From Lachnospiraceae bacterium (lineage in GTDB: Bacteria; Bacillota; Clostridia; Lachnospirales; Lachnospiraceae): a DNA stretch of 64,000 nucleotides. Of this stretch, positions 1 to 64,000 are shown piece by piece (position 1 is the first letter of the stretch; every line of letters starts with the position of its first letter). The stretch covers positions 42,942 through 106,941 of the forward strand of contig JAISSU010000023.1 in assembly GCA_031272985.1 (NCBI GenBank). Reading direction: 5' to 3'. Both the position numbers and the translations under genes were made by a program. The notes below the pieces were generated by a model, which saw only the letters and a program-made list of their open reading frames with translations, made no database searches and was not told the origin of the DNA.

Positions 1-796
1 CCTCGAATAAATCGTGGATAACGGGATTATTCAGATGATGATAGGTCGTGTTTTTATCACAAGCGGAAACGCAATTCCCGGAAACGATAGCTCCGTCCAT
101 AATCTCTGTGGGGCTCATCATCGTGGTAAGAGATTTCTTTGCGTCAACTCCATAAACATAGGTGTCATGAAGCAAGCCCTGGCTCTGAAGCATGTGCACA
201 TAAGCCACTCTCGGAAGGTCAGGGTATTTCTCTATTCCTTCCTTAATGCCGCATGTCTCGTATACCTTTGTCTCATCAGGTGTAAGCTCTTTAGCCAATT
301 CACCTAAACGAACGGCCACACGGAAGCCCGCAAGTCTCACCGCTTGCTCATAATGATGCGGTTCAATTCCTTCTTCCGGTTCACAGACCATTACAAAATT
401 AATTAATTTCGAGAACGGAGTATAATCAGCTCCCGGACCGCTCATGTCGATAATTCCTTCCTGAAATCCGACAATACGTCCCGCCGTAACTACCGCCATC
501 CCTTTTAAGGCGTATGTTTTTCCGCTCCCGACGGTGTCCACCTTTGCGATAACACCCGGGAAAATCCCGCCTCTGCCTTCTACCTTAACACGCGGCTCAA
601 TTACATCCTTAACAGGTGTAATACGAGTGCTCTCGCCGGGCTTTGCGATGTCAAAGGTTACACTTTTGATTTTCTCATCTTCCAAAACGATTTTACGAAT
701 CTCGTCCTCACAGACAAATAATACGCCGTCCACGATTTTGGATTCTTCTGAGAATCTGATGTCTTTGATATGGATATGTCCCATTTCCAATCTCAT
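1..796 (-). CDS. grdE: Glycine/sarcosine/betaine reductase component B, proprotein subunit GrdE (5' part, cut by window edge)
   Basis: The first 265 residues are present; the rest lies left of the window. GrdE-type proteins are the substrate-binding part of component B in Stickland glycine reduction, which turns glycine into acetyl phosphate and ammonia. They self-cleave at an Asn-Cys bond to leave a pyruvoyl group. The sequence shows the family start MRLEMGHIHIKD, the GPGADYTPFSK segment (about 121-130), and the cleavage context SGNCVSACDKN with Asn241-Cys242. The ATG at 796 has a strong AGGAGGAG site 7 nt upstream. It lies 80 nt after grdX and shares its glycine-riboswitch leader. GrdG (sarcosine) and GrdI (betaine) proproteins are very similar, so the glycine assignment rests on grdX and the riboswitch. 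Family call is very secure; exact substrate is likely. Confidence 0.93.
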   Translation of the reverse strand, partial: MRLEMGHIHIKDIRFSEESKIVDGVLFVCEDEIRKIVLEDEKIKSVTFDIAKPGESTRITPVKDVIEPRVKVEGRGGIFPGVIAKVDTVGSGKTYALKGMAVVTAGRIVGFQEGIIDMSGPGADYTPFSKLINFVMVCEPEEGIEPHHYEQAVRLAGFRVAVRLGELAKELTPDETKVYETCGIKEGIEKYPDLPRVAYVHMLQSQGLLHDTYVYGVDAKKSLTTMMSPTEIMDGAIVSGNCVSACDKNTTYHHLNNPVIHDLFE

Positions 797-876
797 GCTT
801 AACTCCTCCTGATTTTTTCTATCTTCCCTTATTCTATGAATTCCGCTAAGAGCGGGGAAAGTCTGTTACGCGATAC

Positions 877-1242
877 TTACAATGCGCTTTCCAAAAGGCT
901 CAAATCAATGAGCCTGAAGTCATTTAATACCGATTCACTCAAATTATTCGTTTTATCCTCAAAGGCCTTAGCTTTAATAATCGAATTCTCAATGAGCTTA
1001 AGAGATTCGCCTTCCACCCCTGTCAGTAGAGGGACTTCCGACAACAGAACCGACTTATAAGGCGTCTCCTTTGGCTTTATGCTGCCCGAAAGAGGATGGG
1101 TCAATATCACATACCCTTTATGTACAAAATCCCTCACACGGGCTAATAAGTCCTCAAAACTTTGATCTACATACTCAACTCGATACTCATTCCCGAATTT
1201 CTCCGAAACTATAGGATTATTCGTGATAATTAAACCTTTCAC
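877..1242 (-). CDS. grdX: GrdX family protein
   Basis: A 121-residue soluble protein. It matches the small GrdX family that precedes glycine reductase genes in amino-acid-fermenting Clostridia; its biochemical role is not established. Family features are the N-terminal GLIITNNP and the central segment THPLSGSIKPKETPYKSVLL (about residues 48-67). The start is GTG at 1242, six bases after AGAGG; no in-frame ATG lies nearby. It is the first gene behind the glycine riboswitch and terminator and precedes grdE by 80 nt, so both should be switched on together by glycine. Confidence 0.88.
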   Translation of the reverse strand: MKGLIITNNPIVSEKFGNEYRVEYVDQSFEDLLARVRDFVHKGYVILTHPLSGSIKPKETPYKSVLLSEVPLLTGVEGESLKLIENSIIKAKAFEDKTNNLSESVLNDFRLIDLSLLESAL

Positions 1243-1296
1243 ATTAAACCTCTGCGGCTACGTTTTAGTAGTATTCCGCTATTTCAAAATAGAAAA

Positions 1297-1329
1297 GGGA
1301 CAAGTTAAGCTCTTAGCTTTTCTTGCCCC
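1297..1329 (-). terminator. Intrinsic terminator, probable expression platform of the glycine riboswitch
   Basis: Read on the minus strand, GGGGCAAG (1329-1322) pairs with CTTGTCCC (1304-1297), with one G-U pair and a further AGCT/AGCT pairing inside the loop. It is followed by TTTTCTATTTT. It lies between the riboswitch aptamer and grdX, the position expected for a ligand-controlled terminator. Whether an antiterminator forms with the aptamer was not folded. Confidence 0.75.
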
Positions 1330-1388
1330 TTCTGTCTTTTAGTCAAAACCGCAATGCGGTCCCACATCAATTCAGAGTGCGGTCCTTT

Positions 1389-1503
1389 TTACAGTCCTTT
1401 TGCTTGAAAGTTTCACTGCCGACTACGACTTTGATGTCATGCAGCTTGCCTCTTCAGCGGCTTTTTAATCGTAACCCCCTGATAAAAAGCTCTCTCCCGA
1501 AAA
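1389..1503 (-). promoter_or_regulatory. Glycine riboswitch (single aptamer)
   Basis: On the minus strand the conserved blocks of the glycine (gcvT-type) aptamer occur in order. First is CGGGAGAGAGC. Next is a P2 stem made of GCTTTTTA and TTAAAAAGC. Then come CGCTGAAGAGGCAAGC, a P3 stem closed by GCTGC and GGCAG, and finally GAAACTTTCAAGC followed by AAAAGGACTGT. Only one aptamer is visible. It sits between a good promoter and a terminator upstream of grdX-grdE, so glycine is expected to turn on the glycine reductase genes. The 389 nt between grdX and the amidase gene hold only this leader, its promoter and its terminator. Confidence 0.92.
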
Positions 1504-1568
1504 ATATCGACCCGCTATTTTGTTATAGAAAATATCTATAAATATTATAGAAATTTTCTGTCGCACTC

Positions 1569-1597
1569 ATATTACAACACCTTTTACTAATTTGCAA
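1569..1597 (-). promoter_or_regulatory. Promoter of the riboswitch-grdX-grdE transcript
   Basis: Minus-strand -35 TTGCAA (1597-1592) and -10 TAATAT (1574-1569) are separated by 17 bp. They lie about 65 bp upstream of the riboswitch aptamer. Confidence 0.65.
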
Positions 1598-1631
1598 GCT
1601 AAAAAATAAAGTTTAGAAAAAATTTATAAAT

Positions 1632-3785
1632 CTACTTAAAATATGCATCAATTCCATTGGCAATTCCATTAACCATTTTCGTCTGATACGCGGCATTTGC
1701 CATATTTAAATCATCGGTACGATTGGTCATATAGCCCATTTCAACAAGAGTAACAGGGCAAGGAGACCAATTATTTCCGGTCATAGTATCGGTATACCAG
1801 ACGCCTCTATTGGTCATACCGGTTGCCTTGCAATATTCATTTAATACAATCTGGGCGAGTCGCTGGCTGGGAGAAATAAGTGAGCCCAGATACGGATTTG
1901 AACTGGTCGGCGCTATCGTTAATGCCCCGTGAACGGAGGAATTCTCAGAGCCGTTCGCGTGGATTCGCACGTAAATATCGGCCTTTTTGGCCCTCGCCAC
2001 ATTCGCTCTTTCTATATTGCTGATGGCAATATTCGTTTCATGCGTTAAATATACGGTGTATCCGCGTTTTTCAAGCTCGGTTTTAAGCTTTTTCGAAATG
2101 GTCATATTTAGCTGATATTCGGGTATCCCGGAATACCTCCCGGATGTTCCCGATGAATCCTTTTTCTTCATGGTCTTCGAACCCGGACCTATAGGCTCCA
2201 ATCCGGCATCCTGTCCCGCTCCTGTGTGTCCCGGGTCAATAACAATTACTTTATAAGAATCTCTATAATAATTTGAATTAGCCCCCGGAGCGGCAGCGCC
2301 TTTTGGCACCAGCTTTATCTGAATGCCCTGAATAGGAAGCGACAGTTTGGTCGTTCCTGCATTTTGACCATTTAATGCCCATCCCATCCATCCCATACCT
2401 TTGACGTATGTCCGGTACCAGATGTCATAATAATTAGCGATATCGCCCTGAAGACTGAACTTAACCGCCTGTATACTCTCCTTTGCTGATGTATCTCCGG
2501 TGACGCTTGGAGCGGTTACACTTGAAAGCCAGCCCTTATTGGAAACATGGACGCTGTAAGAAATATTGCCCTTCGCAGTGGCGGCATTTTGCGGTGTGTA
2601 TTGTAAAGCAATTGTAGAAATAGCAGTGCTCGCATTACTAAAGAGTATCTCGGCGCCGTTTTTGCTTCCAAGTTTAGTCTGATTATCCGTTGTTTTAACG
2701 GTGTAGGAAAACTCCGAATCGGCAATCCCTTGGATAAAAGCCGGAGCACCGCCGATTGAAGGCTTTCCTCCCTTTTTAATCAATCGGATCTTAATTGCCT
2801 CAATGCGCTGAGAAAGTCCGATGGTTCCGGCAGGATTATCATTTGAAGCATATTGCTGCCAGCCTATATTCGAAGTGTGCACGCTGTACCAGATATCATA
2901 TTGATTAGCTACGTCGCCCTCTAATTTAAGTCTTACGGCTTCTATGGGTTTTGACTGTCCCACCGTACCGGCAATGCCTGTATTTGAAGTGTAATTCTGC
3001 CAGCCAACACCTGTGACATACGCCTGGTAGACCACATTTCCTGATAAATTCGACTCATAAAGCCCCACTTTCAGAGCCTCCATCCGAAGCGATTTCCCCG
3101 TGGTACCGGCGACGGCGTCATCGGTCACATACGACTGCCAACCGACGTTTTGAACGTGTGCCGAATACTGAATAAGAGGCGCAACATAAGCATCCCCCGA
3201 GCCCGTAGGAGCTTTATCACCTTTTCTTACGAGACATATCTGCAGCGCTTCCATTCGAAGCGATTTTCCCGCACTACCTGAGGGCGAGCCGTTTTTCGCC
3301 CAACCAAGCCATCCGTAATTTTGAATGTGAGTACGATAATAGACATCATAATCGGAAGCAATCGGCCCTGTCAGACTAATCATTATGGCCTCCACCCTTA
3401 AAGAGCGCCCCGTGGTGCCGCCATCCGCGCCATCTGACACATATGATTGCCAGCCGATATTCTGTACATGAGTCTTATAAGTGATGCCGCTTCCGTCACT
3501 AAAGCCGTTAAGGCTGAAGCGTATTGCTTCCATGCGAAGCGACTTTCCGATGGTTCCGATATAGCTCACATCAGTTTTTCCGGCAATAAGCGCCTCCGGC
3601 GCTATGGGAACCATAATAGCATCTTGCCAGCCGATATTTTGGACATGAGCCTGCGCGGTAATGGTCACTTGCGTTACGGCAGGGGTTGCATTGACCTTAA
3701 GCTCATTTACACTAATAAAAAAGACAAATAGACCTAATAAAAACAATAAAACCGAAATATTATGCTTAGCTTTTTCTCGTCTCAT
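1632..3785 (-). CDS. Secreted N-acetylmuramoyl-L-alanine amidase with eight ChW repeats
   Basis: Cuts the amide bond between MurNAc and the stem peptide of peptidoglycan, outside the cell. An N-terminal signal segment (VLLFLLGLFVFFI) is followed by eight ChW repeats, each with a core such as HVQNIGWQ or THIQNYGWLGW. A C-terminal Amidase_3 domain of about 200 residues carries the zinc-site motifs DPGHTG, GIPEYQLN, RIHANG and TLVEMGYMTN, so His, Glu, His and the catalytic Glu are all present. ChW repeats are thought to anchor proteins at the clostridial cell surface. An ATG exists at 3800, but GGAGGGGG lies just before the ATG at 3785, giving MRREKAKHN and 717 residues. It could serve in autolysis or cell separation. 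Activity call is strong. Confidence 0.92.
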   Translation of the reverse strand: MRREKAKHNISVLLFLLGLFVFFISVNELKVNATPAVTQVTITAQAHVQNIGWQDAIMVPIAPEALIAGKTDVSYIGTIGKSLRMEAIRFSLNGFSDGSGITYKTHVQNIGWQSYVSDGADGGTTGRSLRVEAIMISLTGPIASDYDVYYRTHIQNYGWLGWAKNGSPSGSAGKSLRMEALQICLVRKGDKAPTGSGDAYVAPLIQYSAHVQNVGWQSYVTDDAVAGTTGKSLRMEALKVGLYESNLSGNVVYQAYVTGVGWQNYTSNTGIAGTVGQSKPIEAVRLKLEGDVANQYDIWYSVHTSNIGWQQYASNDNPAGTIGLSQRIEAIKIRLIKKGGKPSIGGAPAFIQGIADSEFSYTVKTTDNQTKLGSKNGAEILFSNASTAISTIALQYTPQNAATAKGNISYSVHVSNKGWLSSVTAPSVTGDTSAKESIQAVKFSLQGDIANYYDIWYRTYVKGMGWMGWALNGQNAGTTKLSLPIQGIQIKLVPKGAAAPGANSNYYRDSYKVIVIDPGHTGAGQDAGLEPIGPGSKTMKKKDSSGTSGRYSGIPEYQLNMTISKKLKTELEKRGYTVYLTHETNIAISNIERANVARAKKADIYVRIHANGSENSSVHGALTIAPTSSNPYLGSLISPSQRLAQIVLNEYCKATGMTNRGVWYTDTMTGNNWSPCPVTLVEMGYMTNRTDDLNMANAAYQTKMVNGIANGIDAYFK

Positions 3786-3827
3786 AGAAGCCCCCTCCAT
3801 GTGCTTTCAAGTTTTATGATAGCTGTC

Positions 3828-4175
3828 CTATCCGAATTTCTTTTTTAATTTTCCCTCAAGAATTGTAATATCAAGACCAATCGCAATTAAAAATCCAAAG
3901 ATAATCATCGAAAATATCATTCCTTCGTATTGCTCAAATTGCGAAATCCCTTTAAACAAAAGCAGCACTGCTACGATGGCAATTGCATAAATTACTCCAG
4001 AAATCATAAAGTACTTTCCGATTTTCTTATTGGCAAAATCCCAGGCTTCTTGCGATTTCATGGAACGCGCCGACCGATAGCCCCAGGCTGTGTTAATCTT
4101 TTTGGGCGGGCGCAGCCAGAAAATAAGACCAATGACTAAGAGAAGACAAGTAAGAAAAATAAAAGTCGTATACAT
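3828..4175 (-). CDS. SdpI family membrane protein
   Basis: A 115-residue protein with three predicted membrane segments: about 2-20, 52-74 and 85-105. The family motif GYRSARSMKSQEAWDFAN lies after the first segment and is typical of SdpI/YhfL proteins. In Bacillus subtilis, SdpI gives immunity to the SdpC toxin, but most family members have no known role. No toxin gene is adjacent, so immunity is not implied. The ATG at 4175 follows AGGTGGGG. The gene has its own promoter and sits between the MATE exporter and the ChW amidase. Confidence 0.78.
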   Translation of the reverse strand: MYTTFIFLTCLLLVIGLIFWLRPPKKINTAWGYRSARSMKSQEAWDFANKKIGKYFMISGVIYAIAIVAVLLLFKGISQFEQYEGMIFSMIIFGFLIAIGLDITILEGKLKKKFG

Positions 4176-4217
4176 TTCCCCACCTCCCGAAAATTACAAA
4201 CAAAAATAACTATGCTA

Positions 4218-4245
4218 ATTATAGCTGAAAAAAGAACAATTGCAA
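4218..4245 (-). promoter_or_regulatory. Promoter of the SdpI-family gene
   Basis: -35 TTGCAA (4245-4240) and a perfect -10 TATAAT (4223-4218), 16 bp apart on the minus strand, about 45 bp upstream of the start codon. Confidence 0.65.
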
Positions 4246-4257
4246 GGCTTAGGTTGA

Positions 4258-5628
4258 TTATTCCCCCAAGAGCTTTCGTTTTTCCCATCTGCCGCTTAAG
4301 AAATATACGCAGCCTATGATTAGCGGAGCTAAACGGGCAAGAGAATTCCCCCAGAAGAAGCCCACTATTCCCATATCAAATACGTAAGCCAGGACGAATG
4401 AAATACTTATCCTTAAGACGACTCCATCCAGCATACCCGAAATAAAATTCAGCCGTGCGTTTCCGCATCCTGTCACCAAACCATTGAAAGTGCCCATAAA
4501 AGCAGAAAAGATAAATGTGAAAATTGTGATTCGCATAAAGACCATCCCGAGTTCCAAAACTTCAGGATCCTTCGTAAACACCCCAAACATCTGCTTTGGA
4601 ATGAAAATAGCCAACAAGCAATTTATGACCGCCATTATTGCCCCCGCTTTGAGACAGGTATAAACTGTTTTCCGCACGCGTTCAAAATTCCTCGCACCGA
4701 AGTTTTGTGCTATTATCGCGCCGCCACCCTGATTTATCCCGAGCATTATTACATTGACCAATCGTACCAGTTTATCACCGATGCTATTTGTAGCGGATGC
4801 GACGACGCCATACTGGTTGATAAAAGATTTACAAAACAGTTGCGAAAGCTGTATACATACACCGCTTAGGGCCATTGGAATTCCCTGTTTCAGCATAACA
4901 AAAAGAGACACTCTGTCAATCTTTAATAAGCTGCGATTAAATTCTATATTTAGTTGTCTGCGCTTTATGTACATATAGACCACAGATGCCACAAAACAGG
5001 CAATTTGGGCAATCACCGTAGCTATAGCGGTTCCGGCGGCACCAAGGTGTAGGACAACGACCATCAGAAGATCCATAAAAATATTCGAAGTGGCGGCTAT
5101 GATAATAAAAATCAGAGGCATTTTCGATTCACCCATTCCACGAAGAATACAGCATATGGCATTGTATTCAAACACAAAAGGCAATCCAATCGAGACGATC
5201 ATCATATATTGGTAGGATGGTGCAAAAGCCTCTGCCGGCGTATTTAGGAGTTTCAAAAATGCACGGCAGCCAATAAGTGATACCACCATGAAAAAGACTG
5301 AAAGTATCAGCATAAATGAGATGATTGTCCGAGTAGCATTTTTTAGCTTAACATTGTTCTTCGCTCCGACTAATTGAGCAATAAATATCTGCCCTGCGCC
5401 TGCGAAAGCTAAGCTCATAAATGATAATAGATCAGGTATATCTCCGCCTGTGGCGACACCGACCGTGCCCGAAGAGTCCCCAAAATGACCTATGATCATC
5501 AAATCAACCGCGCCATATAACTGCTGAATCAAATGTGTCAGCAGCAAAGGCGCGGCGTAAATGACAAGATTTTTGACTATACTGCCATCCGTGAGGTCAA
5601 GTCCCACCCGCGTTTTTTTATCAGACAT
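4258..5628 (-). CDS. MATE family efflux transporter
   Basis: A 456-residue integral membrane protein with about twelve hydrophobic segments in two related halves, as in MATE cation/drug antiporters. Features are the N-terminal half start DGSIVKNLVIYAAPLLLTHL, the region around GGDIPDLLSFMSLAFAGAGQ, and the second half beginning near KQGIPMALSG with GGGAIIAQNFGARN. Length fits the family (about 450). It follows the first OYE-type reductase by 76 nt on the same strand with no clear terminator between, so it may be the last gene of the transporter/reductase operon and export aromatic products or toxic intermediates. That role is inference. Confidence 0.9.
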   Translation of the reverse strand: MSDKKTRVGLDLTDGSIVKNLVIYAAPLLLTHLIQQLYGAVDLMIIGHFGDSSGTVGVATGGDIPDLLSFMSLAFAGAGQIFIAQLVGAKNNVKLKNATRTIISFMLILSVFFMVVSLIGCRAFLKLLNTPAEAFAPSYQYMMIVSIGLPFVFEYNAICCILRGMGESKMPLIFIIIAATSNIFMDLLMVVVLHLGAAGTAIATVIAQIACFVASVVYMYIKRRQLNIEFNRSLLKIDRVSLFVMLKQGIPMALSGVCIQLSQLFCKSFINQYGVVASATNSIGDKLVRLVNVIMLGINQGGGAIIAQNFGARNFERVRKTVYTCLKAGAIMAVINCLLAIFIPKQMFGVFTKDPEVLELGMVFMRITIFTFIFSAFMGTFNGLVTGCGNARLNFISGMLDGVVLRISISFVLAYVFDMGIVGFFWGNSLARLAPLIIGCVYFLSGRWEKRKLLGE

Positions 5629-5704
5629 TTATTACCCCTTCTCAAGAAGAACTCCAAAACTTTCTCAAAAATCGCTTTAACTTCGCGGTCTTAGGAAGTT
5701 TGGT

Positions 5705-7852
5705 TCAAAGCAAGCAAACCTTTCCGAAGCCACGTCTGTTCCCCTCAAGGAGGCTCGTACAATTCTTATCCGCGTCGCCTATTATGTAGAACTCATCTGT
5801 GCAGTCAGCGTATTTTAATGCTTCTTCGGCGCAAGGAGTATAACCGCCGGAGACTATTACCGTGTCAGCGTCAATAGTTGTTTCTACACCCTCCTTCAAA
5901 TAGGTAACCTGAGTGGGGGTAACTTTCGTGGCAGTCGCATGGTAAATCGGTTTCAGGTTTTCATATTTTGTCCAAGCACCACCTGTCCCTCCATAGCCCA
6001 ATTCTTCGTTAATGACCTGAAATGACATATGTGGACCGTGCATACGAAATTCGCCTTTCATAAGCACTTCCTGACGGGTAATTATAATAACATCCTTTCC
6101 TAAGGAAGCCAGATACATCGCAGTTTCAGAAGCCACACTGCCTCCGCCGACAATGACGACTTTTTCACCCGGTTCTACATTTCCCAGATATACATCTTCA
6201 TCCAGCCATACGCCCTCTTGGTCTGCGCCCTCTATCGGGGGGCGCTTCTCACGTGAGCCCGTGGCTGCCAGCAATGCGTCAAAACCCTCTTTAGCAATCG
6301 AGAGCGGATCAGCCTCGGTATTTAGGCGTATATCTGTGACACCCCTTCTTGAAAGTTCATCAATCAGCCAATCTAAATATCGCTTCATTGGCCACTGCGC
6401 AGGGTAAAGGCCGGCGTAGTAGGCAGCTTTTCCGCCGAGCTTGCCATCCTTTTCAAAGATAGTAACGCTATGACCGCGCTCAGCAGCAAAGCAGGCAGTG
6501 CGAAGACCCACAGGGCCGCCTCCAATTATTGCGACTTTTTTAGGTTTGCCGGGTGGCTTTATTATTGCGGGTAGTCGATGGTGCATTGCGTCCTTCGGAT
6601 TAACCGAGCAGCCGCAGACACCTTCGTGAAATCCGTGGCATTTATTGCAACGCAGACAAGGCGTGAACTCTTCTTGTCCATTGCTTCGTAATTTAGCCAT
6701 AAAGTCAGGTTCAGCTCTAAATGTCCTCCCTGTGCTAATCAAATCAACAATCCCTTCGGAGAGAATCTGCTCCATTTCATCGGGATCATTAAAGCCGCCG
6801 TTAACGGCAATCGTTCCTTTGTAACCTGCTTGTCTTAAGTGCTTGGCATAGCCCAGACTTGGATGCTCATTTAAGAGGCTGTTGTAGCCAAGACACTGAT
6901 ATCCGGTGCCACCAAGTTCACGAATCTCAACAATGTCGCTTACATCCTCAACCATCTTCATAAAGCGGATAAACTCCTCTTCGGTATAGCCTGCAGGCAA
7001 TTGCCCGTCATGACCGTGTGGAGATTCACCCATCATTACTACCTCAATGAGGAAATCAGGTCCGCAATACTCTTTTATTTTCGTGAAAAGTTCCAGCTGA
7101 AACCGTCCGCGTCCTTCTATTTCACCGCCATATTCATCATCGCGTATGTTAGTCGATGAATCAAGTCCCCAGCGGTCTGCACGGATACTAATGCCGTCCC
7201 AGCCTGCTTTTTGATAACTGCGGCAAAGCTCCACGAGATCATCAATCGCATCTTGAATCTGTTCTTTGGTCGCAGCGTTTGACTTCATCTGCTCCATTGA
7301 AAGCCCTTTGCCTTTAGACAACCATGAAACTACCTGCGGTATATATTCGACAATCTCATTTAATGTAGCAAGCCTGTCGTCACCATCCGGAGCCGGAAAT
7401 AGTGTTTTAGGATCTCCGCCTTCCAAAGATACCCCTTTGGGGAACGATGCTCCTACTTTTACGAGCACTTTGGTACCATACATATGCGCGACTGCCGCTA
7501 CCTGACCCACGTAATTATATGTTCTGGGTATGCTGTAATCATATACGGGATTACTGCCGACCCTTTCTCTTCTGTAGTCATATTCCAATCCATATGTTAG
7601 TTTCGCCTTCGCGACTGCTTCATTCGCACCGCGTGGGGCGGCTCCTCCCCCGTGACTTCCGAAATGACCGAAGCTCATTAAGGACGCTCCGCTCCTTGCA
7701 AAGATTGCCGTATCTTCTATCAGTGATTCCGGCGGAAAATTCTCAGGTCCTGACATAAAGGACTGCTGTGCGTTTGGATAAGCAATTCGATTTTTCAGGA
7801 TTGTTCCGTTCTTCAGTACACAGGGTTTAAAAACATTTTTGTATTTTGACAT
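5705..7852 (-). CDS. Old Yellow Enzyme-type NADH:flavin oxidoreductase with Fe-S and FAD/NAD domains (copy 1)
   Basis: A 715-residue reductase of the 2,4-dienoyl-CoA reductase / enoate reductase architecture. An N-terminal FMN TIM barrel spans about 1-380 (start YKNVFKPCVLKNGTILKNR). A cysteine cluster for a 4Fe-4S centre follows (PCLRCNKC, then GVCGCSVNP). Next is a Rossmann FAD domain (VAIIGGGPVGLRTACFAAE) and a second dinucleotide motif (VVIVGGGSVASETAMYLAS). Such enzymes reduce activated C=C bonds with NAD(P)H. Known relatives act on dienoyl-CoA, bile-acid enones and flavonoids; the E. ramulus flavanone-cleaving reductase is recalled as one. Copy 2 at 23285 is similar along its whole length. 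It lies 22 nt after the Opp ATPase gene, linking substrate import with reduction. The substrate cannot be read from the sequence. Confidence 0.88.
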   Translation of the reverse strand: MSKYKNVFKPCVLKNGTILKNRIAYPNAQQSFMSGPENFPPESLIEDTAIFARSGASLMSFGHFGSHGGGAAPRGANEAVAKAKLTYGLEYDYRRERVGSNPVYDYSIPRTYNYVGQVAAVAHMYGTKVLVKVGASFPKGVSLEGGDPKTLFPAPDGDDRLATLNEIVEYIPQVVSWLSKGKGLSMEQMKSNAATKEQIQDAIDDLVELCRSYQKAGWDGISIRADRWGLDSSTNIRDDEYGGEIEGRGRFQLELFTKIKEYCGPDFLIEVVMMGESPHGHDGQLPAGYTEEEFIRFMKMVEDVSDIVEIRELGGTGYQCLGYNSLLNEHPSLGYAKHLRQAGYKGTIAVNGGFNDPDEMEQILSEGIVDLISTGRTFRAEPDFMAKLRSNGQEEFTPCLRCNKCHGFHEGVCGCSVNPKDAMHHRLPAIIKPPGKPKKVAIIGGGPVGLRTACFAAERGHSVTIFEKDGKLGGKAAYYAGLYPAQWPMKRYLDWLIDELSRRGVTDIRLNTEADPLSIAKEGFDALLAATGSREKRPPIEGADQEGVWLDEDVYLGNVEPGEKVVIVGGGSVASETAMYLASLGKDVIIITRQEVLMKGEFRMHGPHMSFQVINEELGYGGTGGAWTKYENLKPIYHATATKVTPTQVTYLKEGVETTIDADTVIVSGGYTPCAEEALKYADCTDEFYIIGDADKNCTSLLEGNRRGFGKVCLL

Positions 7853-7874
7853 AGATTACTCACCTCGTAAAGTA

Positions 7875-8834
7875 TTAAACTAGTTGATTAATTTCATTAA
7901 CACGACTGCATAAACATAAGTGCCCCGGCGTTATTTCTTCGAGGGTTTGCGGCTCTTCGCAAGCTGTGGTCGCGTATACGCAACGATCCTTGAACCTGCA
8001 ACCGGGCTTGGGATTTATGGGGGATGTCAGCTCACCGCTTAACATTACACGTTGGCTCGGATTGTGGATATCTATGGAAGGAACCGCACTCATCAGAGCT
8101 TTAGTGTATGGGTGAAGCTGATTCAAAAAGAGTTCCTCAGTAGGACTCATCTCTACGACCTGCCCCAAATACATGACGCAGATACTGTTTGATATATGCC
8201 TGACGACAGACAAGTCATGGGTTACAAACATCAAAGTCAAGCTGCTTTTCTCCTGAATATCCATTAGGAGATTAAGAATTTGAGCTTGTATCGAAACATC
8301 AAGTGCGGAGACAGGTTCGTCGCAGACTATAAACTCAGGATCAAGCGACAAAGCGCGGGCGATGCCTATACGCTGCCTGCATCCACCATCCAGCTCGTGA
8401 GGATAAGATTGTGCAAGTCGCTCCTCAATACCCGTCAGTTCCATTAGCTCATCAACCCTATCGTCCAATTCGCCTTTTTTGTAACGTCTGGAGAGGATAA
8501 GGGGCTCACGAATGATTTCGTCTACAGTCATTCGCGGGTTTAGGGAGGAGTACGGATCTTGAAAAACTATCTGAGCTTTTTCCCTGAATTTACGAAGCTG
8601 TCTCTTGTTTAAGTCAGTTACATCCTCTCCGTTAAGAAATATCTGGCCATCAGTGCTTTCGTGCAGATGGACAAGGCAAAGACCGAGAGTGGATTTTCCG
8701 CAACCGGATTCTCCAACAACACCTATGGTTTTGCCTCTCTCAATTGATATGGATACATCATCCACCGCATGGAGTACTCCTCCGGGGACGCTGAAGTACT
8801 TCTTTAAATTTTTTGTTTCAATCACAGCGGACAT
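7875..8834 (-). CDS. Opp/Dpp-type ABC transporter ATP-binding protein (OppF-like)
   Basis: A 319-residue ATPase of a peptide/nickel-family importer. Walker A GESGCGKST, signature LDGGCRQR (a degenerate form of LSGGQQQR) and Walker B FIVCDEPVSALD are visible. The C-terminal oligopeptide extension has the cysteine-bearing motif GCRFKDRC. The ATG at 8834 was chosen because AAAGGAGGAGG stands just upstream, next to the stop of the preceding gene; the open frame would allow a start 30 nt earlier. It forms a pair with the OppD-like ATPase. The unusual signature sequence suggests that ATP hydrolysis may depend mainly on one of the two sites. Confidence 0.9.
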   Translation of the reverse strand: MSAVIETKNLKKYFSVPGGVLHAVDDVSISIERGKTIGVVGESGCGKSTLGLCLVHLHESTDGQIFLNGEDVTDLNKRQLRKFREKAQIVFQDPYSSLNPRMTVDEIIREPLILSRRYKKGELDDRVDELMELTGIEERLAQSYPHELDGGCRQRIGIARALSLDPEFIVCDEPVSALDVSIQAQILNLLMDIQEKSSLTLMFVTHDLSVVRHISNSICVMYLGQVVEMSPTEELFLNQLHPYTKALMSAVPSIDIHNPSQRVMLSGELTSPINPKPGCRFKDRCVYATTACEEPQTLEEITPGHLCLCSRVNEINQLV

Positions 8835-8836
8835 GC

Positions 8837-9817
8837 TTAAACCTCCTCCTTTGGCGCGATACAACGGCAGAAATGACCGGATGTAAGCTCCGCATTGGGC
8901 ACTGTAGCCTCACAAGCCTTTGTGGCACGCGGACAACGGAAGCGGAACATGCAACCATTTGGCTCAATACGCGGATCTGGCGGAAGTCCATCAATGGGAT
9001 GCAAACGTTTCTCGCCCATAGCCCACATCGGCAGGGAATGGAACAAACCCACAGTATATGGGTGGGACGCGTGGTCAAAAATGTCTTCCTTTGAGCCACT
9101 TTCTACGATCTGCCCTGCGTATATTACCGCGACAGTATCACAATTTTCCGCTACTATGCCAAGATCGTGCGTGATTAGAATCATGCTTGTTCCCAGCTGA
9201 TTTCGCAAATCGCGCATCGTGTCCAGTACCTGAGCTTGAATGGTGACATCCAGTGCGGTAGTGGGCTCGTCAGCTAAAAGGAGCTTCGGCTTGCAAGCCA
9301 GAGCCATTGCGATGACGACGCGCTGTTTCATACCGCCGGAAAACTGAAATGGATATTCATGAAAACGCTCTTCCATAATCCGTACACTTTGCAGCATATC
9401 AATAGCCATCTTTTCCGCTTCCAATGCAGAGACATCATTATGGAGCCTTATGCCTTCTGCAATCTGATTGCCAATCGTCATAGTAGGATTGAGCGCTGTC
9501 ATTGGATCCTGAAAAATCATTGAGATCTTTGCCCCGCGGATTTTAAGCATCTCATCTTCTCTTACTTTTAACAAATCAGTTCCTTCCAAGAGGATTTCGC
9601 CACTTTTAACCTTTGCCGGTGGGGATAAGAGAACTCGCAGAATAGACTTTGCTATGGTGGTCTTTCCCGCACCGGTCTCGCCGACGAGACCTAAAGTCTT
9701 TCCTTTTTCAAGCTCAAAAGAGACACCGTTGACCGCGTGTATTATTTCACCGCCGGAAGTATATTCGACCACAAGATCCCGTACTGACAGCAAATTATCA
9801 TTCTTTTCGGACATCAT
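8837..9817 (-). CDS. Opp/Dpp-type ABC transporter ATP-binding protein (OppD-like)
   Basis: A 326-residue ATPase with Walker A GETGAGKTT, signature FSGGMKQR, Walker B LLLADEPTTALD and the H-loop LITHDLG. The C-terminal oligopeptide domain contains GCMFRFRC. It partners the OppF-like subunit and the two permeases. It starts at the first of two ATGs, five bases after GAGG. The stop is followed within three bases by the OppF-like start, so the two are translationally coupled. Confidence 0.92.
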   Translation of the reverse strand: MMSEKNDNLLSVRDLVVEYTSGGEIIHAVNGVSFELEKGKTLGLVGETGAGKTTIAKSILRVLLSPPAKVKSGEILLEGTDLLKVREDEMLKIRGAKISMIFQDPMTALNPTMTIGNQIAEGIRLHNDVSALEAEKMAIDMLQSVRIMEERFHEYPFQFSGGMKQRVVIAMALACKPKLLLADEPTTALDVTIQAQVLDTMRDLRNQLGTSMILITHDLGIVAENCDTVAVIYAGQIVESGSKEDIFDHASHPYTVGLFHSLPMWAMGEKRLHPIDGLPPDPRIEPNGCMFRFRCPRATKACEATVPNAELTSGHFCRCIAPKEEV

Positions 9818-9829
9818 AAAAACCTCGTA

Positions 9830-10735
9830 TCATTTTCTCAGCTTGGGATCTATGGCGTCACGAAGCCCATCACCAAGCAGGTTGAAGAAGAACACACAAA
9901 TAAATATCACAAGTCCCGGGAAGATGACTAAGTGCGGATAATGCGTGATATAGTCACGCCCGGCAGAGAGCATTGCGCCCCATTCGGGAGCGGGCGGTTG
10001 GATTCCGAGCCCTATAACACTAAGTCCGGCTGCCACCATAATCATATTGCCGATACCTGTAGCCATGCCGATAATCATAACGGATATAATATTTGGAAAA
10101 ACATGCCTAAAAAGGATGCGCGGCGTCGAACAATTAATCGCCTGAGCAGCTCTTAGATACTCCTCCTGTCGCACAGTCAGCACCAGTCCCCGACACATTC
10201 GTACACCGCCTGCTATGCCTCCGAGACCCAAGGCCACAATAGTACCTATGAAGTTCTTCGTACCGAAAGTCATGGCTACAATAATAGAAATCATGGTCGC
10301 GGGAATGGACATGATGACGTCCATTGTCCTCATGATAGCATTGTCCACTTTACCTCCTGCGTATCCTGCTATCATGCCTAAAATAAGGGCGGCAAACTGA
10401 CCGACCACGGAGGCTAAAAAGCCCACAGCCAGGGAATACCTACCTCCGTAAATCAAGCGGCTTAGAATATCGCGTCCCAGTGCGTCAGTACCAAACGGAT
10501 GCGCTAAGCTTGGCGCTGCGTTTATGAATTTCAAATCCATTTCCGTAGGAGAAAAGGGCGCAATAAGCGGGGCGCATACGGAGATAAGCACGAGTGCCAA
10601 TATACCTATTAGTCCCACCATGCCCAGTTTGTCATGAAACAGGCGCACTACTGCCTGCGACCACATACCTTGTTTCTTTCTTTTTTTCCTCACCTGATTT
10701 TTTTCCGGGAGGATCGTTTTTGAATTAGGCGACAT
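9830..10735 (-). CDS. Opp/Dpp-type ABC transporter permease (OppC-like)
   Basis: A 301-residue inner-membrane permease with six hydrophobic segments and a cytoplasmic N-terminal tail rich in Lys/Arg. Family landmarks are HPFGTDALGRDILSRLIYGG, typical of OppC/DppC, and the EAA loop around RAAQAINCSTPRILFRHVFPN. It overlaps the OppB-like gene by 11 nt and precedes the ATPases by 12 nt. It should form the membrane channel with the OppB-like subunit. Confidence 0.93.
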   Translation of the reverse strand: MSPNSKTILPEKNQVRKKRKKQGMWSQAVVRLFHDKLGMVGLIGILALVLISVCAPLIAPFSPTEMDLKFINAAPSLAHPFGTDALGRDILSRLIYGGRYSLAVGFLASVVGQFAALILGMIAGYAGGKVDNAIMRTMDVIMSIPATMISIIVAMTFGTKNFIGTIVALGLGGIAGGVRMCRGLVLTVRQEEYLRAAQAINCSTPRILFRHVFPNIISVMIIGMATGIGNMIMVAAGLSVIGLGIQPPAPEWGAMLSAGRDYITHYPHLVIFPGLVIFICVFFFNLLGDGLRDAIDPKLRK

Positions 10736-11693
10736 TTTTGATCTTCCCTTTCTTTGTACTTTGTTTTACATACTGAGCCTTTATTCGAGGATCCACGTAA
10801 CCATACGAGAGATCCACCAGAAGCATTAAGATAGCCGTAAACGCGGCGATAACTATTACGCACCCGCGTATAACGGGATAATCTCTGGATGCTATGGCGT
10901 CAGATAAGTAAAGACCCACACCGGGAAATGAGAATATTTTTTCCATTACTATTGTACCGCCTATGCAACGCGTGAAGCTGGTGCCTACATTCGTGAGCAC
11001 AGGAATCAGAGCATTCGGCAACATATGCTGATAAATAACCTTGCGCTCCATTACTCCTTTTGCTCTGGCGGTAGTGATATAGTCAGCGTGTACTACCTCA
11101 AGCACGCATGAACGCGTATATCTGGCAATTCCGCCGATACCTGCAAGAGCACCCGACAAAATCGGCAGCACATAATTCTTCCATGAGCCTATACCGAATG
11201 AAGGCAGTATATTCAAACGAAGGGAAAAGAATATAATAAACAAAAGCGCCACCCAAAACTCCGGAACCGACATGAAAACCATGGCAAATGATATAACACC
11301 TTTGTCCTGCCACTTGCGATGGTGTGTAGCAGCGTTAACTCCCATAGGTATGCCAACGAGAGAGGTAAGAACAATACTCAAAAATCCCAAGAGAAAAGTG
11401 CGCGGTATTCTCTCCAGCATGCCGCCGAACACAGACGTATTTCTGAACCAAGAAGTCCCCATGTCGAACTTAATAAAGGTATTGTACATAAAGGAACCCA
11501 ACTGTACAAGGAAGGGTCTGTCTATTCCGAGCTGGTGTCTTACATCCGCCAGATCTGCCGCCGTCGCCTCGGGACCAAGTATAATCTTAGCCGGATCACC
11601 CGGCACAAAATACATGACAGTAAAGATTAAGATGGCGGCGGCGATGATGACGAATATAGTCATCAGAAGCCTTTGCAGAACATATCTTAACAT
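10725..11693 (-). CDS. Opp/Dpp-type ABC transporter permease (OppB-like)
   Basis: A 322-residue permease beginning MLRYVLQRLLM, the usual OppB/DppB start. The PGDPAKIILG periplasmic segment and the EAA loop near ARAKGVMERKVIYQHMLPNA are present. The ATG at 11693 is preferred over the one at 11705 because TGAGG lies seven bases upstream of it and the protein then begins as relatives do. The gene follows the binding-protein gene after a 149-nt gap holding a long-loop hairpin. Confidence 0.92.
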   Translation of the reverse strand: MLRYVLQRLLMTIFVIIAAAILIFTVMYFVPGDPAKIILGPEATAADLADVRHQLGIDRPFLVQLGSFMYNTFIKFDMGTSWFRNTSVFGGMLERIPRTFLLGFLSIVLTSLVGIPMGVNAATHHRKWQDKGVISFAMVFMSVPEFWVALLFIIFFSLRLNILPSFGIGSWKNYVLPILSGALAGIGGIARYTRSCVLEVVHADYITTARAKGVMERKVIYQHMLPNALIPVLTNVGTSFTRCIGGTIVMEKIFSFPGVGLYLSDAIASRDYPVIRGCVIVIAAFTAILMLLVDLSYGYVDPRIKAQYVKQSTKKGKIKNVA

Positions 11694-11750
11694 GATTAAC
11701 CTCATTTACATTTGACTTAACGATAGCGATATGGATTAGAAAAGTGCAGC

Positions 11751-11803
11751 AAGCCGGGCTATAACCAATTCAACATTAGAATTACTATTACAAGACCCGG
11801 CTT
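11751..11803 (-). other. Intercistronic hairpin between binding-protein and permease genes
   Basis: Perfect 8-bp arms AAGCCGGG (11751-11758) and CCCGGCTT (11796-11803) enclose a 37-nt loop. No T-run follows on the minus strand, so it is more likely an mRNA-stabilising or partial attenuation structure than a full terminator. Such structures often keep binding-protein mRNA more abundant than permease mRNA. A second small hairpin, CTCGT/ACGAG, lies at 11820-11833. Confidence 0.55.
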
Positions 11804-11842
11804 ACTTCGTCTTAAACTCCTCGTGGTAACGAGAAATTTATG

Positions 11843-13528
11843 TTACTCTTCAGTATAAGTACTGCCTCCGGGAGTGAAGCACTTCTTCATTGACAGGCAT
11901 ACGCCGGAAGTCCAGGACGGCACTACCACATAAGTCAAAGGATTAACCATGCTTTTGCACAGAGCATTATCAATGAAGTAATCTCTCATGATTTCAAAGT
12001 TCTCGGGAGTTGCATTGGCCACCTGCTTATAAGTATTAATCATCTCCTGTGCCTCCGGATCCATCCAGAAGTTTCCGCTGCCTTCCCAAGTTGTTTTATC
12101 TTTGGTCAGGAACCCGTTGATGGCATCGATCCAATAAGTATTGGTAGCATCCATCGTAATATAAAGATCCCAAGCTGTTTTATCAGCGTAAGTTTCTTTT
12201 ATTATCGCAGGATCAGTAACGCTGATTTTAGTCTTTATTCCGACCTGTTCCAATAACGCATTAATCAACTGTGCAGCGTTTGTCAGTGTTGGGCTGTTAT
12301 TGACCAGAATTATCAGCTCTTCCCCATTGTAAGAGGTCTCGGCCAGGTATTCCTTTGCTTTTTCAGGATCGTATGTATAGTAGTTATCTGTTTCATTATC
12401 CCAATCAGGATTGTATCCGACTGCCCAATTGGGGGCTAAGTCGTGATTTACTGAACCATTTCCGCCATAGACCGACTCTAATATTGCTTCGTTACTGATG
12501 GCATAGAATATAGCTCTGCGCAAGTTCACATCACTGGTAAGCCTGCCCTCGTCGCAGTTTGGAATAAGGTCAAGTGAAAGGTCATCAGGAACACCAAACA
12601 GCCAGAAGTCCTCGCTCTCATCAAAGAAAGGCAGATCTTCATTTGTTATACCGACGCTGGCATCTATGCTGCCGTTTTTAAGGGCTATGGTACGTTGAGC
12701 GCTTTCGGGAATGACATAAAAGTTAATTACGTCTACATTTGCCATGTCGCGGGCGACTAACTTGCTGGTGTCAGTTTGCCAGTAGTCATCACGTTTTTCA
12801 TAAGTAGTAAGGTATCCGCTTGTATACTTTGTGAGCTTATACGGACCTGTCGGCACCGGGTCAGTATGCATGTCGTGTTCGCTATAGGCTTTTTCTGAGA
12901 CAACATTCCATTTTGTGAGTTTGTCCATCTGTCCGATAGCAAGAGGCTGCTTAAAAGTGATTCTGAAAGTATAATCACCGGTAGCCTCAAACTTATCAAC
13001 GAATCCGGTGGTACCGATATGTGTTATCTCTTCTCCCATTTCCCAAGAGAAGACGACGTCTGAGGCCTTGATATTATTGCCGTCAGTATCGGTAATATAG
13101 TCGTACAGCTCACCATCCATGATGAGACCGTCGTCAGAGATGGTGTAATCCTTCATAAGGCAACCCACAACTTCACCTTTGATTACGTAAGCCAAAGGTT
13201 GATAGAAACCTACCAAGGTCTCCTTTGTTTGGGTGTTTGCAAACGGATCAAAGTCAGCCGGATCTTCAACAACAGCATAATTAATAACTGAACGCTGAAC
13301 GGAAGTAACGGTATCAGCTATCGCTGCTCCGCTGACCTCAGAGCCGATAACCTTTTGTTTGGTGGCTACATTCTCTTCATCTACATTCTCGTCAATTTCT
13401 TCGGTATCTTCTGTCTGTACATCGGTTTCTTCGGTGCCGGACTTTTCTTTCGTACCGCAAGAAGCGAACAGTGCAATAATCATGCACATCACAAGACATA
13501 GTGATATGATTTTCCTAAAATTTTTCAC
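11843..13528 (-). CDS. Extracellular solute-binding lipoprotein, family 5 (Opp/Dpp type)
   Basis: A 561-residue substrate-binding protein of the SBP_bac_5 family. The N-terminus MKNFRKIISLCLVMCMIIALF is followed by the lipobox FASC, so it is lipid-anchored on the outer face. An acidic linker rich in Glu, Asp and Thr (about 28-57) precedes the folded domain. Family regions include RRAIFYAISNEAILESVYGG and DPEKAKEYLAE. The GTG start at 13528 follows AAGGAGG. It is the first gene of an operon with permeases, ATPases and a reductase, so the ligand may be an aromatic compound, glycoside or ester rather than a peptide; this is inference. A promoter with a palindrome in its spacer lies upstream. Confidence 0.92.
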   Translation of the reverse strand: MKNFRKIISLCLVMCMIIALFASCGTKEKSGTEETDVQTEDTEEIDENVDEENVATKQKVIGSEVSGAAIADTVTSVQRSVINYAVVEDPADFDPFANTQTKETLVGFYQPLAYVIKGEVVGCLMKDYTISDDGLIMDGELYDYITDTDGNNIKASDVVFSWEMGEEITHIGTTGFVDKFEATGDYTFRITFKQPLAIGQMDKLTKWNVVSEKAYSEHDMHTDPVPTGPYKLTKYTSGYLTTYEKRDDYWQTDTSKLVARDMANVDVINFYVIPESAQRTIALKNGSIDASVGITNEDLPFFDESEDFWLFGVPDDLSLDLIPNCDEGRLTSDVNLRRAIFYAISNEAILESVYGGNGSVNHDLAPNWAVGYNPDWDNETDNYYTYDPEKAKEYLAETSYNGEELIILVNNSPTLTNAAQLINALLEQVGIKTKISVTDPAIIKETYADKTAWDLYITMDATNTYWIDAINGFLTKDKTTWEGSGNFWMDPEAQEMINTYKQVANATPENFEIMRDYFIDNALCKSMVNPLTYVVVPSWTSGVCLSMKKCFTPGGSTYTEE

Positions 13529-13569
13529 AACTTACCTCCTTATTTGACCTTCCTATTTGTTACAATTTC

Positions 13570-13598
13570 ATGATAGGCTTAAAATAAGCCTTGCGCAA
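13570..13598 (-). promoter_or_regulatory. Promoter of the ABC importer/reductase operon with palindromic operator in the spacer
   Basis: Minus-strand -35 TTGCGC (13598-13593) and -10 TATCAT (13575-13570) are 17 bp apart. The perfect inverted repeat AGGCTTA-N3-TAAGCCT (13575-13591) fills the spacer and touches the -10. A regulator bound here would compete with RNA polymerase. The neighbouring LysR proteins or another repressor are candidates. Confidence 0.55.
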
Positions 13599-13654
13599 AT
13601 GCATTAATTCGACTAATTATTTCCCGTTTCGCCATAATTAATTGTAAAAATTGT

Positions 13655-13683
13655 TTGTACGGGTATTTTGTAATTGTTATAAT
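13655..13683 (+). promoter_or_regulatory. Promoter of the tandem LysR genes
   Basis: -35 TTGTAC (13655-13660) and -10 TATAAT (13678-13683) with a 17-bp spacer, about 45 bp before the first LysR start. It is divergent from the importer operon promoter about 60 bp away, the usual layout for LysR control. Confidence 0.65.
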
Positions 13684-13727
13684 AATACTCGGATATCGGC
13701 TATGTAAGTTTAACTTAGGAGAAAACC

Positions 13728-14618
13728 TTGATAAATTACTTAAGCTTAGGTGAATTTCTTACAGTTTCAAAAATCCTGGAAAATGGTTACGGTAGTTTTG
13801 TTCAGGCGGCGGATGAACTTAATATAGACCCATCTACTCTCACGAAGCATTTAAAGAGCTTAGAATCAGCGTTAGGTGCACCACTGTTTGACAGGACGAC
13901 CAGACGCGTTTCCTTAAATGACTTTGGTCACTTTTTTCTGCCCTTGGCAATAGAACTGTATAATAACTACGAGGAGAGCTTGAACTTAGTGAATAGCTTT
14001 ATTCTTAATCAACCTCCGATTCTAAAGTTTGGTACGGTTATACCACTAATTGCCGGCGGTCCGTATATGAACGCAATGAATGAATGCGTCGAAAAACATC
14101 CCGGGTGCAATATACAGTTTTGCGAAGGAGCATGTTGGTCATTAAAAGATATGCTCAGGGCTAAAAGTCTTGAATTCATCTTAGCTTACAAAGAAAAGAG
14201 CGACCATCATGAATTTTATTCGCACACTTTGGACGACGACCGTTTAGTCGCCATTGTCGAACATAATCATCGTTTCTACAACGAGAACTGTATATTGATT
14301 GACATGTTAAAAGGTGAAAATATCGTCGCCGGACTAGTCAGTTCTTTTGTGGGAAATCTCATAAATCATGCTTGCCAAACGGCAGGTTTCGACCCGCAGA
14401 TACGTTATTCGGACAATTCCAACATCAATTTGGCAAACATAGTCAATCATGGCGGAGGAATCGGGCTTATGATGGAGTCTTCAGCGCGTTATTTTTGCAA
14501 TGCGAATATGAGAGTCATACCGATTGAACCGGCGATTACACTTCAACTATGTTATCTATACCTAAAGGAACATAAACCTTCGCCTTTAGCGGCTTCATTT
14601 TTGGCCGCTTTACAATAA
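13728..14618 (+). CDS. LysR family transcriptional regulator (first of tandem pair)
   Basis: A 296-residue protein. The N-terminal winged helix-turn-helix (about 1-62) has the family pattern FVQAADELNIDPSTLTKHL then LGAPLFDRTTRRVSLNDFG. The C-terminal effector-binding domain has the end motif HGGGIGLM. The start is TTG at 13728, six bases after TTAGGAGA; no ATG is suitable. It is divergent from the importer operon and 9 nt ahead of a second LysR gene. It likely senses an aromatic or ester-derived inducer of the adjacent operon. Its specific ligand is unknown. Confidence 0.9.
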   Translation: MINYLSLGEFLTVSKILENGYGSFVQAADELNIDPSTLTKHLKSLESALGAPLFDRTTRRVSLNDFGHFFLPLAIELYNNYEESLNLVNSFILNQPPILKFGTVIPLIAGGPYMNAMNECVEKHPGCNIQFCEGACWSLKDMLRAKSLEFILAYKEKSDHHEFYSHTLDDDRLVAIVEHNHRFYNENCILIDMLKGENIVAGLVSSFVGNLINHACQTAGFDPQIRYSDNSNINLANIVNHGGGIGLMMESSARYFCNANMRVIPIEPAITLQLCYLYLKEHKPSPLAASFLAALQ

Positions 14619-14627
14619 GGAGAAACC

Positions 14628-15503
14628 ATGACGATAGATTATTACTACGAGTTTCTGACACTGGCCGAAACACAAAACTTCATAACAACAGCTGAGCGCT
14701 GTTATATATCGGTTGACACACTGCAAAGACACATGCGTTCCTTGGAATATCAGTTCGGTACGATTCTATTCCAACAAAAGGGCAATAAAGCTTCATTATC
14801 CGAGGCAGGTAAAGCTCTCGTGCCTTATGCTCAGACCATTGTCAACGCACAAGAAAGTTACCATCAATCCATAAAACCGGTCAAGCAGACTGCAAAGCAC
14901 AGGTACAAAGTAGCAACTACCGTGCCCCTTTCCTTTTATGGTATGACCGATGTCATTCAATCCTTTCAACGCGAGCATGATATCAGCGGTATTGACATCC
15001 ATTTAGATTCTCCGCAAAAAGTCATAGCGGATCTGCTTGAGGAAAAGTATGATTTTGCCGTTGTCTGGCATTTGGATGAATTACCATACCGTCTGACTGC
15101 AATACCGCTAAAGAAAATCTCCGCCGCAGTATTAATGCCTTCCTCTCATTATCTTGCAGCAAAAGAGTCCGTTCCGGTTTCAGATTTGGAGGGGGAAGGT
15201 TTGTTATTATTGGAAAATTACTTGAATTTTTACAATCACGTTATTCATTTGTGCCGCGAATCGGGCTTCACCCCTATAATTCGCGCCACTGCTACTCATG
15301 GACGAAGCATTGAAGAACTGGTATTAGGTAAAGTGGGTCTGGGTCTATTGCCGATTGACACCGTTACTAATTTCCCCTCCGATATAGTTTCCAGACCTGT
15401 CAGCCCCGCATTCGAAGCGGTTCTGGATATAGTATACAAAGCCCCAGAATATAGCAAGAAATCCGGTGCGCTGATGAAATATCTAAAAAAGACTTTCTCC
15501 TGA
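14628..15503 (+). CDS. LysR family transcriptional regulator (second of tandem pair)
   Basis: A 291-residue LysR-type protein with an N-terminal helix-turn-helix (FITTAERCYISVDTLQRHM, then FGTILFQQKGNKASLSEAG) and an effector domain ending near LVLGKVGLGLLPID. The ATG at 14628 follows AAGGAG, and the gene is co-transcribed with the first LysR. The helix-turn-helix sequence is clearly different from its neighbour, so it is not a recent duplicate. It ends 2 nt from the stop of the convergent esterase gene. Two tandem LysR genes allow two inducers or hetero-oligomers. Confidence 0.88.
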   Translation: MTIDYYYEFLTLAETQNFITTAERCYISVDTLQRHMRSLEYQFGTILFQQKGNKASLSEAGKALVPYAQTIVNAQESYHQSIKPVKQTAKHRYKVATTVPLSFYGMTDVIQSFQREHDISGIDIHLDSPQKVIADLLEEKYDFAVVWHLDELPYRLTAIPLKKISAAVLMPSSHYLAAKESVPVSDLEGEGLLLLENYLNFYNHVIHLCRESGFTPIIRATATHGRSIEELVLGKVGLGLLPIDTVTNFPSDIVSRPVSPAFEAVLDIVYKAPEYSKKSGALMKYLKKTFS

Positions 15504-15505
15504 TA

Positions 15506-16726
15506 TTAATCCTTAAACAAAACTTGTGCAAAAGCACTGAAGCCCTTAGCAAAGGTATCCCACATATGCTTTCCGCCGGGAAAAACTATTCTCTTATAAC
15601 AAGGCAGTTTATCCAAGCCATTTTCGCTTAAGAAAGCCTCGTCCTCAAAGAGAGTGGGGTTTCCGGGTTCGTTAGGCAATTCCTTGCTGCCTATGTATTC
15701 AATCTCTCCGTGACTGCGGAATATAAGTTTGTATTGTTTGCCCACCTCTTTAGCATTTCCCTTCATCCAATCCAAGAAGTGATTGTCTTCAAGCTTTGGC
15801 CAGGTATCTACACATCGAAAACCGCTTGATATCATACCGACATTGGCAAATTTATCAGGCCAAGTAAATGCCAATTGACTGGAGAGCATTCCTCCCCATG
15901 AAGCCCCTGCCGTTGCGCGATTCCATTTATCGCTAAGACACCGATATTCGCTTTCTATAAAGGGTATGCAGTCTTCAAAGAGCATTCTAAAATATCCGTC
16001 CATACCAAAGAGACCGTCCTCGGGCAGTTGCGGACCGCACTCATTGGAAACAATAATAAATGGAACCGCCTTTCCTTCAGCGATCAGATTATCCATAATC
16101 AGCGGAACCTTACCCTGAAAAGCCCAAGCAGTATCCGTGTTTTTCGCACCCGGATGATGCAGATAGAGAACAGGGTATGATTTATCGGGACTGGTATTAT
16201 ATTCCGAAGGTGTATAGACCGTGCACCGATGCCATGAATTAGTAACCTTTGACCGGAATAAACGAAAGGCAAGAGCACCTCTTGGAACATTGCGATCCAT
16301 CAGGTAGTCGTCGAAATCAAGAAAGGGGACTTCTATATAGTTAGTCGGTCCGCGAAAACCTTGCATTACAGGGGTGCGCGAGGAGACCACATTTATCCCA
16401 TCGGCTATAAGTTCAAATTGGCGAAAGCCATGCCAAGTGGGATTTTGCGCGTCGTAGGATAAAACGCCGCTGAAATAACCTTCGCCGTCTTTTTCCAGCT
16501 CAAATTTCATGCTTTGCCTCCCGGCTCGCATTGAAACTTCGAGCTTATTTACCTTCGGATAATAAAAACGAAAACGAACATCACCGTTTTCTTCTAAATA
16601 TGCACCCGTGTCGGCGGTTACAGGCTCAAGCATTGTCCCTCCGATTTGCTCTAATCCTAAAGGTCCAAAGCGTTCCGGTGTATAGTAATAAGAATAGTCG
16701 CCAATATACTTTGAAAAATCACCCAT
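15506..16726 (-). CDS. Two-domain esterase of the putative-esterase (Esterase D / feruloyl esterase-like) family
   Basis: A 406-residue alpha/beta-hydrolase. Residues about 40-115 look like an N-terminal Ig-like/CBM48-type module (RFRFYYPKVNKLEVSM), as in enterochelin and feruloyl esterases. The catalytic part has the nucleophile elbow GASWGG with Ser276, an upstream YPVLYLHHPG oxyanion strand, and a late His in PGGKHMWDTF. There is no signal peptide, so it should act in the cytoplasm. The ATG at 16726 follows GGGAGG. It is the last gene of the lactonase/reductase/hydrolase cluster. Hydrolysis of aromatic (cinnamoyl or galloyl) esters is plausible but not shown. Confidence 0.8.
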   Translation of the reverse strand: MGDFSKYIGDYSYYYTPERFGPLGLEQIGGTMLEPVTADTGAYLEENGDVRFRFYYPKVNKLEVSMRAGRQSMKFELEKDGEGYFSGVLSYDAQNPTWHGFRQFELIADGINVVSSRTPVMQGFRGPTNYIEVPFLDFDDYLMDRNVPRGALAFRLFRSKVTNSWHRCTVYTPSEYNTSPDKSYPVLYLHHPGAKNTDTAWAFQGKVPLIMDNLIAEGKAVPFIIVSNECGPQLPEDGLFGMDGYFRMLFEDCIPFIESEYRCLSDKWNRATAGASWGGMLSSQLAFTWPDKFANVGMISSGFRCVDTWPKLEDNHFLDWMKGNAKEVGKQYKLIFRSHGEIEYIGSKELPNEPGNPTLFEDEAFLSENGLDKLPCYKRIVFPGGKHMWDTFAKGFSAFAQVLFKD

Positions 16727-16856
16727 AATATACCTCCCAAAAAGAGTTTTTTTCTCTGATTATTCTATCGGTACTTCTTCATGATATCGTCAATATTACC
16801 TGTAAATCCAAGGCATAATAACGGATTATTATTTTCGTTTTTGCCGTAATCCAAAA

Positions 16857-18584
16857 TCAAAGAATGTCGGCAAGCCACGAAAAAGCCTCCTGCACATCAT
16901 AGTTTCCCGCGTGTCCGTTTAGCCAGGTGAATTTAAAATTTATGTCCTTAACCTGAGGTTGCGATTTTATCATGTAATAAAGTTCAACTTCTATGGCAAA
17001 AGCCGTATCTCGATCGCGGATGCCATGTCTTACATACCAATATGGTGCCGTTTTTACCGAGCCGGAACTAAGATAAGGTATCGGCGAAGTGAGCTTTAGC
17101 TGCGCTTTAAGTTCCTTGCCATCGGTCGTCTCAAGATACTCGTCAAACGACATTCCCGTGTCCTCTTTGCCTATTCCGTCGCCTTTTGACGCATTGTGAT
17201 CCCACGACCATGCCGTGAAGTTTGAGTAAATCTGAGAAGGCGTTCCGAAAAGGTTACTTTCCCCGCCTTGTGATACATCACCCTGATCGAATGACGGCAC
17301 GGGCTTAAGCGCTTGAATGGAAGCCACAAAGTCGAGGTACTTCTCATAGTCAACGCACTCAACGGATTTACGATCAGCGGATAATTTAAGCCATTCGTTT
17401 TTAATAGCTAAATTATATGGTGGGGGGTCATCGGAAAGTTCGCCGGGTTTTTTAGGGCCGCCGGGACCTCTCTTAATAGTGAGAATAAAATCTTCACCTA
17501 AGTCAGGCACGCAAGGATGTGCGCTCCCCGATACCAGAACGCGGTTTATTTCAGCAGTGACCAGTTCAATAATCACTTCAGGAAGATTATCGGCAGTCAA
17601 TGGCGTGCCATCTTCTCGTTTTAAGTCCAGGGAGTCAAAATATCTTATATAAGCTTCGCTAAGTCTATCGGAAGCTTCTTTTTGCTGCGGTGATAATATT
17701 AATGAATCATAGTATTTGTGCTTGTCAGGCGGTTGTGAATCCGGTGGTCCTTGCGGCGGTGGTTCGGGAAGAAATTGATAGTCGCCATTTAAAGAAGCAT
17801 AATAGTCGGATTTAATCAGACGAGTGGCTGCGTACTGCCATTCATAAGCGGCATCGGCATTTGCGAGATCGGTGATGGGACAATAGGCGATAGTGGCAAA
17901 TACGTCGTCGCGTAAAGAACTTGTACCATCCGCCGAAATACCTGCTGCTCCCACTTCTGAGAGATATGGATAGTAGTCAGGGCTGTTTCCGGAACTTGCG
18001 ATGGCTACCGATAATGCGCCACCTCCGGATATTCCAGTGATTACAATGCGATCCGTCGATCCGGGAATCAGATCACTATTAAGGCGAAGGTACCTGATAG
18101 CTGCTTTTGCGTCAACTACCGCTGCGGGTGCCTTCCCCAAAAATGAGCCGTCCTCGGCGATGATACCGCGGCTTCGTGTACCGGCATCTACGAGCACATA
18201 GCCTGCTTTTAGAGCAGCTCCTACCAAATCATCGTTACTATTTCCGCTATACCGGATACCTTCATCAACGCTGTCTTCTACGACACTGGCTTTCCATCCC
18301 CCGTTATGAACCATGAAAATAATCGGCGCATTCATGTTACGATCAGCATACTCAGACAAGTAGATATTCATTGTCTGATAGACATATGGGTTTGCGTTTC
18401 TCTGTGGCTTTCCACCTTTTCCTATCTGTTCGAGTCTAAAACGCACCGGATTTGCTACGTATATAACACTGTACTTTTTTACCTGTATGATATTATTATC
18501 CAGTGAAATTTTCAGTGTCTCATATTTTGCGGGATCAAATCTTAAATTAACCTCACTTGCAAGTGAGATAGTGTTTTGTGTCAT
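16857..18584 (-). CDS. Subtype-B tannase-like alpha/beta-hydrolase
   Basis: A 575-residue intracellular serine hydrolase resembling bacterial tannases, which hydrolyse galloyl esters. Seen: oxyanion region VHNGGW (about 92-97), nucleophile elbow GISGGG with Ser186, the segment RDDVFATIAYCPITDLANAD, and a C-terminal GIRDRDTA (Asp526) with NGHAGNYD (His558). The Asp-His spacing of 32 equals that recalled for the Lactobacillus plantarum tannase triad (Ser163, Asp419, His451). The Ser-Asp distance is about 84 residues longer, so the lid domain is enlarged; it contains proline-rich stretches (PEPPPQGPP). The ATG at 18584 follows GGAGG. A broader feruloyl/galloyl esterase role is possible. Tannase-like fold is likely; gallate specificity is inference. 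Confidence 0.75.
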   Translation of the reverse strand: MTQNTISLASEVNLRFDPAKYETLKISLDNNIIQVKKYSVIYVANPVRFRLEQIGKGGKPQRNANPYVYQTMNIYLSEYADRNMNAPIIFMVHNGGWKASVVEDSVDEGIRYSGNSNDDLVGAALKAGYVLVDAGTRSRGIIAEDGSFLGKAPAAVVDAKAAIRYLRLNSDLIPGSTDRIVITGISGGGALSVAIASSGNSPDYYPYLSEVGAAGISADGTSSLRDDVFATIAYCPITDLANADAAYEWQYAATRLIKSDYYASLNGDYQFLPEPPPQGPPDSQPPDKHKYYDSLILSPQQKEASDRLSEAYIRYFDSLDLKREDGTPLTADNLPEVIIELVTAEINRVLVSGSAHPCVPDLGEDFILTIKRGPGGPKKPGELSDDPPPYNLAIKNEWLKLSADRKSVECVDYEKYLDFVASIQALKPVPSFDQGDVSQGGESNLFGTPSQIYSNFTAWSWDHNASKGDGIGKEDTGMSFDEYLETTDGKELKAQLKLTSPIPYLSSGSVKTAPYWYVRHGIRDRDTAFAIEVELYYMIKSQPQVKDINFKFTWLNGHAGNYDVQEAFSWLADIL

Positions 18585-18617
18585 GAGTTTTTATCCTCCG
18601 ATTGTGAATTAAACAGA

Positions 18618-19553
18618 TTACTTATTTGCCAAATATTGTTTGGCTGTTTTAATAAAGCATTGATCTGCCTTACTTAGGCGTTTTCCCTTACGATGCGACA
18701 ATGCAATTACGACAGGATCCAGATTTGTATTAATGGGAAAGAGTCGGACGCGGCTCGGTTCGCCTATATCACTCTTGAAACGCCTGCGGCAATATTCTCT
18801 CGTAGCTACCAATGCCCCCGAACCCAATATACACATATTGTAATTCAGTTCACCATTGTCTGACACAAAGGCCACCTTTGGCTCGAAACCCGCATCTTCA
18901 AAGATCATTTTCTGTCCAAGTACTACTTGTTCCAATTTATTGCGTAATAGCACAAAGGGCATATCGCGCAACAAACCAAGATCCCTTTTTTCAAGAAGCT
19001 CGGCCTCTATGCGAGGCCATTCATCGCCGTAAACGCGTTCGGCCAACTCTGTGACAAAGGCTACCACGTATGAATCTTTATCAAAAACCGTTATATGCTC
19101 AAGATCAGTTGCCAAAGGAAGGACACTGAAAAAGAGGTCAAAATCAGCGGAGTACTTTGCCGCGTCTATTGGATTTATTCGTATAATCTTAACTTCAAGA
19201 TTAGGATATTGTGTAAAAAACTCTGCCAATAGTCCCGGCAAAAATGGTGGTGTCTCAGTAGAAGGGATGGCAAGAGTTATCTTTGATTTGTCAATTTGCG
19301 CGATTTGAGCTATTTCATCAAGCATTTCATTGTAGGACACAAGCAATTGTGTCGCAGTCCGTGCAAACACCTTACCGGCCAATGTAAGCGAGGTCGGCCG
19401 ACTGCGAATCACCAAACGCACACCGAGTTCTTCCTCCATCTTATGAAGCTGCTCTGACAGTGACTGCTGGGACACATGCAGACGATCGGCGGCCTTTGAA
19501 ATATTACCTTCTTCAGCAATAGTCAGGAAATATTTGAGATTATTAAAATTCAC
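18618..19553 (-). CDS. LysR family transcriptional regulator (third in island)
   Basis: A 311-residue LysR protein with helix-turn-helix KAADRLHVSQQSLSEQLHKM followed by LGVRLVIRSRPTSLTLAGKV, and an effector-binding domain. GTG at 19553 is used, eight bases after GAGG. It is embedded in the same strand and order as the catabolic genes, between the phloretin-hydrolase-like and tannase-like genes, rather than divergent. It may control the tannase-like and esterase genes downstream or the whole operon. Confidence 0.9.
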   Translation of the reverse strand: MNFNNLKYFLTIAEEGNISKAADRLHVSQQSLSEQLHKMEEELGVRLVIRSRPTSLTLAGKVFARTATQLLVSYNEMLDEIAQIAQIDKSKITLAIPSTETPPFLPGLLAEFFTQYPNLEVKIIRINPIDAAKYSADFDLFFSVLPLATDLEHITVFDKDSYVVAFVTELAERVYGDEWPRIEAELLEKRDLGLLRDMPFVLLRNKLEQVVLGQKMIFEDAGFEPKVAFVSDNGELNYNMCILGSGALVATREYCRRRFKSDIGEPSRVRLFPINTNLDPVVIALSHRKGKRLSKADQCFIKTAKQYLANK

Positions 19554-19666
19554 CGTTGTTTCCTCACAATGTTCACGTATTCTCTTTTGCCGGCTTCATC
19601 TTCTCATATTTCGCAAAAATTCTCAAGTGACGCGGGGGCAGTTTTTCGAGTCGGAAAACCAAACTG

Positions 19667-20506
19667 TTAATCCGCATCTATAGGCTGATCATGGTATTCA
19701 TCGTACAACTCATTAAGGAAATCAAACAAGTGAATCCACTCTATTAAGGTATGGTACCCAACCTTCCTTAGGTAGGCTTCGTCACATTTAGTTCTGGGAT
19801 CCCTTTGGGCTTTGCCGTCCGGTCCGGGGCGATATCCTATCCACTCTACAGAGCGCCTTTCAAAACCGCCATCGAGATTCGGGCGTATCTGTCCAAGCGT
19901 CAAATGTGAACCGGGCTCGTCGAATGACTCCCAGTCAGAGAGTTCATTTACATTCGCGCCGGAAGCCTTTATTTGCTCAATTTTCTCATTAGTTAGTCCA
20001 TAATTTCTCAAATTGAATTTATGGCGGATAGTGTTATATTTCCTGTCTCCCTCACCCATGTCCAGACTCTCTGTTGTGAAAATCCCCTCTGAAGGATCTT
20101 TCCAATTAACAAAGTAATGATCCCAATGATCAGCAGGGTTCCAAATCTTATACCTAAGATTTCCACGCCCGTACTTTGCGCTCTTAGGATAAACATTTAA
20201 CCAGTTAAGATACCAGAACAGTTTCTTGGGTTCGATAGATTCAGGGATCTTTGTGTAGGTACATATGTAACCGGAACCATCAGGGAACATGCAATAGCCG
20301 TTTTCCACCGCCTCATACTCACCGCAGGGCTTCAACCAATCAACAAAGCGATCCGCAGGCACAGCCAATGTGTAATCCATAGGCTTTCCCAGAACTATGC
20401 TTTTAAGTTCTTCATCCAAGTCTCTCATAGGATAATCATAATAATATTTCGACAAAGGCATTGCCTTTTCTTCAGGAAAAAGCTCAGGTAAGGTATTATA
20501 AGCCAT
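19667..20506 (-). CDS. Phloretin hydrolase / DAPG hydrolase-like zinc C-C hydrolase
   Basis: A 279-residue soluble protein resembling the PhlG/Phy family. These zinc enzymes cut the C-C bond between an acyl chain and a phloroglucinol-type ring; phloretin gives phloroglucinol plus hydroxyphenylpropionate. Family-like parts are MFPDGSGYICTYTKIP (73-88) and LRYKIWNPADHWDHYF (117-132), where His127 fits the first zinc ligand. A HTLIEW segment provides His252 and Glu256 four residues apart, as in the recalled PhlG ligands His270/Glu274. Length is within the family range. The ATG follows AAGGAGG. It sits among tannase-like and OYE-type genes, which fits a flavonoid pathway. Family likely; substrate inferred. 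Confidence 0.68.
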   Translation of the reverse strand: MAYNTLPELFPEEKAMPLSKYYYDYPMRDLDEELKSIVLGKPMDYTLAVPADRFVDWLKPCGEYEAVENGYCMFPDGSGYICTYTKIPESIEPKKLFWYLNWLNVYPKSAKYGRGNLRYKIWNPADHWDHYFVNWKDPSEGIFTTESLDMGEGDRKYNTIRHKFNLRNYGLTNEKIEQIKASGANVNELSDWESFDEPGSHLTLGQIRPNLDGGFERRSVEWIGYRPGPDGKAQRDPRTKCDEAYLRKVGYHTLIEWIHLFDFLNELYDEYHDQPIDAD

Positions 20507-20620
20507 TTCAAGTCCTCCTTATTATTCTGAGCCGTAGGACACCCCCCGACACTCATTGCTCTATTTGATTAATTCTACCCTTAAACCAAATTAATTTCTA
20601 ACATTTTTTCTATTGGTATG

Positions 20621-21925
20621 TTACAAGTTTTTGCCTGCCGACTTTGCCGCCAGTCTTTTTATACTGCTAAAGAGAATGTCAACTGCTTCGGGCATCATGT
20701 GTGAGGCTTTCGCAGAAAATGTAACAACCTGATATCCATCGGCATCCGACATATATGACGATGAGCCGTTGCACTGGGTAATGATAATGGTATCGGTAAA
20801 GCCCTCCTGCGCAAGAACCTTTCTGATTTCCGGACTGTTTTTACTGGATGTTTCGCAACCAATACCGACAATAGCAAGATTTCCTATTGCCGTGACTGAT
20901 AAGGGAATGGGCACCGGCTCAGAAAGCTCATACTCGTCAGGCGATTCGGGCCACTTCGCACCGCGGCCTTCTTTTTTTATCTTGCCGGGCACAAAAATCG
21001 TCTCGGAGACAGTTTTTATTTGTTCTGCATGATAAACTGTTTTGGGTTGCGTTATAGCCGCAAGCGTTGCCTCGCCTAAATCCCTGCCTTGTAGTTCAAC
21101 CAGAACGTAACTTGACTCACCATAGTTCCCGTTTTGCTTTTGACCATTTTCTCCGGTGTAAGTGTAGGCAGCAGTATACTTAGCGTTTTGGTCAGCCGCA
21201 GGAGCCATTGTAAATATGGCGACGGCTTCATGTCCCAATGCCTTCTCTACACTGTCCATCGCAAATCCCGAAAGGTCTCCCGATGCCAACTGACCACCTT
21301 TAGTCATTTTGGCATCAAAGAGTACGGCACTGTGTACGCTGTAATTAAAAAGCACCGCGGCTATCGTACCATCTTCCCTCTCGAAGCTAATCGTATATAC
21401 AGTTTTATCCGAATATCCTTTGAAATTCCTGCCTATGCGCCAAAGTGTCTTCCCCGTTTCGGGATCTATTTGAGGATTATCGCGGCAAATATTAACATCA
21501 CAATATCCCTCTGCATAACGTAAAATAACAGGCTCGGCTTTTGCCATCGCCTCTTTTACTGCCTCAATTAGAGTCTCCCAAGCCAAGAGCTTATATTGCT
21601 CACTTTTTTCCACATCTTCTACGTCCTCCGGCCAATATCCGCCAATAAAGGGTGCTGTGTGAGTGTGGCTAACAGTTATTAAAATATTATCGGTACTAAC
21701 GCCTGCTGCCTTTGATAGTTTTTCAACCCATACAGGATCAATGTCTCCATTCTCCACAGATACCACAAGCAATTCTGAAGGTTCACTTAAGTAAATGACC
21801 CTTACATGCAAATCGTCATGAACACCTGTAAGCCTCCTCGGTCCCCAACTGTGATAAGGGAAGATATTTTCAGGATAAGGGATAACCTTCTTAGCGGTTC
21901 CTATTTTAATATTAAATTGATCCAT
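20621..21925 (-). CDS. Neutral/alkaline ceramidase-like protein, probably not a ceramidase
   Basis: A 434-residue protein with the N-terminal fold motifs of neutral ceramidases: SHTHTAPF (zinc histidines) and FNYSVHSAVL (third histidine), followed by ASGDLSGFAMDSVE. The region that should hold the GDVS nucleophile reads MAPAADQN, so the catalytic serine appears missing. No signal peptide is present, whereas true ceramidases are usually secreted. The ATG at 21925 follows TTAGGAGG. Its place between an alpha/beta-hydrolase and the phloretin-hydrolase-like gene points to another metal-dependent step on an aromatic or ester substrate. Fold call is moderate; function unknown. Confidence 0.55.
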   Translation of the reverse strand: MDQFNIKIGTAKKVIPYPENIFPYHSWGPRRLTGVHDDLHVRVIYLSEPSELLVVSVENGDIDPVWVEKLSKAAGVSTDNILITVSHTHTAPFIGGYWPEDVEDVEKSEQYKLLAWETLIEAVKEAMAKAEPVILRYAEGYCDVNICRDNPQIDPETGKTLWRIGRNFKGYSDKTVYTISFEREDGTIAAVLFNYSVHSAVLFDAKMTKGGQLASGDLSGFAMDSVEKALGHEAVAIFTMAPAADQNAKYTAAYTYTGENGQKQNGNYGESSYVLVELQGRDLGEATLAAITQPKTVYHAEQIKTVSETIFVPGKIKKEGRGAKWPESPDEYELSEPVPIPLSVTAIGNLAIVGIGCETSSKNSPEIRKVLAQEGFTDTIIITQCNGSSSYMSDADGYQVVTFSAKASHMMPEAVDILFSSIKRLAAKSAGKNL

Positions 21926-21934
21926 AAAAACCTC

Positions 21935-23257
21935 CTAATCGTCTTTCTTATTAGAAAACAGCCACTCTCGCAACGACTCTAATTGGTAGCAAAATAACCA
22001 CGTTGCGCGATGGTCTCCGAAAGGCTGCGTTGCTTCTTGCACAGAACCGGCTTTAAACACGGAATACTTTATTTTGTGTCCCTCAGATATGGCTTCCCGC
22101 ACATTCTTGTCTATCGCATCGACGCCTTCTTTGGCGTCCCACGAATAACGCCCCACATCTGCACCGACCTCTTCAAGGTTATTAATCGCCTCGTCCATCG
22201 CACTGAAAGCATGACCATCACCTTGACAGATTAGGAACCAGATATTTTTGTCTTTGAGCGCCGTCATAGTTTTTGGATTCCAGAAACCCGCCACAAGCAG
22301 CGACCCAGCGAATAAATCAGGATAGCGGATGTTGAGTTCACACCCCGACAGATAGCCCATTGACTGTCCCGTATGGTAAATTCTGTTTTTGTCGATACCA
22401 TATTTTTCCACAATAAAGTCAATGAGACGTTTTGCGATTTCCACCTCGTCGGTGGCCGTAAAGTCGTCTTCGACAATCGTGGGCCCCGGAAACTGTGGTG
22501 ACAAGACAAAGCATTCTCTCTTTGCCTGCTCATTAGGGAAAGCCCATATGGTCCCGCCATACCCTTGTGTTAACGCAGTTTTGCAGTCGGGGCCGATTCC
22601 CCACCCATCGGAAATGAAATTAAGAAGAGGAAATTTTTTCTTTCCATCGTAGCCTTTTGGGATATAGAGGTTGTATTTTATTCCTTCGAATTCCCCTTCG
22701 ATGAAGTCATCGACAACAAGGTTAATGGTTTTGGTATTATAAATTAAAGCGCCCGGCTCAATACTCTCGCCGCTCGACGATATAAGCGGGCTAAGTTGCT
22801 CGGTAATAAGCTTTAAAGTTTTCGCGTGAGCTCGGCAGTTCCTGTGATACCCTGTCAGATATATCGTCGGTGCGGCTTCGTCGTCAGGCGAGAGTTCTAT
22901 TACGACAAAGCGACCGCGCTCGGCCGGCGTACTCGTCTTTTCGGGCGCTGTATTGGCATAAATTGCCGTAATGTTTCGCTCGGAATTGACGACGCCACCG
23001 TTTACGGCTGCTGCCGCCTTCGGGTACAGCGCCGTTTCAAATGTGTCAGTTACTGCAAACACGTCCGCTCCAAGGCTTGATCCCTTGATATCCACATCGT
23101 ACTCAATAATGACAGCCGTCGCCTTTTGGCAGTCACAAAACATCTGTGTCAAAGCGATTGAGCGTATGATGTGGCCGTCCCTCTCCTTTGCCGTAAAAAA
23201 CGGTCTCTTCCGATTAACTGTATCACCATGCTCATTCTTGTCATGATTAAACGGCAT
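21935..23257 (-). CDS. Alpha/beta-hydrolase (PHB depolymerase / prolyl-oligopeptidase-like esterase)
   Basis: A 440-residue protein with an N-terminal beta-rich domain (about 1-165) and a C-terminal hydrolase domain. The hydrolase has YNLYIPKGYDGKKKFPLLNF, the nucleophile elbow YHTGQSMGYLSG and the DLFAGSLLVAGF strand. A late FGDHRATW may carry the catalytic His. It lacks a signal peptide. The open frame begins at 23278, but AAAGGAGT precedes the ATG at 23257 (MPFNHDKNEHG), which is the better start. It lies between the second OYE-type reductase (27 nt) and the ceramidase-like gene (9 nt). An esterase acting on a small aromatic ester is the simplest reading. Confidence 0.75.
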   Translation of the reverse strand: MPFNHDKNEHGDTVNRKRPFFTAKERDGHIIRSIALTQMFCDCQKATAVIIEYDVDIKGSSLGADVFAVTDTFETALYPKAAAAVNGGVVNSERNITAIYANTAPEKTSTPAERGRFVVIELSPDDEAAPTIYLTGYHRNCRAHAKTLKLITEQLSPLISSSGESIEPGALIYNTKTINLVVDDFIEGEFEGIKYNLYIPKGYDGKKKFPLLNFISDGWGIGPDCKTALTQGYGGTIWAFPNEQAKRECFVLSPQFPGPTIVEDDFTATDEVEIAKRLIDFIVEKYGIDKNRIYHTGQSMGYLSGCELNIRYPDLFAGSLLVAGFWNPKTMTALKDKNIWFLICQGDGHAFSAMDEAINNLEEVGADVGRYSWDAKEGVDAIDKNVREAISEGHKIKYSVFKAGSVQEATQPFGDHRATWLFCYQLESLREWLFSNKKDD

Positions 23258-23284
23258 ATAAATTACTCCTTTCCCCAAACTCCC

Positions 23285-25423
23285 TTACAGCAAGCTTACC
23301 CTGCCATAAGCACGCCTGTTACCTTCCATTAGACTGGTGCAATTCTTATCCGCATCACCTGCTATGTAAAACTCTTTGGTGCAATCCGCATAGCGCAGTG
23401 CCTCCTTTGCATTGGGCGCAAAGCCTCCTGATACTATCACTGTATCGGCATTTAAAGTGATCTCCCCTCCGTCCTTTTCATATGTGACGGAAGTAGGGGT
23501 GATATTTTTTGTCTGCGCATTGTATATCGGCTTTAGGTTTTCATATTTCGTCCAGGCTCCGCCTATGCCGCCATAACCCAATTCCGGCTCAATAATCTCG
23601 AAAGCCATATGCGGACCGCGAATACGAAACTCACCTTTCATCAAAACTTCCTGCCTGGTCAGTATTGTAACATCCTTGCCGAGTGATGCAATATACATAG
23701 CTGTCTCGGTAGCGACGCTGCCTCCGCCTACTATTATGACACTTTGACCGGGATTGACATTTCCGAAATAGACATCTTCATCAAGCCATACTCCTTTGGT
23801 ATCGGCACCGGGAATCGGAGGAGCTATTTCATGAGAACCTGTACAGGCAATAACCGCGTCAAATCCCTCTTTTTCTATATCTTCGGGGTTCGGTTCCGTG
23901 CCAAGCCTGATATCCTTTACTCCTCTTCGCTTAAGTTCATCTACGAGCCAACTTAGATATCTGGCCATCGGCCATTTCTGAGGGTACAAAGCCGCATAAT
24001 ATCCGACTTTACCTCCGAGCTTATTATCTTTTTCAAATATCGTAACGGTATGTCCACGCTCAGCGGCAAAGCAAGCAGCTCTAAGGCCTATGGGGCCCGC
24101 GCCTATGATCGCCACTTTCTTTTGCTTTATGGGTGCCGGAATGATCGATGGCAACCGGTGCCCCATGGCATCTTTAGGATTAACCGAACACCCGCAGACA
24201 CCCCTTTCAGGCCCATGACACTTATTGCAACGAAGGCATGGCATAGGTATCTCTTCACCATCCATACGGAGCTTTTCGAGAAATTTCGGTTCGGCTCTAA
24301 AGGGTCGACCGGCGCTTATCAAATCGACGATCCCCTCACCGATAATCTTCTCCATATCATCAGGATCGTGGAAGCCTCCATTGACTGCGATGGTACCCTT
24401 AAATCCTGCCTCTCGCAGGTGTTTAGCGTATTCGAGGCAAGGGTGTATGGTCAGAGTACTGTTATAGCCATGATTCTGATAACCGGCTCCCGAGCGCTCA
24501 CGTATCTCTATTATGTCTATATAAGGCTCAACCATCTTAACAAAACGGATGAATTCGTCCTCGGAATAGCCATGTGGTATCTGCCCATCGTGACCATAAG
24601 GTGCGTCACCCGGCATTACGAGCTCTATAAGGAAGTCCTCGCCTAATACTTCTTTTATCTTTTGGAAGGTCTCAAGGAGGAGACGACCGCGGTTTTCCAC
24701 TTCTCCGCCGTATTCATCCTCACGAAGGTTTGTGGCGGCATCGATAAAACGATCGCCGCGAAGACTTACACCGTCCCAGCCGTACTGCTTGTAATTCGCA
24801 AGCATTGATACTAAGTCATCAATTGACTGCTTTATCTGTTCCTTAGTGGCGATCCTTGCTTTCATTTGTTCAAGGGACATTCCACTTCCCTTAACCGCCC
24901 AAGGAAAGATGTGCGGGAAAATGTCCGCAACTTCGCGCCATATTGCGAGTCTATCATCACCCACAGGGGCAGGGAACAAAGTTTTTGCATCGCCTCCGTC
25001 ATAGGTCACGCCCTTTGGGAATGAGTTTGCCATCTTTACCAGAATCTTTGTACCAAACATATGCGCCACGGCAGCTATTTGTCCCACCATATTAAAAGTC
25101 CTCGCATCTGAATAATCAAAGAAGGGGGCCTGCTGAGGCATTTCTTTTTTATAACCGTCAGGTGCCGGCACCAATGCGTTCTTTTTCTTTTCATCCTCAG
25201 TATGAACCGCCGCTCCGCCGCCCAAACTCCCGAAATGTCCGAAATTCATAAGCGAGGCTCCGCTTCGACAAAAGTCGGCGAGGTCTTCTATCATTGCCTC
25301 TATCGGAGAGGCTTGTGCCCCTGTCACATAAGACTGCTGAGCATTAGGATAAATGATCCTGTTTTTTAGAATTGTGCCATTTGAGAGCACACAAGGTTTA
25401 AATATGTTCTTATATTCAGCCAT
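23285..25423 (-). CDS. Old Yellow Enzyme-type NADH:flavin oxidoreductase with Fe-S and FAD/NAD domains (copy 2)
   Basis: A 712-residue paralogue of the protein at 5705, alike from end to end. The FMN barrel begins AEYKNIFKPCVLSNGTILKN. The Fe-S cysteines are in PCLRCNKC and GVCGCSVNP, the FAD motif is VAIIGAGPIGLRAACFAAE, and the second dinucleotide motif is VIIVGGGSVATETAMYIAS. Both copies end with a near-identical tail (DADKNCTSL). The ATG at 25423 follows TAGGAGG; the frame opens slightly earlier at a GTG that overlaps the ribosome-binding site. The barrel differs most around residues 60-110, so the copies may act on different substrates or successive steps. Reduction of a flavonoid or enoate C=C is the working guess. 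Confidence 0.88.
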   Translation of the reverse strand: MAEYKNIFKPCVLSNGTILKNRIIYPNAQQSYVTGAQASPIEAMIEDLADFCRSGASLMNFGHFGSLGGGAAVHTEDEKKKNALVPAPDGYKKEMPQQAPFFDYSDARTFNMVGQIAAVAHMFGTKILVKMANSFPKGVTYDGGDAKTLFPAPVGDDRLAIWREVADIFPHIFPWAVKGSGMSLEQMKARIATKEQIKQSIDDLVSMLANYKQYGWDGVSLRGDRFIDAATNLREDEYGGEVENRGRLLLETFQKIKEVLGEDFLIELVMPGDAPYGHDGQIPHGYSEDEFIRFVKMVEPYIDIIEIRERSGAGYQNHGYNSTLTIHPCLEYAKHLREAGFKGTIAVNGGFHDPDDMEKIIGEGIVDLISAGRPFRAEPKFLEKLRMDGEEIPMPCLRCNKCHGPERGVCGCSVNPKDAMGHRLPSIIPAPIKQKKVAIIGAGPIGLRAACFAAERGHTVTIFEKDNKLGGKVGYYAALYPQKWPMARYLSWLVDELKRRGVKDIRLGTEPNPEDIEKEGFDAVIACTGSHEIAPPIPGADTKGVWLDEDVYFGNVNPGQSVIIVGGGSVATETAMYIASLGKDVTILTRQEVLMKGEFRIRGPHMAFEIIEPELGYGGIGGAWTKYENLKPIYNAQTKNITPTSVTYEKDGGEITLNADTVIVSGGFAPNAKEALRYADCTKEFYIAGDADKNCTSLMEGNRRAYGRVSLL

Positions 25424-25435
25424 TATTCTCACCTC

Positions 25436-26659
25436 CTATGCTTCGGTTACATAAATGCGAATCGCGGACGGCGATACAGCATCATACTTTTTACCTGTAT
25501 AGGTTAGAAGTCCATCCTCTCCTACCGCAAATACCGTGATATCTCCACTGGTGAGATTCCCTGAAAGGAGAAACTTTCCATCCGGAGACAGGCAGATGCC
25601 ACGCGGCATAGTACCTTCACAGTCAATATTTTGCGCAAGTTTGACTCGACCCTTGTCGTCGACTTTAAGAGTTACCAACAGATTATCACCGCCCTCAACC
25701 GTGCAATAGAGAGCTTTTCCATTCGGGTGCGCCAAGATATCCTGAGCGCCCATCGGCCGGGCTTTAATGGAGTATTCCTTACCCCTGTATTCATCGGTTA
25801 GCAATTCTTCTTTTTGCAACAACGCAATTTTGCCTGTTTCATCGTCATATGAAAACACATGAACTTCGCACTTACGCTCGTTATTGGTATATAGTACGGG
25901 CAATGTGGGATGGAAAGAGGCGTAACGCGGGAACAACCCCAAGTCATCCTGATAGACATCGCATAGTTCTATTTTCTCATTTTCCTGATCTACACGAAAA
26001 GTGTAAACGCGATCCATGCCCTTGTCGGGTACTGCAAATATATTGCCCGAAGGGCTCGGCATAACGGCATGCTGACGAGAAAGCACTCTGGTAAGCTGTA
26101 TATGCCCGGTAACAGGGTCGACCAACTTTTGTGAATCGGGAGCAAGACCTTGATTGCTGTGGGTAATATATACGTCCTTTATTGCGTCCAAACTGCCGTC
26201 GTCTTTCAATCCCACAAGCAGGAGTCCCGCGTCGTCCATAAGAACCTTGTTGCCCCAAGAACCATCATCGTTTTTCACGACCTTTGTGACATTGAAGGGA
26301 TCAACATGGCTTGATACCAGCACATGTTTTCTGGTTTTGTCGGTAACGACATAGCAGGGCTCAGGGCAAAGTGAATCAATCCTGCTGATTTGTGTTAGTT
26401 TTCCGGTCTCGGGATCAATCGCAAACGCGAGAACATAGCCGCCTCCACCGAGCTCACCCACACGATTTCCAACCTCGTCTACGCAATAAAGCACAGGTTT
26501 GTCCGGGTGCAGCCATATCTGGCCTGCTGCCACCTCCGGCTTTATTGTTTCAATCAGTTCCAAACTACCATCTTCAGGATCAAATACATAGACGCTTATT
26601 CCCTTATCCGCGGGATGAAAATTCCAATTACCTACATAAGCATACATTTTTTGGGCCAT
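25436..26659 (-). CDS. Beta-propeller lactonase family protein (6-phosphogluconolactonase / carboxy-cis,cis-muconate cyclase type)
   Basis: A 407-residue protein with repeated propeller blades typical of the YbhE/Pgl lactonase family. Repeats include GNWNFHPADKGISVYVFD at the start, PSGNIFAVPDKGMDRVYTF, LAHPNGKALYCTVEGGDN and LSPDGKFLLSGNLTSGDI. The family contains 6-phosphogluconolactonases and enzymes acting on aromatic-pathway lactones. No pentose phosphate gene is near, and it heads the operon with the OYE-type reductase and esterases, so an aromatic-derived lactone is the likelier substrate. The ATG at 26659 follows GGAGG. A perfect 10-bp inverted repeat lies about 45 bp upstream. Fold secure; substrate unknown. 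Confidence 0.85.
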   Translation of the reverse strand: MAQKMYAYVGNWNFHPADKGISVYVFDPEDGSLELIETIKPEVAAGQIWLHPDKPVLYCVDEVGNRVGELGGGGYVLAFAIDPETGKLTQISRIDSLCPEPCYVVTDKTRKHVLVSSHVDPFNVTKVVKNDDGSWGNKVLMDDAGLLLVGLKDDGSLDAIKDVYITHSNQGLAPDSQKLVDPVTGHIQLTRVLSRQHAVMPSPSGNIFAVPDKGMDRVYTFRVDQENEKIELCDVYQDDLGLFPRYASFHPTLPVLYTNNERKCEVHVFSYDDETGKIALLQKEELLTDEYRGKEYSIKARPMGAQDILAHPNGKALYCTVEGGDNLLVTLKVDDKGRVKLAQNIDCEGTMPRGICLSPDGKFLLSGNLTSGDITVFAVGEDGLLTYTGKKYDAVSPSAIRIYVTEA

Positions 26660-26702
26660 ATTAAATTACCTCCATACCTTGATAAATTTGCTGATAATTA
26701 AC

Positions 26703-26746
26703 TAGAATATAATGCTGCACAAATGTTCCTTTGCTCTTATATTCTA
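26703..26746 (-). promoter_or_regulatory. Large inverted repeat upstream of the lactonase operon, probable operator
   Basis: Perfect 10-bp arms TAGAATATAA (26703-26712) and TTATATTCTA (26737-26746) are separated by 24 bp. A possible -10 TATAAG lies in the distal arm, with TTCGAC 17 bp further up. It is the only strong signal between the lactonase start and the terminator at 26832, so it likely controls the second catabolic operon, perhaps through one of the LysR proteins. Confidence 0.5.
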
Positions 26747-26831
26747 TCAAAATGGAAAGTCGAAACCTAACAGGTTTATCATGTTTGGACAAAGCTATTT
26801 ACTTGTAATAAGTTCAAAAACGATAGAAAAA

Positions 26832-26859
26832 AATAACCGCCCAGGCACGGGAGGTTATT
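26832..26859 (-). terminator. Intrinsic terminator after the ABC exporter operon
   Basis: Minus-strand arms AATAACC and GGTTATT, with CCC/GGG pairing inside, are followed by a run of seven T (26833-26827). It separates the exporter operon from the lactonase operon. Apart from this and the inverted repeat at 26703, the 349 nt between 26660 and 27008 hold nothing recognised; 26866-27008 shows no gene or clear motif. Confidence 0.8.
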
Positions 26860-27008
26860 TCAGTAACTAATAATTAATCACCCGAGGCCAGCCGTTTATC
26901 GGTAGCACCTCTTCTGAGTTAATAGTAAGTCGGAAAGACCACTTTGTCAATAGGTTTTCGCAAAATCACGCGCTTACAGATCCGCTTAGTCTTCTTAATA
27001 CGTTAGTT

Positions 27009-28877
27009 TTATAATGCAAGTCCTGTAGAGAATTGTATATTATAAAGTTTTGCGTACATGCCGCCGGGCTTTGAAATTAGTTCATCATGCGTGCCCGTTT
27101 CCACCACTTCGCCGCCTGATATAACCACGATTTTATCAGCATTGCGTATTGTGGAAAGCCTGTGAGCGATGACTAAACAGGTGCGTCCCTTCATTAGCTC
27201 CAACATGGCGTCTTGAATGCGCTTTTCAGTGCGAGTGTCCACCGAACTGGTAGCCTCATCTAAAATCAGAACTTGGGGATCTGAAAGTATGGCCCTTGCT
27301 ATAGCCAAAAGTTGACGCTGGCCCTGCGAGATATTACCGCCATTGTCACTTAATACAGTGTCATAACCATTGGACAGATGGCTTATAAAACCATGGGCGC
27401 CCGCCATTACGGCCGCCTTCTTTACATCCTCGTCTGCATTTTCCGGCGCGCCGTAACGAATATTGTCACGCACCGTCTCTGAAAACAGATATGTATCCTG
27501 CAGTACCATCCCTATCTTTTTACGCAGACTTTCTCTTGTGGCTTTTTTTACATCGATGCCATCTATGCTTATGACGCCCGTATCCGCGTCGTAAAAGCGT
27601 GTCAGCAAACTGATGATCGTTGTTTTGCCCGCTCCCGTCGGACCTACGATTGCCACGGTCTCACCCTCTATTGCCATAATATTCGCGTGCTTTAATACGG
27701 GCGTGCCGGGTATGTAAGAGAATGTTACGTCTTTGAACTCAATTTTACCTTGAACATTCTTTAGTGGAACGGCTTTTGAATCATCGGTTTCTCTTTCTTC
27801 GTCCAATATATCAAATACGCGCTCAGCCGCCGCCAAAGCGCTTTGAATCGTATTAAAGAGGTTTGCAATCATATTTATCGGCGTACCGAGCTGCCTCTTA
27901 TATTGCAATGCGGCAAATACAATACCAATTGTCATACCGGTATTCTTAATTACCATATATCCTCCTATGGCAGCTAATAGCAGATACGATGTATTATTTA
28001 ACAGGTTTGATAAGGGACCCATCGCCCCTGAGACGACGTTTGCCATCATCTCACTTTTTCTGAAATTAGAATTCATTACGTCAAAATCTTCCTTTACACG
28101 CTCTTCCCGCGAAAAAAGACTCACAACCTTAATGCCTGAAATAATTTCTTCTATATAGCCGTTCATAATTCCAAGATCCGTTGACCTTTGTGAAAACAGT
28201 CTGCGCGAGTATATGGTTATTATCCGCGTGAGAATGGCTAACACAGGGATGACAGACAAAGCTATTAAGGTCAAAACAGGGCTTAAGATCAACATGGCAA
28301 TCAAAGTTCCGATAAAATTCAACGCAGCTGAAAACATGGATGTTACATTCTGCGACATCGCTTGCCCTATAGTATCTACGTCGTTAGTAAGGCGGCTCAT
28401 GAGGTCGCCTGTTGAATATGTGTCATAGAACCTTATTGGCATCCGAGATACCGCACCAAAAAGGTCTTCTCTGAGTTTTGACGCCGTGTTTTGCGCTAAT
28501 TTCGCGGAAAATCGTTCCTGCAGATAAGACGATACAACGCTTACGGCATATATTGCGAAAAGCAAAAGACAGACAATTCCCAGACCTCGTATATCGCGTT
28601 TTTCAATATACTTATCCACTACGTCGGCACTTATTCGGGTCGCAACTATGGTTAATACAATTGTCACAGCGCTGATAATAAAAACCGTTACCAATATCGG
28701 AATGTTCGCCGCCAAGTATTTGATAAGTCTGAAAAAGGTCTTTTTCCCCTGTTTGGGCTTCTCAAACATAAAACGCGACGTGGGATCATACCCCGGACGC
28801 CCAAAACCCGTGCCTTGCGGCATGGACTTAGGTCGGGTATTGGTTTGATTATTAGTTTTTTCAGGTGATTCTGACAT
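27009..28877 (-). CDS. ABC half-exporter, membrane plus ATPase domains (canonical partner of likely heterodimer)
   Basis: A 622-residue multidrug-type exporter half. A soluble N-terminal tail (about 1-45) is followed by six membrane helices and a nucleotide-binding domain. That domain has Walker A GPTGAGKTT, signature ISQGQRQL, Walker B LILDEATSSVDTRTE with the catalytic Glu, and IAHRLS with the switch His. The signature ISQGQ departs from LSGGQ, as seen in the partner with the intact catalytic Glu in heterodimers. It follows the half with a degenerate ATPase by 22 nt. Together they probably form a TM287/288 or LmrCD-like exporter. Substrates unknown. Confidence 0.9.
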   Translation of the reverse strand: MSESPEKTNNQTNTRPKSMPQGTGFGRPGYDPTSRFMFEKPKQGKKTFFRLIKYLAANIPILVTVFIISAVTIVLTIVATRISADVVDKYIEKRDIRGLGIVCLLLFAIYAVSVVSSYLQERFSAKLAQNTASKLREDLFGAVSRMPIRFYDTYSTGDLMSRLTNDVDTIGQAMSQNVTSMFSAALNFIGTLIAMLILSPVLTLIALSVIPVLAILTRIITIYSRRLFSQRSTDLGIMNGYIEEIISGIKVVSLFSREERVKEDFDVMNSNFRKSEMMANVVSGAMGPLSNLLNNTSYLLLAAIGGYMVIKNTGMTIGIVFAALQYKRQLGTPINMIANLFNTIQSALAAAERVFDILDEERETDDSKAVPLKNVQGKIEFKDVTFSYIPGTPVLKHANIMAIEGETVAIVGPTGAGKTTIISLLTRFYDADTGVISIDGIDVKKATRESLRKKIGMVLQDTYLFSETVRDNIRYGAPENADEDVKKAAVMAGAHGFISHLSNGYDTVLSDNGGNISQGQRQLLAIARAILSDPQVLILDEATSSVDTRTEKRIQDAMLELMKGRTCLVIAHRLSTIRNADKIVVISGGEVVETGTHDELISKPGGMYAKLYNIQFSTGLAL

Positions 28878-28899
28878 ATTATTTCCCTTTATTCAGGCT

Positions 28900-30621
28900 T
28901 TAAGTTAACGCCGCTTCGCCGAGCTGTGAGACAGCTATTTGACGATAAATCCTGCTGTTTTTGATTAGCTCTTCATGTTTGCCCATAGACTCGATCTTAC
29001 CCTCGTCCATCACAATGATTTTGTCACTGTGCATTATTGATGAAATACGCTGGGCAATAATAAACACCGTAGTATCGCTTAGCTTACTCAAAGCTTTTTG
29101 TATTTTTCTGTCTGTCTCAGTATCAAGAGCGGATGTAGAATCATCAAATATCAATATCTTTGCTCCCCGTGCCAACGTCCTCGCAATGCAAAGACGCTGT
29201 TTTTGTCCACCGGAGAAGTTCTTTCCCCTTTGCTCTACTTGGGAATCATATCCGTTTTCCGCAGACAAAATAAATTCCGTCGCCTGGGCATCGCTTGCAG
29301 AGCGTTCAATTTCAGAAAAGTCACAAGTCTCGTTTCCCCAGCGCAAGTTTTCCCGGATCGTCCCCGCAAATAAAACATTTTCCTGCAAAGTCATGCCTAC
29401 AAACTGCGAAAGGAACTTCCTTGGTATTTTGCGGACATCCGTGCCTCCGATCTTTACTTGTCCCTTTGTCACTTCGTAGAGCCTTGGTATCAACGATACC
29501 AGCGTACTCTTTCCGGAACCGGTAGTACCAATCACCCCAACCGTCTCGCCGCTTTTGGCAGTAAAACAAACATCTTTTAAGACAAATTCGGGATCTGTGT
29601 CATTATATCTGAAGCTGACATTTTCAAAAGATATAGAACTGTCGGCGGGTAATTCGGGTGATGCCGCCTCTTTAATCCGAGGTTCAGTATCCATAACTGC
29701 ATTAATTCGCTTTGCGCTAACCAATGCGCGCGATAAAGTAGTCAACATCATCATCAATTGCATTAAGCTCATTAGAGCCAATGTCATGTATGTCAGCATG
29801 GCCATGATTTTTCCCGACTCTATCTGCCCGTGCGCCGCCATGTTTCCTCCAAACCAATAAAGCGCTATGATACTCATATTCATAACAAAAGTGGATACCG
29901 GATTTAAAAGTATAGTAAGATATGATGACTTAAGGCTCCAATCCTTTAGCTCTAAATTTGATATAAAAAATCGCTTATTCTCCCTCTCCTCTCCCGTAAA
30001 GGCTTTAACGACCTTGACTCCGAGTAGATTCTCCCGCATGACAGTATTGACCCTGTCGAGACGTCCTTGGGTCTGCGCAAATAAAGGCAGAGCTTTTACT
30101 ATGATTACAGCCACGGCAATGGCAAGCAATGGCACTGCCACAAGGAAAATTAATGCTAAACGCGGGCTTAATAGATACGACGCAACCAAGCCTCCTATGC
30201 AAAGAAAAGGTGCCCTTATCCCGCGAAGACCAGTCATGACCATCTGCTGTGTCTGTGTTACATCATTGGTCATACGCGTTATCAGCGAGGAGGTTGTCAG
30301 ATTGTCTATCTCCCGATACGACAGTGTAGTGATTTTATTAAAAAGAGCCCGCCTTACATTAGCACCGAACCGCGAGCCGCCTATTGCACTGAATACACTG
30401 CAAAGATACCCTCCCGCCAGTCCTGCCAAAGCATACAATACCATCACCTTGCCCTTGCTTACTATGTAACTTATATCGCCGTTTACTACACCCACATCTA
30501 TTATATCACTCATGAGAGCAGGTTGCGCAATGTCAGCCAATACCTCTACCGCCATAGCAAGAGGGGCTAACACTGAGACTATCCGAGCGCCTTTTATGTA
30601 TTTCTTAAACAGCCTTAACAT
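28900..30621 (-). CDS. ABC half-exporter with degenerate ATPase site
   Basis: A 573-residue exporter half with six membrane helices. The ATPase domain has Walker A GTTGSGKST, signature FSGGQKQRL, but a Walker B ending LIFDDSTSALD (Asp instead of Glu) and IAQRIS (Gln instead of His). Loss of the catalytic Glu and switch His is the hallmark of the degenerate half of heterodimeric exporters, so it should pair with the downstream half. It overlaps the preceding exporter gene by 7 nt, showing co-translation. Confidence 0.92.
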   Translation of the reverse strand: MLRLFKKYIKGARIVSVLAPLAMAVEVLADIAQPALMSDIIDVGVVNGDISYIVSKGKVMVLYALAGLAGGYLCSVFSAIGGSRFGANVRRALFNKITTLSYREIDNLTTSSLITRMTNDVTQTQQMVMTGLRGIRAPFLCIGGLVASYLLSPRLALIFLVAVPLLAIAVAVIIVKALPLFAQTQGRLDRVNTVMRENLLGVKVVKAFTGEERENKRFFISNLELKDWSLKSSYLTILLNPVSTFVMNMSIIALYWFGGNMAAHGQIESGKIMAMLTYMTLALMSLMQLMMMLTTLSRALVSAKRINAVMDTEPRIKEAASPELPADSSISFENVSFRYNDTDPEFVLKDVCFTAKSGETVGVIGTTGSGKSTLVSLIPRLYEVTKGQVKIGGTDVRKIPRKFLSQFVGMTLQENVLFAGTIRENLRWGNETCDFSEIERSASDAQATEFILSAENGYDSQVEQRGKNFSGGQKQRLCIARTLARGAKILIFDDSTSALDTETDRKIQKALSKLSDTTVFIIAQRISSIMHSDKIIVMDEGKIESMGKHEELIKNSRIYRQIAVSQLGEAALT

Positions 30622-32525
30622 GCCGCCTCCTCTATTGCCTTCTTAAATTGTGTTTCGTAAACTTCACGATAAATACTGCTTTCTTGAAGGAGTGCCTTGT
30701 GAGTGCCTCGCCCCGCCACAGTACCGTTTTCCAGAACAATTATCTCATCGGCTTCCAATATGGTAGAGAGTCTGTGGGCTATGACGACGCTGGTCCTTCC
30801 GGCCAAGAGCGGCGTTATTGCTTCCTGTATGAGGTTTTCAGTGATGGAGTCAAGACTGCTGGTGGCCTCATCCAAAATAAGTATGCGCGGATCCTTAAGT
30901 ATTACTCTGGCAATAGAAAGTCTCTGTTTTTCTCCGCCTGAGAGTTTTAAGCCCCTGTTGCCGACAAGTGTGTCGTACTTATCTTGCTGGCTTATAATGA
31001 AATCATGTATATTAGCTTTTTTGCAGGCCTCCACAATCTCGTCTGCTGTGGCGGACTCTTTCGCGTACAAAAGGTTCTCTTTAATAGTGCTGTTAAAGAG
31101 GTATGTGTCCTGCGTCACCAGACCTATATTCCTACGCAAGTCATACAAGTCAAGGCTTCGCACGTCGCATCCGTCTACCTTAAGCGCACCGCGTGTCACA
31201 TCATAGAGACGGGGTATCAGATTAATAAATGTGGATTTCCCCGCACCCGACGGCCCAACTATGGCTATACTTGAGCCCGCGGGAATTTTCAAGTTAATGT
31301 CTTTTAATATTATTGATTCAGGAATGTAGTAGAAGGAAACATTCTTGAATTCGATGTCCCCTTTAAGCTTATCAACATGTTTAGCTTTAGTATTATTCTT
31401 AATTTCAACCGGGAGATCAAAATATTTAAAAATACGATCAAATAGCGCCAGACTTCGCATGATGTCTACCTGAAACGAAAAAAGCGAATTAATCGGTCCC
31501 ATAAGTCTGCCCATCAGCGCCGTCACCACAGTAATCATTCCTACGTTTAAATCCTTCATACCCACTACGGTGACGCTTGAGGTAACGGGATCCACTATGT
31601 CTTTAGGGTCAAACTTGAACATAATCAAGGCTGCCGCCAAGTAGATAAGCAAAGGCCCGAAATTGTTCAGTACGCCGAAAATCATCGTCATATAGCGACC
31701 GACCAGACTCTCCTTTAGCGCAAGCACTACCACATCTTTGTTTACTTGCTCGAATTTTTCGTATTCTCTTTCTTCTCTTGTGAAAATCTTTACTAAAAGT
31801 GAACCGCTGACCGATAAAGTCTCGTTTAGTATCTGATTCATTTCGTCTTGCTTTGCTTGCGTTTTTTGGGCTAAGGAAAACCGCTTAAGCCCAACGATTT
31901 TTGTGGGTATAATTAATAGAGGCGTGATTACTAAACCCACGATAGCGAGTATCCAGTTTTGTCCGGCCAGAGCGACTACCGTAATAATCAAACTTATCAA
32001 ATTAGATAAAATTTGCTGAAGGGTACCGGCTATCACTTGACGTACCCCGGAAATATCGCTTGTCATACGGGTGATGATGTCGCCTTGGCGTTCGTTTGTG
32101 AAAAAACGCTGTGACATGTTTTGCAAATGCTTATACATTTGATTGCGCATGTCAAACATGATATGCTCGGCCATCCAATTACTCACATAGTTCTGGAAGA
32201 CAGACACCAAATTCGCCAGAATCAGAACGATAAGCGAAGCTAAAATCAGTATCCCGATACGCGTAAGCGGACTATCTAAGAACTTTGTATAGCCTACTGC
32301 CTCAGGGTCTGCGAACACATTTATTACTTCACCTGAAAGTATTGTGGGTATAATACCAAAAAAGCTCGTTGCTCCAAGAAGCAATAATATTATAAAAAGC
32401 TGCAATTTGTATGGTTTCAAATAGCCAAAAGCACGAAAAACCAGCGCCGATGTTATTTTTGGCAACGCCGCCTTTTCTTCGGCCGTCATTGGCCTTTGTC
32501 TTCCGCCGGGTATGCGCTCTCCCAT
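30615..32525 (-). CDS. ABC half-exporter with complete ATPase motifs (likely homodimer)
   Basis: A 636-residue exporter half with six helices and a canonical ATPase domain: Walker A GPSGAGKST, signature LSGGEKQRL, Walker B LILDEATSSLDSITE and IAHRLS. All catalytic residues are present, so it could work as a homodimer beside the heterodimer encoded downstream. It is the first gene of the three-exporter operon, with a promoter about 80 bp upstream. The export cargo cannot be told; the nearby catabolic island might need aromatic efflux, but terminators separate the two. Confidence 0.9.
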   Translation of the reverse strand: MGERIPGGRQRPMTAEEKAALPKITSALVFRAFGYLKPYKLQLFIILLLLGATSFFGIIPTILSGEVINVFADPEAVGYTKFLDSPLTRIGILILASLIVLILANLVSVFQNYVSNWMAEHIMFDMRNQMYKHLQNMSQRFFTNERQGDIITRMTSDISGVRQVIAGTLQQILSNLISLIITVVALAGQNWILAIVGLVITPLLIIPTKIVGLKRFSLAQKTQAKQDEMNQILNETLSVSGSLLVKIFTREEREYEKFEQVNKDVVVLALKESLVGRYMTMIFGVLNNFGPLLIYLAAALIMFKFDPKDIVDPVTSSVTVVGMKDLNVGMITVVTALMGRLMGPINSLFSFQVDIMRSLALFDRIFKYFDLPVEIKNNTKAKHVDKLKGDIEFKNVSFYYIPESIILKDINLKIPAGSSIAIVGPSGAGKSTFINLIPRLYDVTRGALKVDGCDVRSLDLYDLRRNIGLVTQDTYLFNSTIKENLLYAKESATADEIVEACKKANIHDFIISQQDKYDTLVGNRGLKLSGGEKQRLSIARVILKDPRILILDEATSSLDSITENLIQEAITPLLAGRTSVVIAHRLSTILEADEIIVLENGTVAGRGTHKALLQESSIYREVYETQFKKAIEEAAC

Positions 32526-32599
32526 AACCGCTCCTTGAAATCAATATTCTGTCGTTTAGATTAATTGGTATTTTACTTTAATTACTTTTTTCTTTTATT

Positions 32600-32629
32600 A
32601 CTATATTACTTTATTTAGTATTTTATCAA
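32600..32629 (-). promoter_or_regulatory. Promoter of the three-exporter operon
   Basis: -35 TTGATA (32629-32624) and -10 TATAGT (32605-32600), 18 bp apart on the minus strand, in a very AT-rich stretch with repeated ATTACT/TTTA words. Confidence 0.55.
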
Positions 32630-32696
32630 AATAAAAACATTGAATCGAACAAGAAAAAACTTTCCCGAGGCAGGAATTAGCCTGTAGATTTGATTG

Positions 32697-34145
32697 TCAT
32701 ACCGCAAAAAGACTATCCATCTCCACCTCCGAATGTACCGCATAATAGTATTTATTCCGCTTTACTCCATATGTCGTAATTAATGTGGTATGCAGCGCTT
32801 TGTTTGTTTTTGTTTCGTTCGAAAATGCGAGAACTTTCTTTTCCAGCTTTTCGCAATACTCCTTTGTGATTTCAAATTCCCTTACGGCGAATTTTATTTC
32901 ACAAAGATTAATAACGCCGTCCGCACGGTCTATGATTAAATCAATTTGAGCACCCTCGCCTGATACCTTTGATGACCTTCGCCATGATGAAATATTTGCA
33001 ACTACACCTCCTATTCCGAGTGCCTGCCTGATTTGAAGTTCATGTGACAGGCAGACCTGCTCAAACGCATAACCTCGCCAGGCATTATGCGTCCCACCGC
33101 CATAGCCTTTCGCCCAATAATCAGGATCATTGATTTCTCCGGTTCTCAAGAATTTGTTATAGAATAACGCAAACGGATCAATCAGCTGAAAAACCGCCCC
33201 TTTTCCCTTTTTTCCGAAGGCGCGATATTTTCTGATAAAGCCGCAAAGTTCCAAGTCTTTGAGTGTTTCAGTTAAATGTCCATTGTTTAACAGTTTCGCT
33301 TCTTCTGCGATTTCTTCTCTCGTAAGACCTGATGCCTTAGACGCAAGTGTCAATACAATCTTGTGGTGATTTTCTGCGTTATTAAACAATGTTGCAAAAA
33401 GGCTCCTGTATTCGTTTTTCAGTAAAGCGTCGTCACCAAAACACAATAAGTCAATATTTTGCGCCAAACCGTACTTTTTCTCAAACAAATCCAGATAGTA
33501 AGGAATACCGCCAAATACCATATAACTTTCAATTATCTGGTACCTGTTCATCGCAATACCTTTTTCTTTGAAATAACTTTCTGTCTCGGCAAGCGTAAAT
33601 GGCTTTAGATGCATACGTTTAGTAACGCGATTAAATAAACCGCCTGTATTTTCAAACAATTTCTTTACTATCCATGACGTCGCCGAACCGCAGGCAATAA
33701 GAAGAATATCCGATCTTGCGCAAGCAAAACTGTTCCAAAAATATTCAAAAGCCGACAAAAATCCCGAATTCGGTGTATCTAACCAAGGCATTTCATCAAT
33801 AAAAATAACTTTTTTACCCTGCTTGGGTGAATCGGTAATCAGTTTTTCCAACTGCAAAAACGAATCGAACCAATTCTCTTTCTGCTCGAAATCAGTTTTG
33901 CCAAACTTTTCTAAAGCCTCATGAAAAGCCGAAAGCTGTCGTTTCAGGGCTTCCAAAGGCTTTTCTTCTTCGTATTCATTCACACGACCCGTACAGTAAA
34001 AACAAAAATCATTTTCAAAAAACTCTTTTATCAGGTAGGTTTTGCCCACGCGCCTCCTGCCGTAAACAACGACAAACTCAGGCTTATCAGATTCGACATA
34101 CGATTGCATAATGTCGATTTCATATTTTCTTCCTATTAGCCTCAC
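32697..34145 (-). CDS. AAA ATPase of the ATPase_2/DUF234 family
   Basis: A roughly 482-residue ATPase with Walker A GRRRVGKT, Walker B VIFIDEMPW, a central winged-helix region (LTREEIAEEAKLLNNGHLTE), and a C-terminal DUF234-type nuclease-like part (GAQIDLIIDRADGVINLCEIKF) with the Asp and E-x-K pattern of PD-(D/E)XK folds. Cellular function of this prokaryotic family is unknown. An ATG at 34163 is in frame, but GAGGAGG lies five bases before GTG 34145, which is the better start. A palindrome ends just upstream of the ribosome-binding site. It is possibly a mobile or defence-type gene, but no partner is visible. Confidence 0.82.
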   Translation of the reverse strand: MRLIGRKYEIDIMQSYVESDKPEFVVVYGRRRVGKTYLIKEFFENDFCFYCTGRVNEYEEEKPLEALKRQLSAFHEALEKFGKTDFEQKENWFDSFLQLEKLITDSPKQGKKVIFIDEMPWLDTPNSGFLSAFEYFWNSFACARSDILLIACGSATSWIVKKLFENTGGLFNRVTKRMHLKPFTLAETESYFKEKGIAMNRYQIIESYMVFGGIPYYLDLFEKKYGLAQNIDLLCFGDDALLKNEYRSLFATLFNNAENHHKIVLTLASKASGLTREEIAEEAKLLNNGHLTETLKDLELCGFIRKYRAFGKKGKGAVFQLIDPFALFYNKFLRTGEINDPDYWAKGYGGGTHNAWRGYAFEQVCLSHELQIRQALGIGGVVANISSWRRSSKVSGEGAQIDLIIDRADGVINLCEIKFAVREFEITKEYCEKLEKKVLAFSNETKTNKALHTTLITTYGVKRNKYYYAVHSEVEMDSLFAV

Positions 34146-34167
34146 GACGTCCTCCTCACGCATTCCA

Positions 34168-34205
34168 CGGGCTAAATGTGGCTTCTAAGACATAGATTTA
34201 GCCCA
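34168..34205. repeat. Palindrome copy 1 (GGGCTAAAT arms)
   Basis: Arms GGGCTAAAT (34169-34177) and ATTTAGCCC (34196-34204) are perfectly complementary around an 18-nt centre. A second, better copy lies at 34309-34346. This copy falls in the predicted 5' leader of the AAA ATPase gene, directly before its ribosome-binding site. Between the copies, minus-strand promoter-like elements occur (TTGCAA-17-TATTGT, and TTCAAA-16-TATAAT). Confidence 0.75.
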
Positions 34206-34308
34206 CAATCTTCTTCCCTTTCCATTTGAACAATATATCAAAACTCCTTGTTTTGCAAGCTTTTTTTGACATTATTATACGGTCCCGTTCTAATATTTGA
34301 AGAATCAT

Positions 34309-34346
34309 CGGGCTAAATGTGCCTTTTGAAACATACATTTAGCCCG
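34309..34346. repeat. Palindrome copy 2 (CGGGCTAAATGT arms)
   Basis: Perfect 12-bp arms CGGGCTAAATGT (34309-34320) and ACATTTAGCCCG (34335-34346) flank a 14-nt loop. It shares the arm sequence and centre composition with copy 1, 140 bp away. The pair brackets the promoter region of the AAA ATPase and could be operators, paired hairpins or ends of a small mobile element. Nothing else is seen in the 346 nt between 34146 and 34491 except the promoters. Confidence 0.75.
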
Positions 34347-34416
34347 AGCCAGAGCGCGAACTATATTCTATAAGTCCCCAATTTTGTCAATACTGTGTTT
34401 TTTCTTTTGCATTCCT

Positions 34417-34443
34417 TTGAAAATGTCCTTTTTATGTTATAAT
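34417..34443 (+). promoter_or_regulatory. Promoter of the ChW/serine-hydrolase gene
   Basis: -10 TATAAT (34438-34443) with TTGAAA 15 bp upstream (or TTTGAA with 16). It lies downstream of an in-frame ATG at 34384, which supports the later start at 34492. Confidence 0.55.
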
Positions 34444-34491
34444 ATTTTAAGAAAATTATTAGGGTTTGTTTATTACAAATCGGGTGCACAT

Positions 34492-36366
34492 ATGAAGATA
34501 ACGGTTGGCAAGGCTTGTTTCTTTTCGGCATTCTTAATTGTATTTGTTCTCTTTCTTTATCCATCCGGGGCGGCTGTGGCGGAAAGTTTTAGTATTGCCG
34601 AAAGCAATGCGTTTTCTTCTTTTGAATCTTTAGATAGTCCCAAGTCCATTTTTTCTTACCCAGTGCCTAACGGCAATGTGCCCGACGTTTCCATGCGTCC
34701 GCTGGCGGTTTATTCTGTGCGCACTCAATCATCAGAAGCTTTTTTGACTGCGGTGGACGGCGAAAACGCGGGCGATCCTACAGATAATGGCTTTATAGAA
34801 TTATTTCACATCGACAGACCGGAGATTCTCTTAACGGGTGATGTCAGTTATGTTTCCTGCGTGGCAGATTTCGGATGGCAAACCGAAAGCAGAAACGGGC
34901 GAGATACCGGCATTTCGGGCAGTAAATTACAGGCACTTAGGATTAATTTGAGCGGTGAACTGGGCGAAAAGTACGATATTTATTATCGGCTGTTCATTGA
35001 AAACTTCGGCTGGATGAATTGGAGCAGAAATGGCGCTCCCGCAGGCGTTAGCGAAATGCCTTACGCAGCATTGTCCGTTCAGGTTATTATGCTCCCCAAA
35101 GGCAGCACACCTCCCGCAGGGACGGGGCAGTCATATATTTACGGAGTGACTATGGATGATTTCATTGTGGAAACCGATTCTGAAACATCAAAAGGGCCTC
35201 GCGAAGAGTCTTATGCGGGTGAAATCACTGTGGGTTCGCAAGAAGCTGGGGAATCACCGATTAAAGGGCTTACACTGCAATATAGTCCCACAGATTCGAA
35301 ATATAAGCCCCAAGGAGAGTTGATCTATCAAATTTACACCGAAAATAAAGAGTGGATTAATTACGATGAATCAATTATTGCCGAAGGGGGCAAAGCAAAA
35401 GAGGCGGTTGATGCGGTAAGAATATGGCTGGCAGGCGATCTGTCAAGATACTATGATATTTACTATCAAAGCTATTGCGAGAATATAGGATGGCTCGGCT
35501 GGGCTAAAAACGGCCAGGTTAGCGGAACGACCGGGATGTCAAGCAGCATCCTCTCGCTCCGGATCCGGTTCGTTAATAAAAATGAAGAAGGTCCGATAAG
35601 CGATGTGGGAAGCTCTATCACCAATTACCCGCTTCCCACTCAAGATGGCTTCGAACTGTCGACTTTTGGCACCTCAGCAGAGCTCCCCGAAGAAATTATT
35701 GCCGAAATAAAGTCGGGGATTGAAAGCTTTAGAAGCCGCGGCCATAAGCTCGCCTTTGTCGTCATGGATTTAAGCAGCGGCGCGGGTTTTTATTATAATT
35801 CAAACGAAGTATTCTATGCGGCGAGCTCAATAAAAGGACCGTACGTCGTTTCTTTGGTCGAAGGGAATCCGCAGAGTGCGAGTCGTTTCAGAAGTGTTAT
35901 GACCAGCACAATAAAGGTCTCTGACAATAATTGCTACAGCGCCCTGAGGCGGGCTTACGGTAGATCACTATTTGAAGGCTGGCTCGCAGATGCGGGCGTA
36001 ACTGATGTAAATCCTTCGCTTAACTACCCCGGCATCACCGCGAATGCGCTCGCTAAGATGTGGCTTAAGAACCGATTATTTTTTGAAAGCAGAAAGCCCG
36101 AGAGCGAATGGTGTGCATCATTATTCACGCACACGCTTAATTCATGCATAGACAAAGCCCTCGGCGATAAATATACTGTTTATTCAAAAGCAGGCTGGAT
36201 AGGAAACGGGGGCTATGTAAACGTCCAGAACGACGGAGGGCTCGTAATGGCTAATGAAAATCCATACGTCCTCGTAATCCTCTCAAGCGCTTATTCTCGC
36301 ATGGATTTGCTGAAACCGATGGTGGAAATCCTGGATAGGGCACATGAGGCGATGGTGACAAAATAG
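34492..36366 (+). CDS. Secreted ChW-repeat protein with class A beta-lactamase-like serine hydrolase domain
   Basis: A 624-residue protein starting MKITVGKACFFSAFLIVFVL, a signal peptide. About four ChW repeats follow in two pairs, with cores such as VADFGWQTE, IENFGWMNW, TENKEWINY and CENIGWLGW. The C-terminal domain (about the last 240 residues) has the penicillin-recognising serine hydrolase motifs SSIK (nucleophile Ser and Lys), SDN and KAG, in the class A order. It may be a surface-bound beta-lactamase, D,D-carboxypeptidase or esterase; the class A Glu166 loop could not be placed. The start at 34492 was chosen over 34384 because the promoter lies between them. It is divergent from the AAA ATPase. 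Architecture is clear, reaction uncertain. Confidence 0.85.
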   Translation: MKITVGKACFFSAFLIVFVLFLYPSGAAVAESFSIAESNAFSSFESLDSPKSIFSYPVPNGNVPDVSMRPLAVYSVRTQSSEAFLTAVDGENAGDPTDNGFIELFHIDRPEILLTGDVSYVSCVADFGWQTESRNGRDTGISGSKLQALRINLSGELGEKYDIYYRLFIENFGWMNWSRNGAPAGVSEMPYAALSVQVIMLPKGSTPPAGTGQSYIYGVTMDDFIVETDSETSKGPREESYAGEITVGSQEAGESPIKGLTLQYSPTDSKYKPQGELIYQIYTENKEWINYDESIIAEGGKAKEAVDAVRIWLAGDLSRYYDIYYQSYCENIGWLGWAKNGQVSGTTGMSSSILSLRIRFVNKNEEGPISDVGSSITNYPLPTQDGFELSTFGTSAELPEEIIAEIKSGIESFRSRGHKLAFVVMDLSSGAGFYYNSNEVFYAASSIKGPYVVSLVEGNPQSASRFRSVMTSTIKVSDNNCYSALRRAYGRSLFEGWLADAGVTDVNPSLNYPGITANALAKMWLKNRLFFESRKPESEWCASLFTHTLNSCIDKALGDKYTVYSKAGWIGNGGYVNVQNDGGLVMANENPYVLVILSSAYSRMDLLKPMVEILDRAHEAMVTK

Positions 36367-36369
36367 CCC

Positions 36370-36897
36370 TCAATGGGCCAAGACTTTCATTTGCAAACTC
36401 CTCATAACCTCAAGGCTCGCCTGCTGCAGTTTCGGGTCATTGCTCGCTACGCATTGTTCATCAACAACAATAGGCGTCTCAGGCTGTGCAGTCTTTGCAA
36501 GGATTGCATTTGAGATAACGCAAATGTTTGACACTACTCCGACAAGCTCTATTTGCTCGAAAGAAGTGGTCTTAAGCCATTCATATAGTTCATCAGAACC
36601 AAAAGTACTTTTATAGAAACGCTTATCGGCATCGCATATAAGCTTTGCCGCCTCTCCGAAAAGCTCGTGTCCTTGAGTGCCCTTTATGCAATGAGGTACG
36701 GGTAAATTTTCACCTTCCTGCGTATTAAGATAGTCTTCGTAATGGGTATCGAATGTGAAGACAATGACATCTTCCCGGGTGCGGTATTCCTTAATTTTAT
36801 CCGCTATCAAGGCATCGAGCGCCTTTGCCTGCTCAAAACCAAGCGCACCATCCACGAAGTCATTTTGATAATCGACAACAATAAGACACTTTTTCAT
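36370..36897 (-). CDS. Isochorismatase-family cysteine hydrolase (nicotinamidase-like)
   Basis: A 175-residue hydrolase with the catalytic triad pattern of the family: Asp in VVDYQNDF, Lys in RFYKSTFGS, and Cys in GVVSNICV. Nicotinamidases and related amidases share this layout, and FDTHYEDYLNTQEG resembles their metal-site region. GGGAGG stands eight bases before ATG 36897; a start 24 nt earlier is less likely. It is convergent with the ChW/serine-hydrolase gene, with stops 3 nt apart. Its leader carries a 30-bp sequence repeated before the next gene. Confidence 0.85.
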   Translation of the reverse strand: MKKCLIVVDYQNDFVDGALGFEQAKALDALIADKIKEYRTREDVIVFTFDTHYEDYLNTQEGENLPVPHCIKGTQGHELFGEAAKLICDADKRFYKSTFGSDELYEWLKTTSFEQIELVGVVSNICVISNAILAKTAQPETPIVVDEQCVASNDPKLQQASLEVMRSLQMKVLAH

Positions 36898-36921
36898 GTT
36901 CGTAGCCTCCCTACACTTCAT

Positions 36922-36951
36922 GCATTTTCGGTTTCAATAATAGCTTAAAAC
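36922..36951 (-). repeat. Leader repeat, copy 1
   Basis: A 30-bp sequence that matches 27 of 30 positions with 38540-38569. Each copy is followed on the minus strand, after 9-11 nt, by the shared ribosome-binding site GGAGGCTA. It contains AAGCTATTAT, a possible -10. Confidence 0.6.
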
Positions 36952-36956
36952 GGCTC

Positions 36957-38519
36957 TCAATCCGCGCAAATCTTTGAATTATCACATAACTGTGCCTTAA
37001 CTTTCCCTCTTGTTGCAACTGCAATAGCAAGCTTAATCACTTCCCTTCCCGGAATTTCGTACCTCGAATGATACTCTCGATTATCAATCTGAGTAAGCGC
37101 TTCCTTTAGTGCATCGTCCAACTTGCTCTCGTCTTTCGTATACTTAAATTCGATTATGTAAACCTTCCTATTTGGGCGCTCCAGTACTCCGTCAATACGC
37201 CCCTTCGCTACAGAAACCTCCCCCTGAACACGAAAATTCAGAAATTGCATAACTGCAAGGAATATAGCATGATAAAATGCCTCGGCGCCAATGTGCAGTT
37301 CATAAGGGATGGAGGCATAAAGACTTTGTAGCGCTGCCGAAATTTCTTTATAATCTCCCTCATCCAGCGCTTTTTCCATGCAAGTAATAAAAGTATTATT
37401 ATATGGATTTTCTAATCCGGAACCGGACATCAAAAACAACTCTGATATAGAATTGGAGACTTCAATATTAGGAAAGCCCAAAGAGTAAAGCGGCGGTCTG
37501 GCATTTCGGTTGGCAGCTTTAACAGTAAGAAAGCCCGTCTGGAATAAGAGCGATATCAGAGGTGCGTCTTCAATATTATGTGAGTCCAACATACTCTCAG
37601 AGATAAGCTCGCTCTGAATATTCACATATTCAAACGGCTCTGCAATAAATGCCGGTGCCAGAAAGGATGGGATGCCGCTATTAAACCAGTATGGATTAAA
37701 TTCTCTGTCATTCAAGTAATTAAGAAGAGAAAATGGATTAAAGACTCTCGTTTCGCCGTCCCACGAGTAACCATCGTACCAGTCAAATACTTCGCTTTTT
37801 ATTTCATTGTCAATCTCATTTCCGAAGAGATTTTCAAATTCATATTCAGTAATCCCACAGATATTCGCGTAGGGCACACGCAGCGTAATATCATTAAGAT
37901 TATTTGATTTTGAAAATACCGACAATTTCGTAAATTTAGATACGCCAGTCAAAAAGGCAAACTGCAGATTTGCATCCTGCCCTTTTAGAACACCGTAAAA
38001 ATTACCAAGTACTTCTCTATTTATTCTTGCTTTTTCTGGATCATGAATGTGGTCAATCACAGGTTTGTCATATTCATCAATTAACACAACAACCCGATTG
38101 CCTTGCTTTTTAGCCATTGCTGCAATCAGCTCGCTGAACTGCTCTGTGGGATTATCACCTTTCAGGATGATACTTTCGTTTTCTGCAATCTTATTTAGCT
38201 CTTTTGTCAAACCGGATTTCACTGTTTCAGGAGAAGTTATGTCAAATTGTGTTAAATCAAGCCTTATTACAGGATATCTTGGAAAATCATAATTTGCTTC
38301 TTTACTCGCAATATAAAGCCCAGCGAATAATTCTCTATGCCCTAAAAACAGCTCATTCATTGTATCAATAAGCAAAGATTTTCCAAAACGCCGCGGTCTC
38401 GATAAAAAGTAATAACTGCCTTCCTGAATAAGCCGGTGAATTACTTTGGTTTTATCTGCGTAAACGTAACCGCCTTCAATAATTTTTCTAAAAGATTGAA
38501 TTCCGATTGGCAGTCTCAT
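36957..38519 (-). CDS. AAA ATPase with PD-(D/E)XK nuclease-like C-terminus (AAA-ATPase_like / DUF1703 family)
   Basis: A 520-residue protein starting MRLPIGIQSFRKIIEGGYVY, the family start. The ATPase part has Walker A RPRRFGKS and Walker B VVVLIDEYDKPV. The C-terminal part has GRIDGVLERP and VYIIEFKY, the Asp and E-x-K of PD-(D/E)XK folds. These proteins are often found in many copies in gut anaerobes, and their role is unknown. The ATG follows TTGGAGG. Confidence 0.87.
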   Translation of the reverse strand: MRLPIGIQSFRKIIEGGYVYADKTKVIHRLIQEGSYYFLSRPRRFGKSLLIDTMNELFLGHRELFAGLYIASKEANYDFPRYPVIRLDLTQFDITSPETVKSGLTKELNKIAENESIILKGDNPTEQFSELIAAMAKKQGNRVVVLIDEYDKPVIDHIHDPEKARINREVLGNFYGVLKGQDANLQFAFLTGVSKFTKLSVFSKSNNLNDITLRVPYANICGITEYEFENLFGNEIDNEIKSEVFDWYDGYSWDGETRVFNPFSLLNYLNDREFNPYWFNSGIPSFLAPAFIAEPFEYVNIQSELISESMLDSHNIEDAPLISLLFQTGFLTVKAANRNARPPLYSLGFPNIEVSNSISELFLMSGSGLENPYNNTFITCMEKALDEGDYKEISAALQSLYASIPYELHIGAEAFYHAIFLAVMQFLNFRVQGEVSVAKGRIDGVLERPNRKVYIIEFKYTKDESKLDDALKEALTQIDNREYHSRYEIPGREVIKLAIAVATRGKVKAQLCDNSKICAD

Positions 38520-38539
38520 AGATAGCCTCCAACGCTAAA

Positions 38540-38569
38540 GCATTTCCGGTTCCTATAATAGCTTAAAAC
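38540..38569 (-). repeat. Leader repeat, copy 2
   Basis: Second copy of the 30-bp leader sequence, upstream of the AAA/PD-(D/E)XK gene. The -10-like TATTAT on the minus strand has ATGACT 17 bp upstream here but no clear -35 at copy 1. Confidence 0.6.
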
Positions 38570-38622
38570 CAGAAAAAAGTCATACATATATTCCATATTT
38601 TATCCAAATGTGTCTCATATGC

Positions 38623-39408
38623 TTAACCATTAGTCTGTGGCTGCGAAGGTTTTTCTACGTTTTCTTCCTCGCGCTTGGTATCATCTGCTTTTTCATCGGA
38701 TATTTCATTCATATACCCTGCTGTAATTATGCCTGCAGGCAATGCTACTATAGCGATTCCGAAAATAGCCGAGAACATAGTAATAGTACGACCTATCTCG
38801 GTAATCGGATAAATGTCTCCATATCCCATCGTGGTTAGAGAAACCGTTGCCCAATAAATCGCATCAAAAAATGAGTTAAACGATTCGGGCTCAACGTTAA
38901 AAATAACCAAGGCGCACACAATTATATAACCGATCGCAAGCGTACCAACAGCTGTCAAAGCAGAACGCTGTTTCCGAAATACCGTTGCAATTATTGACAT
39001 ACTTTTTGAATACCTAAACGTCTTAAAAACACGGAATACTCGCATTGCCCTCATCATGCGCAGCACACGCAACACTCTGAATCCACTGTTAATAATAGTG
39101 AGAGACGGTAAAATTGAAAGTAAGTCAATAATTGCAAAAGCTGAGAATGGATAACGCAAAAAAGATGCCGCAGACTTTTTATTGAACTTATAGTCAGCGG
39201 TCAGCCAGCGTAAAAAGTAATCGATAATAAACACCACGACAGCGATTTTGTCTATAACGGAAAAAGCGAGGTTGCCCCCTTTGAAGGCAAGTGGTATGAG
39301 ACTAACTACAATGACAACAATCATTATGTAGTCATACAGTGAACTTAATCGGTCGCTTCCATAGCCGTCAGAAACCTCGATTATTTGAAAAATACGCTTT
39401 CGAATCAA
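38623..39408 (-). CDS. Voltage-gated-type potassium channel
   Basis: A 261-residue membrane protein with six hydrophobic segments. An arginine-rich S4-like helix spans about 111-132 (RVLRVLRMMRAMRVFRVFK). The pore loop carries the potassium selectivity filter TTMGYGD (TMGYGD at 193-198). A charged Glu/Lys/Asp tail closes the protein. The start is TTG at 39408 after GTGAGG. It lies 37 nt after purB on the same strand, possibly by read-through. Ion selectivity call is strong; gating by voltage is inferred from S4. Confidence 0.92.
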   Translation of the reverse strand: MIRKRIFQIIEVSDGYGSDRLSSLYDYIMIVVIVVSLIPLAFKGGNLAFSVIDKIAVVVFIIDYFLRWLTADYKFNKKSAASFLRYPFSAFAIIDLLSILPSLTIINSGFRVLRVLRMMRAMRVFRVFKTFRYSKSMSIIATVFRKQRSALTAVGTLAIGYIIVCALVIFNVEPESFNSFFDAIYWATVSLTTMGYGDIYPITEIGRTITMFSAIFGIAIVALPAGIITAGYMNEISDEKADDTKREEENVEKPSQPQTNG

Positions 39409-39445
39409 AGTAGTTCACCTCACATTTCACAAAAGTATATGCCCC

Positions 39446-40879
39446 CTATACTTCTATCTTCGCCTTCATTCCTAATTTTCCCTCATACTCCTTAAGTACA
39501 GGTCGTACGCATTCTTCTAAAAATTCCTCCGTCTGCTCTTTTGCTCTTCCTGTATAGAGCGCGGGATTCATCGCCTTTTCCAAATCTTCTTTATTCAAAG
39601 GAAATTCGCCGTCTGCCGCCAATAGCTCCAAAAGATTATTTTCTTTGCCATTTTCTTTTACATTGCGACCAGCTTCCATTGATTTTTCGCGAATTTTTTC
39701 GTGCAGCTCCTGCCTGTCGCCGCCCTTTTTTACGGCGTCCATCAGGAGATTTTCGCTCGCCATGAAGGGGAGTTCTGCCATCAGATGTTTATTTATTATT
39801 TTCGGATATACAACGAGCCCGTCTGATACGTTTAATACTAAATCCAATATCCCATCCGTCGCAAGGAAGCCTTCCGCCACAGAGAGCCTTTTATTTGCGG
39901 AATCATCCAGAGTCCTTTCAAACCATTGCGAAGCGGAAGTTATCATAGGATTAAATGTATCCGCCATAACAAAGCGAGAGAGCGACGCGATTCTTTCGCT
40001 TCGCATCGGATTTCGCTTATATGCCATCGCCGACGAGCCGATTTGCGATTTTTCGAAGGGCTCTTCCACCTCTTTTAAGTGCTGCAATAGTCTGATATCA
40101 TTTGAAAATTTATGTGCCGAAGCGGCAATCCCCGCAAGGATTTCCAACACTCTCGTGTCTATTTTACGGGAGTATGTCTGTCCCGATACAGGATATACTC
40201 CGTCAATGTTCATTAATTGTGCTATTCGATTATCCAAGGCTTTACACTTTTCATGATCGCCCTCAAATAATTCAAGGAAGCTCGCTTGAGTGCCCGTCGT
40301 GCCTTTTGAGCCTAATAGCCTGATTCCGTTCTTTACATATCGTAAATCCTCAAGATCCATCATGAATTCCCAGATCCAAAGAGTGGCTCTTTTTCCTAAA
40401 GTGGTCGGCTGTGCCGGCTGAAAATGCGTAAACCCGAGCATCGGCAAATCTTTATACTTTTCCGCGAAATCCGACAACGCCCGTATACAATTGACGAGCT
40501 TAATCTCAATTAATTCCAGTGCCTCTTTCATCAAAAGCAAATCGGTATTGTCACCCACATAACATGAGGTCGCTCCGAGATGGATTATCCCCTTTGCATT
40601 CGGGCATTGCGCACCGTATGCATAGACATGACTCATCACATCATGCCTGACTTCCTTTTCGCGTTCTTTCGCAATTTCGAAATTAATATCGTCGGCATGG
40701 GCTTTTAGTTCTTCAATCTGTTCGTCGGTAATCGGAAGCCCCAGTTCCTTTTGGGCACTTGCAAGAGCAATCCAAAGTCGCCGCCAAGTTCGAAATTTCT
40801 TTTCAGGAGAAAATATGTATTGCATTTCCTTGCTCGCATAACGCCCCGATAGCGGACTCTCGTATTTACTATTATCCAT
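39446..40879 (-). CDS. purB: Adenylosuccinate lyase
   Basis: Catalyses two fumarate-releasing steps of purine synthesis: SAICAR to AICAR and adenylosuccinate to AMP. The 477-residue protein has the family start [20 protein letters not shown], the substrate loop [17 protein letters not shown] (signature of the fumarase/aspartase superfamily), and [16 protein letters not shown] with the catalytic His region. The frame is open to 40939, but [11 protein letters not shown] at 40879 follows GAGG and matches relatives. It is the third pur gene in a row after purC and purF. Confidence 0.95.
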
Positions 40880-40983
40880 GTCAAACCTCGCACATTTCTT
40901 ATAAAATACAGCTCTGATAAGTAACGAATATCCAAACAAAACGCAGAAAAAGTCAATAAAAGTAACTCAAATCACGTCTATGA

Positions 40984-42417
40984 TTAGCAATCTTCGAACA
41001 ACATCGAAATATCCTCATCCGGCACTTCCATCGGATATTTCCCGGTGAAGCAAGCATTACAATATCCTAAATCACCGACCATGTCTTTTAATTTTTCGAC
41101 TTCCATATACCCGAGAGAATCTGCGCCTATCATCCGGCAAATCTGATCCGGGGTATGCGAGTGTGCTATCAATTGACTGTCCGATGGCACATCCGTCCCA
41201 AAATAACATGGATGCAGAAACGGCGGCGACGAAATCCGAACATGAACCTCTAAAGCACCGGCCTTTTTAAGCATTCTGATAATATTGGCGCATGTAGTCC
41301 CGCGGACAATCGAATCGTCCACCATTATTATACGCTTACCTTTTACGACCTGCGCGAGGACATTGAGCTTTATCTTAACGCTGCTCTCCCTTTGACTTTG
41401 CTGTGGCTTTATGAAAGTGCGCCCGACGTAGCTGTTCTTATGAAACGCCATCCCAAATGGAATACCTGACTCCTCAGCATAGCCCTTTGCCGCGACAATT
41501 CCGGAATCCGGCACCCCGACTACGAGATCCGCCTCCACGGGATACGACTTTGCCAATGCCTTTCCGGCAATTATTCTGGAATCATAAACGCTGACGCCGT
41601 CTAAATACGAATCTGTTCTGGCAAAATAAATATACTCGAAAATGCAGCGCGCCTGCTTTTCCGACGGAATCTGCATTGATTTATCGGAGAATTCGCCGTT
41701 CTTTGTAAAGCTCACTATCTCGCCGGGCTCCACATCTCTTACAAAGTCCGCCCCGATAGCCGCAATAGCGCAGCTCTCGGAAGCTAAATACCATGTATTT
41801 CCTTTTCTACCTATGCATAGCGGCTTCAATCCGAAAGGATCCCTTACACCTATCATTTTCCTTGGAGAATTGACAACCAACGCATATGCGCCGTTAATCT
41901 TTTGCAGCGCATTTTTAATGGCTTCCTCTGCAGTTTCGACATTTAAGCGCTCCCGCGCAATATGATATGCAATGACCTCTGAGTCTATTGTCGTTTGAAA
42001 AATCGCCCCGGTGTACTCCAATAAATGGCGTAATTCCGCAGCGTTTATGAGATTCCCATTATGAGCGATAGCTAATGTCCCTTTGACATAATTAATGACC
42101 AGCGGCATAGCATTTTCTGCCCTCGAACCGCCCGTAGTCGAATACCTGACATGCCCTACGCCTAAGTTTCCTTTCAGCAAAGACAATGTTTCCTCATCGA
42201 AAACATCATTAACCAATCCGAGTCCCTTTTTAAAGTGCACCTTGCGCGAACCATAGGTATCGGAAACCGCTATACCGCAACTCTCCTGCCCCCTGTGCTG
42301 CAGAGCGAAAAGCCCGTAATAAAGCGATGGCGCGACGTCTCCTCCGTCCATGTCATATGCTCCGATGATACCGCACTCCTCACCGAGCCCTGTTGTCACT
42401 TTCTCAAATTGATCCAT
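40984..42417 (-). CDS. purF: Amidophosphoribosyltransferase
   Basis: First committed step of purine synthesis: PRPP plus glutamine gives phosphoribosylamine. The glutaminase domain begins after a short propeptide at EECGIIGAYD, whose Cys is the expected N-terminal nucleophile after processing. The phosphoribosyltransferase domain has the PRPP loop VDDSIVRGTTC. GVPDSGIVAAKGYAEESGIP and C-terminal cysteines (about YCNACFTGKYP) that bind Fe-S in the Bacillus-type enzyme are visible. The open frame starts at a TTG at 42438; ATG 42417 gives 477 residues and is preferred. Confidence 0.96.
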   Translation of the reverse strand: MDQFEKVTTGLGEECGIIGAYDMDGGDVAPSLYYGLFALQHRGQESCGIAVSDTYGSRKVHFKKGLGLVNDVFDEETLSLLKGNLGVGHVRYSTTGGSRAENAMPLVINYVKGTLAIAHNGNLINAAELRHLLEYTGAIFQTTIDSEVIAYHIARERLNVETAEEAIKNALQKINGAYALVVNSPRKMIGVRDPFGLKPLCIGRKGNTWYLASESCAIAAIGADFVRDVEPGEIVSFTKNGEFSDKSMQIPSEKQARCIFEYIYFARTDSYLDGVSVYDSRIIAGKALAKSYPVEADLVVGVPDSGIVAAKGYAEESGIPFGMAFHKNSYVGRTFIKPQQSQRESSVKIKLNVLAQVVKGKRIIMVDDSIVRGTTCANIIRMLKKAGALEVHVRISSPPFLHPCYFGTDVPSDSQLIAHSHTPDQICRMIGADSLGYMEVEKLKDMVGDLGYCNACFTGKYPMEVPDEDISMLFEDC

Positions 42418-42470
42418 TTTGATAAAAGCTCCCGTCAAGTCATATTTTAATTATTGTAATACCGTTTAGC

Positions 42471-43175
42471 CTAAAGTCCGAGCCTTCTGAAGACCTCCTG
42501 ATAAGCGCCCTCAACATTTCCCATGTCTCTTCGGAATCTGTCTTTGTCGAGCTTTTCATTTGTATTCACATCCCAAAGTCTACACGTGTCCGGTGAAATC
42601 TCATCAGCAAGCAAAATTTTTCCATTGAAACGTCCGAATTCCAGTTTGAAATCAATAAGACGTATACCGGCACCGAGGAAAAATTCCTTCATTACATCAT
42701 TTACCTTAAAAGCGTATTCGCTGATTTGCTCTATTTCCTCTCGCGTTGCAATGCCAAGCGCAATCGCGTAATAATCATTAATAAACGGATCTCCGAGTTC
42801 ATCGTCTTTGTATGAAAATTCCAGAGTAGGTGCCAATAGCTCTCTGCCCTCTTCGATACCCAGCTTTTTCGAAAAACTACCTGCAGCGACATTTCGGATG
42901 ATAACCTCAAGCTTAACTATGTCCACTTTCTTTACCAAGGTCTCACGGTCTGAAAGTTCCTCGACGAAGTGCGTCGGGACCCCTTTTTCTTCTAAAATTT
43001 TAAAGAGAAAGTTCGTCATCTTATTATTGATTACGCCTTTCCCGCCTATTGTCCCCTTTTTCTCCCCGTTAAAGGCTGTCGCGTCGTCCTTATAATCCAC
43101 TATGACTAAATCCGGATTATCGGTTGCGTAGACTTTCTTAGCCTTTCCCTCGTATAATTGTTCCAGTTTTTGCAT
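42471..43175 (-). CDS. purC: Phosphoribosylaminoimidazole-succinocarboxamide synthase
   Basis: Joins CAIR and aspartate to SAICAR with ATP. The 234-residue protein has the family segments [36 protein letters not shown] and [19 protein letters not shown] five bases before ATG 43175 ([10 protein letters not shown]) decides the start. It begins 11 nt after the amino-acid ABC ATPase gene, so it looks co-transcribed with that transporter, and is followed by purF and purB. Confidence 0.96.
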
Positions 43176-43186
43176 ATTTACCTCCA

Positions 43187-43873
43187 TTACTCTGCATTAA
43201 GTTTCCCCAAGAAGTCTCTGATTCGCGGATTCGCGGAATCGAAAACCTCTGTCGGGGTCCCTTGCGTGACAATATAACCATTCTCCATAAATATAACATA
43301 GTCTGACACATTTTTGGCAAACTGCATTTCATGTGTAACAATAACCATGGTCATATGCTCGGCAGCCAATGCCTTTATTACCTTTAAAATCTCGCCGGTG
43401 AGCTCAGGGTCAAGAGCCGATGTCGGCTCGTCAAAAAACAGTATGTCAGGATTCATTGCCAGCGCTCTCGCAATCGAAACCCTCTGCTGCTGACCTCCCG
43501 AGAGCTGGTACGGGTAAGCATCTTCCTTATCGGAGAGTCCCATTTTTAATAATAATTCACGTGCTTCCTTAAAGACCTCGTCTTTTTCCCTTTTCTGAAC
43601 CCGCAAGGGAGCGTCGGTAATATTCTTCATAACAGTATAGTGCGGAAAAAGATTGAAATTCTGGAAAACCAACCCGAAGCTGCCTTCGTAAATTATTTCT
43701 CCCGCATCATAAGTCTCGAGCTTTGTGGCGCAACGAAGCAGAGTGGATTTTCCTGAACCGGAAGGTCCTATAACCGCCAAAACCTCGCCTTTTTCCACCT
43801 TTAAAGAGATGTCCTTTAACACCTCATTGTCGCCGAAACTCTTTCGGATATTCTTTATTTCTAATAAGCTCAT
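43187..43873 (-). CDS. Polar amino acid ABC transporter ATP-binding protein (GlnQ-like)
   Basis: A 228-residue ATPase with Walker [10 protein letters not shown], signature LSGGQQQR, Walker [15 protein letters not shown] and switch [10 protein letters not shown]. It is about 12-15 residues shorter than usual because the loop between the second strand and the Q-loop ([18 protein letters not shown]) is trimmed. It is in operon with its permease and binding protein and runs into purC. The likely cargo is glutamine, glutamate or aspartate, which the downstream purine enzymes consume; this is inference. Confidence 0.93.
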
Positions 43874-43903
43874 TAAAACTCCCGCCTAATATATTTTCAT
43901 AAT

Positions 43904-44554
43904 TTAGTGATAATAACTGAGCTTTTTCTCAAAAGCCTCCATACCAAGCGCCACCAGAAGATTGAATACGTAATAAAAGATACCTGCGGCTAAAAAAGGC
44001 ACCATAGATGTCTGCGAAGCTGCAATCTGTTTCGCTGCCGTGAACATCTCAACAACAGCTAAGCTGTAAGCCAATGAGGTATCCTTAACCAATGTGATGA
44101 CTTCATTTGTGACAGGCGGAATTATTCGCTTAACCACCTGCGGAAATACTATTCTGAAAAAGGTCTGATTTTTACTGTACCCTAAGACCTTCGCCGCTTC
44201 GTATTGCCCTTCGGATATAGATTCTATTCCGCCGCGATATATCTCAGCAAAATATGCGGCATAATTAATTGAAAACCCAATAAGAACAGCTATTATACGA
44301 TAACTGCTCGAAATGCGTACCCCAAACAGATAATATGGTCCGAAATAGACCACTAAAAGCTGCAACATCAAAGGCGTGCCACGCATGATTGAAATATAAA
44401 TTTTTGTAATTAAACGTGGAAGGGCGAATTTTGACATCCGCCCAAACGCCACGATAAGCCCCAAAGGAAGGGAGAATAGCAGTGTCCCCGCGAAAATTTC
44501 CACGGAAATCAGCATGCCTTTCCCCAACTCCCTTAACAGTACCTCAATTGACAT
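43904..44554 (-). CDS. Polar amino acid ABC transporter permease (HisM/GlnP-like)
   Basis: A 216-residue permease of the His/Glu/Gln family with about five hydrophobic segments. The family-conserved region is YRGGIESISEGQYEAAKVLG followed by the EAA loop FRIVFPQVVKRIIPPVTNE, which contacts the ATPase. It lies 30 nt from the ATPase gene and 33 nt from the binding-protein gene. Confidence 0.93.
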   Translation of the reverse strand: MSIEVLLRELGKGMLISVEIFAGTLLFSLPLGLIVAFGRMSKFALPRLITKIYISIMRGTPLMLQLLVVYFGPYYLFGVRISSSYRIIAVLIGFSINYAAYFAEIYRGGIESISEGQYEAAKVLGYSKNQTFFRIVFPQVVKRIIPPVTNEVITLVKDTSLAYSLAVVEMFTAAKQIAASQTSMVPFLAAGIFYYVFNLLVALGMEAFEKKLSYYH

Positions 44555-44587
44555 TTTATTCCTCTCAAAGAAAAGATTAGTTTATTC

Positions 44588-45463
44588 TTAATGAACCAAA
44601 GCTCCGGGTATGCCGTATGATTCATACTTTGCGGCGATTTCTTCTACCGTTCCGTCTTCAAACATATCATTTAATGTTGCCTGAACAGTATCACGCAAAT
44701 CTTCATTTCCGAGCTTAAAGCCTACGCCATACTGCTCGGATGAAATCACCTCATCAAGAATCGCGAAATCGTCGGGATTAGTTCTGGATTGCATTTGATA
44801 ATATGCTACGCCAATGTCCATGGCAATAGCGTCACAGGCACCCGATTCCAAATCCATAAAGGCGGTATTGTAATCTGCTACTTCGGTAAGTGTGCCAAAA
44901 GTATCAGCCAATGCTTTCCGGTCTTCGCGAAGGGCAGCGAGCGCGGATGAATCCGCCTGAACCTCTACTGCTTTCCCTGCTAAGGTCGCAAAATCTGTAA
45001 TACCCGAAGATTTAGCAACCACGATGACCTGACGATTGTCAACGTATGGCTCGCTCCATGTGTATTCATTTTCTCTGCCGTTAATCGTAAATCCGTTCCA
45101 AATACAATCAATTGTACCGGAATTAATTTCCATGTCCTTTGAATCCCAGTCAATAGGCTGCTTTACGAGAGTCCAGCCGTTTCGCTCACAGACTTCGGCC
45201 GCGAGATCAAGGTCAAAACCTACGTACTCTCCGTTATCGTCGACATATCCATATGGCGGAAAAGCAGCGTCAAAGCCGACTATAAAAGTCTGGTCATCAT
45301 TTGTAACTGTCGTATTGGCATTGGCATCCTCACTGCCGCCGTCAGATTGGCTTGATGCATTATTGCCCGCATCCTCCTTAGGTGTTTCTGTTTTCTTACA
45401 ACCTGCCAATACCAAGACTCCCGCTAAAGCAAGTGCAAGAACTAAACTGATTCTCTTTCTCAT
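44588..45463 (-). CDS. Amino acid ABC transporter substrate-binding lipoprotein (family 3)
   Basis: A 291-residue binding protein with signal MRKRISLVLALALAGVLV and lipobox LAGC. A Ser/Asn/Asp-rich linker (about 30-57) is followed by the SBP_bac_3 domain: FIVGFDAAFPPYGYVDDNG, GFDLDLAAEVCER, DCIWNGFTINGRE. The start has GGGAGG upstream. It heads the transporter-purine operon. The ligand is most likely a polar amino acid. Confidence 0.93.
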   Translation of the reverse strand: MRKRISLVLALALAGVLVLAGCKKTETPKEDAGNNASSQSDGGSEDANANTTVTNDDQTFIVGFDAAFPPYGYVDDNGEYVGFDLDLAAEVCERNGWTLVKQPIDWDSKDMEINSGTIDCIWNGFTINGRENEYTWSEPYVDNRQVIVVAKSSGITDFATLAGKAVEVQADSSALAALREDRKALADTFGTLTEVADYNTAFMDLESGACDAIAMDIGVAYYQMQSRTNPDDFAILDEVISSEQYGVGFKLGNEDLRDTVQATLNDMFEDGTVEEIAAKYESYGIPGALVH

Positions 45464-45558
45464 TAAACATATCCTCCCGTATTTTAGTCGGGGAACACCT
45501 ATGACACATCAAACTTCGTCAAAGCTGTTCCTCTTGCTAAACTTAGCGGTTAACTTTA

Positions 45559-46347
45559 TCACATCCAGCGGGTCTTGTCAATTTCACGGTACTCTTCCTT
45601 CCAGACTTCAAAATCAGTATCATTTAGGTTAAATGTCTTTCTGATATTCTCATTTTTTATCTGTTTAAGCTTTGCACTAAGAAGCTGATCTCCTATAATA
45701 TAATCAGGTTTTTCCTGCAATTCTTTCGAGTATGAATCCTCGGGAAGTACGAGCCTTAAACAATATAAATATGCAACCAAAGAGCCTTCGTCTTTCAAAA
45801 TTTTGTAAGCTTCTTTATAATTTTGCGCTGCTTCTTTATATAACAATATTCTCCCATAAGCCGCTCCGAGGTGAGAGTAAATTTCACCCGTATTAGTAGG
45901 TGCATCATCATTTGAGTAGGTTTTTGCAAGAATGCTCTGGTAAATAGCTATAGCCGCCACAATTTCGCCTTGAGCCAGAAGCCGGTCTGCTTTTAGTTTT
46001 TCTCGTTCGCCTTTATTACGACTTTTTAATTCCTCAAACTCGCCCATTACTGAGGCTAATTCAATATCCTGATAAATATGTGAGGTCTCAAGAATCCGCA
46101 AAGCAAATGATTCCAAATCTCCTTCTTCATCTATAATCTTATCTAATTGGTCAGCCAAATCCCCGAGACTAAGCTCATTTCGTATCCATGAAGTCAGATC
46201 GCGGCTCTGAATCGCATCATCTACTAAATCAGGAAAATTATAAAAAAAGTAACATAATTCCTCAAAAGTAGTAATTCCGAATTTTGTTCCGGGAAGTCTG
46301 TAAGGCTGCTTTGCCTTTTTATTATGACAGAGAATAAAGTTCGCCAT
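45559..46347 (-). CDS. TPR-like protein of the DUF5716/DUF5717 module
   Basis: A 262-residue soluble protein of unknown function. The N-terminal 110 residues (ANFILCHNKKAKQPYRLPGT, then FGITTFEELCYFFYNFPDLV) resemble a helical domain found beside DUF5716-like genes. Residues about 115-205 form TPR-like helical repeats (IYSHLGAAYGRILLYKEAAQ). It overlaps the preceding actin-fold gene by 26 nt, so translation is coupled. It may be an adaptor for that protein. Confidence 0.7.
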   Translation of the reverse strand: MANFILCHNKKAKQPYRLPGTKFGITTFEELCYFFYNFPDLVDDAIQSRDLTSWIRNELSLGDLADQLDKIIDEEGDLESFALRILETSHIYQDIELASVMGEFEELKSRNKGEREKLKADRLLAQGEIVAAIAIYQSILAKTYSNDDAPTNTGEIYSHLGAAYGRILLYKEAAQNYKEAYKILKDEGSLVAYLYCLRLVLPEDSYSKELQEKPDYIIGDQLLSAKLKQIKNENIRKTFNLNDTDFEVWKEEYREIDKTRWM

Positions 46348-47596
46348 ACAAACCTCCTAAAAAGAAATACTTGGAAACCTCAAATCCTGAACTCTCAAAG
46401 AAATCGCCAAAGCCCAAATCCCTAATTGTAAGCTGAACGCACTCTTCATTTAAGAAAACTACCTCTATCTGGAGTCGTAAGGAATAGTCCTTTCTGCCGG
46501 GTAAGCCCTCCAAAGAAATAACTTCTGTCTTTGCGCCATCTCCGATCAATGGCTCAATTTTAATTTCGGCATCAGCTGTTTCCTCCAATATGGCCTCTAT
46601 CCTATTATCGGCCTCATACCAGCGTACACCGAAAGGAACAAGTAAGACCTCACTTTGACTTCCTTCAACAGCCATATTCATTGAAATCTTATGTATCAGT
46701 CTTTGTTCATCTAAATAAACCGGCGTCTCCATGACTTTACGTACCATACTATGGGCCGCATAGCAAGCGCCGCGGCTATACAGGTTATTTCCCAGAAAAG
46801 CCCTCCTACCGTTACACAATACCTTCAGAGATTCCGGAAACCATTCATTCTCAAATCCCGCGCCTGTCAAATATACAGAAGACACAATTTTTTTCTCGAA
46901 CACACCTTGGATGAATGTCTTAAATCTCTCATCCGCACTCGTGTTATCCGGCGGTGCCTCCGTAGGGGTGTAAATGTCCCAGTCGGAAACAGTCGCTTTT
47001 GAAACTTCCTCAACTATAACAAAAGTATCTTTTTTGCCTTTTATATCAAGTCCGCGAAGCATGTGGGCTTCCATTGATTTTCCATCACATGAAAACAGTG
47101 CTGATTCATACTTCCACAAAGCTTTCGGTTGGTAGAACATATAGTGGCAAAAGCTCTCGCGATAGTCCTGAATCCGTATTCTTTCTTTTAGAACCCCTGC
47201 CGCCTCAGCCGCCTTTTTTATTACCTTCACGCCATCTTCACTCGCATAAGGGACAGAAAAGGTCAAAAACTCAATATCCTCAAAATCTTCGAGAATAAGT
47301 TTCAAATACTCGGAAAGCAGATGCACTCCTGTATAAGTAATACCGCTTAGCTCAACGCTTTCCTGCTTTAACGCGCTTTCATAAAAAGAGAATGCTACCG
47401 CTTCGGGGCTTACTTTCGCAAGCTGTTTCGCAGTAACTCCGTAGACAAATCGCCCATCCTGTATGCCGATAGCTAAGGGAATCTGAGAGTTTTCACTCTC
47501 TTTATCGAGCGTTTCCGGCTCATGGTCTACCAACACATATCGGCTAACCTGAGAGTATTCATTATTCAGTTCTACGCCGAGAATACTGCCTGCCAA
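46322..47596 (-). CDS. Actin/Hsp70-fold protein, DUF5716-like
   Basis: A 424-residue soluble protein of unknown function. Residues 1-20 (GSILGVELNNEYSQVSRYVLVD) look like the first strand pair of an actin/Hsp70 ATPase but lack the usual GTDFGTT glycine motif. FLTFSVPYASEDGVKVIKKA resembles the VPA...R region, and VYLTGAGFENEWFPESLKVL then GNNLYSRGACYAA resembles the adenosine motif. A beta-rich C-terminal region follows. The start is TTG at 47596 after AGGGAGG. It stands 11 nt after the DUF5717-like gene and overlaps the TPR-like gene. The missing phosphate loop suggests weak or no ATP hydrolysis. Family label from memory, moderate. Confidence 0.68.
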   Translation of the reverse strand: MAGSILGVELNNEYSQVSRYVLVDHEPETLDKESENSQIPLAIGIQDGRFVYGVTAKQLAKVSPEAVAFSFYESALKQESVELSGITYTGVHLLSEYLKLILEDFEDIEFLTFSVPYASEDGVKVIKKAAEAAGVLKERIRIQDYRESFCHYMFYQPKALWKYESALFSCDGKSMEAHMLRGLDIKGKKDTFVIVEEVSKATVSDWDIYTPTEAPPDNTSADERFKTFIQGVFEKKIVSSVYLTGAGFENEWFPESLKVLCNGRRAFLGNNLYSRGACYAAHSMVRKVMETPVYLDEQRLIHKISMNMAVEGSQSEVLLVPFGVRWYEADNRIEAILEETADAEIKIEPLIGDGAKTEVISLEGLPGRKDYSLRLQIEVVFLNEECVQLTIRDLGFGDFFESSGFEVSKYFFLGGLYGELYSLS

Positions 47597-47607
47597 TTGT
47601 AACCTCC

Positions 47608-50600
47608 CTACTTAACCTTAAATATTTCTTGTGCAGTTTCTATTTCTACCTGCAAATCTATCATTTTCTGCTTTTTTTCCTTATCATCTGAATCAGAAAT
47701 GGCTAACAACCTTCCATATAAGCCCTCTTCACTCCCATAATTTTCAAATCTGAGGACTTGCTTAGGCGTAGTAATTACCTCGCCTTCGCGAACATCCTTA
47801 ATATAATACTCCACCGCTTCATCTTCAAACAGGATGAACCCTTTAACATAGACAGTACCATATACAGGTTTAAGCACCTCAGAGTAGAATAGCCCTTCTT
47901 TTCCCATAGACTTTTTGCGCAACCTGTAACTAAGTGTCACCTGAGAGTCGGGAGCCGAACGGTATTCAATTAGTGTCTTATCAAACAATTTAGTTTCTCT
48001 TTGCCAGCCACGTGGATAATTCCTATAGAATGGAAAGATAATTTGCTTAATGCAAAGCTCCACAAAAACCTTGTGCAAAGTATCGGTATAATCGTCATAA
48101 TCCTTCCTATCTGAGAAGAATTTAAGGAGCGCGATTTTGCAAATATCAGCCAATTCTTCTTTTTTTTCACACTCAATAGCAATAATATCAAAGATAAAAT
48201 CCGGCGTCTTTCTGTTTTCCTGAAAATATTCCTTTGCTTCATAGGCTAAGTATGCTTGCTTTAGCCTAAAATATGCATTACCGGATTCATAGTAATCCCT
48301 GAAAATATCCTCTTCCGCAAATGTACATTCCGCAAAAACCATCTGCGTAATAATCCTCTCAGCTATTTTCCAAGACGGAATTGCGCTCTTTTTAAGAACC
48401 CGCCATAGCTTTTTCATCTGCCTTGTTGGGCCGAGATAATAATTGGCGAGATATTGCAGCGTCACTTTATTGTACTTTTCAAGTTTAAACAAGAAGAAAC
48501 TTAAATATTTCAGGAAATCATCCTCGACGAATTCCCTTACCCTGATTTCCTTTGAGCACAGCTTGTATATCTCCTTGATATAGTTTGGTTTTGCTTCAGT
48601 CAGTAAGAAACTTTTACGTTTCAGCAAATCAATTGTCAAAGGTTCCTTAACTACTGATTTCTGCCACTTTCCGGCGCTTTCCGCATATTGCTGACAGAAA
48701 CGTAAAAATTTCGGCTCGTAAAACAGTCTCATTGTCTCGTGAGGTATCGAATCGGTGTAGTGTCTGCCGTTTGCACCCTCCCAGATGATTCGGGCTTCTC
48801 TGTCATAGAGGCAAACCACCGCCCCATTTTCTTTATAAGGAACTGTCTGTTTTATTGTGCCGTCTTTTTCTATAATTAGAACCGACATCATCCCCTGCAC
48901 TTTTGTTGTGACGCGGTAGGAATAACAGATATCGCATAGCGCATCCATATAGTCGCCTGTAATATCTTCCTCGCGCAAAAACATCTTATATAGAATGCCA
49001 AGCGGCTCGCTGATGCGGCGTTTTGACAGCTGTGCCATCGTAAAAGAGCTGATTTGTTCCCTGTAGTCAAGTAATAAAGTTTGGTCATCCGTCATATATG
49101 TAGCAAGATTAGCGTAGAGGAAGGCTACTTTTTCGTAGGGAAGATCGTTTCCATGCAGAAAATAAAGGAATATAGACCTCGGAAGCGCCTCTGAAACCCT
49201 CGTTTCATCTATACTCATCATATAACATTCATAAAGTTTTGCTATCTTAAGATTTTCCTCAATTGCCTTTTTATACCAGCTAAAATATTTTTTATCGGTT
49301 CTATCTCCCTTAATAAGCATCGTCACTATAGTACTTAATACAATTGTTTCAGGATATAGATTATAAAGCGCTACCATGACCCTGAAAATCGAAGGATCGA
49401 AACGTTTGCACTGACTCGCAAAATTGGCTGTCAAAAGAGCAAGTTCCTTTGTGCAAACCCTGTATTTTGTAGCGAAATTAAGTACCTGCAACTCAAATTC
49501 CCCGAGCTTTTTAAGAAGTGCCGGCTTTTGGCAATAACATAACGCGGCTTCTAAATAGAAAAGCACTTGATTTGCACCGTATTGACGGTATTCCTCCAAA
49601 GCCGCAAGGCGCTTTGGCAAAGCGTCATAAAACGGATCTAATAGCATCAGCATATAGAGAATAATCCATGAATCCTGATGCCGCAGGTAACTGCGTCCGA
49701 TTTCATTTAATACTCTGTCAATATGTTGTTTGTCATTTCGAATCTGAGCCGTCAAAAACAGATAGTAACAATTGATTACCGGATCCTTTCCCATTGAAAA
49801 ACGATTATAATTGAAATTTTCAAGAATCCACTTCGCCTCTTCTTGTTGCCCTGCCATCACATAAATGTGAGCTTGCAGTAGTTGAAAGAAGTCATCATCA
49901 GGTTTTAATTGTAGTAGAGAATTCACCTTTTTTAATGTTCGTTCGGCGAATTGAGAGATGGTCATGCGCCCCGCCATAAAGCTAATATACTCTTTTAAGA
50001 CCTGTCCCAATATTAATTCGGGAACGTGGTGATTCTCGGTGTTGTTATTGTTTTGGAGAACCTCTACCTCATATGTCAGAGTCTCATATGGCGTCACAAA
50101 GCGCAATACTCCGAAATTCCTGCCTCTGTGCAAGTACTCAGGTCTTATCACATATTCCGCCTGATAAGCATTACCGACGAAATCATCAGTGCTCAATTCC
50201 TGCCTCGAAAGCCGCAGAAAATCGCCTTCTTTTTCGATTTGGATGGGCATATAACCCCAGGTATTCTTAATAAGGGTAAGTGTCCCTTTAGTAGGTTCTT
50301 TTACATCTTCAAAGAGCATGCCTTCGGTCGGACATGTAAGGAAAATCGGTTCTTTTAACTTAGTCCCGACGAGAAATTCCTCTAAAGACTCCTCCTCCAG
50401 CGACCATTTGCGCATATTGTCATAGAGATAAAAGATTTTTTCATCCTCATATTTTAGAATCTCATAGAATTCACGGGAACGGAAAAAACGCACTGCTTCC
50501 GAATAATCTTTCATAGCAAGCTTTCTAAATTCGTCCGTGTTTTGCACCTTCCCGAATGAGGTCATAACAAAAGGCTTTTCAATTATTGCCGTAAAGGGAA

Positions 50601-50916
50601 TACTATACTCTCCCGCGCTGCAGACAATCGTAAAAGCGCCGGATTCAACATGCCCGGGCGGCAGTCCTTTCCCATCGTAGGAGTAGTCAATTCTTACAAA
50701 ATTGCCCTCGAATCCCGACTCGGAAAATTGTATACGAAAAGATGAGGCATAGATTAGCCCCCTGATGCTTTCCCCGTTACCGGTTTTAACGGTAAGACTT
50801 CGCTTTACACTCTCGCCCTCACCTACAATCAGGACCACATTGGTCTCGTCAAATCTGACAATACGACCGGTATTCCCGAAGTCCCCCTTGGAGAATCGCT
50901 GGATCTTGTTCTTCAA
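47608..50916 (-). CDS. Large DUF5717-like protein of unknown function
   Basis: A 1102-residue soluble protein with no signal peptide or membrane segment. Residues about 1-115 and 200-285 look beta-rich (GGFTIV-like strands, YEVEVLQN), residues about 295-900 are helical with TPR-like spacing (FFQLLQAHIYVMAGQQEEA), and the C-terminus (about 990-1085) is beta-rich again (SYRLRKKS, VYVKGFILFEDEAVEYYIKD). It starts at TTG 50916 after AAGGAAG. It is the first gene of a three-gene operon with the actin/Hsp70-fold and TPR-like proteins. It could be a scaffold or chaperone-like assembly factor; no reaction can be named. Confidence 0.7.
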   Translation of the reverse strand: MKNKIQRFSKGDFGNTGRIVRFDETNVVLIVGEGESVKRSLTVKTGNGESIRGLIYASSFRIQFSESGFEGNFVRIDYSYDGKGLPPGHVESGAFTIVCSAGEYSIPFTAIIEKPFVMTSFGKVQNTDEFRKLAMKDYSEAVRFFRSREFYEILKYEDEKIFYLYDNMRKWSLEEESLEEFLVGTKLKEPIFLTCPTEGMLFEDVKEPTKGTLTLIKNTWGYMPIQIEKEGDFLRLSRQELSTDDFVGNAYQAEYVIRPEYLHRGRNFGVLRFVTPYETLTYEVEVLQNNNNTENHHVPELILGQVLKEYISFMAGRMTISQFAERTLKKVNSLLQLKPDDDFFQLLQAHIYVMAGQQEEAKWILENFNYNRFSMGKDPVINCYYLFLTAQIRNDKQHIDRVLNEIGRSYLRHQDSWIILYMLMLLDPFYDALPKRLAALEEYRQYGANQVLFYLEAALCYCQKPALLKKLGEFELQVLNFATKYRVCTKELALLTANFASQCKRFDPSIFRVMVALYNLYPETIVLSTIVTMLIKGDRTDKKYFSWYKKAIEENLKIAKLYECYMMSIDETRVSEALPRSIFLYFLHGNDLPYEKVAFLYANLATYMTDDQTLLLDYREQISSFTMAQLSKRRISEPLGILYKMFLREEDITGDYMDALCDICYSYRVTTKVQGMMSVLIIEKDGTIKQTVPYKENGAVVCLYDREARIIWEGANGRHYTDSIPHETMRLFYEPKFLRFCQQYAESAGKWQKSVVKEPLTIDLLKRKSFLLTEAKPNYIKEIYKLCSKEIRVREFVEDDFLKYLSFFLFKLEKYNKVTLQYLANYYLGPTRQMKKLWRVLKKSAIPSWKIAERIITQMVFAECTFAEEDIFRDYYESGNAYFRLKQAYLAYEAKEYFQENRKTPDFIFDIIAIECEKKEELADICKIALLKFFSDRKDYDDYTDTLHKVFVELCIKQIIFPFYRNYPRGWQRETKLFDKTLIEYRSAPDSQVTLSYRLRKKSMGKEGLFYSEVLKPVYGTVYVKGFILFEDEAVEYYIKDVREGEVITTPKQVLRFENYGSEEGLYGRLLAISDSDDKEKKQKMIDLQVEIETAQEIFKVK

Positions 50917-50935
50917 GATTTCTTCCTTAAATAAC

Positions 50936-50986
50936 GCGCGGCACGTAATTGGATTTTACCGCTACTTAGCGGCTATTGTCCCGCGC
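50936..50986 (-). promoter_or_regulatory. Structured 5' leader of the DUF5717-like operon
   Basis: Outer arms GCGCGG (50936-50941) and CCGCGC (50981-50986) enclose a perfect 14-bp palindrome CCGCTACTTAGCGG (50959-50972). It lies wholly within the transcribed leader between promoter and start. No T-run follows, so it is not a terminator. Possible protein-binding or stability element. Confidence 0.5.
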
Positions 50987-50994
50987 CATTTTAT

Positions 50995-51023
50995 AGTATA
51001 CTATTTTTAGTGGATATGGGCAA
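50995..51023 (-). promoter_or_regulatory. Promoter of the DUF5717-like operon
   Basis: -35 TTGCCC (51023-51018) and -10 TATACT (51000-50995), 17 bp apart. The same hexamers and spacing occur before pyrH. Confidence 0.7.
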
Positions 51024-51054
51024 CCGCTTAGAAATTAATTTTCAAGAATTGTCA

Positions 51055-54000
51055 TCAAATTTTAGCTATGTCTATCAAAGTCAATTCCCTTATATCGCTG
51101 TTCTCAAGGCTTGTTATCAATGCTTTAGCCGTATCAATTGCCGTAAGTACATTTACACCTGTTTCGATTGCGCAACGCCTGATAACGAAACCGTCTTTTG
51201 CTCGTTCACTGCCCTGTTCCGGCGTATCTATAACTAAATCAATGCGATGTCCTAAAATCAAATCCATAAGGGTCGGCGATTCTTGTTCGATCTTATTAAT
51301 CGTCTGAGCCTCTACACCCGCTAAATTCAGAGCTCTCGCCGTTCCTCTTGTGGCATAAATCTTATATCCTATTGCTTCAAACCGTTTCGCGATTTCACAC
51401 GCCTCTTCCTGATCCGAATCCCTGATTGTCATTATCATGTTCTTATATTTGGGTAATCGGATTCCTGCGCCCAAAAACGCTTTATAAAGGGCTTCATGAA
51501 AGGTGCTCGCTATGCCGAGACACTCTCCGGTAGATTTCATTTCGGGACCGAGACTAATATCAGCGCCTCTGATTTTTTCAAAGGAAAATACAGGCATCTT
51601 AATAGCGTAATAATCAGATTCTTTTTGCAACCCGGGCTCATATCCTAATTCCTTTATTGTTGATCCCATGATGACCTTCGATGCGAGCTTCACAATGGGG
51701 ATACCGGTCACTTTGCTTATGTACGGAACCGTACGACTTGATCGCGGATTAACCTCAATTACATAAACATCTTCGTCTACGACAATGAATTGTATATTTA
51801 TGAGACCGATTACGTGCAGTGACCTTGCGAGCCTTTTCGTGTACTCGACAATAGTTGCTTTTGCCCTTTCTGATATTGTTTTCGCCGGATAAACGGAAAT
51901 CGAATCGCCTGAGTGAATACCGGCTCTTTCAATGTGTTCCATAACTCCCGGAATCAGGATGTCACTTCCATCGCAGACCGCGTCCACCTCTATTTCTTTC
52001 CCCTGCAAATATTTATCCACTAAAATCGGGTGTTCCTGAGTGAATCTATTGATTATTCCCATAAACATGTCTATGTCATGGTCATTAATAGCAATTTGCA
52101 TTCCCTGCCCACCGAGCACGTATGAAGGACGCACCAGTACCGGAAAGCCCAGTTCATGGGCTGCGCGTTTAGCTTCTTCAGCCGTGAAAACCGTATGACC
52201 GGCAGGACGACTGATACCGCATTCTTCCAATATCTTATCAAACCTCTCTCTGTCTTCGGCTGCGTCAATGTTTTCGGCTGCAGTACCCAAAATAGGTACT
52301 CCCATTTTCATAATATCCTCAGTCAGTTTAATAGCTGTTTGCCCACCGAACTGAACAACCGCTCCATCCGGTTTCTCAAGTTCAACAATGCTCTTAACAT
52401 CTTCGGCGCTCAACGGTTCAAAGTATAGTTTATCTGCAATATCAAAATCCGTACTAACAGTTTCAGGATTGTTATTAACGATTATCGTCTCATAACCCTC
52501 TTCTTCAAATGCCCACGCGCAATGCACACTGCAATAATCAAATTCAATTCCTTGTCCAATCCTGATAGGACCTGACCCCAAAATTAGCACTTTCTTTTTA
52601 TCCTTATTTCTTTTGGCTTCGTTTTCACTGCCGTATACCGAATAATAATACGGGGTCTGTGCCTCAAATTCAGCTGCGCAAGTATCCACCATCTTATATG
52701 CGCAGATAATATTGTTTTCGATTCTCATATCATAAATCTGCTGCTCGTCTTTTCCGGTAAGCTTAGCAATCACGCTGTCAGGGAATTCCAGTCTTTTCGC
52801 TTCTTTTAAGATTTCCGCTGTCAGAGGCTTTTCGGAAAGAGTTCTTTCCATTTCGCAAAGGATCGCGATTTTATCTATAAACCAACTGTCAATTTTAGTG
52901 AGTTCATGTATGTCCTGCCTTGGTATCCCGCGCCTTAAAGCCTCGGCAATTCGAAAAATTCGTAAGTCATCGACGATTATCAATAACTCCTCTAATTCTT
53001 CCATTGTCAATTTTGAATAATCATACGATTTTAGTGAATCGACGTGCTGTTCCAATGAGCGCAAAGCCTTCATCAGCGCACCCTCAAAATTATCGCATAT
53101 GCTCATTACCTCACCGGTCGCCTTCATTTGGGTCGTAAGCGCCCTTCTCGCCCCGATGAACTTATCAAATGGAAGCCGTGGTATTTTCACCACACAATAG
53201 TCAAGCATCGGCTCAAAACTCGCATATGTCTTACCTGTGACGGTATTTTTAATCTCATCTAAGGTATATCCAAGAGCTATTTTAGCTGCGACCTTTGCAA
53301 TCGGGTAGCCTGTCGCTTTTGAAGCCAGCGCCGAAGAACGGCTGACACGCGGATTCACCTCTATGACACAGTATTCGAATGTCTCCGGATCCAAAGCGAA
53401 TTGTACATTGCATCCGCCTTCTATTCCCAATTCATTAATAATATTTAAAGCCGCACTTCTCAGCATCTGATATTCCTTATCTGACAATGTCTGAGATGGT
53501 GCTACCACAATCGAGTCACCCGTATGCACTCCGACCGGGTCAATATTTTCCATATTACACACAGTAATGCAGTTTCCGGCTGTATCTCGCATTACTTCAT
53601 ACTCGATTTCCTTCCACCCGGCAATGCAGCGCTCTACGAGGACTTGCCCCACCCGCGAAAGCCGAAGTCCGTTTTCAAGAATCTCACGAAGCTGCCTTTT
53701 ATTTGATGCTATACCGCCTCCGCTTCCGCCCAAAGTATAAGCAGGGCGAAGGACGACAGGAAAGCCAATGCTATCTGCGAATTCTACGCCTTCGGCAATA
53801 GATTCAACCACCATTGAAGGCGCGCAGGGCTCGCCAATTTTCTCCATTGTGGTCTTAAACATGAGCCTGTCTTCGGCTTTTTTAATTGCTTGCGCTCCCG
53901 TACCTATCAGTTTTACATTGTGTGATTTCAGAAATCCGCTTTCTTCTAACTCCATAGCGAGATTAAGACCCGCCTGTCCTCCTAAGGTTGGCAGCACACA

Positions 54001-54252
54001 GTCAGGTTTTTCTTTTATAATTAATTGTTCTATCACCTCCGGTACCAGAGGCTCTATGTAAACTCTATCGGCTATGTCTTTGTCCGTCATTATAGTTGCA
54101 GGATTTGAATTTAAGAGAACTACCTCCACGCCTTCTTCTTTGAGTGACCGACAGGCTTGCGTTCCCGCGTAATCAAATTCTGCAGCCTGTCCGATAACTA
54201 TCGGACCCGAACCTATGACCAGCACCTTTTTTATGTCTTCACGCTTCGGCAT
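51055..54252 (-). CDS. carB: Carbamoyl-phosphate synthase large subunit
   Basis: Makes carbamoyl phosphate for pyrimidine and arginine synthesis from bicarbonate, ammonia (from CarA) and two ATP. The 1065-residue protein has the duplicated synthetase halves: VLVIGSGPIVIGQAAEFDYA with RPAYTLGGSGGG, and VLILGSGPIRIGQGIEFDYC with RPSYVLGGQGM. The C-terminal MGS-like allosteric domain contains KIYATRGTARAL. Start at ATG 54252 after GGAGG. It follows carA by 76 nt. Confidence 0.97.
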   Translation of the reverse strand: MPKREDIKKVLVIGSGPIVIGQAAEFDYAGTQACRSLKEEGVEVVLLNSNPATIMTDKDIADRVYIEPLVPEVIEQLIIKEKPDCVLPTLGGQAGLNLAMELEESGFLKSHNVKLIGTGAQAIKKAEDRLMFKTTMEKIGEPCAPSMVVESIAEGVEFADSIGFPVVLRPAYTLGGSGGGIASNKRQLREILENGLRLSRVGQVLVERCIAGWKEIEYEVMRDTAGNCITVCNMENIDPVGVHTGDSIVVAPSQTLSDKEYQMLRSAALNIINELGIEGGCNVQFALDPETFEYCVIEVNPRVSRSSALASKATGYPIAKVAAKIALGYTLDEIKNTVTGKTYASFEPMLDYCVVKIPRLPFDKFIGARRALTTQMKATGEVMSICDNFEGALMKALRSLEQHVDSLKSYDYSKLTMEELEELLIIVDDLRIFRIAEALRRGIPRQDIHELTKIDSWFIDKIAILCEMERTLSEKPLTAEILKEAKRLEFPDSVIAKLTGKDEQQIYDMRIENNIICAYKMVDTCAAEFEAQTPYYYSVYGSENEAKRNKDKKKVLILGSGPIRIGQGIEFDYCSVHCAWAFEEEGYETIIVNNNPETVSTDFDIADKLYFEPLSAEDVKSIVELEKPDGAVVQFGGQTAIKLTEDIMKMGVPILGTAAENIDAAEDRERFDKILEECGISRPAGHTVFTAEEAKRAAHELGFPVLVRPSYVLGGQGMQIAINDHDIDMFMGIINRFTQEHPILVDKYLQGKEIEVDAVCDGSDILIPGVMEHIERAGIHSGDSISVYPAKTISERAKATIVEYTKRLARSLHVIGLINIQFIVVDEDVYVIEVNPRSSRTVPYISKVTGIPIVKLASKVIMGSTIKELGYEPGLQKESDYYAIKMPVFSFEKIRGADISLGPEMKSTGECLGIASTFHEALYKAFLGAGIRLPKYKNMIMTIRDSDQEEACEIAKRFEAIGYKIYATRGTARALNLAGVEAQTINKIEQESPTLMDLILGHRIDLVIDTPEQGSERAKDGFVIRRCAIETGVNVLTAIDTAKALITSLENSDIRELTLIDIAKI

Positions 54253-54328
54253 ATATAAACCTCCATGTTGTCATCTAACTGTAGGGTGACCCTCTACTTG
54301 TCTACGTTAAGCTGCCTTATCCGCAATC

Positions 54329-55483
54329 TCAGGTTTTCATACTATCAATGAATCTGTCGAATAAAAACGCCGTATCCGTCGGGCCCGGACAGGCCTCAGG
54401 ATGAAACTGAACGGTAAATACGCCTTTTCGTGCATAAATAAAGCCTTCGTTTGTTCCGTCATTGACGTTTACGAAAGCTTCTTTTCCGATTGATTCATCA
54501 ATACTTCCCGCTTCCACGGCGTAACCGTGATTCTGAGAAGAAATATAAACCCTGCCGGTAACCAATTCTTTTACCGGATGATTACCCCCCCGGTGTCCGT
54601 ATTTCAATTTATATGTCTTTCCTCCCATTGCCAATGCCATTAATTGATGACCGAGGCAGATGCCAAAGATAGGAATAGTAGTTTCATATAACGTTTTTAT
54701 TTCTTTAATAATGGATTTGTTATCTTCCGGGTCCCCGGGTCCATTTGATAGCATGATACCATCCGGCTTATTGCCTATAATTTCATTGGCACTTGCAAAT
54801 GCGGGGAAGACGACCACCTCGCAGCCCCTGTTTTGCAAAGACCTGATTATGTTCCTTTTAGCACCAAAATCCATCAATGCTACTCGAAATTTCTTTTTAC
54901 TTCCTTTCCCGATCCCACTAGAGTTTACACATTTATTGCCGATATCCGCTTCCTTTTCAGAAGGTGTCCAGGATTTGAAATCCTCGTCATCTGCTATAAA
55001 GCGTGATTTACAAGTTACCCTTGCGACGGCGTCCTTTGTGCGATAGGCTTTTATTCGTTGCAACACCTCTTCGGTCTTAAAGGCTTCATCTGTCGTTATC
55101 ATCCCGTTCATTGTACCCTTTTCTCTGAGTAGCTTTGTCAGAGCTCTGGTATCAATTTTGCAGATACCCGGGATATCTTGACGAATCAAAAATTCGTTTA
55201 ATCCTCCCCAAGACCTAAAATTGCTTGGCAATCGGGATATTTCTTTAATAATATATCCGTCAGGCCAAGCCTTATTTGATTCCATATCAGGTGTAATACC
55301 GTAATTACCAATGAGGGGATAAGTCATTACCACCGCCTGTCCGGCGTATGATGGATCCGAAAGAACTTCTAAATAACCAGTCATAGATGTGTTAAAAACA
55401 ATTTCGCTTATTGCTTCCTTTGTACTTCCTACTGACTGTCCTTTGAAAACAGTGCCATCTTCCAAAATCAGATATGCTTTCAT
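54329..55483 (-). CDS. carA: Carbamoyl-phosphate synthase small subunit
   Basis: Glutaminase subunit that delivers ammonia to CarB. The N-terminal domain begins AYLILEDGTVFKGQSVGS. The C-terminal class I glutamine amidotransferase has SNGPGDPEDN, the nucleophile elbow FGICLGHQLM with its Cys, and FHPEACPGP with the catalytic His and Glu. 384 residues, slightly longer than typical because of an insertion near KCVNSSGIGKGSKKK. The ATG follows AAAGGA. Confidence 0.97.
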   Translation of the reverse strand: MKAYLILEDGTVFKGQSVGSTKEAISEIVFNTSMTGYLEVLSDPSYAGQAVVMTYPLIGNYGITPDMESNKAWPDGYIIKEISRLPSNFRSWGGLNEFLIRQDIPGICKIDTRALTKLLREKGTMNGMITTDEAFKTEEVLQRIKAYRTKDAVARVTCKSRFIADDEDFKSWTPSEKEADIGNKCVNSSGIGKGSKKKFRVALMDFGAKRNIIRSLQNRGCEVVVFPAFASANEIIGNKPDGIMLSNGPGDPEDNKSIIKEIKTLYETTIPIFGICLGHQLMALAMGGKTYKLKYGHRGGNHPVKELVTGRVYISSQNHGYAVEAGSIDESIGKEAFVNVNDGTNEGFIYARKGVFTVQFHPEACPGPTDTAFLFDRFIDSMKT

Positions 55484-55548
55484 TTATATCCTTTCTTTGG
55501 ACACTTTTTAATTTCTTTCTCGCATGAAAAAGGCCAAAAATTTTTCTT

Positions 55549-55577
55549 AGTTTACTACAGCATAAAAAAATTTGCAA
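55549..55577 (-). promoter_or_regulatory. Promoter of carA-carB
   Basis: -35 TTGCAA (55577-55572) and -10 TAAACT (55554-55549) with a 17-bp spacer, about 65 bp upstream of carA. No PyrR-type attenuator was recognised in the short leader. Confidence 0.6.
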
Positions 55578-55618
55578 GAAGAATTTTTACTCTTTACTAG
55601 GCTTATTTCACATCAATT

Positions 55619-57061
55619 TTAATTTCCATAATCCCAGTAAACGACTGTTTCGCAGGCTTCACTATCCTCAAAATATATATAATTTACTTCATGCATTCCA
55701 TAAAAATTCATTAATGTATTAGCTGCTTTCTGTACTAAATCATTAATGATTTCTTCTCGATGGGCTTCATAAATCTCAGTAGTCGGAAACTTAACAACAG
55801 TTGGATTCTTTTTTGAAGTGACTCGATTATTCATCATATTTAAAATAATCTCCCTGTCATATTCTTCAAAATACATCCCGTTTACGACATAAAAATTCGC
55901 TTCAAGGCTCGTACAGGCAGGGAATGGGTATGAAATATCAACTACATGATTTCGGCTGATTTGCTCATCATTTACGCAAAAATAGTCGTAATTTACATAA
56001 CCTTCGGGAATTGCCGACTCACCGCCCTCGGTTGACGCAAACACCGGGTCGCCCCAAGTAGTGTCCATATGATAATACTTGTCATCCACCTTTACAATAT
56101 TCCAAGCATGTGCTTCTCCCGCACTGATTCCGGTAACATAAATGCATTGAATTCCCAGCCTTTTTAAAAGATACTGAGTCATTTTCGCATAACCGGCACA
56201 AACTGAGACCTTATTAACGATAGCGCTGTACATATTCTGAGAATCCGGTACCCCTCTTTCATAATCTACTGTCTTTACCACCGTCTCATATACGTATAGC
56301 GCTTTATCATAATTACTCGCATCGGGTGAAATGCCGCTTAAAATCTCCGTTGCAGCCATTTCTACCTCTTCTTCACGTTTTTCAATCGTCTCAGTATCAT
56401 TAGCAAACTTAAGGCGCAGCAATAGATATGGGTAATTTTCGCCCCTTTTTTCAATCATCACTTCTTCGCCTCCCCAGAATATTTCAGGGTAGTCATTAGT
56501 GACATAAATAAAAATTGCATATGCGAGCTGTTCGTCATTAAAATGCAGTAAAATGCTGTCGTCTTTGTCTTTAAGTCCCTGCGCTATTTCCTTGTAAACA
56601 GTGCGCTTTTCGTCAGTTTCGAGCAGATTATAATAGAAATTACCAGCTAAATCCTCATCATCCAAAGTCACTACGGGAAATGGCAATACCTCATAAGTCG
56701 CCTTTTCCTGTGCGTCTTGACGATAATCTATGTACCTTATTACTGCATAGAAAGCACCCCACATTGCCAATAATGTGAATATTATCGCAAAAAATACGAT
56801 TATTGCTGTTAAGCAACCCCGTTTTTTGTTCTTTTTTTTATATTTTTGATTACTTATAAGAGAATTTTCGACGGTTTCAGTACTGTAATTCAGCCATCCA
56901 TTGTCCTCAAATCCATCCGGATAATTAGACCAATCGTCGTCATCAAAGTCTTCAGAATTTGCAGATTCATAGCTTGCTATGTTATTATTCGCATAATTAT
57001 CATAGCTACCCAAGGATTCGTTATCCAATTCATTTCTAAATCCATCCCAATCGTTTTGCAT
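55619..57061 (-). CDS. Membrane-anchored transglutaminase-like cysteine protease-fold protein
   Basis: A 480-residue protein with an acidic Asn/Asp/Ser-rich cytoplasmic N-terminus (about 1-75), a basic KYKKKNKKRG stretch, one membrane segment (GCLTAIIVFFAIIFTLLAMW), then an outside domain. The transglutaminase core shows VCAGYAKMTQYLL (Cys), GEAHAWNIVKVDDKYYHMD (His) and DTTWGDP (Asp), so the triad is present. Such proteins act as peptidases or cell-wall cross-linking enzymes; which is not known. ATG 57061 (AGG five bases upstream) is preferred to a GTG six bases earlier. It follows rseP by about 10 nt and closes the operon. Confidence 0.83.
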   Translation of the reverse strand: MQNDWDGFRNELDNESLGSYDNYANNNIASYESANSEDFDDDDWSNYPDGFEDNGWLNYSTETVENSLISNQKYKKKNKKRGCLTAIIVFFAIIFTLLAMWGAFYAVIRYIDYRQDAQEKATYEVLPFPVVTLDDEDLAGNFYYNLLETDEKRTVYKEIAQGLKDKDDSILLHFNDEQLAYAIFIYVTNDYPEIFWGGEEVMIEKRGENYPYLLLRLKFANDTETIEKREEEVEMAATEILSGISPDASNYDKALYVYETVVKTVDYERGVPDSQNMYSAIVNKVSVCAGYAKMTQYLLKRLGIQCIYVTGISAGEAHAWNIVKVDDKYYHMDTTWGDPVFASTEGGESAIPEGYVNYDYFCVNDEQISRNHVVDISYPFPACTSLEANFYVVNGMYFEEYDREIILNMMNNRVTSKKNPTVVKFPTTEIYEAHREEIINDLVQKAANTLMNFYGMHEVNYIYFEDSEACETVVYWDYGN

Positions 57062-57072
57062 TTGCACCTGCG

Positions 57073-58185
57073 CTATACAAATAACTTTCTTATATCCTGA
57101 AACATAACAACTACCATAAGCCCAATCAAAAGCACAAATCCTATCAAATGAACGATACCCTCCTTTTCAGGCGGTATCTTCTTTCTCGTAACAGCCTCTA
57201 CGAGCAGAAAGACTAATCTGCCGCCGTCCAGTGCAGGTATCGGCAGAAGATTCATAACTCCGAGATTCGCTGATAATAATACCGCTAAATACAGGAACTC
57301 TATGAAGACCGTCTTTGCAACAAAAAGGCGCATCGCCCAACTGCCGGACGTCTCTGCTCCTTCTTGCCCTTCATCTTCATTTTCCTCCCACGTCTGCTCG
57401 GCGTAGTCTTTGCTGGCTTCATATGTCTGATTCGCCATCTGAACGATACCGACGGGCCCTGTAAGTTCGCTAAGACCGAATTTTCCTGTAATCAGCATTC
57501 GCAGACTGGTTATAGTCGTCTTTATTGTGTAACCGACTTCATGCCATCCATAAACAATAGACTGTCCAAAATTAGCTTTCGTAACTCCGCTTGAAATAAT
57601 GCCCAATCTGTAATATCCTGCTTCTTCGTCCATTTGTGGTTTCAAAGTCGCACTATAAGTAACTCCGTCGCGTTTATATATTATTCTAACTTCCTCTCCT
57701 TGATGAGTTTGATTATAGAAAGAGATTTCACGGAAAAAATGAATCCTGTCGTTCCCGATTTTTATTATCTCATCACCGGCCTGTAATCCGGCTTTGGCCG
57801 CAGGATACCCATCTTCCGCCGCACTTATTACCGGTGCATCAAATCCCGACATTGCTACTAGTACAATAGCCATAACAAATGCCAGAATAAAATTAAAAAT
57901 CGGACCGCCTGCAATTACCATAATACGAGCCCAGACTGATTTACTGTGAAAATTCCCGGGCTTCCCCGTCGCTTCCTCATCCTCACCCATCACACACGAT
58001 CCGCCCAAAGGGAGCAACTTTAAACAGTATTTTGTTCCTTTCTTCGTCTTTGAGAGAATAGTCGGACCCATTCCGATTGAAAAAGATGAGACTTCTATTT
58101 TATTGATTCTGGCACAAAGAAAATGACCTAATTCATGAAAGAATACCAGAAAGCCAAATAGTAATATCGCAAAAACAATGCCCAA
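57073..58185 (-). CDS. rseP: RIP metalloprotease RseP (site-2 protease)
   Basis: Membrane-embedded zinc protease that cuts transmembrane segments, for example of anti-sigma factors. The 370-residue protein has HELGHFLCARINK near the N-terminus (His17, Glu18, His21), one PDZ domain around PAAKAGLQAGDEIIKIGN, and the third zinc ligand region NLLPIPALDGGRLV. Start is TTG at 58185 after GGAGG. It lies in the conserved cluster after dxr. Confidence 0.95.
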   Translation of the reverse strand: MGIVFAILLFGFLVFFHELGHFLCARINKIEVSSFSIGMGPTILSKTKKGTKYCLKLLPLGGSCVMGEDEEATGKPGNFHSKSVWARIMVIAGGPIFNFILAFVMAIVLVAMSGFDAPVISAAEDGYPAAKAGLQAGDEIIKIGNDRIHFFREISFYNQTHQGEEVRIIYKRDGVTYSATLKPQMDEEAGYYRLGIISSGVTKANFGQSIVYGWHEVGYTIKTTITSLRMLITGKFGLSELTGPVGIVQMANQTYEASKDYAEQTWEENEDEGQEGAETSGSWAMRLFVAKTVFIEFLYLAVLLSANLGVMNLLPIPALDGGRLVFLLVEAVTRKKIPPEKEGIVHLIGFVLLIGLMVVVMFQDIRKLFV

Positions 58186-58233
58186 TTTAATACCTCCAAA
58201 TCTCTAATGCACGTGTGTTGTTGCCTTTATCCG

Positions 58234-59376
58234 TCACTTCCACTCCCTCATTCGGTCTGCGATTTCGCACTCACACTCCTCTATCTGAACAACAGTAGGA
58301 TCTTTCATTAATTTATGTCTTTCCATACATGCTTCGATTATTTCACTTATTTCCATGAACGTAATCTCTCTATTGAGGAACTTTGCCACTGCCGCCTCGT
58401 TTGCCGCATTGAATATGGTAGGTAAACTCCCCCCTGCTTTTCCGGCCTTGTATGCTAAATCAAGCGCAAAAAACGTGGACGTATCAGGTTTTTCAAAGGT
58501 CAGTTCTTTAATTTCAGAAAAATTAAGGCTCTTTCCGGACAAAAATTTTCTGTCCGGATAATAGAGCGCATATTGAATCGGCAATCTCATATCCGGCGTC
58601 CCGAGTTGGGCTAAAACCGCCTTATCGATGCACTCAACCATTGAGTGGATAATGCTCTGAGGGTGTATTACCACTTCAATATCCTCATAATCTTTTCCAA
58701 AAAGCCAGTGAGCTTCCATAACTTCCAGACCCTTATTTGCGAGAGTCGCAGAATCCACAGTCACTTTGGCCCCCATTTCCCAATTAGGATGCTTTAGCGT
58801 GTCCTCAACCGTGACATTAAGAAGCTCTTCCGCTTTCTTCCCCCTAAATGGCCCTCCGGACGCAGTTAGTATTATTTTTACAATTTCTCCGGCGTTTAAG
58901 CCCTTAATAGATTGAAAAATAGCACTATGTTCACTATCAACCGGTATTATTTTCACCTTATAATCGCTTGCTAAAGGCATTATCAAGTGCCCTGCGCAAA
59001 CCAGTGTCTCTTTATTGGCTAAACACAAATCTTTTCCTGCTTTAATAGAAGCAATTGCAGGTCTAATCCCTATCATCCCGACTATAGCAGAAACTACCGT
59101 ATCTATGCTGTCTAATGAACACGCCTCCAGGACTCCATCCATTCCGGATTCTACACGTACACCCAGATCTGCGACACGTACCTTTAAGTCGCTTGCAGAC
59201 TTTTCATCCATCATTACAGCTAAAGCAGGTCTAAACTCGCGGATCTGCGCTTCCATAAGAGCAACGCTTCTATTGGCCGTAAGAGCTGCCACTTTAATAT
59301 CGTTATTATTTCTTAGTACCTCCAAGGTCTGAGTCCCAATTGAACCCGTAGAACCCAGGATTGTTACTTCACGCAT
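58234..59376 (-). CDS. dxr: 1-deoxy-D-xylulose 5-phosphate reductoisomerase
   Basis: Second step of the MEP isoprenoid pathway: DXP to MEP with NADPH. 380 residues. NADPH motif ILGSTGSIGTQTL at the start, the substrate and metal region VDSEHSAIFQS, LTASGGPFRG, and MGAKVTVDSATLANKGLEVMEAH. ATG 59376 follows GTGAGG; an ATG seven codons earlier is less likely. Located between cdsA and rseP as in many Bacillota. Confidence 0.96.
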   Translation of the reverse strand: MREVTILGSTGSIGTQTLEVLRNNNDIKVAALTANRSVALMEAQIREFRPALAVMMDEKSASDLKVRVADLGVRVESGMDGVLEACSLDSIDTVVSAIVGMIGIRPAIASIKAGKDLCLANKETLVCAGHLIMPLASDYKVKIIPVDSEHSAIFQSIKGLNAGEIVKIILTASGGPFRGKKAEELLNVTVEDTLKHPNWEMGAKVTVDSATLANKGLEVMEAHWLFGKDYEDIEVVIHPQSIIHSMVECIDKAVLAQLGTPDMRLPIQYALYYPDRKFLSGKSLNFSEIKELTFEKPDTSTFFALDLAYKAGKAGGSLPTIFNAANEAAVAKFLNREITFMEISEIIEACMERHKLMKDPTVVQIEECECEIADRMREWK

Positions 59377-59479
59377 AAAATACCTCACTAACACCATATA
59401 ACATAATAAACATCCCTATCGTGCATTCCTCTATTATCGTCAGTCAGAAACCAATAATCTTCCTGAAAGAAATTATCTT

Positions 59480-60295
59480 CTATCTCATAAGGAAGAATGC
59501 CAGCAAATATACCACGGGCGCTGTAAAAATAACACTGTCAAATCTATCCAAAATCCCACCATGCCCAGGAATCAATTTACCGAAATCCTTTATTTCGCTA
59601 TTTCGCTTAATACCTGAAGCCGCCAAATCTCCTATTTGCGATATTATGCTCGCTCCCGCACAGATCACCGCAAATAACCATGGTTTATCATTGACATTTA
59701 AATCTGTAATATGCGACGCAAAAAGCAATGCATAAACATATCCTAAAATCGCCGCACCCATAACGCCGCCTATTGCACCCTCAATTGACTTTTTCGGGCT
59801 TAAAACAGGTGCTAATCGGTGCTTTCCGAGTAACATCCCCACACAGTAAGCGAATGTATCAGAGCCCCATGCTCCGATGAATATCAAAATCACCAAATAG
59901 CCGCCAAAGTCGGAAGCAGACAGATACATATATGAAAAGAGTAATATACAATAAAAGAAGCCGAAAAACTTTATGGTCGATTCACTGAAATTGAACTTAG
60001 GAAACTTTAGAACATAAACCGCCATCATTGCAAAAAAGCAAACTATTGCAGCGAGCAGGGTTAATATTGATATCAGAAATACTCCGGATACCAGAAGCGC
60101 GTAATATATAATCCCTAAAATATATCCGACTATTGACAAGGCATCGAACTCATTCCCGGTGGTTTTATTGAATTCGTAAAGCGCGCTCAGACTTAATACG
60201 GCAGTAAGTCCGAACATCGTATATTCTCCAAAATATATTGCGGCTGCCAGTACAATAATCAGTACCGCGCCGCTTAATAATCTCGTTCGAAACAT
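59480..60295 (-). CDS. cdsA: Phosphatidate cytidylyltransferase
   Basis: Makes CDP-diacylglycerol from phosphatidate and CTP at the membrane. 271 residues with about seven hydrophobic segments. The signature region is present: SPKKSIEGAIGG in the middle, then ISQIGDLAASGIKRN and the end DFGKLIPGHGGILDRFDS. The ATG follows AAGGAG and the gene is 9 nt after uppS. Confidence 0.95.
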   Translation of the reverse strand: MFRTRLLSGAVLIIVLAAAIYFGEYTMFGLTAVLSLSALYEFNKTTGNEFDALSIVGYILGIIYYALLVSGVFLISILTLLAAIVCFFAMMAVYVLKFPKFNFSESTIKFFGFFYCILLFSYMYLSASDFGGYLVILIFIGAWGSDTFAYCVGMLLGKHRLAPVLSPKKSIEGAIGGVMGAAILGYVYALLFASHITDLNVNDKPWLFAVICAGASIISQIGDLAASGIKRNSEIKDFGKLIPGHGGILDRFDSVIFTAPVVYLLAFFLMR

Positions 60296-60304
60296 GCTAT
60301 CTCC

Positions 60305-60997
60305 TTAAATCCCGCCAAATCTTCTTTCTCGTCTATTGTAATGTTCTATGGCCTTTGCCAGCTCTTTTGCAGAAAAATCCGGCCAGTGCAAATCCGTAAA
60401 ATAAAACTCGGTATAAGCCAATTGCCATAACAAAAAATTCGATAACCGTTGCTCTCCGCTGGTTCGAATTAATAAATCAGGATCAGGGATGCCTTTGGTA
60501 TCCAATTGATTAGCAAAGAAAGTGCCATCAATTTCATCCACGGTAATCTCACCAATTTCCACTTTATCCGCCACTTTTCTGACTGCGCGCATTATCTCGT
60601 CGCGCCCTCCATAATTAATGGCAATCTGAAACCAAAGTCCCTGATTATTCTTCGTGGCCTCTTCCAGCTCGATTATTCGATTCCTGATATCCTCATCTAA
60701 AGCAGAAATATCGCCCAAAACTCGGACATGCATATCGTTTTTAGCCGCTCGTTTCAGACAGGTTTTCATGTAATTGCGAAGCAAGGTCATCAGCGCATCG
60801 ACCTCGTCTTTGGGGCGATTCCAGTTTTCGGTCGAAAAGGCATAAACCGTCAGGTATTTAATCCCCATATTCCAAGCATCCTCGCAGGTTTGCTCGACTG
60901 TCTTACTACCCTGTAAATGCCCGTAATTACGGGGTCTGTTTTTTGCCTTTGCCCAACGCCCGTTGCCGTCCAAAATAATCGCAACATGCTGCGGAAT
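60305..60997 (-). CDS. uppS: Isoprenyl transferase (undecaprenyl diphosphate synthase), possible AUU start
   Basis: Cis-prenyltransferase making the lipid carrier for cell-wall synthesis. About 230 residues with DGNGRWAK (catalytic Asp), FSTENWNRP, IAINYGGRDE, and DLLIRTSGEQRLSNF to FTDLHWPDF. The first ATG/GTG/TTG in frame is TTG 60973, at the residue just before the catalytic Asp, which would remove the conserved IPQHVAII. Upstream the frame runs IKLEGLKIPQHVAII with a stop at 61020-61022 and no standard start. AGAAGG lies seven bases before an ATT codon at 60997, giving a normal-length N-terminus, so an AUU start is proposed. A sequencing error is the alternative. Confidence 0.9.
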   Translation of the reverse strand: MPQHVAIILDGNGRWAKAKNRPRNYGHLQGSKTVEQTCEDAWNMGIKYLTVYAFSTENWNRPKDEVDALMTLLRNYMKTCLKRAAKNDMHVRVLGDISALDEDIRNRIIELEEATKNNQGLWFQIAINYGGRDEIMRAVRKVADKVEIGEITVDEIDGTFFANQLDTKGIPDPDLLIRTSGEQRLSNFLLWQLAYTEFYFTDLHWPDFSAKELAKAIEHYNRRERRFGGI

Positions 60998-61038
60998 TTT
61001 AAGTCCTTCTAATTTAATATCCGTTAGTCAATACCTCT

Positions 61039-61590
61039 CTATACTGTCATAATTTCTTTCGATTTATTATCCACGACCTTGTCAATGTCTTTGATAGTCT
61101 GGTCTGTCAGCTTTTGAAGCTCGTCTTCCAAATCCTTGATTTCATCTTCGGATACTTCTGTGCCCTTAAGCTTCTTAAATGCTTCGTTTCCGTCTCTTCT
61201 GATATTGCGGACAGCGACTTTAGCGTTTTCGCCTTTCTTTTTTACATCCTTAACTAAATCTTTTCTGCGCTCCTCAGTGAGCTCCGGAAATACAAGACGA
61301 ATCGTAGAGCCGTCATTGGTCGGATTAATTCCTAAATCAGAGGTCTGAATTGCTTTTTCAATTTCCTTTACCATCTTTTTCTCCCACGGAGAAATCTGAA
61401 TTAATCTCGCTTCCGGCACCGTTACATTCGCAACCTGCTGAATCGGGGTCGCACTTCCGTAGTAATCTACGGTAATTTTGTCTAATACATGCGGATTTGC
61501 TCTGCCCGCACGAATCGTTCCGAGCTCTGACTCTAAATTGGCCATGCTTTTCTTCATCTTATCCTCGTAAATCTTAACTCTTTCGTTCAT
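61039..61590 (-). CDS. frr: Ribosome recycling factor
   Basis: Splits post-termination ribosomes together with EF-G. 183 residues, the standard length, starting MNERVKIYEDKMKKSMANLE. Family blocks IRAGRANPHVLDKITVDYYG, TPIQQVANVTVPEARLIQIS and EERRKDLVKDVKKKGENAKV are all present. AGGGAGG lies five bases before ATG 61590; the longer open frame to 61668 has no such site. Confidence 0.97.
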   Translation of the reverse strand: MNERVKIYEDKMKKSMANLESELGTIRAGRANPHVLDKITVDYYGSATPIQQVANVTVPEARLIQISPWEKKMVKEIEKAIQTSDLGINPTNDGSTIRLVFPELTEERRKDLVKDVKKKGENAKVAVRNIRRDGNEAFKKLKGTEVSEDEIKDLEDELQKLTDQTIKDIDKVVDNKSKEIMTV

Positions 61591-61707
61591 AACAGCCTCC
61601 CTGATTAATAATAATAAATTAACGATACCGATTTCCCTTTTATACCCATTTAAGTCCGCACTTCCCAATTATGCGGAAAAAATTAACAAAAATAATTATT
61701 ACGAGAA

Positions 61708-62403
61708 TCAAACAGTAACCTTTGTGCCCGTAAAAGGCTCTTTTAAAGCATTCACAATGCTGTTTTCGCCCTCCAGCGCAAATACCAACATCGGCATCTT
61801 ATTCTCCAATGCCAGCGCCGAAGCGGTTAAATCCACGGCTTTAAGGTTCTTTTCAATCACTTCCTGTAAAGAAATTTCGTTATATTTCTTCGCGTTAGGA
61901 TTAATTTTGGGGTCACTGTCGTAAATACCATCAATAGCCTTTGCAAGGAGCATCGCATCAGCTTTAATCTCTATAGCTTTTAAGACAGCACCACTGTCTG
62001 TGGAAAAATACGGATGCCCGGTTCCTCCGGCAAAAAACACAACATAACCTTCGTCAAGTGACCTTACGGCCTCATCTCGTGAAAAGAGCTCAGTAAAAGC
62101 GCCGCAAGTAAAAGGAGTGTAAATCTTCGTCTTAAGCCCAAGACTTCTGAATACAGCTGAAACATATATGCAATTCATAACCGTGGCGAGCATTCCAATT
62201 TGATCAGCCATCACTCTGTCAATATTATCGGATGTCCTCCCGCGCCAAAAATTCCCCCCACCGGTAACAATTGCAATCTGTTTTCCGGATGCACAAAGCT
62301 CTTTCACCTGCTTTGCGACATCCAAGCAAAACGTCTCGTCAAAGCCGGTTTTCTTCTCGCCCGCGAGAGCCTCGCCGCTAAGTTTTAACAGAATTCGCTT
62401 CAT
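61708..62403 (-). CDS. pyrH: UMP kinase
   Basis: Phosphorylates UMP to UDP. 231 residues of the amino-acid-kinase fold: RILLKLSGEALAGEKKTGFD, VTGGGNFWRGR, VFFAGGTGHPYFSTDSGAV and KAIDGIYDSDPKINPNAKKY. ATG follows AAGGAG. It opens the pyrH-frr-uppS-cdsA-dxr-rseP cluster; rpsB-tsf, which often precede it, are not here. Confidence 0.97.
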   Translation of the reverse strand: MKRILLKLSGEALAGEKKTGFDETFCLDVAKQVKELCASGKQIAIVTGGGNFWRGRTSDNIDRVMADQIGMLATVMNCIYVSAVFRSLGLKTKIYTPFTCGAFTELFSRDEAVRSLDEGYVVFFAGGTGHPYFSTDSGAVLKAIEIKADAMLLAKAIDGIYDSDPKINPNAKKYNEISLQEVIEKNLKAVDLTASALALENKMPMLVFALEGENSIVNALKEPFTGTKVTV

Positions 62404-62452
62404 ATAATTAGCTCCTTATTTAGTCCTCATGTGAGAAATTCTTCACGAAGTG

Positions 62453-62481
62453 AGTATATCAAAAAAGCCCTTTAAGGGCAA
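62453..62481 (-). promoter_or_regulatory. Promoter of the pyrH cluster, overlapping the upstream terminator
   Basis: -35 TTGCCC (62481-62476) and -10 TATACT (62458-62453) with 17 bp between. The terminator hairpin at 62467-62479 lies inside this promoter. Confidence 0.65.
62467..62479 (-). terminator. Intrinsic terminator of the Fic-like gene
   Basis: GCCCTT and AAGGGC pair around a single base and are followed by six T on the minus strand. It ends the Fic-like transcript within the spacer of the next promoter. Confidence 0.7.
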
Positions 62482-62521
62482 CCGTAATAAACAAACGTTT
62501 CGCACAAGGTTTCTTAGGTCT

Positions 62522-63697
62522 TTACATTCCGGAGGTTAGCAGCCTTTTCTTTCCTTCATAAGTAATGGTGTATTTTTGAAAGCGGCTGTTCGGTCTGTCA
62601 GGCACAGTCATCTTAATATAACCGGCCTCCAAAAGAGGTTGACCATGGCGTTTCCATGAGCGCGAATCAATACTTATTCTAATTGCCGAATATATTTCTT
62701 TGCGAGAAAGCGGTTTATTCCCAAACGCCCTAAGAAAACGAATTTGAGTATCGGTAAGGCCATCTTGAAGCTCATCTATATGCCAATCTCCATGCCAACC
62801 TTCATTCATCGCCTCACCGGCAGAAACACGCTCAAAATCAAACATTTTAGTAAATCGAGATCCTCCTTGGTGCTGATACTTTGTGTTTACTTTGCGTTCA
62901 TCTTTACGCGCCGTCTCACGAAGCATCCTTTTATCTTCTTGAACCTTTTGTTGATCCATAATCGACTCATAAATAGCGGCGAGTTTAAAGTCAACGAATG
63001 GTGCAGCATCGTCCGCCTTTCTGGAAGTTTGGATCGCTTCATAATATTGCTTACGCTTTCGCAGGAGCACGGGCTCCATAGGAATAAATTCAAATAATGG
63101 GTTCCATTTAGCCAAGACAAGGGTCTGCCAAAGACGTCCCACTCTCCAATTCCCATCTTCGAAGGGATAAATTGATTCAATCTCATAATGCAAAACCGCA
63201 CTCTTAATGACAGGATGTAAGTCAGAGTTCTTAGCCCAATCAAATAAATCTGCTATAAGACCCGGAATAAACAATGATCTGGCACCAACTAAAGCAGATT
63301 TTTCATCATCTGCGTCCCCGTTACTTCCTCTGAACTTACCCGACTCCTTAATCAGACCATTCGTGAGAATAGAATGCGCTTTCAAAAAGTCTTCAACCGA
63401 ATACGGGTCAAAGGTCATTATCAACTCATATGCCTCAGCAAGATTCTTAATCTCAAGAATCTCCTTTTGTTTACCGGCAACGACTTTTCCTTCAATAACA
63501 GCTTTCACATCATCAATCGAAAGAGAAATTCCTTCAATGGCAAGCGAAGAATAGACAGCACTAACACGATTTTCGCGGTGTGACTCAAAGTCATACATAA
63601 AAGGAGTTGCAAGCTCTAAGCGAAGCACAGACTCAATAATTTTAACCAGATAATCAACTGTAGCTAAAGATAATTCAAAAAGCGGATCCTGCGACAT
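62522..63697 (-). CDS. Fic-fold protein with altered active site
   Basis: A 391-residue protein with an N-terminal inhibitory helix (SLAIEG, Ser51-x3-Glu55-Gly56, the class II pattern), a Fic core and a C-terminal winged-helix region (about 320-388). Fic enzymes usually transfer AMP with the motif HPFxDGNGRxGR. Here it reads IYPFEDGNWRVGRLW: the catalytic His is Tyr177 and the second glycine is Trp184. The rest of the core, including RGSNGD (124-129), is intact, and no frameshift is seen. It may bind nucleotide or protein without AMP transfer, or do another reaction. ATG follows GGGAGG. It has its own terminator before pyrH. Confidence 0.87.
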   Translation of the reverse strand: MSQDPLFELSLATVDYLVKIIESVLRLELATPFMYDFESHRENRVSAVYSSLAIEGISLSIDDVKAVIEGKVVAGKQKEILEIKNLAEAYELIMTFDPYSVEDFLKAHSILTNGLIKESGKFRGSNGDADDEKSALVGARSLFIPGLIADLFDWAKNSDLHPVIKSAVLHYEIESIYPFEDGNWRVGRLWQTLVLAKWNPLFEFIPMEPVLLRKRKQYYEAIQTSRKADDAAPFVDFKLAAIYESIMDQQKVQEDKRMLRETARKDERKVNTKYQHQGGSRFTKMFDFERVSAGEAMNEGWHGDWHIDELQDGLTDTQIRFLRAFGNKPLSRKEIYSAIRISIDSRSWKRHGQPLLEAGYIKMTVPDRPNSRFQKYTITYEGKKRLLTSGM

Positions 63698-63814
63698 AAA
63701 GCACCTCCCGATTATTGGTCAGGAAACACTCTCGTTATATATCGCTTCCCCTAGCGAAACTACTAAGATATCCTATATTAAAGCAGAAAAACAATAACTT
63801 TACAAGCGTAAAAA

Positions 63815-63834
63815 AGCGCTAATTACTTAGCGCT
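63815..63834 (-). terminator. Intrinsic terminator upstream of the Fic-like gene
   Basis: Perfect 8-bp arms AGCGCTAA and TTAGCGCT around a 4-nt loop, followed on the minus strand by TTTTT. It should end a minus-strand transcript entering from the right edge. Confidence 0.75.
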
Positions 63835-64000
63835 AAAACAACTTTTTTAAAGTTAACTAAATATTTACTAATGAAATTGTTATATTTCGAAAACTCCAAT
63901 TAAATGACTCGAAATAATTTCGAAAATATATCGGATTCGGCGCATCCACGCGGGGTTCGGGGCACGCATACCAGAAAAATTCGGTAATGTCGAACACATC
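63835..64000. other. Right-edge stretch without a recognised gene
   Basis: No gene can be supported here. All three minus-strand frames stay open for 30-49 codons from the edge, unusual for AT-rich DNA, but none resembles a known protein. TTCGAAA-containing near-inverted repeats occur at about 63882-63893 and 63917-63930. It could be the 3' untranslated end or tail of a gene outside the window, or part of a dispersed repeat. Confidence 0.3.

Follow-up and report, generated by a model that had tools for sequence, protein, structure and literature searches.

Subtype-B tannases span about 470-570 residues (PMC8958541) and have no signal peptide, and the roles of the catalytic-triad and gallate-binding residues are described for the L. 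plantarum tannase (PMC4233993). Phloretin hydrolase (Phy) and 2,4-diacetylphloroglucinol (DAPG) hydrolase (PhlG) are known members of the PF18089 family. In Eubacterium ramulus and Flavonifractor plautii, the flavonoid enzymes Flr, Fcr, CHI and Phy mostly co-occur (PMC8398226), and TAL, the last step of the C. scatologenes phloroglucinol route (PGR-DPGC-TfD-TAL), belongs to the BKACE family (PMC10470551).

Here, we analysed a stretch of 64,000 nt (hereafter the window; JAISSU010000023.1, positions 42,942-106,941, forward strand) from a Lachnospiraceae genome of 2.0 Mb in 31 contigs, which is 91% complete and the sole genome of its genus in our comparison set. The region under study, 4258..26659 (22 kb), had been put forward in a preliminary description as a candidate plant-polyphenol (flavonoid/gallate ester) degradation island, read after the gut flavonoid route. 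We give an even chance to another reading, namely that it is an import-strip-export module acting on plant phenolics with galloyl or other acyl groups, a substrate class suggested by the tannase residues and the PhlG fold. The basis for a module lies in the protein families, residues and folds, in the lack of signal peptides by hydropathy and in conserved linkage.

Gene content and organisation of the region

Between 4258 and 26659, the genes form two runs on the minus strand, with two LysR genes on the plus strand. All previously reported open reading frames are present at their positions, as follows (scores in bits, each against the cut-off of its model):

25436..26659, minus strand: beta-propeller lactonase-family protein, first of operon A (PF10282, 179.1 against 21.7)
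23285..25432, minus strand: OYE1, FMN/4Fe-4S/FAD reductase of 715 aa, no named subfamily
21935..23278, minus strand: esterase with Ig-like N-terminal domain (EstA_Ig_like), PHB-depolymerase-like (PF18435, 71.7 against 26.7)
20621..21925, minus strand: ceramidase-like hydrolase (PF04734, 30.2 against 32.1, just below the cut-off)
19667..20506, minus strand: PHL, PhlG/phloretin-hydrolase-fold protein of a divergent clade (PF18089, 56.9 against 22.7)
18618..19553, minus strand: LysR regulator within operon A (family match; kin in relative loci)
16857..18584, minus strand: divergent subtype-B tannase, 575 aa (NF041556, 361.3 against 300; triad and gallate binders)
15506..16726, minus strand: feruloyl-esterase-like esterase (PF00756; NF041944, 133, far below 1200)
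14628..15503, plus strand: LysR regulator (family match)
13728..14618, plus strand: LysR regulator (family match)
11843..13528, minus strand: Opp-type substrate-binding lipoprotein (family-5), first of operon B (family match; lipobox-like LFASC)
10725..11705, minus strand: OppB-type permease (family match)
9830..10735, minus strand: OppC-type permease (family match)
8837..9817, minus strand: OppD-type ATPase (family match)
7875..8864, minus strand: OppF-type ATPase (family match)
5705..7852, minus strand: OYE2, paralog of OYE1 with 67% identity, 715 aa (family match)
4258..5628, minus strand: MATE exporter (passes TIGR00797, 202.9 against 147.4)

Run A thus reads lactonase-family protein, OYE1, Ig-esterase, ceramidase-like hydrolase, PHL, LysR, tannase and esterase, and run B binding lipoprotein, OppB, OppC, OppD, OppF, OYE2 and MATE. 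At the start of run A, gaps of 3, 6 and 9 bp separate the lactonase, OYE1, Ig-esterase and ceramidase-like genes. Together with the overlaps and short gaps of run B (OppB-C-D-F-OYE2: -11, 12, -28 and 22 bp), this spacing points to two minus-strand operons, in agreement with the preliminary description. Profile scores also bear out the families it had named (tannase-like, PhlG/Phy-like, two OYE, Opp, MATE, three LysR, esterases, lactonase), including the two on which it had staked its reading, PhlG/Phy for 19667 and tannase for 16857; the ceramidase-like gene at 20621 had not been singled out in its list. At 0.42-0.48 per 2 kb, the G+C content of the region is in line with that of the window, so we regard the region as a gene cluster rather than a compositional island. 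Large parts of the gene combination recur in other genomes, which places it beyond chance.

Elsewhere in the window, three successive MsbA-like ABC exporters lie directly upstream of the island on the same strand (27009-32525), and two ChW-repeat proteins, one with an amidase_3 and one with a beta-lactamase2 domain, are encoded at 1632-3800 and 34384-36366.

None of the island hydrolases and reductases has a hydrophobic N-terminus, as judged by hydropathy only, and the 11843 binding protein has a hydrophobic N-terminus with the lipobox-like LFASC, as a lipoprotein would; an external substrate would therefore have to be imported. The binding protein reached none of the named oligopeptide, dipeptide or nickel binding-protein models of NCBIfam, the best being GsiB (71.9 against 594).

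The tannase and its importer-linked relatives

The 16857 protein is a tannase-family enzyme that keeps all known gallate-binding residues and, from these, is predicted to be a galloyl esterase. Indeed, in a HMMER alignment, S186, D524 and H558 correspond to the triad S163, D419 and H451 of the L. plantarum tannase, and K427, E442 and D526 to its gallate binders K343, E357 and D421. The protein shares with L. plantarum TanB, C. butyricum CbTan2 and F. nucleatum TanB the same model, the triad, the gallate Lys/Glu/Asp and the absence of a signal peptide (its N-terminus is not hydrophobic, by hydropathy only). It differs from these three by a longer middle insert and by its length of 575 residues, slightly above the usual range, and it has a PhlG-fold hydrolase, an Opp importer and OYE as neighbours.

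A second tannase of the same genome (contig C7) scores higher, with 608 bits, and is 33% identical to the window protein. At the locus of this canonical tannase B (L174:5751-10770), 27 bp separate the tannase from a sugar-type ABC importer ahead of it (binding protein, ATPase and permease), and a LysR gene is located upstream on the opposite strand. The tannase of locus L038 is 65% identical to the window protein, passes NF041556 (345.7) and stands in the order Ig-esterase, ceramidase-like hydrolase, PHL, tannase, MATE. Tannase-B matches were found in 36 of 63 PF18089-bearing genomes against 17 of 199 sampled genomes of the family (own genome excluded), a comparison confounded by lineage and habitat and with H. 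hathewayi in both sets.

We then inspected 18 tannase loci that we picked ourselves from the high scorers, 12 from the PF18089-bearing set and six from the family sample. An Opp operon is present at four of them (L179, L189, L191 and L194), and neither importer type at 13. In L179, from Hungatella hathewayi DSM 13479, the binding-protein gene lies 15 bp before the tannase; in L191, the tannase is flanked by two Opp operons; and L194 holds Opp, ceramidase-like, tannase, MBL-fold and feruloyl-esterase-like genes, two more genes and MATE. The gallate-binding Asp is replaced by His in the L191 and L194 tannases and by Ala in that of L183; the other aligned rows, including the window, keep Asp, and the other five residues of the triad and gallate-binding set are conserved in every row.

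In L189 (8063-17599), one run on one strand comprises an Opp operon, a UbiD-type decarboxylase, a UbiX-type prenyltransferase, a small protein and tannase B. In L187, the tannase is likewise accompanied by genes of the UbiD and UbiX types; a sugar-type importer follows about 4 kb further on. With their best models, the UbiD-type proteins from L189 and L187 score 451.5 and 448.5, below the cut-off of 650, while the UbiX-type protein passes TIGR00421. Both loci thus resemble the tannase-gallate decarboxylase operons (tanB with lpd or UbiD-UbiX), in L189 behind an Opp operon, whereas the window island has no decarboxylase gene within it.

A divergent PF18089 clade beside two OYE reductases

PHL has the fold of 5xe5 and 3hwp, that is of Phy and PhlG, in a VIA-align list that is informative only on the families it contains. 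The metal ligands of PF18089 hydrolases are presumably His, Glu, His and Glu; the corresponding residues, H127, E146, H252 and E256, are present in PHL and in each of the eight Phy-like proteins from this bacterial family that we termed classical by their high PF18089 score and not by name. PHL is only 23-26% identical to these eight proteins, and in the tree they form a separate clade (100/100) while the window protein falls inside a PHL clade (100/96). PHL had no NCBIfam match, the PhlG equivalog NF047887 included; its relative in locus L063 scores 24.8 against 600 with that model. PHL also differs from Phy and PhlG in its linkage to an Opp importer and MATE, and a second PF18089 paralog is often present as well. 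That PHL is the phloretin hydrolase of the gut flavonoid pathway is not supported, as it falls apart from the classical proteins in the tree.

Four residues, H130, E193, H201 and E221, are invariant in the PHL and bPHL proteins and absent from all eight classical Phy-like proteins, which argues for a different pocket. Promiscuity is a trait of the lactonase, ceramidase-like and Ig-esterase families. Together with this pocket and with a structural comparison in which OYE1 ties with amine dehydrogenases, it would suit a non-phenolic metabolite (for instance an acylated peptide or an ester of polyketide or terpenoid type), for which the tannase and PhlG folds would have been recruited. We consider this improbable, since the window tannase retains all three gallate-binding residues and tannases are enriched, albeit in a confounded comparison, in genomes with these loci.

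The same genome encodes a second PF18089 protein, lacking E146, on contig 28 (L012). The cassette around it (L012:265-19813) carries an aldo/keto reductase, a PhzA/B-like protein, a binding protein with an Opp importer, an MBL-fold protein, the PF18089 protein itself, an FGGY kinase, two MATE and three related esterase-like proteins. In Hungatella hathewayi DSM 13479, a single run (L063:8479-15205) contains MATE, PHL, a GPH symporter, an SDR, bPHL and an alpha/beta-hydrolase-like protein of no Pfam family; paired PF18089 genes are therefore available in a cultured strain. Faecalicatena orotica (L034) is another cultured carrier. Judging by their record titles, most PHL/bPHL loci come from herbivore-gut or other animal-gut assemblies. 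Judged by titles and opening lines, we found no literature on the PHL/bPHL clades or on gut relatives of DAPG hydrolase, and no usable structure paper on the PhlG active site.

OYE1 and OYE2 have the full three-domain architecture, with the CxxCxxC...C motif, in common with 2-naphthoyl-CoA reductase, 2,4-dienoyl-CoA reductase, BaiCD, bilirubin reductase and Fcr, the last set alongside by description only. They differ from the named families in that the models match only from about residue 190, leaving the N-terminal part unmatched, and all far under cut-off (NCBIfam scores of OYE1: BaiCD 190.3 against 825, bilirubin reductase 225.7 against 750, mycofactocin OYE 199.2 against 793). Close relatives are rare: none was found in 396 other family genomes at E 1e-150, and matches occur in two of 199 family genomes at E 1e-60. 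Among the 63 PF18089-bearing genomes, searched in two rounds at 1e-60 and 1e-120 that covered all but 11 of the 74 loci, close copies (at least 56%) exist in two (G210 and G441) and copies of 44-48% in G452.

In G441, OYE1 has a counterpart of 79% identity in the order lactonase-OYE1-MATE-SBP-OppBCDF, with bPHL, MATE and LysR genes adjoining; the lactonase next to it is a near-ortholog of that of the window (717 bits). One contig of G210 combines an Opp operon and a BKACE gene with two OYE (59 and 56%), two MATE and an alpha/beta-hydrolase-like gene; on another, PHL adjoins the lactonase. In G452, several window-type OYE share one reductase-rich 80-kb contig (contig 45, L152-L154) with regulators and transporters.

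These data bear on the flavonoid pathway known from E. ramulus and F. plautii. In this reading, the tannase would first remove galloyl groups, the OYEs would take the part of Fcr and open the flavanone C-ring, and PHL would take that of Phy and cleave the dihydrochalcone. The adjacency of OYE and PF18089 members to each other and to a tannase, the Phy fold of PHL and the mostly joint occurrence of Flr, Fcr, CHI and Phy in those species speak for it. However, PHL belongs to another clade than the classical proteins, and the OYE that does lie beside a classical Phy-like gene (L136) reaches only 137 bits against OYE2 and, unlike the window OYEs, spans the BaiCD model end to end, with a BaiCD-like N-terminal half. 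Moreover, no close OYE occurs in 64 relative PHL/bPHL loci, and BKACE (PF05853) has no match in the genome, an absence that is soft at 91% completeness. We thus lowered this reading from the main one to an unlikely one; what had been called a more complete pathway is likewise not borne out, as the genome gave no match to the family of the terminal phloroglucinol enzyme. What stands of the preliminary interpretation is the conserved linkage of an importer and an exporter with a tannase that has the gallate residues, a PhlG/Phy-fold hydrolase and OYEs. The broad family PF04199, to which DPGC belongs, is represented by one gene, beside an SDR gene on contig C30.

Conserved linkage and a proposed module

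A PF18089 profile scan of named genomes gave 74 loci, of which 64, with a protein of at least 200 bits to PHL or to the contig-28 PF18089 protein of the same genome as PHL, form the main set. The ten loci below 200 bits (L098-L107) were left out of the main count; MATE occurs in two of these and Opp in none. Neighbours were counted over all open reading frames within the flanks retrieved per locus. MATE, a common family that we counted at a loose threshold of 40 bits, is present in 43 of the 64 loci, three or more Opp subunits in 29, SDR in 34, alpha/beta-hydrolase-like proteins in 29, PHL and bPHL together in 32 and a LysR of the 18618 type (at least 150 bits) in 15. Lactonase (13), ceramidase-like (12) and Ig-esterase (8) genes are less frequent, the lactonase gene being within 140 bp of PHL or bPHL in eight of its 13 loci, on the opposite strand in one. 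The SDR of these cassettes was considered as a phloroglucinol reductase and set aside, its best PDB relatives being FabG-like. With a tannase in one locus and a close OYE in none, these two look like lineage-specific add-ons and not parts of the conserved core; for OYE, the absence from the 396 genomes (E 1e-150) likewise led us to reject a core role.

In the 37 loci of at least 15 kb, Opp is present in 28, MATE in 30 and both in 24. Around eight classical Phy-like genes of the same family (loci of 13-20 kb), Opp and lactonase were found in none and MATE in two; Fisher tests were applied to the locus comparisons, with these few controls (n=8).

PhlG itself degrades the antibiotic DAPG. This, and the presence of MATE beside the hydrolase in most relative loci, would be coherent with detoxification, in which toxic acylphloroglucinols or tannin pieces are hydrolysed and exported and the Opp importer serves something else. 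Yet the importer, unneeded for pure detoxification, is linked as tightly as the exporter in the long loci, and the enzymes are many for a single poison, which leaves this explanation little probability.

For the import-strip-export module, we can propose the following steps. The binding lipoprotein and OppBCDF would import a phenolic ester or glycoside ester, whose galloyl or cinnamoyl groups the tannase and the other esterases would then take off in the cytosol. Reduction of the phenolic core may fall to OYE1 and OYE2, and the opening of a lactone to the lactonase-like protein. PHL, with a metal on H127, E146, H252 and E256, would split an acyl chain from a phloroglucinol-like ring by hydrolysing the C-C bond that joins them. 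MATE would export the phenolic remnant, and the LysR proteins would sense the substrate. The cell would retain the released acyl, sugar or electron-sink value; the ring would not be mineralised, as the search for the final enzyme of the known phloroglucinol route gave no match, which points to partial use and export rather than full breakdown in this 91%-complete genome.

Several observations count against this module. Opp families usually carry peptides; neither importer type is present at most of the hand-picked tannase loci; the gallate-binding Asp is replaced in three tannases, two of them from Opp-bearing loci; and tannase and close OYE are nearly or wholly missing from the relative loci. 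The confounded tannase rate, the 40-bit MATE threshold, the eight controls and the genome completeness weigh in the same direction.

We advance a wider proposal more tentatively, as possible rather than probable: Opp-family ABC importers would be the uptake system of anaerobic Lachnospiraceae for galloylated and other acylated polyphenols, and PHL/bPHL would be new import-coupled C-C hydrolases that, with a re-built pocket (H130, E193, H201, E221), act on the stripped acylphenol before MATE export.

According to PMC8958541, it is not known how tannins or their galloyl esters pass the membrane in anaerobes whose tannases are intracellular, and, judged by titles and opening lines, we found no literature on a link between tannase and importer or on this cluster. 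The operons joining an Opp importer to an intracellular tannase, in the window and at four other tannase loci including that of the cultured H. hathewayi DSM 13479, provide a candidate importer that is testable with one binding protein and one assay. Furthermore, the PHL/bPHL clades would extend what is known of C-C bond hydrolysis in the gut.
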